Shown: positions 1 through 40,306 of the stretch, one piece after another | Position numbering within the stretch: position 1 is the first letter of the stretch | How the letters are laid out: each line of letters starts with the position of its first letter | Origin: Rhodobacter sp. | GTDB taxonomy: Bacteria > Pseudomonadota > Alphaproteobacteria > Rhodobacterales > Rhodobacteraceae | Length of the DNA: 40,306 nucleotides | Reading direction: 5' to 3' | NCBI GenBank assembly: GCA_020250175.1 | Contig: JADCEN010000080.1 | Coordinates: 1 to 40,306 of the forward strand | The notes under the pieces: model-generated | What the model saw: the letters and a program-made list of their open reading frames with translations, nothing else | What the model was told of the DNA's origin: nothing | Database searches by the model: none | Position numbers and translations under genes: made by a program

Positions 1-1
1 C

Positions 2-391
2 GGCAAGGCGGCAAAGAAAGTGTGCCTCAAACAGGCGCGCCCGGCCGGGTCAGAGACGTTGAAGCTGATCACCGATCCGGCCTGTGGCGTGCGGCTGACT
101 GCGGCGGACATCATGATCACCGCCCGTGAAATCGACCGGTTCGAGGAGGCGCACGGCATCGGCCGAACCCGCAGCGCCGGGCCGGGGGCACCGGGCAGAT
201 ACAACTGGGAGGGGTTCCACCTGGCCTTGTTCAAGCGCGTCTACACGGGCGGATTTCCGTTGCAGCAGCGTGACCTGGTCGCCGAGATGCAGGACTGGTT
301 CATCGCCAATTCGGTCGATGGCGAGGCCCCGGACGAGAGCACGATCCGCCGCCGGATCAGGGCGATCTGGCAGGAACTGAACCCCGGCTGA
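2..391 (+). CDS. Hypothetical protein, 5' end cut by window edge
   Basis: The frame is open from the first bases of the window, so the true start may lie outside. GTG at 20 and ATG at 113 are internal start candidates, neither with a convincing ribosome binding site. The readable 130 or so residues are charged and probably helical. The last third (PDESTIRRRIRAIWQEL) looks like the recognition part of a small helix-turn-helix protein. I recall similar uncharacterised proteins in Rhodobacteraceae mobile DNA, but assign no function. It ends 145 bp before the integrase start and reads the same way, so it may belong to the same or a neighbouring element. Confidence 0.6.
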   Translation, partial: GKAAKKVCLKQARPAGSETLKLITDPACGVRLTAADIMITAREIDRFEEAHGIGRTRSAGPGAPGRYNWEGFHLALFKRVYTGGFPLQQRDLVAEMQDWFIANSVDGEAPDESTIRRRIRAIWQELNPG

Positions 392-412
392 TGCGATTCG
401 CGCCACTCCCAA

Positions 413-472
413 AAGGCACCGGCAGAATTGCCGGTTTGTTTCTGCCGGTTTTCGCCTCTCTGCCGGTGCCTT
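413..472. repeat. 14-bp inverted repeat with TGCCGGT repeats upstream of integrase
   Basis: AAGGCACCGGCAGA (413-426) is perfectly inverted as TCTGCCGGTGCCTT (459-472). Between and within the arms TGCCGGT recurs three times in one orientation (within 429-437, 441-449 and 460-468). The position, directly upstream of the integrase start, suits an operator or arm-type recombinase sites. Which of these it is cannot be told from the sequence. Confidence 0.5.
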
Positions 473-536
473 GCAAAGAGCATGTTGCTCCGCGCCGATT
501 CTCGATCCTCAGTCGGCTCTGACACGGAGGGCCCGC

Positions 537-1766
537 ATGGGAACGCATTTGACGGAACGGGTTGTAAAGGCTGCCGAAATCGGCACGCGCAAGTATGTGG
601 TGTTCGATCAGGACTGCGCGGGCTTCGGCCTTTGCGTCTACGAATCCGGGCGCAAGGGGTTCGTGCTGATCTACCGGTCGTCGGGTCGGCAGCGCCGCCT
701 GACCATCGGCACATGGCCCGCCTGGTCCGTGGTCACCGCCCGCGAAGAAGCCAAGCGGCTGAAGCGCGAGATCGACAAAGGGGAGGACCCGCTCGACACC
801 CGGCAATCCACCCGGACAGCGCCGCTGATGAAGGACCTGATCGACCGGTTCATCGAGGAACATCTGCCGAAGCTGGAGCTGACCAACGCCAGCGACCAGA
901 AGAGCATGATGACCAAGCTGGTCCTTGCGGACTGGCGCAACCGCCTCGTGACCGACATCACGCCGACCGATGTCGACCGGTTGCTGACGAAGATCGCCGA
1001 GGGCAGGGCGCGTCCGGCCAAGCCGAAGACCAAGACCAAGCGCCGCGCCCCCCTCGTCCCCGCCAGGCCGACGCCGATCCGGGCGAACCGCGTGGGCGAG
1101 GTCCTGCGCAAGATGTTCACCCTCTCCATCCAGTGGCGGATGCGGACCGACAATCCGGCGACGGGCTTCCGCAAGCGCCCGGAGACCGCCCGCGAGCGGT
1201 TCCTCTCCTTCGACGAGATCGGGCGGCTGGCAGAGGCACTGGCCAATGACGAGGATCAACGCGCCGCCGGGATCATCCGCCTCTGCATGCTGACCGGGGC
1301 AAGGCTCGGCGAGGCCCGGACCGCAACTTTCGATCAGTTCAACCTCGACCTCGCGATCTGGACCAAGCAGGCCGCCTACACCAAGCAACGCCGCACCCAC
1401 CGCGTGCCGATCTCGCATGAGGCGGTCGCGCTGATCCGGCTGCGCCGCGATGCCGTCCCGAAGGGCTGCCCCTTCCTCTTCCCCGGCGATGTCGAAGGCC
1501 AGCCCGTGATCGAACTCAAGCGCTTCTGGGCCCGGATGCGGGAAACCGCGGAAATCCCCGACGTCCGCATCCACGACCTGCGCCACACCTTCGCCTCACT
1601 GCTGGTCTCGGGCGGTGCTTCGCTCGAGATGATCGGCAAGCTGCTCGGCCACACACAGGCCGGCACCACCCAGCGCTACGCCCACTTGATCGAGTCCCCG
1701 CTCCGGGCAGGGGTGAACGCGGTCGGGGAGATGCTGAAGCCGCGGTTGAGGGTGGTGGGCGAGTAG
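537..1766 (+). CDS. P4-type tyrosine recombinase (integrase)
   Basis: This 409-residue enzyme carries out site-specific integration and excision of the element. The N-terminal 90 residues (MGTHLTERVVKAAE onward) match the DUF4102-type arm-binding domain of tRNA-targeting integrases. A SAM-like core-binding region follows, then the catalytic domain with Arg256 (LTGARLGE), His346-x-x-Arg349-His350 (HDLRH), a LLGH box and Tyr381 as nucleophile. All key residues are present, so it is probably active. ATG 537 was chosen over the upstream ATG at 471 because GGAGG at 526-530 sits six bases before it and the family normally starts at this point. The tRNA-fMet fragment near 10,447 is the likely matching attachment site. 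Confidence 0.93.
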   Translation: MGTHLTERVVKAAEIGTRKYVVFDQDCAGFGLCVYESGRKGFVLIYRSSGRQRRLTIGTWPAWSVVTAREEAKRLKREIDKGEDPLDTRQSTRTAPLMKDLIDRFIEEHLPKLELTNASDQKSMMTKLVLADWRNRLVTDITPTDVDRLLTKIAEGRARPAKPKTKTKRRAPLVPARPTPIRANRVGEVLRKMFTLSIQWRMRTDNPATGFRKRPETARERFLSFDEIGRLAEALANDEDQRAAGIIRLCMLTGARLGEARTATFDQFNLDLAIWTKQAAYTKQRRTHRVPISHEAVALIRLRRDAVPKGCPFLFPGDVEGQPVIELKRFWARMRETAEIPDVRIHDLRHTFASLLVSGGASLEMIGKLLGHTQAGTTQRYAHLIESPLRAGVNAVGEMLKPRLRVVGE

Positions 1767-1941
1767 GCCTAGTCGTCTCCGGTCAGCTTCGGCGTTGAGA
1801 GTTATATGCACCTGCTCAATCGGCGGTTGGGTTTCGAACGTCTTTGCTCTACGGTGCCTCAACAAACGTATAGATATGGGGCACTTGGGGCTTGTTGCTG
1901 GCGTAGTGCGGGCGGCTGGCAGGGTGTCGAGGGTGTTGGGA

Positions 1942-4900
1942 ATGCCAAAAAGAGAGAGCCAACGTGCTGGGAGCGAACTGTTCATCGTCGACAACAGTGC
2001 CGATGACTGGAAGGCCCTCCGGTACCTCCATGATTGGTGTCAGCTTTCCACATCCTTCGACATCGCAACTGGCTACTTTGAGATCGGTGCGCTGCTGGCG
2101 CTGGGTGACGAGTGGCAGAAAGTGGATCACATCCGCATCCTCATGGGTGATGAGGTTTCAAAGAGAACAAAGCGCGCCTTCGATTCTGGGTTGCTTGAAA
2201 TTGCTACAAAGCTCGATCAGAGCATCGAGAGCGAAAAGGAAAAGAACCACTTTCTGCTGGGCGTAGCCGCGATTGTCGATGCGATTCGAAAAAAGAAGAT
2301 CGAGTGCCGCGTCTACAGAAAAGACAAGTTTCATGCGAAAGCCTACATAACGCACGCACGTCTGGACGTGATAGGATCGTCTGCGCTTGTTGGATCGTCG
2401 AACTTCACGCTTCCGGGGATCACTCAAAACATCGAACTGAACGTGCAGATTACTGGTGCGCCAGTGGCTGTGCTTCAGGAGTGGTATGACGAACGCTGGG
2501 AAGAAGCTGAGGATGTCACGGCAGAAATTCTGCGGACTATTGAGCGCCATACGCGAGATTTCACGCCACTTGAGGTATATGGGCGGTCTTTGCAGTTGTA
2601 CTTTTCCGGACACGAAGAGTCGGCGACTGAATGGGAAGAACATACCTCCCGAATTTACCCAGTTCTTGCGAAGTATCAACGCGACGGCTATGGGGGCCTT
2701 CTGAAAAGAGCCGCGAAATATGGCGGGGCATTTCTCTGTGATGGCGTTGGCCTGGGGAAAACTTTCATTGGTCTTATGCTGATCGAACGACTTGTGCAGC
2801 ACGAGAACAAGAATGTCGCCCTTTTCGTTCCAAAGTCGGCAAAGTCGCCAGTTTGGGAGAGGGAACTCCTAAATCGTTTGCCAGACCTTTTCAAGGGGTT
2901 CAGTAGACTCAAAATCTTCAGCCACACCGATCTAATGCGCGAAAGCATGCAAGAGGAGCTTGATCAGGTAGCCTCCCAGGCTGATGTCATCATCATCGAT
3001 GAAGCGCATCACTTTAGGAATACTGGCACCAAGGGCGACGAAGGTCCCAAGCGAAAATCGCGATACTGGCGCCTCTTCGACATTGCGGACAAGAAAGAGC
3101 TTTATCTGCTGACGGCTACGCCAATCAACAACAGCTTGCTGGATTTTCAGCACATGACTGAGCTCTTTTCGAGGTTGCGACCTGATCATTTTGCGGATGC
3201 CCCGCTTGGGATACACTCGCTTTCCGGACACATTCGCCAACTTGAGAAATCGATTGAACGTCAGCTGCGGGCAGAGGGCAGCGAGGAGGTTGCGGAGATC
3301 AACTCGTCCGAAATCGGCGATCTGTTCTCTACAGATTCCCTCTTCGATGCGCTGGTCGTTCAAAGAAGTCGGAGTTACGTAAAAGCAAGCATGCAGAGAG
3401 AAGCTGGTTCAGGGATCGTATTCCCAGAGCCGCGCAAGCCAAAGGTTGCAGATTATTCAGTGAAGCAAACATACGGAAAGTTGCTAGATATGGTGGCTGA
3501 TGCGTTCCACAAACGCGTTCCGTTATTCACTTTGGGAATCTACAACCCGTATGCGTACTATATCGGAGGTGACGCAGAGATCGTTCCCGCGCTTGAGAAA
3601 GGCAGGCGGAAGCAGGTCGTTGCGCTTATCAGAACAAACTTTCTGAAAAGATTTGAAAGCTCGGCGGAGGCGTTTCGATTGTCGTGTTGGCGACTGCTGC
3701 AGAAGCTGCTCGCTTGGCTCGATGTGAATGCCGAGTCAGAACATGAGCGCGATGCGGTTGAACGTTGGAAGAGGCGCAATGCGAAGCTGATTGGCTACAA
3801 GCCGCAACTTGATTTGCTTGATGACGCCGAAGACGAAGAAGACCTTTATCCCGAGGAGCTGCGTGACGCTTTCGACAAGCTTTCCAGGCACGAGTTCGAT
3901 GTCGAGAAGATTGTCCACGATTCCATCCAGGACCTGGATCAGCTGGCAGATTTTCTGAACGAGCTCGAAAAGTTTAAACCCTCGCAGGACAAGAAACTTA
4001 CCGAACTCAAGAAGCTGCTCAAGAACGATCCGGTCCTGCGGGATCACAAAGTGATCATCTTCTCCGAGTTCGCGGAGACCGCGCGCTATCTGGCTGAACA
4101 GCTTCGCGAAGCCGGAATTGACGGTGTAGAGCAGATCGACAGCGGCACCAAGGGGGACCGATCGCGCGTCATTCAAAGATTCGCGCCGTACTACAACGAG
4201 TCGAGTTCCGGCGAGCTTGCGAAGAAAGGCTTCCAGGAGATCAGGGTGCTCATCTCGACGGATGTTCTCTCTGAGGGCCTGAACCTGCAGGACGCGACGC
4301 GCCTTATTAACTACGACCTTCACTGGAACCCGGTCAGGCTGATGCAGCGTATTGGTCGCGTAGATCGTCGGATGAACCCGGCCATCGAGGCTAGGATCGT
4401 CGCTGACCATCCTGATCAGAAAGACCTGAGAGGGACGGTTGGCTACTGGAACTTCCTGCCACCCGATGAACTCGATGTCCTTCTCCGTCTTTACAACAGG
4501 GTGTCGCACAAGACGCTTCGCATCTCGAAAACCCTCGGCATCGAAGGCAAGAAGCTGCTTCGGGAGGATGACGACTACGAGGATCTGCGGAACTTCAATG
4601 AGCAGTATGAGGGCACGGCCAGCCCAGACGAGCAGATGCATCTGGAATGGCAGGACCTGATCACGGAACAGCCGGACCTGGTCGCAACCTTGTCGGGTCT
4701 GCCGGATGCGATCTTCTCTGGCAAGCGACACATCAAGAAGGGCGTTCGGGGTGTCTTCTTCTGCTATGCACGCCCGGCGTTTGATCGGGATCGGACAGAA
4801 CGCGAAGGTCAGGATGTCTGGTCAACCGAAGCAGGCGATGTGAAGTGGTATCTTATGGACTTCGAGTCGGAGGCCGTCATTGAAGAGGCCGCCAGGATCG

Positions 4901-5073
4901 CCGAGGTCATCCGCAGCACACCGGAAACCCCACGAGTGGTTGCTCTGGATCGTGATCGGCTGTCCGAGGTCCGCAAGGCCGTGGAAAAGCACGTTGCCAG
5001 GACATACCTGCGGAAAGTGCAGGCTCCGGTTGGCGTCAAGCCGGTCTTGAAGGCGTGGATGGAACTGAACTGA
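1942..5073 (+). CDS. PLD-nuclease / SNF2-type helicase fusion
   Basis: A protein of about 1043 residues. The N-terminal part holds a phospholipase-D-like HKD module: FHAK at 130-133 and GSSN at 151-154. This is followed by a superfamily 2 helicase with Walker A GVGLGKTF (K273), DEAH at 353-356, a long helical insert, and motif VI QRIGRVDRR near 802-810. PLD-helicase fusions of this type occur in prokaryotic defence loci, where the PLD part may act as nuclease and the SNF2 motor as translocase. The frame is open from TTG 1795, but ATG 1942 has a GAGGG eight bases upstream and begins just before the conserved region; ATG 1876 is the alternative. The first half is visibly AT-richer (about 43% GC by count in one 60-base line) than the 3' end. 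The methyltransferase gene follows after 13 bp. Confidence 0.85.
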   Translation: MPKRESQRAGSELFIVDNSADDWKALRYLHDWCQLSTSFDIATGYFEIGALLALGDEWQKVDHIRILMGDEVSKRTKRAFDSGLLEIATKLDQSIESEKEKNHFLLGVAAIVDAIRKKKIECRVYRKDKFHAKAYITHARLDVIGSSALVGSSNFTLPGITQNIELNVQITGAPVAVLQEWYDERWEEAEDVTAEILRTIERHTRDFTPLEVYGRSLQLYFSGHEESATEWEEHTSRIYPVLAKYQRDGYGGLLKRAAKYGGAFLCDGVGLGKTFIGLMLIERLVQHENKNVALFVPKSAKSPVWERELLNRLPDLFKGFSRLKIFSHTDLMRESMQEELDQVASQADVIIIDEAHHFRNTGTKGDEGPKRKSRYWRLFDIADKKELYLLTATPINNSLLDFQHMTELFSRLRPDHFADAPLGIHSLSGHIRQLEKSIERQLRAEGSEEVAEINSSEIGDLFSTDSLFDALVVQRSRSYVKASMQREAGSGIVFPEPRKPKVADYSVKQTYGKLLDMVADAFHKRVPLFTLGIYNPYAYYIGGDAEIVPALEKGRRKQVVALIRTNFLKRFESSAEAFRLSCWRLLQKLLAWLDVNAESEHERDAVERWKRRNAKLIGYKPQLDLLDDAEDEEDLYPEELRDAFDKLSRHEFDVEKIVHDSIQDLDQLADFLNELEKFKPSQDKKLTELKKLLKNDPVLRDHKVIIFSEFAETARYLAEQLREAGIDGVEQIDSGTKGDRSRVIQRFAPYYNESSSGELAKKGFQEIRVLISTDVLSEGLNLQDATRLINYDLHWNPVRLMQRIGRVDRRMNPAIEARIVADHPDQKDLRGTVGYWNFLPPDELDVLLRLYNRVSHKTLRISKTLGIEGKKLLREDDDYEDLRNFNEQYEGTASPDEQMHLEWQDLITEQPDLVATLSGLPDAIFSGKRHIKKGVRGVFFCYARPAFDRDRTEREGQDVWSTEAGDVKWYLMDFESEAVIEEAARIAEVIRSTPETPRVVALDRDRLSEVRKAVEKHVARTYLRKVQAPVGVKPVLKAWMELN

Positions 5074-5086
5074 GGGTAGTGATCTG

Positions 5087-8000
5087 ATGGGTAACCTTAC
5101 CGCTGCCGACCTCGACCGTGTGTCGAACTTCCCTCAACTCGTCAGCCTTCTGCGCGACAAGTTGGAATGGCCAATCGGTGATGACTACGGCTTCGATGAC
5201 GTCGTCTTCGAGTACGAGGCAAGTGATCTCGGCCTGAAGAAGGAGGAGGTCGCAAAGATCAGAGAAATCCACCAGCTTCGGCCTCTCACCACCCATCAAC
5301 CATGGGGCGTCTTTTTCATTTCGATGGAAGACAAGGCGCTGCCTGTCACGGTCCTGCGTCGAATCTTGAAGGCGCTGATCGTGAAAAAGCGGGGTGGGAC
5401 AGGCGACCGGCGCGCCTGGGACAAGAGCGACCTGATCTTCGCTGCCAGCTTCGGCAAGTCGGGCGCACGGGAACTGGCCTTCATCCACTTCTCGGACGGC
5501 AAAGCTACGGGCGATCTGCCGGTGATGAAGGTACTGGGCTGGAACGCCCGCGACACCGTGCTGAAGCACGAATACGTCGCCGCGACCCTGCGCGACAAAC
5601 TCTCGTGGCCAGACGATCCTGACAATCCCGTGGCGTGGCGCGCGACTTGGGCATCGGCCTTTGAACTGCGGCTGAATGAGACGATCCGCACCTCCAAAGA
5701 CCTTGCCATTCGCCTGGCCGAACTGGCATCGGACATACGGGCGCGGGTCAATCAGCTGCTGAAGGCCGAAGATCAGACCGGCCCCATGACCACCATGCTC
5801 GCAGCCTTCCGCAAGAATCTGATCCATGATCTGGACGCGGATGGCTTTGCCGACATGTTCGCCCAGACCATCGCCTACGGCATGCTGGCCGCACGGATTT
5901 CGCGGCCCGCGGGCATCATCGCCGACAACCTGGCCGACATGGTGCCCAAGACCAACCCCTTCCTGAAGGAGCTTTTCGGCAACTTCCTCAAGATCGGCGG
6001 GCGCGACAAGCGGACAGGCCTCGACTTCGACGAACTCGGCGTGCGTGACGTGGTCGACATGCTGAACGAGGCTAAGATGGACGCGGTCCTGCGCGACTTC
6101 GGCGACCGCAACCCCAAGGAAGACCCGGTCATCCACTTCTACGAACTGTTCCTGAAGGAATACGATCCGAAGAGGCGGATGCAGCGCGGCGTTTTCTATA
6201 CTCCGCGCCCTGTTGTGAACTTCATCGTGCGCGGCGTCGACGAAATCCTGCGGACGGAGTTCGGGCTGCCCCTTGGGCTGGCCGATACCAGCACCTGGGC
6301 TGAGGTTGCGTCGCGGAATGACCGCATCACCATCCCCGCGCATGTGAAGCCCGATGCGCCCTTCGTCCAGATCCTCGATCCGGCCACCGGCACCGGCACC
6401 TTTCTGGTCGAGGTGATCGACCTGATCCACAAGCGGATGGTTGACCACTGGAAAGGGCAGGGCAAGTCGGCGGCCGAGATCAGGGCCGCCTGGAACGTCT
6501 ATGTGCCTGCGCATCTGCTGCCGCGACTGACGGCCTTCGAGCTGATGATGGCTCCCTATACCATCGCGCATATGAAGGTGGGGCTGAAGCTGTCGGAAAC
6601 CGGCTATACCTTCGGCTCTGAGGAGAGGGCGCGCATCTTCCTGACCAATACGCTGGAACCGGCGCGCGATCTGGACATGGCGTTCATCTTCATGTCCGAG
6701 GCGCTGGCGCATGAATCTCTGGCAGCAAACGCAGCAAAATCAAAGACGGCATTTATCGCCATTATTGGCAATCCGCCCTATGCAACATTGTCCTCCAATG
6801 GAGGTGCTTTCATTAAAGGTCTCATGAGTGACTATAAGAAGTCTTTGGGCGGGGAAATTCAAGTTCAGGCCCTGAGTAACGATTACGCAAAATTCTTGAG
6901 AGTTTCTGAGTATTTCAGGGAGCGCTCTTCATTTGGCGTAATTGGGCTCATCACTGACAATAGTTATTTGGATGGGCTTCTCTTTAAGGATGTGCGTCGC
7001 CGACTTCTATTCGAATGTGTCATCGCGAAAGTCATTGACCTTGGGGGAAACAATAGGCGCCAAGGGGCAGCTGAAGATGATGAGGGAGTGTTTGATATCC
7101 GTCAGGGAACCTGTGTTCTATTCAGCATGAAGGCGTTTGAAAGCAGATCTCATGCGCCGAAAATATGCGAGGTTCAAGGCAATAGGGAACACAAGTATGA
7201 CGTGCTAGGCTCCCTCACGCTTAAACAGGCTGTTTTCAAAGATTATAGGGAGCCGAGCGAGAACGTCTCTGTCGAAGATGGAAGCGGTGCGTCCATCGAG
7301 TTAAGCACGCCGATTAGCGAGATTTTCGCAGCTGGCACGCGAGGTGCACGCAAGCTTGCTGTCTACGGGGCTTGTATCGCGACACGTCACGACGACTTGG
7401 CAGTGTCCTTCACCATGCAAGAGCAGGCCGCAAAGATCGCAGAATTTATGGACCCTCAAAGTACGGAGGCAGGCCTCCGAAGCAGATATGGTCTCTGTAC
7501 CACAGCACATTTCAGTTTTGCCCTTGCCCGCAAGGTAGGAGTAGATTCTGCGCTGCGCTCCATTCAGAGAGTTCTCTATCGGCCGTACGACTGGCGATAT
7601 ATGGCATATCACGACAGATTAATTGGGGAGTATCGGGATGAAATTTTTCGTAACATCGATACTGACCACTTGGCCCTTTTGACGACCCGAAGGGTTACCG
7701 GTGGCGGCTTCACTCACTCTTTGGTCGCAGATGGGCTTTGCGAGTACAAGTCCGCTACACACGATCGAAACACTCAGGTGTTTCCTCTGTTCATCAAGGG
7801 CTCAAAGGTTGGTTTGGCCAGCGATCCGACGAGGCCAAATGTCAACGATGGCTATGCCAACGACTTCGGCAAGACCCTCGGCCTGACCTACGAAGACGGC
7901 ATCCCCCGCGGCGAACAGAAAAGCTTCGGTCCCGACTTCCAGCGCCAGAAAGCCGAACAGCTTGGCCTGCTCGACACCCCCTGGGATGGCCGCGGCGATC

Positions 8001-8566
8001 TGCAAAAGACCTTCGGCCCTCGCGATCTGTTCGACTACATCTATGCCGTACTGCACAGCCCCGGCTATCGCAGCCGCTATGCCGAGTTCCTGAAGTCCGA
8101 CTTCCCGCGCGTCCCCACGCCAGCGACACGCACCACCTTTGCCGCGCTGGCAACGCTGGGCCGCCAACTCGTCGGCCTGCACCTCCTCCGCCCCGAGGAT
8201 GCGCCGATCCTGAAATCCCCCGAAATCCAGTTCCGCGGCAGCGGCGAGGCGCGGGTGGCCAAAGGCTATCCCGAATACGAGAACGGCAAGGTGATGATCA
8301 ACGCCGGCCGCTGGTTCGAAGACGTGCCCAAGGCGACATGGCAGTTCCACGTCGGCGGCTATCAGGTCTGCGAAAAGTGGCTGAAGGACCGCGCCGGGAA
8401 GGGCGGCAAGAACCCCGGCCCCGGCCGCGTGCTGACCGAGGAAGACATCCTCCACTACCGCCGCGTGGTCACCGCCCTGACCGAAACCCGCCGCCTGATG
8501 GCCGAAATCGACACCGAGATCGACAAGCATGGCGGCTGGCCGGGGGCCTTCAAGGCAGAAGGCTGA
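5087..8566 (+). CDS. Type ISP-like adenine DNA methyltransferase with specificity domain
   Basis: A 1159-residue N6-adenine methyltransferase. SAM-binding motif I is DPATGTGTF at 431-439 and the catalytic motif IV is NPPY at 562-565, in the order of the gamma class. The C-terminal third (YRPYDWRYMAYHDRLIGEY and after) matches the specificity region of type ISP restriction-modification enzymes. No helicase or nuclease motif is seen, unlike single-chain type ISP enzymes; those activities could come from the neighbouring PLD-helicase. Bases about 6720-7850 (from just before NPPY through the target-recognition part) are about 43-47% GC by count in sample lines, against about 65% after it, suggesting an exchanged recognition domain. 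The ATG lies 13 bp after the helicase stop, with GAGGG over that stop, so the two are probably co-translated. Confidence 0.88.
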   Translation: MGNLTAADLDRVSNFPQLVSLLRDKLEWPIGDDYGFDDVVFEYEASDLGLKKEEVAKIREIHQLRPLTTHQPWGVFFISMEDKALPVTVLRRILKALIVKKRGGTGDRRAWDKSDLIFAASFGKSGARELAFIHFSDGKATGDLPVMKVLGWNARDTVLKHEYVAATLRDKLSWPDDPDNPVAWRATWASAFELRLNETIRTSKDLAIRLAELASDIRARVNQLLKAEDQTGPMTTMLAAFRKNLIHDLDADGFADMFAQTIAYGMLAARISRPAGIIADNLADMVPKTNPFLKELFGNFLKIGGRDKRTGLDFDELGVRDVVDMLNEAKMDAVLRDFGDRNPKEDPVIHFYELFLKEYDPKRRMQRGVFYTPRPVVNFIVRGVDEILRTEFGLPLGLADTSTWAEVASRNDRITIPAHVKPDAPFVQILDPATGTGTFLVEVIDLIHKRMVDHWKGQGKSAAEIRAAWNVYVPAHLLPRLTAFELMMAPYTIAHMKVGLKLSETGYTFGSEERARIFLTNTLEPARDLDMAFIFMSEALAHESLAANAAKSKTAFIAIIGNPPYATLSSNGGAFIKGLMSDYKKSLGGEIQVQALSNDYAKFLRVSEYFRERSSFGVIGLITDNSYLDGLLFKDVRRRLLFECVIAKVIDLGGNNRRQGAAEDDEGVFDIRQGTCVLFSMKAFESRSHAPKICEVQGNREHKYDVLGSLTLKQAVFKDYREPSENVSVEDGSGASIELSTPISEIFAAGTRGARKLAVYGACIATRHDDLAVSFTMQEQAAKIAEFMDPQSTEAGLRSRYGLCTTAHFSFALARKVGVDSALRSIQRVLYRPYDWRYMAYHDRLIGEYRDEIFRNIDTDHLALLTTRRVTGGGFTHSLVADGLCEYKSATHDRNTQVFPLFIKGSKVGLASDPTRPNVNDGYANDFGKTLGLTYEDGIPRGEQKSFGPDFQRQKAEQLGLLDTPWDGRGDLQKTFGPRDLFDYIYAVLHSPGYRSRYAEFLKSDFPRVPTPATRTTFAALATLGRQLVGLHLLRPEDAPILKSPEIQFRGSGEARVAKGYPEYENGKVMINAGRWFEDVPKATWQFHVGGYQVCEKWLKDRAGKGGKNPGPGRVLTEEDILHYRRVVTALTETRRLMAEIDTEIDKHGGWPGAFKAEG

Positions 8567-8809
8567 GGCTCTGCCCGGGTGCAGTCGAAGGTTGGACGGG
8601 GCCGCTCTCGTTGCGCTTGACAGCTTCACGGTTGTGTGAGAGCAAGTTGGAGTTCGCTGAGATGGCGGGCGGAAACATGAACCTGGACAGGTTCTGGATG
8701 GGGTTGTCACCGGCAGGTGGCGTTTGAGAGGGATACCCACCCACTCATTCCGCGGGGCAGGCGCCCCGTGCCGTTCAGCATCTGTCCTCCTTGGATAAGG
8801 ACGACAAAA

Positions 8810-10168
8810 GTGAACCCGAACGAACTGATCATCCGCTTTGAAACCGTTGACCGCCAGACCGAAGGGCCTGTGACGCGCCTTGTCGGCTTTGTGCGGGCGC
8901 GCAACCTGCTGCCGCTGATGGATGCGGCCACGCTGGAAGCAAACCCCCGCACCGCCAAGGTCGGCCAGATCACCTCCGACATCCGCGAGTCGATCGAAAC
9001 CACCCCGGAGCTGTTCCCTTTCAAGACAAAGGGCATCCTCGTGGCCTCGGCGAACTGCAAGGAACTTGAGCGGCGGCGCTACCACATGACCTTCGAGAAC
9101 CCTGCCATCGAAGGCATTCTGGATGGCGGCCACAACACGCTCGCGATAGGCTTGCATATCCTCTCGGTCGCCGGGGTGGAGCCGCGCGAAATCAAGCGGC
9201 TGAAGACCTGGCCAGACTTCAAGGAAGCCTGGGACGCAAATCAGGACAAGGTGAAGGTACTGAAAGCGTCAGCGGCATCGGGCGAGGGCGGTCCGCTGGA
9301 CTTCCTCGTGCCAGTCGAAGTGCTGATTCCGAGCGATCCCGACGACGACCTGCGGTTCGAGGCGTTCACTTCGTCTCTGTTCGAAATCTGCGCAGCCCGG
9401 AACAACAACCGGCAGTTGGCAGACGAGGCGAAGGCCAACAAGAAGGGCCTATACGATCACCTTCGCCAGACGGTGCCGGAAGAGATCGCCAAACGCGTCG
9501 AGTGGAAGTCGAACGACGGCGGTGACGTGAAAATCCGCGACATCGTTGCGTTGTCCTGGATTCCGCTGACCCTCATGACCTTGCCGGACGGTGTGTCCAA
9601 GCCGCGCGTGGTCGATATCTACAGCCAGAAGGGGAAGTGCTCGACCGCCTTCGATACGCTGATGGAGCATCCCGATGTGTCGAAGCAGACCGGAGACGGA
9701 ACATTCGAACTCCATAGCCAGAGGATCGGCAAAGCTTTAGCCTTGGCAGGTGTGATGCCCGTGCTCTACGACCTGATCTACCGGGAGTTTCCGGCTGCCT
9801 ACAATGAAAGCGGTGGCCGCTTCGGCCGATTGTCTTCGGTCAAGATGGCTTCCGACATGAAGACCAAGCCCGTGACGGCATTCAGCAAGACGCCCGTGCA
9901 GTACAGCTATCCGGACGGGTTCATCATGCCGCTGGTGTACGGCTTGAGTGCCCTGATGCAGACCGATGTAGAAGGAAACGTCGAGTGGCGCGTGGAGGAC
10001 CCCGAGAAGTTCGTCACTGACTCACTTGCAAACGTCGTCCGTCGCTACCGTGCGATCATCGAAGCGTTCGCCGGTGATCCCGCCAAGATCGGCAAGAACG
10101 AGGGCGCCTATACCATTGCAAAAGACGCCTTCGAAACTGAGCTTCTCAAGCTTGGGCAAGTTGCCTGA
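8810..10168 (+). CDS. AIPR-like (abortive infection phage resistance family) protein
   Basis: About 452 residues. The block EGILDGGHNTLAIGLHIL (DGGHNT at 105-110) and the spacing of the following ARNNNRQLADEAKANKKG region resemble AIPR-family proteins, which carry a D/N-G-x-x-T signature and are tied to phage resistance. Their biochemical activity is not established in general. GTG 8810 was preferred to GTG 8717 because AAGGA lies just upstream, and the earlier 31 codons look like non-coding sequence. It follows the methyltransferase after 243 bp with no other gene between, and is the last gene before the attachment-site fragment. With its two upstream neighbours it makes a plausible three-gene defence cassette. 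The family call rests on motif resemblance only. Confidence 0.65.
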   Translation: MNPNELIIRFETVDRQTEGPVTRLVGFVRARNLLPLMDAATLEANPRTAKVGQITSDIRESIETTPELFPFKTKGILVASANCKELERRRYHMTFENPAIEGILDGGHNTLAIGLHILSVAGVEPREIKRLKTWPDFKEAWDANQDKVKVLKASAASGEGGPLDFLVPVEVLIPSDPDDDLRFEAFTSSLFEICAARNNNRQLADEAKANKKGLYDHLRQTVPEEIAKRVEWKSNDGGDVKIRDIVALSWIPLTLMTLPDGVSKPRVVDIYSQKGKCSTAFDTLMEHPDVSKQTGDGTFELHSQRIGKALALAGVMPVLYDLIYREFPAAYNESGGRFGRLSSVKMASDMKTKPVTAFSKTPVQYSYPDGFIMPLVYGLSALMQTDVEGNVEWRVEDPEKFVTDSLANVVRRYRAIIEAFAGDPAKIGKNEGAYTIAKDAFETELLKLGQVA

Positions 10169-10326
10169 GACGGCAAGAAAACTGATCTGGTGGCATCCTA
10201 TTGATGCCGCCAGGTTCCCCGGTCCGCCTCAGCTGGGAACGTTTGGGAGGTAGAGCTTCCGAGTGTTGAAAGCGGGCCCGGCGGCGACGGGTCAACAATA
10301 GGTCAACCGATGTATCTTCTTCGTTC

Positions 10327-10376
10327 GCCGTCCTGCGCCGTCCAGTGCGGTCTGGTGCCGTCCAATGCAGTCGAAA
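10327..10376. repeat. Tandem 10-bp repeats, candidate integrase arm sites
   Basis: Five consecutive decamers begin GCCGTCC, GCCGTCC, GCGGTCT, GCCGTCC and GCAGTCG at 10327, 10337, 10347, 10357 and 10367. A period near one helical turn puts every copy on the same DNA face. They lie about 70 bp before the tRNA fragment, as expected of arm-type binding sites of a tyrosine integrase. Confidence 0.5.
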
Positions 10377-10446
10377 CACGTTTCCGGATCAAGCGGTTAC
10401 CGTTTAACCATATGAAATATAAGGAAAAGCCAAATCCTAGGTGTGG

Positions 10447-10494
10447 GGGCTCATAACCTGAAGGCCGCAGGTTCAAATCCTGCCCCCGCAACCA
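10447..10494 (+). other. Attachment-site remnant: 3' part of initiator tRNA-fMet
   Basis: The segment contains a CTCATAA anticodon loop (CAT), the 3' anticodon strand CCTGAAGG, a T-arm with stem GCAGG/CCTGC, and the acceptor 3' strand ending ACCA at 10491-10494. This matches the 3' half of bacterial initiator tRNA-fMet. The D-arm and 5' acceptor strand (expected CGCGGGG) are absent upstream, so it is not a working tRNA. Integrases of the P4 type recombine in the 3' end of tRNA genes and leave such a duplicate at the far boundary. The intact gene would lie left of this window. Confidence 0.8.
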
Positions 10495-10534
10495 CACTTT
10501 ATAACAAGATATCAATGGCTTAGGCCAACGAAGA

Positions 10535-10554
10535 GCGCCCCACGGGGCGCATTT
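10535..10554 (+). terminator. Rho-independent terminator after the tRNA fragment
   Basis: GCGCCCC (10535-10541), loop AC, GGGGCGC (10544-10550), then ATTTT. It probably served the original tRNA-fMet gene, which supports the view that sequence right of 10494 is the pre-integration chromosome side. Confidence 0.75.
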
Positions 10555-10645
10555 TGTGTTGCAACACTGCGCAACACATTCCCACAAGATTCCAAAGGCT
10601 TACAGGCGTTCCAAATTCTTCCGTGCGACACATGTGCGACGTAAG

Positions 10646-10729
10646 GTAAGCGGCGGGTATCTGCGCGATCTGTTCACGAAGCTGGCCAATGGTCATCTCG
10701 CCAGCGACATCGACGCTCTGATGCCATGA
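10646..10729 (+). pseudogene. IS66-like transposase C-terminal remnant
   Basis: Reading toward TGA at 10727-10729 gives a peptide ending DLFTKLANGHLASDIDALMP. This resembles the extreme C-terminus of IS66-family TnpC proteins, where a helix precedes an IDxLLPW-type ending. Nothing upstream continues the protein, so only a scrap remains. Confidence 0.45.
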
Positions 10730-10895
10730 GCCTATGCCCAGCAGGCCGACGGCGCATAAGGACCTCGTCCCGTAGTCCCTGACGAGCTACTTATCCCCTC
10801 CGCTCCACCACGCCACCGCGCAAGCGGAAACTCAATGGGGCGTAGCCGCCGCTTACGATGCAGGTCCGCGTCAGCCCAAAGCTCCATACTTGCGC

Positions 10896-10986
10896 ATTCC
10901 ACGGAAGACGGGCACCGATTCCATGTGATCGTGGGCATTCGTTCCACGGCATGGTGGGCAGCCATTCCACGGGAAGGTGGGCGGCT
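10896..10986 (-). repeat. IS21-like end repeats (four copies of about 22 bp)
   Basis: ATTCCACGG-type units start near 10896, 10917, 10941 and 10964, each followed by a GGGCA/GGGCG block. Multiple short end repeats like these serve as transposase-binding sites at IS21-family termini. They lie downstream of the decayed istB, marking that end of the element. Confidence 0.5.
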
Positions 10987-11010
10987 GATCCGACCGGCGG
11001 TTTCATGGAG

Positions 11011-11809
11011 TCAGGCTTGGGCTGACAGGTCAAGGCCTGTGTTGCGGGCGGCGGCTTTTCGCATGCTTTCTCCGGTAAGTTTGAGCCCGTGGGCATTGTA
11101 CAGTGAGCCATTGGGCGCCATTGGTTCAAGCCCAATGGCGAACGCGATCGAGGATGGCGTCGGCCAGGGTTGGGTCGCCGATCGCCTCGTGCCAGTGCTC
11201 GACGGGCAGTTGGCTGGTGACGATGGTGGTGGCGCGGCCATGGCGGTCTTCGAGGATTTCCAGGAGGTCACGGCGCTCCGGGGCAGTCAGGACGGCGAGG
11301 CCCCAATCATCGATGATCAGCACCTCCATGCGGGCGATCGTTTTCAGGATGCGTTCGTGGCGCCCGTCGCCGCGGGCGAGCGCCAGGGCTTCGAACATGC
11401 GCGGGGCGCGCTGATAGAGGACCGGCCGACCGTCACGGCACGCCTTGTGGCCGAGAGCGCAGGCGATCCAGCTATTGCCGAGGCCGGTGGGGCCGGTGAT
11501 CAGCAGGTTCTCATGGCGGGCAATCCAGCCGCCATCGGCAAGATGCGCCATGACACTGCGGTCGAGGCCACGGGGCGTGCGCAGGTCCAGATCCTCGACG
11601 CTGGCATCCTGACGCAGGGCGGCGAACTTCAGCGGCGAGGCCAGCTTCTTGCAGTCACGTTCAGCGGCCTCACGGTCAACCAGCAGGCCGAGACGCTCTT
11701 CGAACGAGAGATCGTCGAAGGCGGTCGACCTTCGCTGCTCGTCAAGCGCTTTGGCAATGCCGGACAGGCCGAGGGCCAACAGTCGGTCATGGGTGGGATG
11801 GGTCAGCAT
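11011..11809 (-). pseudogene. istB: IS21-family istB helper ATPase, decayed
   Basis: IstB is the AAA+ helper of IS21 transposition. Residues 1-222 read well (LTHPTHDRLLALGL through DPTLADAILDR). The frame then breaks at about 11140 and the expected tail (LKLTGESMRK) continues in another frame. The break coincides with about 40 extra bases containing a perfect 9-bp hairpin (CGCCATTGG / CCAATGGCG, 11116-11140). The Walker A motif reads GPTGLGNS rather than GxxGxGKS, so the nucleotide-binding lysine is replaced by asparagine. Walker B LIIDDWG is kept. It starts 12 bp after the istA stop, the usual IS21 layout. Confidence 0.85.
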
Positions 11810-11821
11810 CTTGGTCCTTTC

Positions 11822-12500
11822 TCAGTGGTAATAACCGCCGCCACGGATGTTGGCGTGCTGGAGGGGGGCGGCTTCTTCGGAGCCTTCCAGGAAGGCGTGG
11901 TCGAGACCGGTCTTCAGGATTGAACGGATCGAGGTCACGATGCGCGCACGGATGGTGACATCCCGCTGACAGGCCGCATCGACACGCTCGGGGCCGTAGG
12001 TCTTGACCAAGGACAGCACACCCAGACAGGTGCGGAAACCCTGCTCGGGGTGCGGGCGGTCTGTCCTCACCATCTCGCAAAAGGCGGCCACGCCCGGGCC
12101 GGTCTTCGTCGCCTGCGCCAACATTCTGGCTGGTGTCCATTTGCCCAACCTGCGGTGCGCGGAGGGCATATGGTCGGCCACAGTGACATGACCGCGCCGA
12201 CCGGACGTGCGCGCATGGCTGGCAACCCGCTGACCGCGATGGAATATCTCGACCGTCCGCCCTGCGATGCGGACGTCGACCTCTTGTTTGATCAGGGCAA
12301 AGGGGACGGAACACCACGAACCGTCGACTTCGGCGTGGTAGTCCGGGGCCACGCGGGCGCGCTGAGCCAAAGTCGGATTGGGCGGGCGAAGACATAGGGA
12401 TCGGCCGGCAGCAGCTGCAGGCTGGGCCGGTCCAGCGTGGCGAACAGATCGGCGCGGCTGGCGCCCTAGCCGCGCATCACGCGCATATTCAACTCGTCCA
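11822..12500 (-). pseudogene. istA: IS21-family istA transposase, C-terminal remnant
   Basis: From about 12370 down to the TGA at 11822 the frame gives the IstA C-terminus (VAPDYHAEVDGSWCSVPFAL, then KWTPARMLAQATKTG). Further upstream, sequence equivalent to LNMRVMRG-stop-GASRADLF shows an in-frame TAG and a frame change. The DDE catalytic core is missing. This is a non-functional relic of the same element as the adjacent istB. Confidence 0.85.
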
Positions 12501-12502
12501 TC

Positions 12503-12820
12503 CTCGACGAGTGGGGGCCTTCCGTGCTGACTGCATCCGAACGACGCGACCTGCTGGAAATCCTCGAAGACCGTCAGGGCTGCGGTTCAACGATCATCAG
12601 CAGCCAACTTCCGGTCGGGCATTGGCACGACGCCACCGGTGATCCAACCCCGGCTGACGCCATTCTCGACCGGCTCGTCCGTAACGCCCACCGACTGCCC
12701 CTTGCCGGCGAAAGCATGCGAAAGCGAGCAGCCGCGATGAAACCGCTTGACCAACAAGTCGGGCCTGACCCCTTGAACCAGTCGGTCAGAGGGCCCGAGG
12801 CGTGGAATGGCTGCCCATGA
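12503..12820 (+). pseudogene. istB: Second istB fragment, opposite orientation
   Basis: Starting within the Walker B region ([20 protein letters not shown]) the frame runs to the normal IstB tail ([12 protein letters not shown]) plus extra codons to a stop at 12818-12820. The first 130 or so residues of the family are missing. It lies head-to-head with the istA remnant of the other copy, so two IS21-like elements were joined here and lost their middles. Confidence 0.8.
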
Positions 12821-12852
12821 GTCGTGAAATCGGCGCCCATCTGCCGTGGAAT
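12801..12852 (+). repeat. IS21-like end repeats of the second copy
   Basis: CGTGGAAT (12801), CGTGAAAT (12823) and CGTGGAAT (12845) recur with exact 22-bp spacing. They are the same motif, reverse complemented, as the repeats at 10896-10986, which confirms that the second istB fragment carries its own IS end. Confidence 0.5.
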
Positions 12853-13065
12853 ACGCATTCTGTGAAAACATCGCACAATCAAACCGTTGAATCAGACACC
12901 TAAAGCAGGCGGGAAAAGGGGCAACGGCGCCTCAGGCGCAAGTTCCGCAACAACGTCGTCTCGGAAAGAAAACTGTAACCGCTCAGACGTCGAATTCTGC
13001 CCTGTCCTCTCCATTCATTCCATGAGGGCCAAACGGAGGCCCGGACAACGAGACAGGAGCACCAA

Positions 13066-14013
13066 ATGACCGCCTTGAGACTGATCCTTGCCGCCGCAAC
13101 TGCGCTTTGCACCTGCGTCCCTGCCTTTGCGGGCGAACAGCCGAACCTGTTGATCGTCAGCGAGGATGCTGACCAAGACACGATCCCCCGCAATTCGCGA
13201 ATCTTCAACCGCGTCGAGCGCGCGATTGCAAGCGAAATGCAGGCCAAGGGCTTTCGCGTCTACGACGAGACGGCGGTGAGCATGGACATCACCGACCCGC
13301 ATCGTACCCGTCGCAACGATGCGGAACTGATCAGCGTCGCCCGTCGGGTGTCCGCGCCGATCGACGCAATCACGGTGTTCCAGATCTACGCCTCGACCGA
13401 GAAGAATCAGTATGCCGACATCGTCGATCTGCGGGTGCGCATCGACGGACGAATTCTTGAGGTCGCCAACGGCACCTTCCTGGGCGCCTATGAGGTGAGC
13501 TATGGCCCGGGCGATCTGCCGCCCCTGCCGGTCAACTGCGACCGCGATTGCGTGCTTGAACACGTCGGTGACCAGGCGCGCCGGGTGGCGGCCGATGTCG
13601 GCGCGGAACTGGCGGCGCGGCTCGACGCGATCTCGCCAGTTGCAACTGCGGGCAGTGTCAATGCCGGCGCGGCGGGCGCGGTGCCGGAGGCGGTTCAGAC
13701 CGTCACCCTGGCCGCACCGGCAGCAGAGTGCGACGGGCTGACCCAGGCCTATACGCTGCAGTTCCGCGGGTTCGAGCCGTCCGAACTGACCCGGATCGAG
13801 GAGTATCTGGTGTCGTTCAAGGGCTACGACCATCACCGGCCGCTGCGGACGGATACGGTGCAGTCGGACTACTGGTACGAGACCTGCTCAGACGCGGCGC
13901 GGCTTAACCGCAATCTGCGGCTGATGACCGAGATCATGGACACCGACGCGCGGGTCGCGGTGACCGCCCAGCGGATCGAAATCGAAAAGCGGCGGGTGCC
14001 GGTGGAGCGCTGA
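13066..14013 (+). CDS. Exported protein of unknown family, paralogue A1
   Basis: 315 residues with a clear signal peptide (about 1-22, cleavage after AFA). The N-terminal domain begins PNLLIVSEDADQDTIPRNSR and includes a conserved FRVYDETA block. The C-terminal domain after about residue 220 is separated by an Ala/Val-rich linker. Paired cysteines (CDRDC, AECD, YETC) suggest disulphides in the periplasm. The protein at 23324-24235 is an evident paralogue across its whole length. ACAGGAG lies just upstream of the ATG. It stands immediately before a WD40-caspase gene, as its paralogue does, so the pair probably works together. I cannot assign a known family; a secreted binding or carrier role is a guess only. 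Confidence 0.85.
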   Translation: MTALRLILAAATALCTCVPAFAGEQPNLLIVSEDADQDTIPRNSRIFNRVERAIASEMQAKGFRVYDETAVSMDITDPHRTRRNDAELISVARRVSAPIDAITVFQIYASTEKNQYADIVDLRVRIDGRILEVANGTFLGAYEVSYGPGDLPPLPVNCDRDCVLEHVGDQARRVAADVGAELAARLDAISPVATAGSVNAGAAGAVPEAVQTVTLAAPAAECDGLTQAYTLQFRGFEPSELTRIEEYLVSFKGYDHHRPLRTDTVQSDYWYETCSDAARLNRNLRLMTEIMDTDARVAVTAQRIEIEKRRVPVER

Positions 14014-14026
14014 TCCCAAACGATTG

Positions 14027-14055
14027 AAAAAGGGCCGGGTCTTCCGGCCCTTTTC
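14027..14055 (+). terminator. Hairpin between A1 and WD40-caspase 1
   Basis: AAAAAGGGCCGG, a 5-base loop, then CCGGCCCTTTTCC forms a strong stem followed by T residues. It would end or attenuate transcription after the A1 gene, so the following WD40-caspase may be expressed at a different level or from its own promoter. Confidence 0.65.
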
Positions 14056-14116
14056 CTTGCCCGGAAGGCCGACCTCGGCCATCCTCGCGCTGAACCCAAC
14101 CTTCCGGAGCTTGCCC

Positions 14117-16816
14117 ATGCTGCGTTTGCTGCCTGTCCTGTTTGCACTGGCGTTAGCGACGGCGCTGAACGCCCAGTCCGCCCCGCCGACGCTGTTCGAG
14201 GGGCATGTTGGCCCGGTAAGTGCTGCGGCCTATGCGCCGGATGGACGCATGATCCTGACCGGCGGCGATGACGGCACCGCCCGACTGTGGGATGCTGAGA
14301 CGGGACAGGAGATCAGGCGCTTCACCGGGCATCGGGGCAGCGTCACCTCCGTCGCCTTCAGTCCGGACGGTCGGCAGGTGCTGACCGGGAGCGGGGACGA
14401 CACCGCCCGGCTTTGGGACACCGCGACGGGGCAGGAGTTCCGGTCCTTTACCGGGCATGGCAGTTCGGTCCTCTCCGTTGCCTTCAGCCCGGACGGTCGG
14501 CAGGTGCTGACCGGGAGCGGGGACGAAACCGCCCGGCTGTGGGACGCCGCGACGGGGCGGGAAATCCGGTCCTTCACCGGGCACAAGCTTGAGGTCGCCT
14601 CCGTCGCCTTTAGTCCGGACGGGCGGCAGGTGCTGACCGGGAGCTGGGACTACACCGCCCGGCTGTGGGACTCCGCGACGGGGCAGGAGATCCGGTCCTT
14701 CACCGGGCATGAGAGCGCGGTCTATTCTGTCGCCTTCAGCCCGGACGGGCGGCAGGTGCTGACCGGGAGCCTGGACCACACCGCCCGACTGTGGGACGCC
14801 GCGACAGGCCGGGAAATCCGGCGCTTCACCGGGCGTGAGTCCACCATGCATGAGTACTCGGTCTCCTCCGTCGCCTTCAGCCCGGACGGGCGGCAGGTGC
14901 TGACCGGGAACTGGGACGCCATCGCCCGGCTGTGGGACGCCGCGACGGGGCAGGAGATCCGGTCCTTCACCGGGCATGGGGAAGGGGTCATGTCCGTCGC
15001 CTTCAGCCCGGACGGGCGGCAGGTGCTGACCCAGAGCCGTGACACCACCGCCCGGCTGTGGGACGCCGCGACGGGGCGGGAGATACGGTCCTTCACCGGG
15101 CATGGGGGGTGGGTCTTCTCCGTCGCCTTCAGCCCGGACGGGCGGCAGGTGCTGACCGGGAGCTTGGACAAGACCGCTCGGCTGTGGGACGCCGCGACGG
15201 GGCGGGAGATACGGTCCTTCACCGGGCATGGGGGGTGGGTCACCTCCGTCGCTTTCAGCCCCGACGGGCGGCAGGTGCTGACCGGGAGCTTCGACAAGAC
15301 CGCCCGTCTGTGGGACGCCGCGACGGGGCAGGAGATCCGGTCCTTCACCGGGCATGGGGGAAGAGTCACCGCCGTCGCCTTCAACCCGGACGACAGTCGG
15401 CAGGTGCTGACCGGGAGTGAAGACCACACCGCGCGGCTGTGGGACGCTGCGTCGGGGACGGAGGTCCGATCCTTCACCGGGCATGGGCGTGAGGTCATGT
15501 CCGTCGCCTTCAGCCCGGACGGGCGGCAGGTGCTGACCGGGAGCGGCGACGCCACCGCCCGGCTGTGGGACGCCGCGACGGGGCAGGAGATACGGTCCTT
15601 CACAGGGCATGAGAGCGCGGTCTATTCTGTCGCCGTCAGCCCGGACGGGCGGCAGGTGCTGACCGGGAGCTCTGACACCACCGCCCGGCTTTGGGACGTC
15701 GCGACGAGGCGAGAGATCGGGTCCTTCACCGGGCATGGGGGTGAGGTCATCTCCGTCGTCTTCAGCCCGGACGGGCGGCAGGTGCTGACCGGGAGTGTGG
15801 ACGCCACCGCCCGGCTGTGGGACACAGCGACGGGACGGGAACTGGCAACCTTGCCGCATTTCCTCTTTGTCCTAGGCGTCGCTTTCGCACCCGACGGTCG
15901 CGCCGTTCTGACGGGCGGCATCGACGGCATAGCCCGGCTCTGGCCGCTTGACCGCGCGTTCTGGCCCCAGCAGCGGTTCACGGCCGAGCCGCGCCCGCGC
16001 GCGCTGGCCCTGATCATCGGCAACCGCACCTATACCCGGGGCGCGCCCGAGGTCGCCTATGCCCATAACGACGCCGATGCCTTTTACACCCTGTTCACCG
16101 AGGTGATGGGCCTTGACCCGCAGAAGGTGATCCTGCGCAAGGAGGTGGGGTCGGTCGAGTTCCAGGAGCTGTTCGGATCGGACCAGGTGCCGGGCCTGCT
16201 CGACAGCCTCGCCGAGTTCGTGGACGAGATCTTTGTCGTCTATATCGGCCATGGCGCACCGGGTTTCGACCGCGACGGCACGCCGATCCCCTATGTGCTG
16301 CCGGTAGACGTGTCCGGCGCCAACCCGGCGCTTGGAGGCATGGCCCTGTCCGACCTTAAGGACCGGTTGAAGGCGCTGCAGGTGCCGCAAGTGACGCTGA
16401 TCCTCGATGCCTGTTTCTCGGGTCTGTCGCACGCAGGTCCGGTGGTTCCGCAGGCTTCGCCGATTGGCGTCGGCTTTGCCGAACCTTTGGTCACGGCCAA
16501 CCTGACTGTGATGAGCGCAACTGCTTTTGAAGAGCCGCAATATGCCAGTTGGCTGGATGCCGAAAAGCACAGTGCGCTGAGCTATTCTGTTCTTCGCGGG
16601 CTTTATGGCGAGGCTGATGAAACAGGCGACGCAGACGGTCGGGTAACCATCCGGGAGCTGGAGGACTATGTTCGCGAACAGGTGACCTTCTCTGTCCTGT
16701 CGCGGCTTCAGCGGCGGCAGTCGCCGTATCTCAGCCATTCCGGCGAGAACTTCACGATGGTCGATTTCAGCCGGTCCGAAAGCCGACCTGCGTTCCCCGT
16801 GGCAGGTGCAGAATGA
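14117..16816 (+). CDS. Exported WD40 (14 repeats)-caspase-like protease 1
   Basis: 899 residues. A signal peptide (MLRLLPVLFALALATALNAQ) precedes 14 WD40 repeats, mostly 42 residues with the core SVAFSPDGRQVLTGS and TARLWD. Fourteen repeats equal two seven-bladed propellers. The C-terminal peptidase C14 domain starts at LALIIGNRTY and has catalytic His712 (YIGHG) and Cys766 (LDACFSG), so it is likely active. Repeats are nearly identical in DNA; most differences fall at the three residues after GH, one before SVAF, and the two flanking D in TGSxDx. ATG 14117 was chosen over 14024 because GGAG is 7 bp upstream and the signal peptide begins there. The last four bases (ATGA) overlap a possible start of the next gene. 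Substrates and ligand are unknown. Confidence 0.92.
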   Translation: MLRLLPVLFALALATALNAQSAPPTLFEGHVGPVSAAAYAPDGRMILTGGDDGTARLWDAETGQEIRRFTGHRGSVTSVAFSPDGRQVLTGSGDDTARLWDTATGQEFRSFTGHGSSVLSVAFSPDGRQVLTGSGDETARLWDAATGREIRSFTGHKLEVASVAFSPDGRQVLTGSWDYTARLWDSATGQEIRSFTGHESAVYSVAFSPDGRQVLTGSLDHTARLWDAATGREIRRFTGRESTMHEYSVSSVAFSPDGRQVLTGNWDAIARLWDAATGQEIRSFTGHGEGVMSVAFSPDGRQVLTQSRDTTARLWDAATGREIRSFTGHGGWVFSVAFSPDGRQVLTGSLDKTARLWDAATGREIRSFTGHGGWVTSVAFSPDGRQVLTGSFDKTARLWDAATGQEIRSFTGHGGRVTAVAFNPDDSRQVLTGSEDHTARLWDAASGTEVRSFTGHGREVMSVAFSPDGRQVLTGSGDATARLWDAATGQEIRSFTGHESAVYSVAVSPDGRQVLTGSSDTTARLWDVATRREIGSFTGHGGEVISVVFSPDGRQVLTGSVDATARLWDTATGRELATLPHFLFVLGVAFAPDGRAVLTGGIDGIARLWPLDRAFWPQQRFTAEPRPRALALIIGNRTYTRGAPEVAYAHNDADAFYTLFTEVMGLDPQKVILRKEVGSVEFQELFGSDQVPGLLDSLAEFVDEIFVVYIGHGAPGFDRDGTPIPYVLPVDVSGANPALGGMALSDLKDRLKALQVPQVTLILDACFSGLSHAGPVVPQASPIGVGFAEPLVTANLTVMSATAFEEPQYASWLDAEKHSALSYSVLRGLYGEADETGDADGRVTIRELEDYVREQVTFSVLSRLQRRQSPYLSHSGENFTMVDFSRSESRPAFPVAGAE

Positions 16817-16869
16817 TCCCGGTGAGCCGATTGCAAGGTCGGCAGCGAAGCAATTTGGGAGAATCGGAC

Positions 16870-19083
16870 ATGGGTAAGGTCAACCCGGCCCGCAAGTTCA
16901 GGCAATCATGCGGAAACCGGCACATGTGGTGCGCTTTGCGTCAGGTATGGGCGGTGCTGTTTCTTGCGTCGATCCTGGGCGCTGCCGGCGGCCATCCCGC
17001 TGTGGCGCAGGCCGGAAGGGACGACGTCCTTGTGCTGGCGATCGGGAATACGCGGTACAAGACAGACGGGCGCAGCGATGCGCCGGACGTACCCTATGCG
17101 GGCAAGGACGCACTGGCGTTTTCTGAACTCTGGACGGAATTCTACGGACTCGCCAGCGATCAGGTCGTGGTCCGCGAGGACGTTACGCTGTCAAACCTCA
17201 GGGCGCTGTTCGGTACGGCCGGATCGCCTGATGGACAGTTGCACAAATCCGTGCCGCGTTCGGTACGGACAGTGATCGTCTTCTTCTCGGGTCATGGGGT
17301 TCCGGGCAGGATCACTTCGCAGGGCGAGGTTCGGAGCCAGCCATTTCTGCTGCCGGTTGACGGCACCGCGGCAGAACCGGAGCAGACCGCCTATCCGCTG
17401 CAAGAGCTGGTCGCGGCGCTGGGGCGGCTGCAGGTGGACAATGTGATCCTGGTGCTTGACGCTTGCTTCACCGGGCTGACACCGGCACCGGAGGCGACGA
17501 TGGTCGAGGGGAGTTCGGCCAGCTTCGGGATGGCCTTCGCTGCAGTGGAGAAGCCGCCCAAAGTCTCGATACTGTCTGCCACAAGCCGGGAGGGCAACCA
17601 GATCGCCAACTGGCTGGACGAGCGTCAGCACGGGGCCTTCACGTGGCACCTGCTTGAGGGGTTGCGCGGAGCGGCCGACCGCGACCGCGACCGCGACCTC
17701 ACGCTCCAGGAGCTTTTCATCTATGTCGGCGACCGGCTGTCGGTTGGCAATCTTCAGCAACCGCTGGGGCGGGCGCAGAACCCCAACCTCGATCCGCCGC
17801 AGGCCGACCTGCTGCTGGCTGTGCTGCCGGAGAAGACGCCGGGCAGCGACGGCGTTCTGACCGTCAAGCCGGACGGCAGCGGCGAATTCCGCACCATCGC
17901 GGAGGCCGTCACGGCGGCCAAAGCGGGCGACCGTGTGGAAATCCATCCCGGGCGATACCTGGGCGGCGTGGTCGTGGACAAAGCGATCGAGATCGTCGGG
18001 ATCGGCAAACGCGAGGATATCCTGTGGGAGGCCAAGACCGAGGATGTGATCATGTGGACGGCAGGCTCTGGCCGTATCGCGAACCTGACCATGCGCCAGA
18101 TCGGTGTTTCTGGCGACGAGAATTTTGGTGCCGTTGATTTTCAGGGGGGATCGGCCATCGTTGAAGGAAATGATCTGACCTCTTCGGACGGGGCCATCAT
18201 CTATATCGGAATGACCGGCGCCGACCCCGTCGTGCGGGGCAACACGCTGCGGGACGGGAAGGATGCCGGCATCCACGTTTACGACAACGGCAAGGGCCGT
18301 ATTGAGGAGAACCAGATCTTCGGCAATGATAGCGCCGGGATCGGGATCGGGACCGGTGCCGACCCTGTCGTGCGGGGCAACACGCTGCGGGACGGGAAGC
18401 AGGCCGGCATCCTCGTTTACGACAACGGCAAGGGCCGCATCGAGGAGAACCAGATCTTCGGCAATGCCTTCGCCGGGATCGAGATCAAGACCGGTGCCGA
18501 CCCCATCGTCCGGGGCAACACGCTTCGGGACGGGAAGGAAGTCGGCATCTTCGTTTACGACAGCGGCAAGGGCCGCATTGAGGAGAACCAGATCTTCGGC
18601 AATGCCTTGGCCGGGATTGAAATCACGACCGGCGCCGACCCCATCGTCCGGGGCAACATTGTGCGGGACGGGAAGCAAGGCGGAATCTTCGTTAATGACA
18701 ACGGCAAAGGCCGCATTGAGGAGAACCAGATCTTCGGCAATGCCTTTGCCGGGATTGAAATCACGACCGGCGCCGACCCCATCGTCCGGGGCAACATTGT
18801 GCGGGACGGGAAGCAAGGCGGAATCTTCGTTTACGACAGCGGCAAGGGCCGCATTGAGGAGAACCAGATCTTCGGCAATGCCTTGGCCGGGATCGCGATC
18901 AAGACCGGTGCCGACCCCGTCGTGCGGGGCAACAGGGTTACCACGAACAAGCAGGCAGGTATCTGGATCTATGACGGCGGCCAAGGCGAGATCGTCGGCA
19001 ATGACCTGCGCGGCAACAGCGGCAAGGCGCTCGACATCGACAGCACCGCAGGCACGGTCACAGCGCGCGATAACCAGCAGTGA
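16870..19083 (+). CDS. Exported caspase-like protease fused to a beta-helix
   Basis: About 737 residues. A hydrophobic N-terminal segment (RQVWAVLFLASILGAAGG, ending AVAQA) predicts export. The caspase domain begins at VLVLAIGNTRY, with His142 (FFSGHG) and Cys199 (LDACFTG). After about residue 335 comes a right-handed parallel beta-helix of the pectate-lyase/NosD type, opening with a DGSGEFRTIAEAV box and containing five tandem 46-residue units plus a divergent sixth. ATG 16870 has GGGAG nine bases upstream; ATG 16813 (overlapping the previous stop) and 16924 are alternatives. A beta-helix would suit binding of polysaccharide or another extended surface; the ligand is unknown. It follows WD40-caspase 1 closely and is probably co-transcribed. 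Confidence 0.9.
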   Translation: MGKVNPARKFRQSCGNRHMWCALRQVWAVLFLASILGAAGGHPAVAQAGRDDVLVLAIGNTRYKTDGRSDAPDVPYAGKDALAFSELWTEFYGLASDQVVVREDVTLSNLRALFGTAGSPDGQLHKSVPRSVRTVIVFFSGHGVPGRITSQGEVRSQPFLLPVDGTAAEPEQTAYPLQELVAALGRLQVDNVILVLDACFTGLTPAPEATMVEGSSASFGMAFAAVEKPPKVSILSATSREGNQIANWLDERQHGAFTWHLLEGLRGAADRDRDRDLTLQELFIYVGDRLSVGNLQQPLGRAQNPNLDPPQADLLLAVLPEKTPGSDGVLTVKPDGSGEFRTIAEAVTAAKAGDRVEIHPGRYLGGVVVDKAIEIVGIGKREDILWEAKTEDVIMWTAGSGRIANLTMRQIGVSGDENFGAVDFQGGSAIVEGNDLTSSDGAIIYIGMTGADPVVRGNTLRDGKDAGIHVYDNGKGRIEENQIFGNDSAGIGIGTGADPVVRGNTLRDGKQAGILVYDNGKGRIEENQIFGNAFAGIEIKTGADPIVRGNTLRDGKEVGIFVYDSGKGRIEENQIFGNALAGIEITTGADPIVRGNIVRDGKQGGIFVNDNGKGRIEENQIFGNAFAGIEITTGADPIVRGNIVRDGKQGGIFVYDSGKGRIEENQIFGNALAGIAIKTGADPVVRGNRVTTNKQAGIWIYDGGQGEIVGNDLRGNSGKALDIDSTAGTVTARDNQQ
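18214..18930 (+). repeat. Five near-identical 138-bp tandem repeats in the beta-helix gene
   Basis: Units begin at 18214, 18352, 18490, 18628 and 18766, each exactly 138 bp (46 codons), with a partial, diverged sixth from 18904. The protein unit runs from TGADPVVRGN through VYDNGKGRIEENQIFGN to AGI. Differences are clustered at a few codons (after RDGK, before VYD, and around AGI). Units 4 and 5 are nearly the same, pointing to recent duplication or gene conversion. Confidence 0.95.
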
Positions 19084-19153
19084 TCATCGCGGTCGTTGCC
19101 GTTTCAGCAGGCATCGCCTACCGTGCCCCGGTGCAATCGGGGTAGAGGGGTGC

Positions 19154-20590
19154 ATGTCGCGACAGATCGAAGGTGCACTTGCACAAAGCGCACAGATACT
19201 GCTCGATTTTGAGGCGGTCAGCGAGGAACATGGCCTTGGCCGGGAAGAGCGCATGAAGCTCGCGCTGATCCTAGTCGGCTCAGACCGGCGGAACACATCG
19301 CTTTGGCGGCTGGCTACTCAACTGCGCAACGTGAGTATGACGGCAGGCGGATATGGCAGCTTCGATCCGCTGATCGAGGTCGTTCTGCGGCAAAAGGTCC
19401 GCATCGGCCGCATCGAAGCGGCGCTGTTCAGCTTTCTGCTCGGCATGGATTCCTACGCGCACTTTACCGCCGTCGCCGCCGCCTGTGATCCACTGCTTTC
19501 GCTTCAGGGGAAGGAAGAAGTCCTGATCAGGGACGCCACCAATGCGATGGCGCGTGCGCTGGACGCCTATCGCCGGGAGCATTTGCCGCTGGACAACATG
19601 CGCCAGAGCTTCACCGAGATCCGGCGCTACCTCGACACAAAGGACGGCGCGGCAGGCTATCCCGGACCGGGGGATGCCCTGTGCTTCTGGCAGCGGCACG
19701 GATCGAGAGAGACCGGGCGGTGGATCGAATATTCCACCTGCCTCAGCGGCATGATGAACTTCCTTCAGGACTACGAAGCGCAATCCAGCGCGGCCTCCGG
19801 CAAATCAATGTCGGAAAACCCGGATTTGTACGAAGGTGAAGGCACAACCATCGCAGCGCGCCTTGCCAGCGCACCGGAAGACGTCGAAGATGCCTTTCGG
19901 TTGCCGGATTTACTGTATCCACTGACTCCCGGCGGCGGTTTCGAAGCTGTTATCGAGGCATTGACCGAGATCGAAACCGCCGAGACGGCTGCATTTCTGA
20001 AAGTGCAGATCGAATTGCTGGCGAAGCTTGCGCGCTATGGCCGCTTCGCCCTTATCTGGCCGCAAGACGTTCTGATCGATCTGGCCTTTTCCGGCTGTCA
20101 GCAGAAGGTCATCCAGAACCTTCGCGACCTGAACCGGGCAAGACGGAACGGCGATACCAATCTGGCGGAGCGCGCCCTCATGGGCATTCGGGAGGGCCTC
20201 GCCTGCTCGACCGCGCCGACATATGAAGAGGTGGTGGATCGGCTGGACGGCGCAGTGCGCCATGCGAGCGATGTCTATCAATGGCTTCTTTGCAACAGGC
20301 ACCCGGTCGACCCTGGGAATACCCCTGAACCCTCCATAATCCATTCAGAGGTAAGCAGGAGACTCGCTCCGATGTGGAAAAGAAAAGGGTTTGCCGACAT
20401 GGATGAGGCCGACATCCGCGCAGAGCTTTCGAAGCTGGAAACGCCTCTGGACAAAGTCGTCCCGAGGCTGGGCGCAATTGCACGGGCGTTGCGAAGTCAG
20501 GTTGGCAAAGGCTGCGAAGGCCGGTTTCAGCAAAACCGGGTCAATTTCGCGTCAAAGCTTGACGTCCTTTACGGTCAGGAGAACCGCTAG
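19154..20590 (+). CDS. Conserved-looking protein of unknown function, 478 aa
   Basis: A soluble, largely helical protein starting MSRQIEGALAQSAQILLDFE, with no signal peptide or membrane segment, hence probably cytoplasmic. I recognise no catalytic motif or family. AGAGGGG lies just before the ATG, and the frame runs through to TAG at 20588-20590, directly abutting the ATG of the next gene, which implies translational coupling. The same frame is open upstream to 18263 only because it overlaps the 138-bp repeats; that part is not coding. Its position between exported proteases and a membrane protein makes it a candidate cytoplasmic partner of the system. Confidence 0.8.
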   Translation: MSRQIEGALAQSAQILLDFEAVSEEHGLGREERMKLALILVGSDRRNTSLWRLATQLRNVSMTAGGYGSFDPLIEVVLRQKVRIGRIEAALFSFLLGMDSYAHFTAVAAACDPLLSLQGKEEVLIRDATNAMARALDAYRREHLPLDNMRQSFTEIRRYLDTKDGAAGYPGPGDALCFWQRHGSRETGRWIEYSTCLSGMMNFLQDYEAQSSAASGKSMSENPDLYEGEGTTIAARLASAPEDVEDAFRLPDLLYPLTPGGGFEAVIEALTEIETAETAAFLKVQIELLAKLARYGRFALIWPQDVLIDLAFSGCQQKVIQNLRDLNRARRNGDTNLAERALMGIREGLACSTAPTYEEVVDRLDGAVRHASDVYQWLLCNRHPVDPGNTPEPSIIHSEVSRRLAPMWKRKGFADMDEADIRAELSKLETPLDKVVPRLGAIARALRSQVGKGCEGRFQQNRVNFASKLDVLYGQENR

Positions 20591-21127
20591 ATGTCCGAGG
20601 CAGACAAAGGTCCCAGCGGAACGCTCTTCGCGCGGCTTCAGATTGCGGACTTACTTTCTTCCGGATCGCCCGACGGTATCCCGAAATCGGCGGTGGGGGC
20701 ACGGAAGATCGTAGAATACGCGCATCGTCCAGCAGGGCATGCCTTCTTCGAAAGCGATGTCGAACGTCTGATCCGCAGCAGCGCCGGCGCGCGCGCGCTC
20801 TACATGCGGGCTCTGGCCGCTAAAGGTGCGGTGTCGCAGTACGCGGCTGCTGCAGCGAGTGACGACGAGATCGTCCGGAAGGTCGGGGATCACCAACTTC
20901 GCCTCGTACGTCGGGATGGCCAGAACGACTATCTGGTGATCAAACTTGGCGGTGTTTCCGTGCCGTCCGTTATCGAACTGCGACGCGAAGACGGGTCCGC
21001 CGTTCGATTGGCTTTGCCTGAGCCGATGAACGGCTTCGTGCAACTCGGCCTTGATCCTCGGTTTGAGGACCTGAAGCAGATGTCAGAATTGCTCGCGGAC
21101 CCGCACACTGCAATCTTTCTGGGTTGA
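20591..21127 (+). CDS. Small cytoplasmic protein of unknown function, 178 aa
   Basis: The start codon follows the previous stop with no gap. The first 95 residues look helical (LFARLQIADLL, HAFFESDVERLIRSS), and the second half looks like a beta-rich domain (LRLVRRDGQNDYLVIKLGG, VIELRREDGSAVRLALPEP). No signal peptide, membrane segment or known motif is seen. The two-part layout is reminiscent of small adaptor or regulatory proteins, but I cannot place it in a family. It is tightly linked to the membrane-protein gene 9 bp downstream. Confidence 0.75.
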   Translation: MSEADKGPSGTLFARLQIADLLSSGSPDGIPKSAVGARKIVEYAHRPAGHAFFESDVERLIRSSAGARALYMRALAAKGAVSQYAAAAASDDEIVRKVGDHQLRLVRRDGQNDYLVIKLGGVSVPSVIELRREDGSAVRLALPEPMNGFVQLGLDPRFEDLKQMSELLADPHTAIFLG

Positions 21128-21136
21128 GGGCCCGGG

Positions 21137-22315
21137 ATGAAAGTTGCCGTCTTCGTCCCGACCACCTTGGGTGCCTGCCTGGTCGATAGCATTCGCAAGC
21201 TGTCCGGGCCCATCCCCAACAGCATGGTGCTGCCTGTTGACGGGCACTCCCCGCTGCACATGTCGCAGGACTATAACCACATGATGCGCCCAGGCGGCGT
21301 TGTGGCCACTAAAGTGGGGGCGTCCGGCGAGGTTTTCGAGCTTCGACTTAGGGGCGAGATCGATATGGGCCGATCCTGGGAACTTCCGGTCGCGCTGGCG
21401 CACAGGTTGCACACGCTCGGGCATCAGTTCGCGGCGCCAGAGGAGGCCGAGGCCCTGATCTGGGCGACCGGCAAGCTTGGATCCGACGCGCGCGCCAGCG
21501 TGCTCGAAGATAAGGACGGGTATTGCATCGCCGCCAAACTTGTGGCGGACGACACGCGATTGAGCGCCAGCGCCGGTCTGCGGCGGCTCTTTCTTTTTCC
21601 GCTGCGCGTTCCGCCCGAAGCCATGACTGTGGTGGCCCCGGATGACGACAGTGCTGCGGTTGCCAACCTGGAAGAGGCCATCAAGCGCGTGGACGCTTTT
21701 GTCCTAGGTGGTCGAGGCGGTCCGGAAACTCAAACCAATCTCAGGCACTGGCAAATCGCGGCAGTCATTGCCTCGGTCGCGGGTGTGATCGCGGTTAGCG
21801 TCGCATGGTACAGCAAACCTTTGCGTGACGACCCAGGGGCTGTGGGCACAGGCGGCGCTGCGGTGCCAGTGTTCACGGGAACAGAGGCGGCAATTACGGA
21901 ACCCCCGATTGTGGCCGCAGCGCCGTTTCGGCTGGTCGAGATCCGGCCGCTTCCCGGAGAAAGCTGTGCAAATGCAGGCCCGGAACTCACGCGGTCAGCC
22001 AAGACAAAGCTGGTGGCAGTGGACGGTCGCTTCCCCGACAGCTCAGCGGGGGGCCTGTGCGCGATCCGGCTGGAACCGGCACAAACGACCTCGGTCGTTT
22101 TCGTTACTTTCGACGCAGCGCTTCTCGACGGCGTTGTGCCGTCGCAACGGACTGCGCCCGAACGTGTTCTGCCCGGGCTTGGTGAAACGCCGGTTAACCT
22201 GACCGACACGTTTAGGGCGTCCCAGGTGCCAATCGAACACGTCATGACTGTCCGGACATCGGACGGTTCAACTGCAACTTTTGCGCATCGTATCGTCCCG
22301 GGCACCGCGCCATGA
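21137..22315 (+). CDS. Single-pass membrane protein of unknown function
   Basis: 392 residues with one strong transmembrane helix at about 205-226 (WQIAAVIASVAGVIAVSVAW). There is no N-terminal signal, so the first 200 residues (starting MKVAVFVPTTLGACLVDSI) are probably cytoplasmic and the last 165 periplasmic. GAGGG overlaps the previous gene's stop region just before the ATG. No family was recognised. With two cytoplasmic-type proteins coded just upstream and exported proteins all around, it could connect the cytoplasm to the periplasmic components. That role is inference from topology and neighbours only. Confidence 0.78.
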   Translation: MKVAVFVPTTLGACLVDSIRKLSGPIPNSMVLPVDGHSPLHMSQDYNHMMRPGGVVATKVGASGEVFELRLRGEIDMGRSWELPVALAHRLHTLGHQFAAPEEAEALIWATGKLGSDARASVLEDKDGYCIAAKLVADDTRLSASAGLRRLFLFPLRVPPEAMTVVAPDDDSAAVANLEEAIKRVDAFVLGGRGGPETQTNLRHWQIAAVIASVAGVIAVSVAWYSKPLRDDPGAVGTGGAAVPVFTGTEAAITEPPIVAAAPFRLVEIRPLPGESCANAGPELTRSAKTKLVAVDGRFPDSSAGGLCAIRLEPAQTTSVVFVTFDAALLDGVVPSQRTAPERVLPGLGETPVNLTDTFRASQVPIEHVMTVRTSDGSTATFAHRIVPGTAP

Positions 22316-22532
22316 GGCGGCCCGTTTCAGAAATCAAGCCGCATATGCTTGACTCATGCCGAAAATCATCCACCGAACGGGCAGCAGGCATTTTTCCTCT
22401 GTGAATCCACGGCTTCATTTTCCACAGCCGGGCGATTTCGATCCTGAGCCGACCATCTTCCAGAGAGGGGGAAGCCCCCGTCGCGAACGCCCGGCCGACC
22501 GGTTAAGCGAACAAACATTAGGAGTAGATGTC

Positions 22533-23162
22533 ATGCGCTGGAGACTTACTGGCAACATAGTCGCCCTGTTGACACTTGGTGCGATACCCGCTTTCGCAGC
22601 TGCCGAAGACGTGGATGAGATCAATGCCATCATTCGCTCGCTTGCTCCGATCATTGGTCAAGCCGAAGCATCGCCCGCCCTGACGATCGAAGGGACACCC
22701 AACCGGCCTGCAGTGGAGATCCAGCCAGTGCCTCCAACCGCTCAACAGCCGGCCGTGTCGGTCAGGGTGATCGAGGTGCAGACACCGCAAATCTCGATTG
22801 TCATCGCGCCAGAGCGGTCGATCGAGCTGGAAGTCTATTTCGAGAAGAACAGTGCGCAACTGAGCGGCACATCCACGGCAACACTGGAACTGGTGGCCAA
22901 AGCCCTTGAGTCCACAGAACTGCGGAACTCCCGGTTCCTGATAGCGGGGCATACCGATGCCAGCGGCACCGCCGACTACAACCGGGCGCTTTCCCAGCGA
23001 CGGTCAGATGCCGTGCGCGACCATATCTTGCGAAACTTTCCGGTCGAGCCGGAACGTCTGATCGCTCATGGCTTCGGGGAAGACTGGCTGAAGACCCCGG
23101 AAAGCCCGTACGCGGCAGTTAATCGCCGGGTAGAGATCATCCTGATCGTCGGCGGATACTGA
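22533..23162 (+). CDS. OmpA-like peptidoglycan-binding protein
   Basis: 209 residues with a signal peptide (about 1-23, ending AFAAA). A proline-rich stretch follows, then an OmpA C-terminal domain from about 95: IELEVYFEKNSAQLS, IAGHTDASGTADYNRALSQR, and AVNRRVEI near the end. The family binds meso-diaminopimelate of peptidoglycan with Asp and Arg residues in the HTDxxG and NRRVE regions, and both are kept. ATG 22533 is preferred over 22356 because AGGAG lies at about 22519-22523 and the signal peptide starts there. It is too short to include an outer-membrane barrel, so it is probably a periplasmic anchor protein. Confidence 0.88.
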   Translation: MRWRLTGNIVALLTLGAIPAFAAAEDVDEINAIIRSLAPIIGQAEASPALTIEGTPNRPAVEIQPVPPTAQQPAVSVRVIEVQTPQISIVIAPERSIELEVYFEKNSAQLSGTSTATLELVAKALESTELRNSRFLIAGHTDASGTADYNRALSQRRSDAVRDHILRNFPVEPERLIAHGFGEDWLKTPESPYAAVNRRVEIILIVGGY

Positions 23163-23323
23163 ACCGTGGCGTCGCCTGACCGAGGAGCCATCAGGTAGGA
23201 AAGATTCAGTCCTTGCAACGCGACGCAACGGCAAGGTCGTGATAAAAGCAAGTCGCAGGTTTTGACTCGCCGGCGGGCCATGGACGAGGCCTGATTCCCG
23301 CCCCTTGAACTGAGTAGGAGAGA

Positions 23324-24235
23324 ATGATGCGCTGCCGACTTCTGAACTTGGTTCTTGCCGCGATGCTTACCCTGGTGCCGGTCGCGGTCGCGGCCGATCA
23401 GCCGACAATACTGATCATGGGCGAAGACGCCGACACGGACAGCGTTCCTCGCAATTCGCGGATATTCACGCGTGTTGTCGCGGCCCTGCAAGAGCAGATT
23501 CAGGTTCGGGGCTTCAAGGTCTATGACGAGACCGCCCTGTCCAAGGACATTACCGACCCCGGCAAGGTGCGCCGCACCGATGCCGAGCTGCTGACGCTGG
23601 CGGAACGTCTTGGCCCGCCACCGATTGATGTCGTGCTGGCGTTTCAGATCTTTGCCGCGGCCGACGCCGCCAACGCGCTGGGCATCTCTGATCTCCGGAT
23701 TCGCGTGTCGGGTCGGATGCTCAATGTGGCGACCGGCGAGGCGCTGGGGAATTACGAGGTTGCCTACAGTCCGGGCGAGCTTCCGCCGCTGCCGGCGCAA
23801 TGCGACCGCGACTGTGTGATCGAGCGGGTCGGTGGTGAGGCCCGGCGCATCGCGGCCGATCTGGGTGCGGTGCTGGCCATCCGTCTTGACCAGCTTTCGC
23901 CGGTCGCAAACAGCGCCGATCTTGAACAGGGCTATGGCAGCAAGGCGGCCTGCCCGGGGTTGACGACGGCCTATGAGGTGTCGCTGCGCGGCTTTGACAA
24001 TGCCGAGATGAACCAGATCAACGAGCATCTGATCAGCTTCTCGGGCTACAAGGCGCATCGGCCGCTGCGGTCGGACAGCGTGCAGACCGATTACTGGTAC
24101 GAAACCTGCGGCGACTTTGCCCGGCTGATGCAGAACCTGCGCCTGATGGCCGAAATCATGAGTGTCGAGGTGCGGGTCGCATCGATCGGCAACCGGCTTG
24201 AGGTGGAGCGGCTGGGGCCAGTGGAAGACCGCTGA
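23324..24235 (+). CDS. Exported protein of unknown family, paralogue A2
   Basis: 303 residues, signal peptide ending AVAADQ. It aligns along its full length with the protein at 13066-14013: EDADTDSVPRNSRIF, FKVYDETALSKDITDP, GELPPLPAQCDRDC, and the C-terminal SDSVQTDYWYETCGDFARL. Cysteine positions are the same; the linker between the two domains is shorter. AGGAG sits just before the ATG. It precedes WD40-caspase 2 by 38 bp, exactly the arrangement of A1 with WD40-caspase 1, so the two-gene module was duplicated. No known family recognised. Confidence 0.85.
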   Translation: MMRCRLLNLVLAAMLTLVPVAVAADQPTILIMGEDADTDSVPRNSRIFTRVVAALQEQIQVRGFKVYDETALSKDITDPGKVRRTDAELLTLAERLGPPPIDVVLAFQIFAAADAANALGISDLRIRVSGRMLNVATGEALGNYEVAYSPGELPPLPAQCDRDCVIERVGGEARRIAADLGAVLAIRLDQLSPVANSADLEQGYGSKAACPGLTTAYEVSLRGFDNAEMNQINEHLISFSGYKAHRPLRSDSVQTDYWYETCGDFARLMQNLRLMAEIMSVEVRVASIGNRLEVERLGPVEDR

Positions 24236-24273
24236 GCGGCGCGATCAAACCCGGCGGAAAAGGGAGACAGGCC

Positions 24274-26169
24274 ATGGCCGCACTTTCACGACATCGTTCC
24301 AATGCCGCCTTGGGAACGGGCCTTGTCGCTTTGGTGGCGATCCTGGCGCTGTGGCTCCTCTCCGTCCTTTCCGCTGGCGCGCAGGAGATCCGATCCTTCA
24401 CCGGGCATGGGGACGGGGTCAACTCCGTCGCCTTCAGCCCGGACGGGCGGCAAGTGCTGACCGGGAGCTTTGACGACACCGCCCGGCTGTGGGACACCGC
24501 GACGGGGTGGCAGATCCGGTCCTTCACCGGGCATGGGGGATGGGTCTATTCTGTCGCCTTCAGCCCGGACAGGCGGCAGGTACTGACCGGGAGCCTGGAC
24601 GCCACCGCCCGGCTGTGGGACGCAGCGACGGGGCGGGAGATCCGGTCCTTCACCGGGCATGAGTACTCGGTCAACTCCGTGGCCTTCAGCCCGGACGGGC
24701 GGCAGGTGCTGACCGGGAGCGAAGACAACACCGCCCGGCTGTGGGAAACCGCGACGGGGCGGGAGATTCGGTCCTTCACTGGGCATGAGAGAGGCGTCAA
24801 CTCCGTCGCCTTCAGCCCGAACGGGCAACAGGTCCTGACCGGGAGCGGTGATTACACCGCCCGGCTGTGGGACACCGCGACGGGGCGGGAGATCCGGTCC
24901 TTCACCGGGCATGGGGGCTCGGTCTTCTCCGTCGCCTTCAGCCCGAACGGGCAACAGGTTCTGACAGGGAGCAGTGATGACAACGCCCGGCTGTGGGACG
25001 CAGCGACAGGGGCGGAGGTACGGAGCTTCACCGGGCATGGGGACGCGTTCCTCTCTGCGGTCTCCTCCGTCGCCTTCAGCCCGGACGGGCGGCAGGTGCT
25101 GACCGGGAACTGGGACGACACCGCCCGGCTGTGGGAGACCGAGACGGGGCAGGAGATCCGGTCCTTCACCGGGCATAGGGGATGGGTGAAATCCGTCGCC
25201 TTCAGCCCCGACGGGCGGCAGGTGCTGACCGGGAGCTTGGACAAGACCGCCCGGCTGTGGGCGATCCCTGAAGATCTGTTGCCCAGCGCGGCACTCCCTG
25301 ACCCTGTGGCAACCGCGGCTCCGGTCATCCCAGTTCCACCGGCCCCGATCCTGATTCAGCCGCGGACCGACGTGCTGGCACTGATCATCGGCAACCAGCG
25401 CTATCAGGCCGGGGTGCCGGAAGTGGATTTCGCCGACCGCGATGCCGAGGCGATGCGCCGCCTGCTGGTCGAGCGACTCGGCTTTCCATCCGCCAATGTC
25501 CGCGTACTGTCCGACATGACGCTCAGCCAGATGCAGCAATGGTTCGGCACGGCCGAGGTGCCGCGCGGCATCCTGCACGATGTCATCCCCTCGAACATCC
25601 GCGAACTGCTGATCTTCTATTCCGGTCATGGCGTGCCAGGCCCCGGATCGGGGCTCGCCCCGTCACCGTTCCTGTTGCCGGTCGACGGACTGCCGGGGCG
25701 GCCCGAGTTGACCGCCTACCCGCTGAAGACGCTGCTGAGCAACCTTGCCGGTGTTCCGGTCGAGCGTGTTTTCGTCTTCCTCGACGCCTGTTTCACCGGG
25801 GCAACTCCGGCTGGAACGCTGCAGACCGCGACTTCCGGCGCCTTCGCCGTCGGCGTCGCCCTGCCCGAAATCCCGGCCAAGATTTTCGTTCTGTCAGCCA
25901 CCGGCTCGGAAGAAGCGGGGCGGGCGCAAATGGCGCATTGGCTGACCGAAGAGAAGCACGGGGCATTCACCTGGTATCTGATGGCGGCGATGGACGGCGC
26001 GGCCGACAACAACGGCGATGCGACGATAACCATGGCCGAACTGCACGCCTTTGTGCAGGACGCCCTGCGCAGCGCGGCGTTCTCGGGCCGCATCGGACCG
26101 CAGACCCCGACGCCGGAGGGCCTGCGTGACGAGGACCCGGTTGTCGTCCGGCTGGTTGGAGACCAATGA
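24274..26169 (+). CDS. Exported WD40 (7 repeats)-caspase-like protease 2
   Basis: 631 residues. An N-terminal hydrophobic segment (about 13-35, LVALVAILALWLLSVLSAGA) works as signal peptide or anchor. Seven 42-46-residue WD40 repeats make one complete propeller. The caspase domain starts at LALIIGNQRYQ, with His452 (YSGHGVPG) and Cys506 (LDACFTG). The sixth repeat has a four-residue insertion (GDAFLSAVSSVAF), similar to the sixth repeat of protease 1. The gene converges on the minus-strand protease 3 with only 13 bp between stop codons. The repeat DNA is almost the same as in the other two WD40-caspase genes, evidence of concerted evolution. Confidence 0.92.
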   Translation: MAALSRHRSNAALGTGLVALVAILALWLLSVLSAGAQEIRSFTGHGDGVNSVAFSPDGRQVLTGSFDDTARLWDTATGWQIRSFTGHGGWVYSVAFSPDRRQVLTGSLDATARLWDAATGREIRSFTGHEYSVNSVAFSPDGRQVLTGSEDNTARLWETATGREIRSFTGHERGVNSVAFSPNGQQVLTGSGDYTARLWDTATGREIRSFTGHGGSVFSVAFSPNGQQVLTGSSDDNARLWDAATGAEVRSFTGHGDAFLSAVSSVAFSPDGRQVLTGNWDDTARLWETETGQEIRSFTGHRGWVKSVAFSPDGRQVLTGSLDKTARLWAIPEDLLPSAALPDPVATAAPVIPVPPAPILIQPRTDVLALIIGNQRYQAGVPEVDFADRDAEAMRRLLVERLGFPSANVRVLSDMTLSQMQQWFGTAEVPRGILHDVIPSNIRELLIFYSGHGVPGPGSGLAPSPFLLPVDGLPGRPELTAYPLKTLLSNLAGVPVERVFVFLDACFTGATPAGTLQTATSGAFAVGVALPEIPAKIFVLSATGSEEAGRAQMAHWLTEEKHGAFTWYLMAAMDGAADNNGDATITMAELHAFVQDALRSAAFSGRIGPQTPTPEGLRDEDPVVVRLVGDQ

Positions 26170-26182
26170 TGCGGGGACGTCC

Positions 26183-27991
26183 CTACGGCAAATCCGCGAC
26201 CAAGACGCGGTCCGCGCCCGGCGGCCGGAGTGAAGGCGTCTGCTCACGGTCCTCGCGCCGCAGGACGTCGCGGAAGACGCGGTCACCAACATAGTCATGC
26301 AGTTCCGACATCAGCAGGGTGCCGTCCTTGTCGAGGTCCGCCTCGCCGTTCAGACCATTCAGCACATGCCACGTAAAGACGCCGTGCTGGTTCGCGACAT
26401 CCCAGTGGGCGTATTGCGGCTGATCGAAGGCGGTGGCGGCAAGGACAAAGACCTGGGCGCGTGTTTCGGGGCTGGCCACGGCGACGCCAATGCTGGCCGA
26501 AACGCTTTCGGGCTGCAGGGGGCCGGCGGCGGACAGGCCCGAAAAGCAGGTGTCGAGGAAGACAGTGACCCGCGCAACCGGCAGCGTCCCGAGCTGGTTG
26601 ATGAGCTGCGACAGGGAGTAGCCGCCAAAGGCAGGCTCTTCGGGCCTGACGTCGACCGGCAGGAGAAAGCCCTCGGCAAGGCCGTCAGGGCGCAGCAGGG
26701 GCACACCATGGCCGGAATATGCGATGAAAACCTCGTCATAAAGCCCGGCCAGCCGATAAAGACGCCCCTGCGGCGCCTCCACCGTCCCGAACAGGCGCTG
26801 CAGGTCAAGGGAATTGGCATTCTCCAGAACGAACAGGTTCTCGGGGGCGATCCCCAGCGTCTGACCGAAGGCGGTCGCATAGGCCTGCGCATCCCGCAGC
26901 GCAAAGTCGACATCCGGGGCGTGGTCATAGCTGCCGTTGCCGATGACGATGCCGAGGACGTTCGGGCGCATCGGATGTGCCGGCCTTGGCACCGGGTCAG
27001 GTGGCATCGGGTCCGGAGCCAGATCGAAGGTGACGACGCGCACCATTGCGGGCCCGCTGTCGGCTGCTGGCAGATAGATAGCCGCGGCCAACTGCCGCCC
27101 GTCCGGGCTGAAGGCGACGCAGAAAATCCAGTCCCCATACCCGGTGAAGCTTCGGATTTCTTGACCCGTCGCTGCGTCCCATAGCCGGGCGGTGTCGTCC
27201 GCGCTCCCGGTCAGCACCTGCTGCCCGTCCCGGCTGAAGGCGACGGAGGTGACTATATCCCCATGCCCGGTGAACGACCAAATCTGTTGCCCCGTCGCGG
27301 TGTCCCACAGACGGGCGGTGGTGTCAAAGCTCCCGGTCAGCACCTGCCGCCCGTCCGGGCTGAAGGCGACGGAGGTGACTAGTCCCCCATTCCTTCCCCT
27401 ATGCCCGATGAAGGACCGGATCTCCTGCCCAGTCGCGGTGTCCCACAGCCGGGCGGTGGCGTCCCAGCTCCCAGTCAGCACCTGCCGCCCGTCCGGGCTG
27501 AAGGCGACGGAGGTGACGCGGCTCAAATGCCCGGTGAAGGACCGGATCTCCCGCCCCGTTGCTACGTCCCACAACCGGGCGGTGCGGTCCCCGCTCCCGG
27601 TCAGCACCTGCTTCTCTTCCGGTCTGAAGGCGACGGAGAAGACGTGGCCCCCATGCCCAGTGAAGGACCGAATCTCCCGCCCCGTCGCGGTGTCCCACAG
27701 CCGGGCGGTGTCGTCAGTACTCCCGGTCAGCACCTGCCGACCGTCCCGGCTGAAGGCGACAGACATGACGGTGCTCTCATGCCCGGTGAAGGACCGGATC
27801 TCCTGCCCCGTCGCGGTGTCCCACAGCCGGGCAGTGGCGTCCCTGCTCCCGGTCAGCACCTGCCGCCCGTCCGGGCTGAAGGCGAAGGAGTCGATGATCC
27901 CCGCCTGTTCGACCAGCACTCGATCAGCGACCGCCCCCGTGCCGGACAGGCACCAGCACACAACCGCAAGCATCAGCTTGAAATGTCGCAT
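26183..27991 (-). CDS. Exported WD40 (7 repeats)-caspase-like protease 3
   Basis: 602 residues. A signal peptide (MRHFKLMLAVVCWCLSGTGA) leads into seven WD40 repeats; the seventh is divergent (SFTGYGDWIFCVAFSPDGRQ, then a non-WD end). The caspase domain begins at VLGIVIGNGSYDH, with His428 (YSGHGVP) and Cys482 (LDTCFSG). ATG 27991 is preferred to 28024 because an AAGGGAG motif precedes it and the signal peptide begins there. It is 29 bp downstream of the DUF4384-like gene on the same strand, so the two form an operon. Its repeat block lies in inverted orientation relative to proteases 1 and 2. Confidence 0.92.
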   Translation of the reverse strand: MRHFKLMLAVVCWCLSGTGAVADRVLVEQAGIIDSFAFSPDGRQVLTGSRDATARLWDTATGQEIRSFTGHESTVMSVAFSRDGRQVLTGSTDDTARLWDTATGREIRSFTGHGGHVFSVAFRPEEKQVLTGSGDRTARLWDVATGREIRSFTGHLSRVTSVAFSPDGRQVLTGSWDATARLWDTATGQEIRSFIGHRGRNGGLVTSVAFSPDGRQVLTGSFDTTARLWDTATGQQIWSFTGHGDIVTSVAFSRDGQQVLTGSADDTARLWDAATGQEIRSFTGYGDWIFCVAFSPDGRQLAAAIYLPAADSGPAMVRVVTFDLAPDPMPPDPVPRPAHPMRPNVLGIVIGNGSYDHAPDVDFALRDAQAYATAFGQTLGIAPENLFVLENANSLDLQRLFGTVEAPQGRLYRLAGLYDEVFIAYSGHGVPLLRPDGLAEGFLLPVDVRPEEPAFGGYSLSQLINQLGTLPVARVTVFLDTCFSGLSAAGPLQPESVSASIGVAVASPETRAQVFVLAATAFDQPQYAHWDVANQHGVFTWHVLNGLNGEADLDKDGTLLMSELHDYVGDRVFRDVLRREDREQTPSLRPPGADRVLVADLP

Positions 27992-28020
27992 CTCTCTCTC
28001 CCTTGGCCATTCAGCGCGTG

Positions 28021-29502
28021 TCAATCCAGCCGGAACTGACGCATGCCATCAGAGGTTACAATCGTCACCACGGCCTCGGCACTGGCACGCGGATTGGAGC
28101 CTTGCAGCAGGTTTCCCAACGTCCGCGCATCGCCGGTCGGCAAGCGTTTCCCGCTCCAATCGGTCAGCCTCTTGAGCAGGGTCGCGTCGAGCTGCCGATA
28201 AAGCAAGCATCCGATCAGCGTCGGCGCGGGCGGGCCATAGGCGTACAAGACCGGCGGGCCCCTGGCAGGATCGACCGCTTGCAGATCCTGGGGGACTGAT
28301 ACCTTCTGCCTCGATTCCAGCCGCAGCGGCCTGTACAGGTCATTTGGGACCAGCAGCGAGAACGCAAGATCGTCGCCGAGCGCGAAGCACAACAGATCGC
28401 CAGCCTCGTCGGCCTCGATCGTCAGGCTGATCAGATCGCAGCGCCGGACCCTTTCGGGGGACGTGTCTTCGCAAATCTCGTAGATCGGCATGGCACCGCC
28501 GGCCACCTCCATCCGGAGCCACGCCGGGCTGTTACCGCCAAGAAGCGCGCGCACCGCAGAAAAGCCGCCGCCGCCGCCAAGTGCCCCGGGGTCGAGCGCG
28601 TCGCGAATGCTGGCGGGCAATCTCAGGATGGTGATGTCCACGATCTGCGACGCAAGACCCACGTCGCCCTCGCTGAGGTTCAGCACCAGCCGGGTGCGCT
28701 CCCGGTCGATCCGCCAGATCTGACCTGTCAACGCGATGCCGCCCAGCGCCTGGGTCTGCCGCAGAAGCTTCGGCGGCGACGCGTCGTTGATCGCCGCCGT
28801 CAGAGTGTTGGCAGCCTCCAGCCAGGCCTCTGCGACCATCGGGGAAAAGTAGCTCCCGGCCTCCACGTTCGGGATACCGGTCGACCCATCGGTAAAGGGC
28901 AGCATCACGATCTCCGGCCGCGCCTGAGGCGCGGCCTCCAGCAGCTTTGCAACCGCTGCAGCGATCCCGCCCTCAGGGTCGGCCGCCAGATTGTCGGGTG
29001 CGTCGATCGGAACTGCCTGCGTTTTGGCGAGCACCTCGCCGGTTCGCATCGACACCAGCGCCAGTTCAAGTGTCAGGTTGCCGCCCGAAAGACCGGCCGT
29101 CCCGATCAGGGCAAAATGCGCACTTTGCCGCACCAGATCGGACACCGCGTTTGTCCAGCCATCGAGACCTTCCCGGATCAGAATGTCTTCCAGCGCCCGC
29201 CGCACCTCGGTATTGGCGGCCTGCACATTTGGCTTTTGCGGCAGCAGTTCCGCGAAGCGCAGGGCCACCCGTGTCATGGTCGCCTCGAGCGTGGCAGAGC
29301 CGAAGGGGCTGGCATTCGCGGCCGGCGATACCAGAACGATGAGGTCGCCGGATCTGATCGCCTGTTGGGCGCTGTCTGTGAAGAGTTGCCGGGCGAGATC
29401 CTCTTCGCCGGCAGTGTCAGCAAAGGCAGGCACGCAGAGCGCAAGACAGAGTGCGACGGCCGCGATGCGAAGCTTCTTCAGTTTCTTCAGAAGAGCGAAC
29501 AT
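28021..29502 (-). CDS. Exported DUF4384-like protein
   Basis: 493 residues with a signal peptide (about 1-28, ending CVPAFA). The middle part resembles CsgG/FlgO-type periplasmic domains (PEIVMLPFTDGSTG). The C-terminal part around LISLTIEADEAGDLLCFAL, SLLVPNDLYRPLRLESRQ and VSVPQ resembles DUF4384, a beta-sandwich domain often coded beside or fused to bacterial caspase-like proteases. ATG 29502 has AGGA about nine bases upstream and starts the signal peptide; an upstream start at 29553 would add an unlikely leader. It is the first gene of an operon with WD40-caspase 3. The DUF4384 match is by pattern memory, hence moderate confidence in the name but high that it is a gene. Confidence 0.8.
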   Translation of the reverse strand: MFALLKKLKKLRIAAVALCLALCVPAFADTAGEEDLARQLFTDSAQQAIRSGDLIVLVSPAANASPFGSATLEATMTRVALRFAELLPQKPNVQAANTEVRRALEDILIREGLDGWTNAVSDLVRQSAHFALIGTAGLSGGNLTLELALVSMRTGEVLAKTQAVPIDAPDNLAADPEGGIAAAVAKLLEAAPQARPEIVMLPFTDGSTGIPNVEAGSYFSPMVAEAWLEAANTLTAAINDASPPKLLRQTQALGGIALTGQIWRIDRERTRLVLNLSEGDVGLASQIVDITILRLPASIRDALDPGALGGGGGFSAVRALLGGNSPAWLRMEVAGGAMPIYEICEDTSPERVRRCDLISLTIEADEAGDLLCFALGDDLAFSLLVPNDLYRPLRLESRQKVSVPQDLQAVDPARGPPVLYAYGPPAPTLIGCLLYRQLDATLLKRLTDWSGKRLPTGDARTLGNLLQGSNPRASAEAVVTIVTSDGMRQFRLD

Positions 29503-29530
29503 GATGATATTCCTGTGTCGAAGGTAAAAG

Positions 29531-30252
29531 TCATTGGCGCGTGAACGCTGCAACCAGCGCGTTGCCGCTGCCGCGCGACGAACACCTCGTCGGCAAAGCT
29601 GGCGCGGTTGTGGATATCGCTCTCGGGGACCGGTTCGGTGCCGAACGGCTGCGCCATACGGACTGAAATTGCGTCGTGAACCTCGGGCACGTTTTCTGGC
29701 AGCAACCCCAGCACGTCGCGGTACCAGTCCGCCATTGCCGTGGCATCCCGGTCGGCGAAGCGGACCTCTGGCGCATGGACATAGTTCTTGTTGCCGAAGA
29801 CCACGGCCAGCACGTTCGACCGCGGCACACCCATGCGCCGCTCGACACTTTCTGCAGGCGGGGCGACGCTCTGCGGGGCCGACGCGGTGCCAACCGGGTT
29901 GGACCAGATCCGCACGGTTCCGTCATTGCTCGCCCTTGCGATCAGGCGACTGTCCGGGCTTAAGGCGACGCCCCGGATATTGTCCGCATGCCCGTCGAAT
30001 CGCCACAGCTGCTCTGCAGTCTCCTTATCCGACAGACGGGCGGCGTGGTCCGAGCTCCCGGTCAGCACCGACCGCCCGTCCAGGCTGAAGGCGACGGAGC
30101 GAACCGAGTTCTTGTGTCCGACAAGCACTTTCAGCAAATCCGGCACCCCGCTTCAGCAAATCCGGCACCCCGTGTGCAGTCGGCGTGACGAATTTCGCCA
30201 ATCCCAGAACAACCTGCCGCAGCCGCCACGAAATCTTCGCAACCCCGATCAT
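29531..30252 (-). pseudogene. Broken WD40-caspase 4
   Basis: The 5' part (ATG 30252, MIGVAKISWRLRQVVLGL...GVPDLLK) is followed by a tandem duplication of 21 identical bases with period 22 (30130-30150 and 30152-30172). This shifts the frame; removing one copy rejoins the two open frames exactly. After it come two WD40 repeats (GHKNSVRSVAFSLDGRS; GHADNIRGVALSPDS) and the first half of a caspase domain (VLAVVFGNKNYVHAPEV). The protein ends in unrelated codons straight after DEVFV, just where the catalytic YSGHG would stand, so His and Cys are both missing. A GAGGA before ATG 30252 and a 9-bp gap show it was coupled to the gene at 30642. It is clearly inactive as a protease. Confidence 0.85.
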
Positions 30253-30261
30253 CCATCGTCC

Positions 30262-30642
30262 TCATTCAATTCCCCCGGACAGAATCTCCGATCCGGAGGC
30301 CTTAGTGTAGTGAAGGCGGGGCTTTTCGCCAATCATCTGCTCGCCGCACTCCGGTGCGAAAGCATAGAAAATGGCCGCGAGGATAGCCAAGCAAACAGCC
30401 GTCCCCATAGCACCGCTGGTGCCGACGCAACCCAACTGCGCGATGTAGCCGCTTTGGCTACGGCGGGCACGATTGAATTCGGAGTCGGGATGGGTCATCT
30501 CCATCTTGTATTCGTACGCCAAGCGGCGGTGAGTTTCGGCCCAGTTTCTGGCATGCGACGAACTGCCGACCATCGCGGCCGCAACAACCGGGGCCGCCAC
30601 GGCACGGCACGCAGCGCGGTGAGAGAGTTTGGTCGTGATCAT
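30262..30642 (-). CDS. Small membrane protein of unknown function
   Basis: 126 residues starting MITTKLSHRAACRAVAAPVV. GGAGGAG lies eight bases before ATG 30642, a strong ribosome binding site that favours this start over 30666. Residues about 10-28 are Ala/Val-rich and weakly hydrophobic, and a clear transmembrane helix lies at about 86-104 (AMGTAVCLAILAAIFYAFA). No family recognised. The gene is followed after 9 bp by the broken WD40-caspase 4, mirroring the partner-protease gene order of the other three modules. Confidence 0.65.
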   Translation of the reverse strand: MITTKLSHRAACRAVAAPVVAAAMVGSSSHARNWAETHRRLAYEYKMEMTHPDSEFNRARRSQSGYIAQLGCVGTSGAMGTAVCLAILAAIFYAFAPECGEQMIGEKPRLHYTKASGSEILSGGIE

Positions 30643-30774
30643 CGGAACGTCTCCTCCGTTGGGCATCGCCTACGCTGCCAGAGCTTGCCGGTTTGCAGGG
30701 GAAGCGTCTTCGCCCCCCACTTGTTAGATGGAAAGGCCAAGGCGGTTTTCGCAGATTGGTTCCTGAAAAGCTGA

Positions 30775-30998
30775 GCCACTGCCCAATCCCTGAGATCGTG
30801 TCCCATGACGTGGTGGAGCTTCTGGTGCGGTGTGCCTTCATGTAGGTAGCATCGATCATCATCGTCTTTGGAATAGACGCCTCGGACGTCAGACCTTCCA
30901 TGATCCCGGCGAAGATCCCCTTGTCGCCCCATCTCTTTCAGAGGTTGTAGTGGGTTTTCGCCGGGCCATACTCCTTGGGCGCATCGCACCACCGCAAT
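30775..30998 (-). pseudogene. IS5-family transposase remnant
   Basis: The minus strand reads ALRWCDAPKEYGPAKTHYNL, stop, KRWGDKGIFAGIMEGL, then PKTMMIDATYMKAHRT, which is the N-terminal half and first catalytic Asp region of IS5-type (IS427 group) transposases. The in-frame TGA stands where these proteins have Trp. Both ends of the gene are missing. The next few dozen bases are degraded and frame-shifted. Confidence 0.75.
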
Positions 30999-31059
30999 GG
31001 ATGCGCGCATTGCGGATGTAGGGTAACAGCCTGTCGGTCGGCATCATCTCAATCTGCAT
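30997..31059 (-). pseudogene. ParB-like N-terminal fragment
   Basis: ATG 31059, preceded by AGGAGACCC, opens MQIEMMPTDRLLPYIRNARI, the usual beginning of phage ParB/sulfiredoxin-like proteins (proline-tyrosine-x-x-N-A-R). After about 20 codons the frame runs into the IS5-like remnant, so the gene was cut by that insertion. Such genes often open a late phage or plasmid module, which appears to be lost here. Confidence 0.55.
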
Positions 31060-31203
31060 GGGCTTGGGTCTCCTGAACGAAAGCGCCCGGCGGAGTGCGC
31101 CGGGCTTAAGCAGAAGGGGTCTGGCAACCCGGCAACCCAAGAGTGGCAACCCGGGGCGGAAACCCAGAAAAAACGTTTGGCACTGGCGGCTTTCCGGGCC
31201 TCT

Positions 31204-31462
31204 GCCCCCCGCATACGAGCCAAACCAGGGTGGAACCAAGGCCGGGGGGGGGCCTGCCAAGGGCGCGACGTTGGGCGCGCTTCAGGTCTTCGGGTAAGCC
31301 GCTTGTTCGATGACGACTAGGCGGCGGTCCCGACGTCTGATCCTCTGAGTTCCGACGCCGCCACGTGCAGGGTGTTCAAATAGTAGACCTGCCTCGTGCA
31401 CGTCGCTGATCTCCCCTCCCCCGGCCTTGGTTCCACCCTGGTTTGGCTCGTATGCGGGGGGC
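31204..31462. repeat. Perfect 45-bp inverted repeat
   Basis: Arms at 31204-31248 and 31418-31462 are exact reverse complements, containing CATACGAGCCAAACCAGGGT and its complement. The 169-bp interval encodes nothing recognisable. Similarity continues imperfectly for about 20 bp beyond the outer ends. It could be terminal repeats of a tiny non-autonomous element or a duplicated regulatory segment. Confidence 0.85.
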
Positions 31463-31501
31463 GGAGGCGCGGTAAGGCGCTAGTTTCAAACGATAATTCC
31501 G

Positions 31502-31544
31502 GGTGCGCAGTCCGGGTGCGCACTGCTGGGTGCGCAGGTGCGCA
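31502..31544. repeat. Four GGTGCGCA direct repeats
   Basis: Copies at 31502, 31515, 31529 and 31537 (spacing 13, 14 and 8 bp). Short iterated sites near the end of a phage-type element may bind a replication, partition or packaging protein. The adjacent ParB-like fragment makes a partition-site reading possible but unproven. Confidence 0.5.
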
Positions 31545-31728
31545 CGCCCTTCAGACGCCGTGGTATGTTGCGGTGCAGCGCGGTGCGGGGCAATTCTTGC
31601 GGCTACAGGATGGTAGACCGAAAAGACGACATTCGCGGCGGTGAGCAAGGTGGAGGCCACCGGCCGGGGGTTCTCCCAGCCGGTGTGCGGATCGACGGCG
31701 AGGGTGCTTTTCTTGGGGCCGCTGACGG

Positions 31729-32319
31729 TCAGGCCTTTCTGACGCCGCGCGCTTCGAGGGCGGTGATGCAGAGGTCGCGGTAGCGGGCGAGGGCTTTGGG
31801 GCTGGAGGAGACCGGGTTGATCGTGACCGCGCGAAGGGCTTCGGCGTCGCCGCGCCCGGCGAGGGCGATCAGGCCTTCCAGCTTGGCGCGGAACCGGGCG
31901 TGCGTCAGGGCCGAGAAGTCCGGCGGGGGCGGCAGTTCACCCTGCCGGGCCTTGGCTTCGAGGTCGGCGTTGCGGGGGCGGCGCTGGGCGTTGGGTGCAC
32001 TGGTGGACTCGGGCTTCGGTTCCGCCTTCGGCTTGGCGATCGCCACCGGCGCAGGATCGGCAGCTGGTGCGGGATCGCCCGCCATGTTCGGCGCGTCGCC
32101 TTTGATCTCCGCAACCAGACGTCCTTCGGCGCTCTCGAAGCCGGGGGCGGAGAGGATCGTCTTGGCTGCGTCGGCGGCGCGCGCCGGGCCGATCTTCGTG
32201 GCCAGCAGCCGTTGGAAGCGCTCGGCGGCGGCGGCGGCGCTGGCGCTGCGGCCCAAGGGGGGCTGGCTCAGGCGCTGGGCGAGGCGGTTGATCTCGGTGG
32301 CGGTGAGGATGGTGTGCAT
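31729..32319 (-). CDS. Hypothetical protein of phage-satellite module, 196 aa
   Basis: Starts at ATG 32319 (MHTILTATEINRLAQRLSQP) with GAGGGA just upstream, overlapping the intergenic gap after the preceding gene. The first 70 residues look helical; the middle is a low-complexity Ala/Pro-rich linker; the last 70 (FSALTHARFRAKLEGLIALA) are again helical. No known motif. The longer open frame up to 32511 is not used because the good ribosome binding site and gene spacing favour 32319. Probably co-transcribed with the 74-residue gene upstream of it. Confidence 0.7.
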   Translation of the reverse strand: MHTILTATEINRLAQRLSQPPLGRSASAAAAAERFQRLLATKIGPARAADAAKTILSAPGFESAEGRLVAEIKGDAPNMAGDPAPAADPAPVAIAKPKAEPKPESTSAPNAQRRPRNADLEAKARQGELPPPPDFSALTHARFRAKLEGLIALAGRGDAEALRAVTINPVSSSPKALARYRDLCITALEARGVRKA

Positions 32320-32330
32320 CGGGGTGTCCC

Positions 32331-32555
32331 TCAGGCGTTCTTGATATGGGCAGAGCGGCCTTCGGCGGTGACCGCGTAGATCATGGTGCGGCGGTCGCCG
32401 AAGGTGGTGGCGAAGGCCTCGGCCAGCTCGAGGGTGGCGAAGGTTTCGCGGCTGCGGTCCCGGGGCGTGCGGCCCCGGACGGCGACAAAGTGGTCGGCGG
32501 CGGCGAGGCAATTGGCCTCGTGGCCGGTCATGGTTGTGGCGCGTTGGGCGGTCAT
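32331..32555 (-). CDS. Small hypothetical protein, 74 aa
   Basis: ATG 32555 has AGGAG eight or so bases upstream. The protein (MTAQRATTMTGHEANCLAAA onward) holds a compact region LELAEAFATTFGDRRTMIYA typical of small phage or plasmid proteins that carry a short alpha/beta fold. No function can be named. Its stop is 12 bases before the start of the 196-residue gene, on the same strand, so both are likely in one operon downstream of the putative origin. Confidence 0.65.
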   Translation of the reverse strand: MTAQRATTMTGHEANCLAAADHFVAVRGRTPRDRSRETFATLELAEAFATTFGDRRTMIYAVTAEGRSAHIKNA

Positions 32556-32851
32556 TGTCGGGCTCCTTTCAGGGCTGCGAACGGTGCAGACACTGGGGAA
32601 ACGACCGCGAAGAGCAACTGCAACACGCTGGAAACGTGGAGAAAAGAGTTGAATTGGCGTCTCGTTGCGGCGGCGACAAGCAGCATCGCGGCGACAGGGT
32701 CGCCGCGATGCTGCATCGGCCATGGTTCCGGCCTTGATCTCGCCGAGCTCGTTCAGCTTTTCCAGTCGGGGCGCTTCGGCCCAAGAGAAACCACCGCTTT
32801 GCCGATCCTTCCCGATTGAAGCCCCTCAAGCCCGCGCAGGGGGCGCAGTGG
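32556..32851. other. Intergenic region with a strong 16-bp hairpin
   Basis: No gene seen. A perfect stem of 16 bp (GCAGCATCGCGGCGAC at 32680-32695, complement at 32699-32714) with a 3-base loop stands in this interval. It is not followed by a T-run on either strand, so it is not a standard terminator. It might be a single-strand initiation or structured RNA element beside the origin. Confidence 0.6.
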
Positions 32852-33076
32852 ATGACGCAAGAATGACGCAGGAATGACGGGTTTCGGGGCGTAAGTTCTT
32901 GATAGTGTTGAGATGACGCACCTGACCGGGGAACATTTTATATAGGGGGGTAATGGGTGTTCAGTATTGGGTGGTTTTCCCCTCTATCGAAAAAGGTTGG
33001 GGCCAAGTGCGTCATCTCAACACTTTCAAGGAGTTGGAGGTCATAGTCCGTCATTCTTGCGTCATCCTTGCGTCAC
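32852..33076. other. Candidate replication origin: symmetrical inverted iterons
   Basis: ATGACGCA-type sites at 32852, 32863, 32874 (ATGACGG) and 32913 are mirrored on the other strand at 33069-33076, 33058-33065, 33048-33054 and 33008-33015. All four pairs share one centre of symmetry (coordinate sums of 65928). Between the arms is an AT-rich stretch (ATTTTATATA near 32935-32944). The right arm overlaps the 3' end of the primase-helicase gene. P4-type satellites replicate from iteron clusters recognised by their primase-helicase, so an origin is the best reading. Confidence 0.7.
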
Positions 33077-35506
33077 TGCGATGCCGAGGAAGAACCGCCC
33101 GGCGCTGGTGCGCTTGTGCTGGATCCCCGCCACCTCGGCCTGGACGCGCTGGACGAAGCCGTTGATCGCGGGGATCTTCTCGGTCCTGAAGCCTTCGGCC
33201 AGCGCCCAGGTCTGAAACCGCAGATGGGCGTCGCGGGTGGCGAGCATCGGGCCGCCGTTCACGATGGGCTGCACACGCACGCAGGCGTCGATCCAGGCCA
33301 GCACCGGGTCTTCGCCCAGCACCCAGTCGATCAGCGCCGCTCGGCAGCTTTGCGGGATGGCGAAGCTGCGCTGGCGGATCAGTCGGGCCGCACCCTGCAC
33401 CGCCCAGGCCAGCAGCAGGTCGGCTTCTTCGGAGGCGATGCGCTTGCCGATATCCTCGATCCGTTCCTCGAGGGGGATGGTGCGGGTGAAGGGGATCAGC
33501 AGCAGGCGGCGCTGCACGCCCCGGTCCACGCCGCCCTTGAAGCTGGGCAACTGGTTCGCGGCAAAGAGGTTCTGGGCCACCGAGCGGAACTCGACCCGGC
33601 TCTTGTAGACGTCGCGGCCCTCGATCGGCTCGCCGGTGACGACGGATTTGAAGATGTTGGACGCGATGGCCTCGGAAGACAATTCGTCGGAGGCGTTCAG
33701 GAGTTTGCCGACCAGCCCGATGACATGCCGTTCATCGCCCATCTTGGCGGCGGGGACGGAGCAGATGGCGCTGGGGGGCAGGAGGCCGCGCGCGAGATCG
33801 AGGATCTGGCTCTTGCCGTTCTCGGCGGTCTTGCCGTGCAGCACGACCGCGCGGGGTTGCAGCAGGCGCGTGGCATAGCCCAGCGCGGCTGATCCGCAGA
33901 TCTCGGCCAGCAGATCGCATTTCGCCTGCGCTTCCGGGTCGCCCTTGAAACTGCCGGTCAGCAGGCGGCCAAGCAAGGACCCCTCGGGAGGGATGCCGGA
34001 GGCACCGGGCTGCCAGCGGCCGGGCAGGGTGTGGCGGAAGCGGTGCGCGCGATGGTGCGGTTCCAGATGGGGTGTGCCGCTGGCATCGAAGCGGATGAAG
34101 CCCGAGGTGCAGTTGATGCCCGGGGGCGGGGCATCGAAGAAGCCCGGCTCGGCGCACAGCGCAGCACATTCGTTCAGGACGGAGTTGACGCGTGCCTGGG
34201 TCAGCTTGACATTCGCAGGCTCGCTTGCAGGTGTCTCGAAGCCCGCCCCGTCATAGGCATGGACGGGCAGACGCAATTCGTGATCCGGGATTGCCGCCCA
34301 ATAGCTGCCGCCATAGCGCCAGAACGCGCCTTCGGCATGAACGATGCGGCCATGGCGTTCGGTCAGATCCTCACGCACGCGTTTCGCCATCTCCACGTCC
34401 GATCCGATGGAGAGGCGCTTGCGGCCGGTGTCGGCCTGGTCGGGGCGGAAGGGCTCGGCACCGGCGATCCGGTTGCGAATGGCGTCCTCGCTCTCGCGCT
34501 GAAGCATATCGTTGAAGTCCTCGCCCTCGGGCGGGGTCGCGATCAACACCCTCAGCCCGCGCAGGGCAAGGGCGGTGGCGGCATGGATGATCTGCCCCTC
34601 GGCCCTGCTGCCGGGTGCGTCGCCATCGCGGGCGAGGATCACTGTCGCCTTGTCGGGGACGGGCGCGCGGGCGATGTTCGAGATGCCGAGGCAGGCCCAG
34701 ACCTCCTGACCGGTCGCCTGCCAGACCGACAGCGCGGTTTCGACACCCTCGCAGAGCACCAGTGGTTCACGCCCGGGCAAACGGACGGCGGAGCGGTCTG
34801 CCCAGCCATCGACGGCCTTGTTGGTGCGCTTCACCGGATCGAGCGGGGCCTTTTTCCCTTCGGGCGTCAGATAGACCTGCTGGATCGCCAGCACCTCGCC
34901 TGCTGCATCGGTGGCCAGTGCCACCATCGCGCCATACCGGCCATAGGCGTTCCGGCGAAAGCGGATGCAGTCGGGCGGCGGGGCGGTGATCCCACGCCCG
35001 CGCAGATAGGCGAGGGCCGGTGTACCGTCCAGGCGTTCGGTCTGACGGACGATGTCCGCAACCTTGGTGGCGCGCTCGGCCTCGGACAGGTCACCAGGCC
35101 GGGCCGAGCCCGGGGCAGGGGAGGCGGCCAGTCTGGCGGTCCACGCGTACGGCAGGACCGGTTCGCCAAGCCAGTGCCGCGCCCTGTCCCATGCGGACGT
35201 CTCGTCCAGCCCGAAATGATGGCGGATCAGTTCCAGCCCTGCCCCACCGGTTCCGGCCTCGTGGTCATACCAGCGCCCGGCGTCCTTGCCCGCGATTTCT
35301 ACCGCCACGCTGCCTTTGGTTCCGAAGCGCAACTGCTGCGCGGTGGACAGCTCGCGGTTCGGGGTGCCCAGCAGGGCGATGGCGAGATCGGCGATCCGGT
35401 CGTTCAGCAGGTCCGCCAGCCGGGCCCCGGACACGGCGGTGCTTGCGTGGGATCTGCGGGCAGGCGGAACGTCGGTGAACTCTGGCGGATGGCCACGCGC
35501 GGTCAT
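33062..35506 (-). CDS. Phage/satellite primase-helicase (Toprim + D5-type)
   Basis: 814 residues. The N-terminal half has a primase-associated zone and a Toprim domain (LVLCEGVETALSVW with Glu near 253; ILARDGDAPGSRA). The C-terminal half is a superfamily 3 D5/P4-type helicase, with Walker A GKTAENGKS (Lys about 565), Walker B-like KLLNASDELS, and sensor region RSVAQNLFAANQLPSF. Such proteins prime and unwind at the origin of phages, satellites and integrative plasmids. The family members of this size normally contain both halves, so it looks complete. It lies downstream of an AlpA-like gene on the same strand, and its 3' end runs into the symmetrical iteron array. Confidence 0.9.
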   Translation of the reverse strand: MTARGHPPEFTDVPPARRSHASTAVSGARLADLLNDRIADLAIALLGTPNRELSTAQQLRFGTKGSVAVEIAGKDAGRWYDHEAGTGGAGLELIRHHFGLDETSAWDRARHWLGEPVLPYAWTARLAASPAPGSARPGDLSEAERATKVADIVRQTERLDGTPALAYLRGRGITAPPPDCIRFRRNAYGRYGAMVALATDAAGEVLAIQQVYLTPEGKKAPLDPVKRTNKAVDGWADRSAVRLPGREPLVLCEGVETALSVWQATGQEVWACLGISNIARAPVPDKATVILARDGDAPGSRAEGQIIHAATALALRGLRVLIATPPEGEDFNDMLQRESEDAIRNRIAGAEPFRPDQADTGRKRLSIGSDVEMAKRVREDLTERHGRIVHAEGAFWRYGGSYWAAIPDHELRLPVHAYDGAGFETPASEPANVKLTQARVNSVLNECAALCAEPGFFDAPPPGINCTSGFIRFDASGTPHLEPHHRAHRFRHTLPGRWQPGASGIPPEGSLLGRLLTGSFKGDPEAQAKCDLLAEICGSAALGYATRLLQPRAVVLHGKTAENGKSQILDLARGLLPPSAICSVPAAKMGDERHVIGLVGKLLNASDELSSEAIASNIFKSVVTGEPIEGRDVYKSRVEFRSVAQNLFAANQLPSFKGGVDRGVQRRLLLIPFTRTIPLEERIEDIGKRIASEEADLLLAWAVQGAARLIRQRSFAIPQSCRAALIDWVLGEDPVLAWIDACVRVQPIVNGGPMLATRDAHLRFQTWALAEGFRTEKIPAINGFVQRVQAEVAGIQHKRTSAGRFFLGIAVTQG

Positions 35507-35575
35507 CGGCGCGGCACCTTCCCGGTCCCGGAGGTTTCCGTGCGTTCCAGCATGGCACCGGACCAGCGCGCGTCA

Positions 35576-35821
35576 TCATTCGGCATTTGCAGCGCCTTCC
35601 TGCGCCTCGATCCATGCGATGAGCTTGCTCTTGCGGGCACAGATGACGTTGCCGATCCGGAACACCGGCAACCGCACCTTGGCGTCGCCCGCATAGTGGT
35701 AGACCTTGCGGCGATGCTTCTCGTTGCCGAAGACGAAGACGGCGATCGCCTCCGCGCCGTGGAGCAGGTCGTCCCCGAGGGTGGCCGTCTCTGCGCCGGT
35801 CGTGTTGCCGAAGGGCTTCAT
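35576..35821 (-). CDS. AlpA/excisionase-like small DNA-binding protein
   Basis: 81 residues. The central part, KVYHYAGDAKVRLPVFRIGN then ARKSKLIAWIEAQE, has the winged-helix layout of excisionase and AlpA proteins, where a V-x-R-x-G segment precedes a helix ending in W-I. In satellites such proteins control the integrase and prophage excision. Its ATG overlaps the TGA of the upstream gene (ATGA at 35818-35821), so translation is coupled. The call is by fold resemblance; it could also be a general small regulator. Confidence 0.65.
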   Translation of the reverse strand: MKPFGNTTGAETATLGDDLLHGAEAIAVFVFGNEKHRRKVYHYAGDAKVRLPVFRIGNVICARKSKLIAWIEAQEGAANAE

Positions 35822-36564
35822 GGATCAGTCTTTCGCTTTCGGGGTTGGATCAGGTCCTGAACGAAGTGGGCCGAGCGGCCCTGCAGCAGGTGCGAGGCCT
35901 TGCGGACCCGCATGCTGGCGTTGATCGTCGCTTTGCTTTCGAAGTTGCCCCGGGCGGCCATCGCGACCCGGTACAGCTCTCCGAGCTTCGCGTAGCGATC
36001 CGGTGCGAGGCCCTCTTTCAGGCTGGCCCGGCCCCGGGAAGAACCCAGCGCCCAGGGGATGGGCATGAAGCCCTCCTTCAGGGCCATCCCCAGCAGCTGA
36101 TCGGTCTGGCCCAGGGCCGCCTCGGGCAGAGCCGCGGTCATGATCTCCGGAACCTTGAGGAACAGGAACTTCCGGTCCACCAGCTCCAGTTGCCAGTCCA
36201 TGTCCGACGCCCGGATCAGGATCTTCCCGCTGGACGCTGGCGTTTCCAGCCTGAGAACCGCAGTCCCCACCAAAGCATCCCAGATGCCGCCACGTATCTT
36301 TCCCATCGCATCCGCCACAATCCGGATGTTCCAGGCGAAGTGCTCGCCCATCGCGGCGGCAATCGACGCCTTCAGGACGTCCTCTTCCGGCCATGTCCGG
36401 CGGAACCCGCCATGGTCCTTGGCCACCTTCTGCGCCCGGATCGCGCCTGCGGCCTGCAGGACGCGCAGGCTGGGGACCGGCATGCCCGAAGCCAGGGCGG
36501 CTTCCGCATCGCCGTACAGGACCGACGCATCGGCTGCCGGACCGTCCTGTTCCGTCTCTGGCAT
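35818..36564 (-). CDS. Putative regulatory protein of the satellite
   Basis: 248 residues. The N-terminal 75 residues (MPVPSLRVLQAAGAIRAQKV, then FRRTWPEEDVLKASIAAAM) resemble a MerR-type winged helix with a following dimer helix. The rest (LRLETPASSGKILIRASDMD onward) is unassigned. It is the first gene of the minus-strand operon and is divergent from the integrase, the usual place for a regulator. An overlapping ORF in another frame starting at 36583 was rejected because this frame joins the operon by an ATGA overlap. The ribosome binding site is only a weak GGGA. Confidence 0.65.
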   Translation of the reverse strand: MPETEQDGPAADASVLYGDAEAALASGMPVPSLRVLQAAGAIRAQKVAKDHGGFRRTWPEEDVLKASIAAAMGEHFAWNIRIVADAMGKIRGGIWDALVGTAVLRLETPASSGKILIRASDMDWQLELVDRKFLFLKVPEIMTAALPEAALGQTDQLLGMALKEGFMPIPWALGSSRGRASLKEGLAPDRYAKLGELYRVAMAARGNFESKATINASMRVRKASHLLQGRSAHFVQDLIQPRKRKTDP

Positions 36565-36697
36565 TGTCGAATTTTCCCATCATGGATGATGCCTTGCACA
36601 GGGTACATTCTGTTGCAAGTGCACTTGCGTGGCCTTATATCAACTTGTGACGGGCTTTGACAAGCCGTCCCAATCATTCCGGAAGTGAGGAGAGGCC
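36565..36697. promoter_or_regulatory. Divergent control region with a palindromic operator candidate
   Basis: This 133-bp interval separates the integrase (plus) from the regulator operon (minus). GCAAGTGCACTTGC at 36615-36628 is a perfect 14-bp palindrome, and an imperfect dyad (ACGGGCTT / AAGCCGTC) lies at about 36651-36669. Dyads between divergent phage promoters usually bind the element's regulator. No clear -35/-10 pair could be assigned. Confidence 0.5.
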
Positions 36698-37801
36698 ATG
36701 GCGACCATCCGCAAACGCACGCTGCCTTCCGGGCTGATCCGCTGGCAGGTGGATTTCACCGACCAGACGGGCAAGCGGCGGTCCAAGCTCTTTCCGCGCC
36801 GCAAGGATGCCGATGTCTATCTGGTCAAGGTCCGCTCGCTGGTCGCCAACCACACCTATCTGGCCGATAGCGACAGCACGACGGTGGCCGGGGCCGCCAA
36901 AGGCTGGCTCGACCATTGCGAGGTGCGCTGCAGGACGGGGCGGCGGATGGAACGCTCGACCCTGCGCGGCTACAGCGACTACGTCCGGCTGCATCTGACA
37001 GCACCCGGTGTCGGCCTCGGCGACAAGCTGATCGCCCAGCTGACCCGCCGCCATGTCAACGAACTCCGCGACCGGCTGCTCCTGAAGGGCCGCTCCGAAC
37101 ACCTGACCCGCCGCGTCCTCTCGGTGCTGAAGCTCATCCTCGACCACGCCATCGACAACGGCCAACTGTTCACCAACCCCGCCCAGGGCGTCCGCATCAT
37201 CAAATCCAGCCGGATCGACCACAAGGCCCCGGTGCCGTCGAAAGAGGCGATCCGCGCGCTGATCGAAGCCGCCGACGAGGACCTGAAACCGCACCTGATC
37301 GTCTCGGCCCTCGGCGGCCTGCGCGCCTCCGAACTGCGCGGCCTGCGCTGGCAGGACGTTGACTTCGACAGGGGCTTCCTCCACATCCGCCAGCGCGCCG
37401 ACGCCTACAACCAGATCGGCGAGCCGAAATCCCGCGCAGGCTTCCGCGACATCCCCGCCGGACCCATGGTCCTGAATGCCCTGCGCCGCTGGAAACTCCG
37501 CTGCCCCAAAAGCGACCTGGGACTTGTCTTCCCCGCCCCCCAGGGCGGCATCCTCCAGCACACCCGCACCCAGAACCGCTTCCGCAAGCTGCAGGAACAG
37601 GTCGGGGTCACCCTGCGCTGGCACGACCTGCGCCACTTCGCCGTGTCGCTCTGGATCGAGCAGGGCTTCTCCATCAAGGAAATCATGACCTTCGCCGGCC
37701 ACTCCTCCATCCAGATGACCATGGAACGCTACGGGCATCTGTTCCCGTCACCAGACCATCAGAAGGCCATGGCCATGGTCGAGGCGAGACTGATGGGGTA
37801 A
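36698..37801 (+). CDS. Tyrosine recombinase (phage-type integrase)
   Basis: 367 residues. An N-terminal arm-binding region (ATIRKRTLPSGLIRWQVDFT) is followed by a SAM-like core-binding domain (about 60-165) and the catalytic domain with Arg209 (GLRASELRG), His309-x-x-Arg312 (HDLRH), His335 (GHSSI) and Tyr345 (MERYGH). All active-site residues are present. GGAGAGG stands just before the ATG. It reads away from the rest of the satellite genes, so the attachment site would be expected in the following 250 bp or on the far side of the element. It is a different subfamily from the integrase at 537-1766. Confidence 0.92.
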   Translation: MATIRKRTLPSGLIRWQVDFTDQTGKRRSKLFPRRKDADVYLVKVRSLVANHTYLADSDSTTVAGAAKGWLDHCEVRCRTGRRMERSTLRGYSDYVRLHLTAPGVGLGDKLIAQLTRRHVNELRDRLLLKGRSEHLTRRVLSVLKLILDHAIDNGQLFTNPAQGVRIIKSSRIDHKAPVPSKEAIRALIEAADEDLKPHLIVSALGGLRASELRGLRWQDVDFDRGFLHIRQRADAYNQIGEPKSRAGFRDIPAGPMVLNALRRWKLRCPKSDLGLVFPAPQGGILQHTRTQNRFRKLQEQVGVTLRWHDLRHFAVSLWIEQGFSIKEIMTFAGHSSIQMTMERYGHLFPSPDHQKAMAMVEARLMG

Positions 37802-37992
37802 ACTGTAGCCATGACTTGGAATCCGGAACAGACCCTTGCGGACTTCGAAACCGTCGCACGACTGGCAGGTGTGACGTCGGTGTTCTCCACCGGGCAAAAG
37901 GATCTCAAATGGCCACTGCGAGCCAAAACAGCCATTCGACCTGACCATGGCGCGTTTGGCCACCCCTCCGGAGCATTGACGCGATCGGCCCT

Positions 37993-38029
37993 TTGCGGTC
38001 ATCCAGTCGGTGGACCTGGATGACCGCAA
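37993..38029. repeat. 14-bp perfect hairpin beyond the integrase
   Basis: TTGCGGTCATCCAG (37993-38006) and CTGGATGACCGCAA (38016-38029) form a perfect stem with a 9-base loop in the gap between the convergent integrase and AI-2E-family genes. No T-run follows, so an intrinsic terminator is unlikely. It could be an element boundary or a factor-dependent end site. The rest of 37802-38057 shows nothing recognisable. Confidence 0.5.
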
Positions 38030-38057
38030 TGGCGGCCAAATTCAGTCGTGGCGATCG

Positions 38058-39164
38058 TCAGATCGCCTCGGGCTTCGTCGTGTCACCTGACGCGCCAAAT
38101 AGAGTCCATGCTACCAGGAGCTCGTAAAATATGGCAAGGACAACAGGTCCGAGGAACAAGCCGATCATTCCGTGGCTGATGGTGCCTCCGATGACTCCCG
38201 CCAGCACCACGAGCGTAGGGGACTTGAGCCCACGCCGGATGACGATGGGTTTCAGCAGGTTGTCCATCAGGAGGATAACCACCGAAGCTGCCGTCACGAT
38301 GAGGGCAAGCGACGTTGACTGCGTCATCCATGACCAAACCAGAAGCGGCAGCAACACCGGCAGGGGGCCGATCTGCACCAATGACAGGACCAGTATCCCG
38401 AAGGCGATAAGGCCGGCCATCGGGACGTCTGCCAGCAAGAGAACGACGCCTGCAATCAATGCCTCAAGGAAGGCCAGTCCGATCACGCCTTGCGACACCG
38501 ACCTTATGGTTGCACCCGCCATCTCCACCAGAGCCGCCCCACGGGGCGCGACCAGACGGCTGGCGAACAGGCGTGCCGCCTCGACGATCTTCGGTCCCGG
38601 TTTGTAAAGGAACCCGGAAATCAGGATCGCCAGCAGGAACAGTGCCACATCGCCGCTGATGGACGTAAGCCGTGCGGCAAAGGCCGCTGCAGTTGCCCGC
38701 GGCTCGGTCCAGATGGTGCGCAATGCGGCTTCAAGATTGGTCGATGCAAGCGTCCAGAGGTTGGCGATCCCTTCATCGACGATAGGCCAGCCCGCAACCC
38801 CGGGTGGCGGGGGGGGAATGAGGAGCGTGCCTGCCTCGAATGCGTTGGCTATGCCAACAACGCTTTCGACCAAGTTGGTTGCCAGCAAGGCGATCGGGCC
38901 CGCGATGACTGAAAACAGGCCCAGGGTCAGGGCCGCCGCCGCAAGGCCCCGCCGCCCGCCGAAAAGCCTGACAAGCCGCACGTAAACGGGGTTCAGCGCG
39001 ACCGCCAGGATCACGGACCAGATGGCGATCCCGACGAAGGGAAGGACTAGCCCGATGGACCAATAGGCAAACAGCCCCAAGAACGCGAGCCGGATGACCC
39101 GGTCTGTCACCCGGTTGTCTTCGACGTCGTGGGCGGCCTGTGGTGCTGCGATGGCAGGTTTCAC
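38058..39164 (-). CDS. AI-2E / PerM-family transporter
   Basis: About 368 residues with seven or eight hydrophobic helices in the AI-2E transporter family pattern. The N-terminal helix pair is LAFLGLFAYWSIGLVLPFVG and IAIWSVILAVALNPVY. The C-terminal family signatures are LLPLLVWSW, LMDNLLKPIVIRRGLKSPTL and GGTISHGMIGLFLGPVVLAI. The family exports or exchanges small molecules or ions; the substrate cannot be inferred. GTG 39164 was selected because GGGAGG lies just before it and the start follows the upstream stop by 5 bp. The extra 26 codons of the open frame overlap the neighbour. It is the last gene of a three-gene minus-strand operon. Confidence 0.88.
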   Translation of the reverse strand: MKPAIAAPQAAHDVEDNRVTDRVIRLAFLGLFAYWSIGLVLPFVGIAIWSVILAVALNPVYVRLVRLFGGRRGLAAAALTLGLFSVIAGPIALLATNLVESVVGIANAFEAGTLLIPPPPPGVAGWPIVDEGIANLWTLASTNLEAALRTIWTEPRATAAAFAARLTSISGDVALFLLAILISGFLYKPGPKIVEAARLFASRLVAPRGAALVEMAGATIRSVSQGVIGLAFLEALIAGVVLLLADVPMAGLIAFGILVLSLVQIGPLPVLLPLLVWSWMTQSTSLALIVTAASVVILLMDNLLKPIVIRRGLKSPTLVVLAGVIGGTISHGMIGLFLGPVVLAIFYELLVAWTLFGASGDTTKPEAI

Positions 39165-39169
39165 GGCTC

Positions 39170-39850
39170 TCACCCTCCCAGAGCAAGGGCCACGGCCACC
39201 AGGACAAGGCCGACCCCGACCATCGAGACGCCCACCTGCCACGCCCGGCCCCAGTTACGGCCCAGCGACCAGCCGGCCAGGAACAGCAGCGCAATGGCGA
39301 CGGCATGCGACGTCCAAAGCGCGATCTGCGGGTCACGGAACACGATGAAGGGAATGACAACCGGAAGGGTCCCGACGAAGACAAGAAGAAAGACCGCCAA
39401 GGCCGCCAGGTAGTCGTCTTTGCCAAGCCGTGCGGCTGGGCCCATATCGGGAAGCGAGGCCAGGTGGCCGCGGATACGGTCCAGATCATCGGCAGTCATA
39501 ACCGGCACTATGACCTGGGGCAGGGCCCCTGCGATGACGGACCGCGCCTCTTCCTCGGTCCTCGCACTGCGAACCTCGGCCAGCGTCCGGGCACCAAGCG
39601 CCCGCTCTCCCCGGGTGGACAACAGGTACATGACGGCGTCGATCAGGCCCCAGGCAAGATTGCAGCCAAGCGCCGCAATCAGCATGACACGCACCTCGAT
39701 CCGCCCCGCCTCTGCCGCGTTGAGCGAGGCGGTAAATGTCAGCACCATGATCAGACCGAAGAGAAGCTCGGTCGCCCGCGACACCGGGTCAAGCGCATGG
39801 CGCATCTTTTTTGGTTGCGCAGGTTCCTGAGTGAGGCTGACAGTGGTCAT
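39170..39850 (-). CDS. VIT1/CCC1-family-like membrane protein
   Basis: 226 residues with about five hydrophobic helices. The N-terminal section (LDPVSRATELLFGLIMVLTF, then GCNLAWGLIDAVMYLL) and the C-terminal helix pairs (LAALAVFLLVFVGTLPVVIP, HAVAIALLFLAGWSLGRNWG) resemble the VIT/CCC1 iron-manganese transporter superfamily. The central cytoplasmic part is shorter than in ferritin-like fusions, and metal-binding residues typical of eukaryotic VIT1 are not evident, so transport substrate is uncertain. The start overlaps the stop of the upstream Ca2+/H+ antiporter gene (ATGA), showing translational coupling in one operon. Confidence 0.75.
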   Translation of the reverse strand: MTTVSLTQEPAQPKKMRHALDPVSRATELLFGLIMVLTFTASLNAAEAGRIEVRVMLIAALGCNLAWGLIDAVMYLLSTRGERALGARTLAEVRSARTEEEARSVIAGALPQVIVPVMTADDLDRIRGHLASLPDMGPAARLGKDDYLAALAVFLLVFVGTLPVVIPFIVFRDPQIALWTSHAVAIALLFLAGWSLGRNWGRAWQVGVSMVGVGLVLVAVALALGG

Positions 39851-40306
39851 GTCGCGGGCGGCAGGATGTAAAGCGACACTGCAAAAATCGCGTAGACCAT
39901 CAGGACGACCACCCCCAGAAACCAGGCCGACCGACCGCCCGTCGTCAGGATGGACGCGGTAAGTGCTGCGATCAGCATCATGATCATGGCCCCTGGCCAG
40001 AAATCCAGTGCCATCGGCTCTGGCCCGATCACATAGCTCAGCAGGACAAGGACAGGGGCGACGAACAGTGCGATCTGCGATGCGCTGCCAAGCGCGATCC
40101 CGACGCTCAGGTCAAGCCGGTCCTTACGCGCGGCCGAAAAGGCCGTGGCGATCTCTGCCGCTGCTCCGTAAGCGGCGGTTCCAACCCATTGAATTGATGT
40201 GTTCCTGACGCGTGGCGAGCCTGCGAGAAGGTCTGCGTTAGCAGATGGAGGTTTGGCATGGCGGATGGTGGCGATGGATTCGTGGGCCGTTGCGAGGTGG
40301 TTGAGC
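39847..40306 (-). CDS. Ca2+/H+ antiporter (CaxA/ChaA type), C-terminal part, probably interrupted
   Basis: Reading from the right edge, the frame reaches the family sequence EIATAFSAARKDRLDLSVGI, ALGSASQIALFVAPVLVLLS, then two more transmembrane helices and the end YILPPAT. This is the last third of a CaxA-type cation exchanger. The expected acidic GNAAE-like motif is only partly matched (GAAAEIATAF). Upstream of about 40,180 the peptide (PRVRNTSIQWVGTAAYG) no longer looks like a membrane helix of this family, so the gene appears to be broken or fused near there, perhaps by an insertion sequence that extends beyond the window. The frame stays open to the edge, so this cannot be settled here. 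Confidence 0.6.
   Translation of the reverse strand, partial: LNHLATAHESIATIRHAKPPSANADLLAGSPRVRNTSIQWVGTAAYGAAAEIATAFSAARKDRLDLSVGIALGSASQIALFVAPVLVLLSYVIGPEPMALDFWPGAMIMMLIAALTASILTTGGRSAWFLGVVVLMVYAIFAVSLYILPPAT

What the first reader, a model, noticed from the sequence alone, without database searches (positions are those of the whole stretch)
13066..30642. An exported multi-caspase locus built from partner + WD40-caspase modules
Seen: three intact WD40-caspase genes, one broken one and one caspase-beta-helix gene, the intact ones with export signals and all with His and Cys of the C14 dyad. Each WD40-caspase is preceded on its own strand by a different partner: A1, A2 (paralogues with signal peptides), a DUF4384-like exported protein, and a small membrane protein. 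An OmpA-like anchor, a single-pass membrane protein and two cytoplasmic-type proteins lie in the middle. Known: prokaryotic caspase-like proteins with repeat domains are common in conflict systems, but mostly cytoplasmic. Inference: a periplasmic or surface recognition-protease system of a kind I do not recognise as described.
Basis: partly seen in the sequence, partly recalled or inferred. Interest (0 to 1): 0.88.

Follow-up and report, generated by a model that had tools for sequence, protein, structure and literature searches.

The report
Envelope protease system with variable receptors
This stretch of a bacterial genome carries a conserved but apparently undescribed set of genes whose proteins probably sit in the cell envelope, where caspase-type enzymes fused to fast-changing recognition domains may guard against intruders, somewhat as immune receptors do in fungi and animals.

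Summary
In detail: three intact WD40-caspase genes, one truncated copy and one caspase-beta-helix gene lie at 13066-30666, with catalytic His and Cys in the intact ones and export-type N-termini. It is not a chance assembly. The A1 protein recurs in 45 further loci, nearly all in Alpha- and Gammaproteobacteria, often beside OmpA, a DUF4384-like protein, an adjacent gene trio (here B-C-D) and a caspase, trypsin or subtilase. A1 and D co-occur in 13 of 385 alphaproteobacterial genomes (19 each; Fisher p about 1e-15), within 10 kb in 10 of the 13.

A1 has a CsgG/FlgT/TolB-N-type fold. D has a Lon-like domain with an invariant Ser-Lys pair, a membrane helix and a predicted periplasmic domain. The window's A1, B, C and D match no family in Pfam, NCBIfam or PADLOC.

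The WD40 blades vary most at the four positions under diversifying selection in fungal allorecognition receptors (pN/pS 1.43 against 0.57 elsewhere) and are homogenised between the three genes.

Best reading: an envelope-spanning surveillance system in which variable receptors trigger exported proteases and D carries the signal across the inner membrane. Architecture, linkage and variability are shown; localisation, trigger and defence role are inferred.

The parts
13066..14013 (+). A1: exported protein of the A1 family, CsgG/FlgT/TolB-N-type fold, two invariant cysteines (C158, C162)
14024..16816 (+). WD40-caspase 1, 13-14 near-identical blades then C14 domain (GHG / DACFSG); probable start ATG 14117
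14255..15834 (+). 126-bp WD40 repeat array of caspase 1
16813..19083 (+). exported caspase with C-terminal right-handed beta-helix; 138-bp repeats (90% matches) at 18213-18934
19154..20590 (+). B: predicted cytoplasmic, no known family; first gene of the B-C-D trio
20591..21127 (+). C: predicted cytoplasmic, no known family
21137..22315 (+). D: Lon-like domain (Ser80, Lys134), one membrane helix (about 200-225), C-terminal beta domain with two conserved cysteines
22356..23162 (+). OmpA-domain protein (probable peptidoglycan anchor), probable start 22533
23324..24235 (+). A2: second A1-family protein
24274..26169 (+). WD40-caspase 2 (7 blades; array 24384-25261)
26183..28024 (-). WD40-caspase 3 (array 27092-27890; GHG / DTCFSG), convergent with caspase 2; probable start at 27991
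28021..29553 (-). exported DUF4384-like protein
29487..30146 (-). truncated WD40-caspase 4, ends before the catalytic motifs
30262..30666 (-). small partner of caspase 4; homologue (51% over 114 residues) at the same place in Fertoeibacter niger

Best explanation
A conserved, patchily distributed, envelope-spanning surveillance and protease system of Proteobacteria. Shown by sequence: a recurring set of A1-family protein, OmpA-domain protein, DUF4384-like protein, the adjacent trio B-C-D, and one or more exchangeable proteases. Inferred working: OmpA fixes the complex to peptidoglycan; the A1-family proteins, with a CsgG/FlgT/TolB-N-type fold, scaffold it near the outer membrane; exported caspases (with a trypsin in some relatives) carry interchangeable repeat domains (WD40, beta-helix, Sel1) as receptors. 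In this genome the WD40 face is being diversified, as in fungal allorecognition receptors. Binding of a foreign protein that enters the envelope would trigger proteolysis there, and D would carry the event across the inner membrane to its Lon-like Ser-Lys domain and to B and C, ending in killing or arrest of the intruder or of the cell. The steps from trigger onward are inference.
For: Linkage: 45 further loci; over window + 45 loci own-HMM hits are OmpA 38, DUF4384-like 32, caspase 27, trypsin 19, B, C and D 19 each of 46 (three of the 46 match by construction), B-C-D in the same 19 loci, always neighbouring and in order. A1 and D in the same 385 genomes: 19 and 19, both 13, Fisher p 1.3e-15, 1.7e-14 without the window's genome; 10 of the 13 have them within 10 kb. 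Caspases in 13 of 19 A1-positive against 75 of 366 other genomes. Of 33 cluster caspases, 21 lie in one branch (SH-aLRT 100) that holds 1 of 20 other caspases. Folds. Ser and Lys of D in 34 of 34 rows that hold the domain, 3 of them repeats. Receptor diversification: the four most variable sites 11, 13, 29, 31 flank invariant V12 and near-invariant D30, the same spacing as codons 7, 9, 25, 27 in Podospora (PMC1805685, passages); pN/pS 1.43 (bootstrap 1.26-1.64) against 0.57. Context: upstream here an HKD-SNF2 helicase and a type IIG enzyme; in F. niger a DUF1156 methyltransferase over NCBI's anti-phage cut-off and a PLD-helicase just under it (1082 against 1100 bits) with a PADLOC match; a similar gene row on a mobilizable Methylobacterium plasmid.
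Against: No localisation, activity or phage data. In Pelagimonas (L009) and Actibacterium (L010) the flanks look metabolic, not defensive; flanks of the other loci were not scanned. The repeat-diversification signal is limited to some members: entropy ratio 4.7-6.0 in the window genes, 3.7 in F. niger caspase 1, 3.9 in one MAG, but 1.6-1.8 in six Roseobacteraceae WD40-caspases of the same cluster. In F. niger pN/pS at the four sites is only 0.98. In 17 of 46 loci neither caspase nor trypsin was found, some because of short contigs. Gammaproteobacterial loci have no detected caspase; examples carry kinase, phosphatase and transglycosylase genes, which could point to envelope physiology. A1-only and D-only genomes exist (6 of 385 each). 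Both dyad motifs were matched in 26 of 33 cluster caspase rows by a simple pattern; the other 7 were not examined further.
Confidence: 0.45

Rival explanations
1. Envelope maintenance or stress response: a Tol-Pal-like or RseP/DegS-like regulated proteolysis system that senses misassembled outer-membrane proteins or wall damage; the repeats bind self proteins.
For: OmpA and TolB-N/FlgT-type folds; SLT transglycosylase, Ser/Thr kinase with FGE domain, PP2C and FHA genes in gammaproteobacterial loci; metabolic-looking flanks in two genomes.
Against: Patchy distribution (4 of 295 genomes of the family, one of them a weak match, and none in the other genome of the window's genus in that draw; 19 of 385 of the class), a plasmid copy, and receptor faces with pN/pS above 1 in this genome do not fit housekeeping well.
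Confidence: 0.25
2. Allorecognition or kin discrimination: the variable WD40 arrays recognise envelope proteins of neighbouring cells and kill non-self, rather than phage.
For: Same four variable positions and inter-gene homogenisation as the fungal het-d/het-e family.
Against: The same pattern is expected of any receptor with changing targets; no contact-delivery gene was recognised among the cluster proteins scanned.
Confidence: 0.15
3. Processing or secretion of exported substrates: the proteases mature partner proteins (A1, DUF4384-like) that build a surface structure.
For: CsgG and PelC, to which A1's fold is similar, are parts of outer-membrane export machines (names from the entries); each WD40-caspase follows a different partner gene.
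Against: No pilus, curli or exopolysaccharide gene was recognised among the cluster proteins scanned; diversifying receptors would be unexpected.
Confidence: 0.1
4. No system: unrelated genes brought together in an island, with recent duplication explaining the near-identical repeats.
For: The window is one 40-kb contig with integrase-like and primase-like genes towards its ends.
Against: Synteny with F. niger and co-occurrence over 385 genomes; catalytic regions of the paralogues are only 37-44% identical, so the repeats are homogenised, not young duplicates of whole genes.
Confidence: 0.03

Closest known systems
EACC1-caspase system ('System 4', Kaur et al. 2020, PMC7159879; that section read)
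   Same: Membrane-associated; a protein with one membrane helix and extensions on both sides next to a caspase gene with interchangeable fused domains.
   Different: No EACC1 match in D; caspase 2 scores 72 bits against the EACC1-caspase model's cut-off of 140; here the caspases look exported and the set has A1, OmpA, B and C as well.
VMAP / iSTAND MoxR-vWA ternary conflict systems (PMC7159879, passages)
   Same: Caspase and trypsin peptidases; iSTAND systems also use OmpA and Sel1 domains next to membrane helices.
   Different: No MoxR ATPase, vWA or STAND hit, and no other NTPase, among the ten window cluster proteins scanned with Pfam.
DGR-diversified conflict systems with predicted periplasmic or secreted sensors (PMC10907252, passages)
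   Same: Diversifying sensors, some predicted outside the cytoplasm, near caspase or trypsin effectors; one locus has an S8 peptidase with WD40 repeats.
   Different: There diversity comes from diversity-generating retroelements acting on C-type lectin domains next to MoxR or STAND proteins; here from repeat homogenisation and selection on WD40 faces. A reverse transcriptase was not searched for here.
Canu caspase-nuclease loci (PMC12799240, passages)
   Same: Caspase as triggered protease in defence islands.
   Different: No MBL-type pro-nuclease among the ten window proteins scanned; the word stem 'periplasm' does not occur in that paper's main text.
Fungal NWD/HNWD allorecognition receptors het-d, het-e (PMC1805685, passages)
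   Same: Near-identical WD40 repeats, concerted evolution between genes, diversification at four sites with identical spacing.
   Different: The fungal proteins carry a NACHT NTPase (and HET domain in het-d/het-e); here the repeats are joined directly to export-type caspases.
Tol-Pal (recalled; TolB and Pal)
   Same: TolB-N-type fold, beta-propeller, OmpA-type domain.
   Different: The propeller is a WD40 on a caspase, not on the TolB-N-like protein; A1's fold match ties with unrelated anticodon-binding folds.
CalpL, type III CRISPR protease with SAVED domain (PMC11417357, search listing and start of abstract; Lon domain and function recalled)
   Same: Lon-type peptidase used as a switch outside protein quality control.
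   Different: No SAVED hit in D; D has a domain beyond a membrane helix.

Membership tests
Caspase homologues, peptidase C14 (PF00656) | C14 domain over the curated cut-off | tested here: met
   Three of the four intact proteins over cut-off; the fourth groups with them in a tree.
Caspase homologues, peptidase C14 (PF00656) | His-Cys catalytic dyad | tested here: met
   GHG and D[AT]CF motifs in all four intact window proteins; absent from the truncated one.
EACC1-caspase system (System 4) | EACC1 protein encoded next to the caspase | tested here: inconclusive
   No EACC1 hit for D or for any of 19 D proteins at E<=0.1; whether the Pfam copy holds an EACC1 model was not checked.
EACC1-caspase system (System 4) | EACC1-associated caspase subfamily (NF047832, cut-off 140 bits) | tested here: not met
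   Caspase 2: 72.4 bits; the other window caspases were not scanned with NCBIfam.
VMAP ternary systems | MoxR ATPase and vWA protein in the locus | tested here: inconclusive
   No such Pfam hit shown for the ten window proteins scanned (the WD40-caspase lists are cut at 25 rows); not every ORF of the window was scanned.
Canu | Caspase-activated MBL-type nuclease gene | tested here: inconclusive
   No such Pfam hit shown for the ten window proteins scanned.
Lon-type (S16) peptidase, D | Lon proteolytic-domain fold | tested here: met
Lon-type (S16) peptidase, D | Ser-Lys catalytic pair | tested here: inconclusive
   Ser80 and Lys134 in 34 of 34 N-domain rows, 3 of them repeats of earlier rows; equivalence to the Lon pair rests on motif order and a weak profile alignment of the TG-Lys part (probability 10.6). 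Activity not tested.
CsgG/FlgT/TolB-N fold, A1 | Fold match | tested here: met
HNWD-like diversifying WD40 receptor | Diversification at the four face positions with conserved framework | tested here: met
   pN/pS 1.43 against 0.57 in the window genes; F. niger only 0.98 against 0.40.
HNWD-like diversifying WD40 receptor | Concerted evolution between loci | tested here: met
   Window: framework codon identity 0.636-0.683 between paralogues, 0.456-0.556 between orthologues. Not clear in F. niger (paralogues 0.351-0.533).
HNWD receptor family | NACHT NTPase next to the WD40 domain | tested here: not met
   The translations show WD40 blades leading directly into the caspase domain.
Anti-phage defence system | Protection against phage | not testable with these tools
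   Needs an experiment.

The most novel reading that the evidence does not exclude
An armed counterpart of Tol-Pal: an innate immune complex in the bacterial envelope without a recognised NTPase, in which a TolB-N-like scaffold, a wall-anchored OmpA protein and exported caspases with fungal-receptor-like WD40 domains, whose blades are exchanged between genes, detect foreign envelope-crossing proteins, and a Lon-type Ser-Lys peptidase in the inner membrane relays the alarm to the cytoplasm. It would be an extracytoplasmic caspase immune cascade with a diversifying receptor repertoire, which I did not find described.
Probability: 0.22. Interest if true: 0.93.

Novelty: categorically new. Interest (0 to 1): 0.8.

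Why it matters
The caspase systems in the passages read here are built around NTPases, nucleases or a small membrane sensor. This one appears to place caspases, and in relatives trypsins and subtilases, outside the inner membrane, together with partner proteins that have no family in the libraries searched, and it adds a receptor-diversification pattern known from fungal self/non-self recognition. If it is an immune system, it would show that the periplasm has its own proteolytic immunity and would give a direct test of how WD40-repeat homogenisation generates recognition repertoires in bacteria.

Tried and rejected
Chance neighbourhood: rejected by synteny and co-occurrence. Membership in named defence systems: the window's A1, B, C, D and DUF4384-like protein had no PADLOC hit at E<=0.1, no NCBIfam hit at E<=0.001 and no Pfam hit near a cut-off; PHROGs was not searched. 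Sequence search of solved structures gave nothing usable for A1, B or D. Phage origin: no A1 relative in phage records or in viral contigs; no near-identical plasmid copy. MotA/ExbB- and ExbD-like identity of two small membrane proteins in gammaproteobacterial loci was suspected from reading but has no Pfam support, so it is not used. DUF4136 and chagasin-inhibitor hits (E 0.13 and 0.081) were taken as chance. Foldseek's own top rows for D were mostly cadherin, PKD, Ig-like and other beta folds at E 2.4e-3 or worse, probably matching its C-terminal part (aligned range not shown). No structure was predicted for B or C (both jobs went to A1 and D). 'Undescribed' means: not found.
Full report
Observation. 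The window is the whole of one contig (G000:C79) of a 3.89-Mb, 99.96% complete genome. Pfam gives WD40, C14, beta-helix and OmpA domains. The four intact caspases have the GHG and D[AT]CF motifs. The fourth WD40-caspase is cut off before both motifs. Export-type N-termini are visible by eye for A1, A2, the four intact caspases, OmpA and the DUF4384-like protein. Across the 46 loci a hydrophobic 12-mer in the first 95 residues is found in 52 of 61 A1-family, 27 of 36 caspase, 43 of 53 OmpA, 27 of 34 DUF4384-like and 11 of 19 trypsin proteins, against 5 of 19 B, 0 of 19 C and 4 of 19 D. This is a crude test: starts were taken mechanically.

Conserved linkage. In 295 genomes of the family, A1 matches occur in 4, the window's own included and one weak. 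Two of the relatives, read gene by gene, showed the cluster at once: Pelagimonas has DUF4384-like, OmpA, A1, caspase, trypsin, OmpA, WD40-caspase, DUF4384-like; Actibacterium has caspase-Sel1, DUF4384-like, B, C, D, trypsin, OmpA, A1. B, C, A1 and the DUF4384-like protein match the window's significantly; D is 36% identical to the Actibacterium one. A pattern scan of the species-genome collection with four A1-family rows gave 45 loci in Alphaproteobacteria, Gammaproteobacteria, one MAG labelled only Pseudomonadota and one labelled Marinimicrobia.

Over the window plus these 45 loci, own profile models found OmpA in 38, DUF4384-like in 32, caspase in 27, trypsin in 19 and B, C, D in 19 each of 46; after removal of overlapping frames the counts are 35, 32, 25, 18 and 17-19. 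B-C-D are the same 19 loci, always neighbours on one strand and in the same order, mostly with overlapping or nearly touching ends. The immediate upstream neighbour of the main A1 gene is OmpA in 25 of 46; the downstream neighbour is a caspase in 10 of 46. Many loci are cut by contig ends, so these are lower bounds; 17 of 46 show neither caspase nor trypsin.

Control on an even draw of 385 alphaproteobacterial genomes (same number and, by the handles, the same draw in three searches): A1 family 19, D 19, both 13; Fisher p 1.3e-15, or 1.7e-14 without the window's genome. In 10 of the 13 the two lie within 10 kb on one contig; in two they are on different contigs, in one about 0.4 Mb apart. Caspases occur in 88 of 385: 13 of 19 A1-positive genomes against 75 of 366 others, and 12 of the 13 with both A1 and D. 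Relatedness between genomes is not corrected for. In 44 genomes reached through the loci, 39 have a caspase; three Methylobacterium genomes have exactly one, inside or at the edge of this locus.

A tree of 53 caspase domains (33 from the clusters, 20 picked elsewhere in the same genomes) has one branch, SH-aLRT 100, with 21 cluster rows and 1 other; the other 12 cluster rows fall in other parts, and strongly supported branches force at least three changes of the label. So there is a caspase lineage largely proper to this system, with further recruitment of others. In the eight gammaproteobacterial loci no caspase was detected and trypsin in two; examples there carry subtilase, transglycosylase, Ser/Thr kinase with FGE domain, PP2C and an FHA-containing A1 relative.

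Fertoeibacter niger (Paracoccaceae) has the same layout: A1 91%, B 85%, C 91%, D 78%, OmpA 83%, A2 91%, DUF4384-like 63%, small protein 51% identity, its own WD40-caspases 1-3, and a fourth split over two frames. The part behind the second caspase differs (no beta-helix in that frame; a beta-helix-like piece lies in another short frame), which suggests module exchange or decay. The upstream flanks differ: here an integrase-like gene, HKD-SNF2 helicase and type IIG enzyme, there a DUF1156 methyltransferase over NCBI's anti-phage cut-off and a PLD-helicase at 1082 bits against a cut-off of 1100, with a PADLOC match. Pelagimonas and Actibacterium flanks are not of this kind; the other loci were not scanned for it. 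On a mobilizable plasmid of Methylobacterium aquaticum a row of genes annotated caspase, hypotheticals, serine protease and OmpA has the order and sizes of the cluster; only D was matched by sequence (38% over 29% of the query).

Receptor diversification. The WD40 arrays are 126-bp tandem repeats. In 23 blades of the three genes the most variable positions are 13, 29, 11 and 31 (different residues in 88-91% of pairs), around V12 (invariant) and D30 (near-invariant). In the Podospora NWD family the strongly selected codons are 7, 9, 25 and 27, around conserved 8 and 26 (PMC1805685, passages): the same spacing. By the Nei-Gojobori count pN/pS is 1.43 (bootstrap 5-95% 1.26-1.64) at these four and 0.57 (0.39-0.75) at the framework of 27 blades; in F. 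niger 0.98 (0.87-1.23) and 0.40 (0.34-0.48) for 31 blades. With only four codons and high divergence there, pS is poorly estimated. These positions face outward in WD40 proteins generally, so position alone proves little; the control is that six Roseobacteraceae WD40-caspases (three genera) from the same cluster show an entropy ratio of only 1.6-1.8, against 4.7-6.0 in the window genes, 3.7 in F. niger caspase 1 and 3.9 in one MAG.

Framework codons of blades are more alike between the three paralogues of the window (0.636-0.683) than between orthologues in the two species (0.553, 0.456, 0.556), although catalytic regions are 37-44% identical between paralogues and 79-91% between orthologues. 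That is the mark of concerted evolution between loci in this genome; in F. niger it is not clear (paralogues 0.351-0.533).

Interpretation. Shown: a conserved gene set, partner folds, an invariant Ser-Lys pair in D, and receptor-like diversification of WD40 faces in some members. Inferred: that A1, OmpA, the DUF4384-like protein and the proteases work together in the periplasm; that D links them to B and C; that the target is foreign. The rival of envelope maintenance is weakened by patchy occurrence, a plasmid copy and diversification, but the gammaproteobacterial gene content keeps it alive.

Comparison. The nearest published design is the EACC1-caspase system (PMC7159879, section read): it shares a single-helix protein beside a caspase with variable fused domains, but no EACC1 hit was found and caspase 2 stays below the EACC1-type cut-off. 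iSTAND systems use OmpA and Sel1 domains, Canu uses a caspase-activated nuclease, and DGR-diversified sensors predicted to be periplasmic or secreted have been proposed in multicellular bacteria (PMC10907252, passages). The 2012 survey recorded WD40 in 10.9% of 671 metacaspases, possible signal peptides, and OmpA in 14 of 217 operons (PMC3501461). 'Categorically new' refers to the gene set and its inferred envelope architecture; the function is unproven.

The Ser-Lys membership row was lowered to inconclusive.

Noticed in passing
window 1795-10168: HKD-SNF2 helicase, type IIG restriction-methylation enzyme and a third protein without a PADLOC or NCBIfam hit form a likely restriction-type operon next to an integrase-like gene (judged by eye) at 471-1766.
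   Followed up: partly
window 33062-35506 (-) and 36698-37801 (+): A primase-like protein (below the cut-off of the P4-family model) and an integrase-like gene (judged by eye) suggest a mobile element at the right end of the contig.
   Followed up: partly
L050, L051, L043, L047: Gammaproteobacterial A1-family loci carry Ser/Thr kinase with FGE-sulfatase domain, PP2C, FHA-A1 fusion, subtilase and transglycosylase genes plus small membrane proteins of unknown family, recalling (from memory) the regulators of type VI secretion.
   Followed up: partly
L016:491-4242: Three exported-looking paralogues beside B-C-D resemble ClpP/SppA-type serine peptidases by eye; one was scanned and has no such Pfam hit.
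   Followed up: partly
L090:10289-12114: The fourth WD40-caspase of F. niger is split over two overlapping frames while its GHG and DACFSG motifs are present; the window's copy is truncated differently.
   Followed up: no
window 18213-18934: The beta-helix of the second caspase is also made of near-identical 138-bp repeats (90% matches), so it may be a second diversifying receptor module.
   Followed up: no
L020:10863-14378 and relatives: Caspase with weak DUF1349/DUF1583 matches (below or near their cut-offs) behind it, a further possible receptor type in the same cluster.
   Followed up: no
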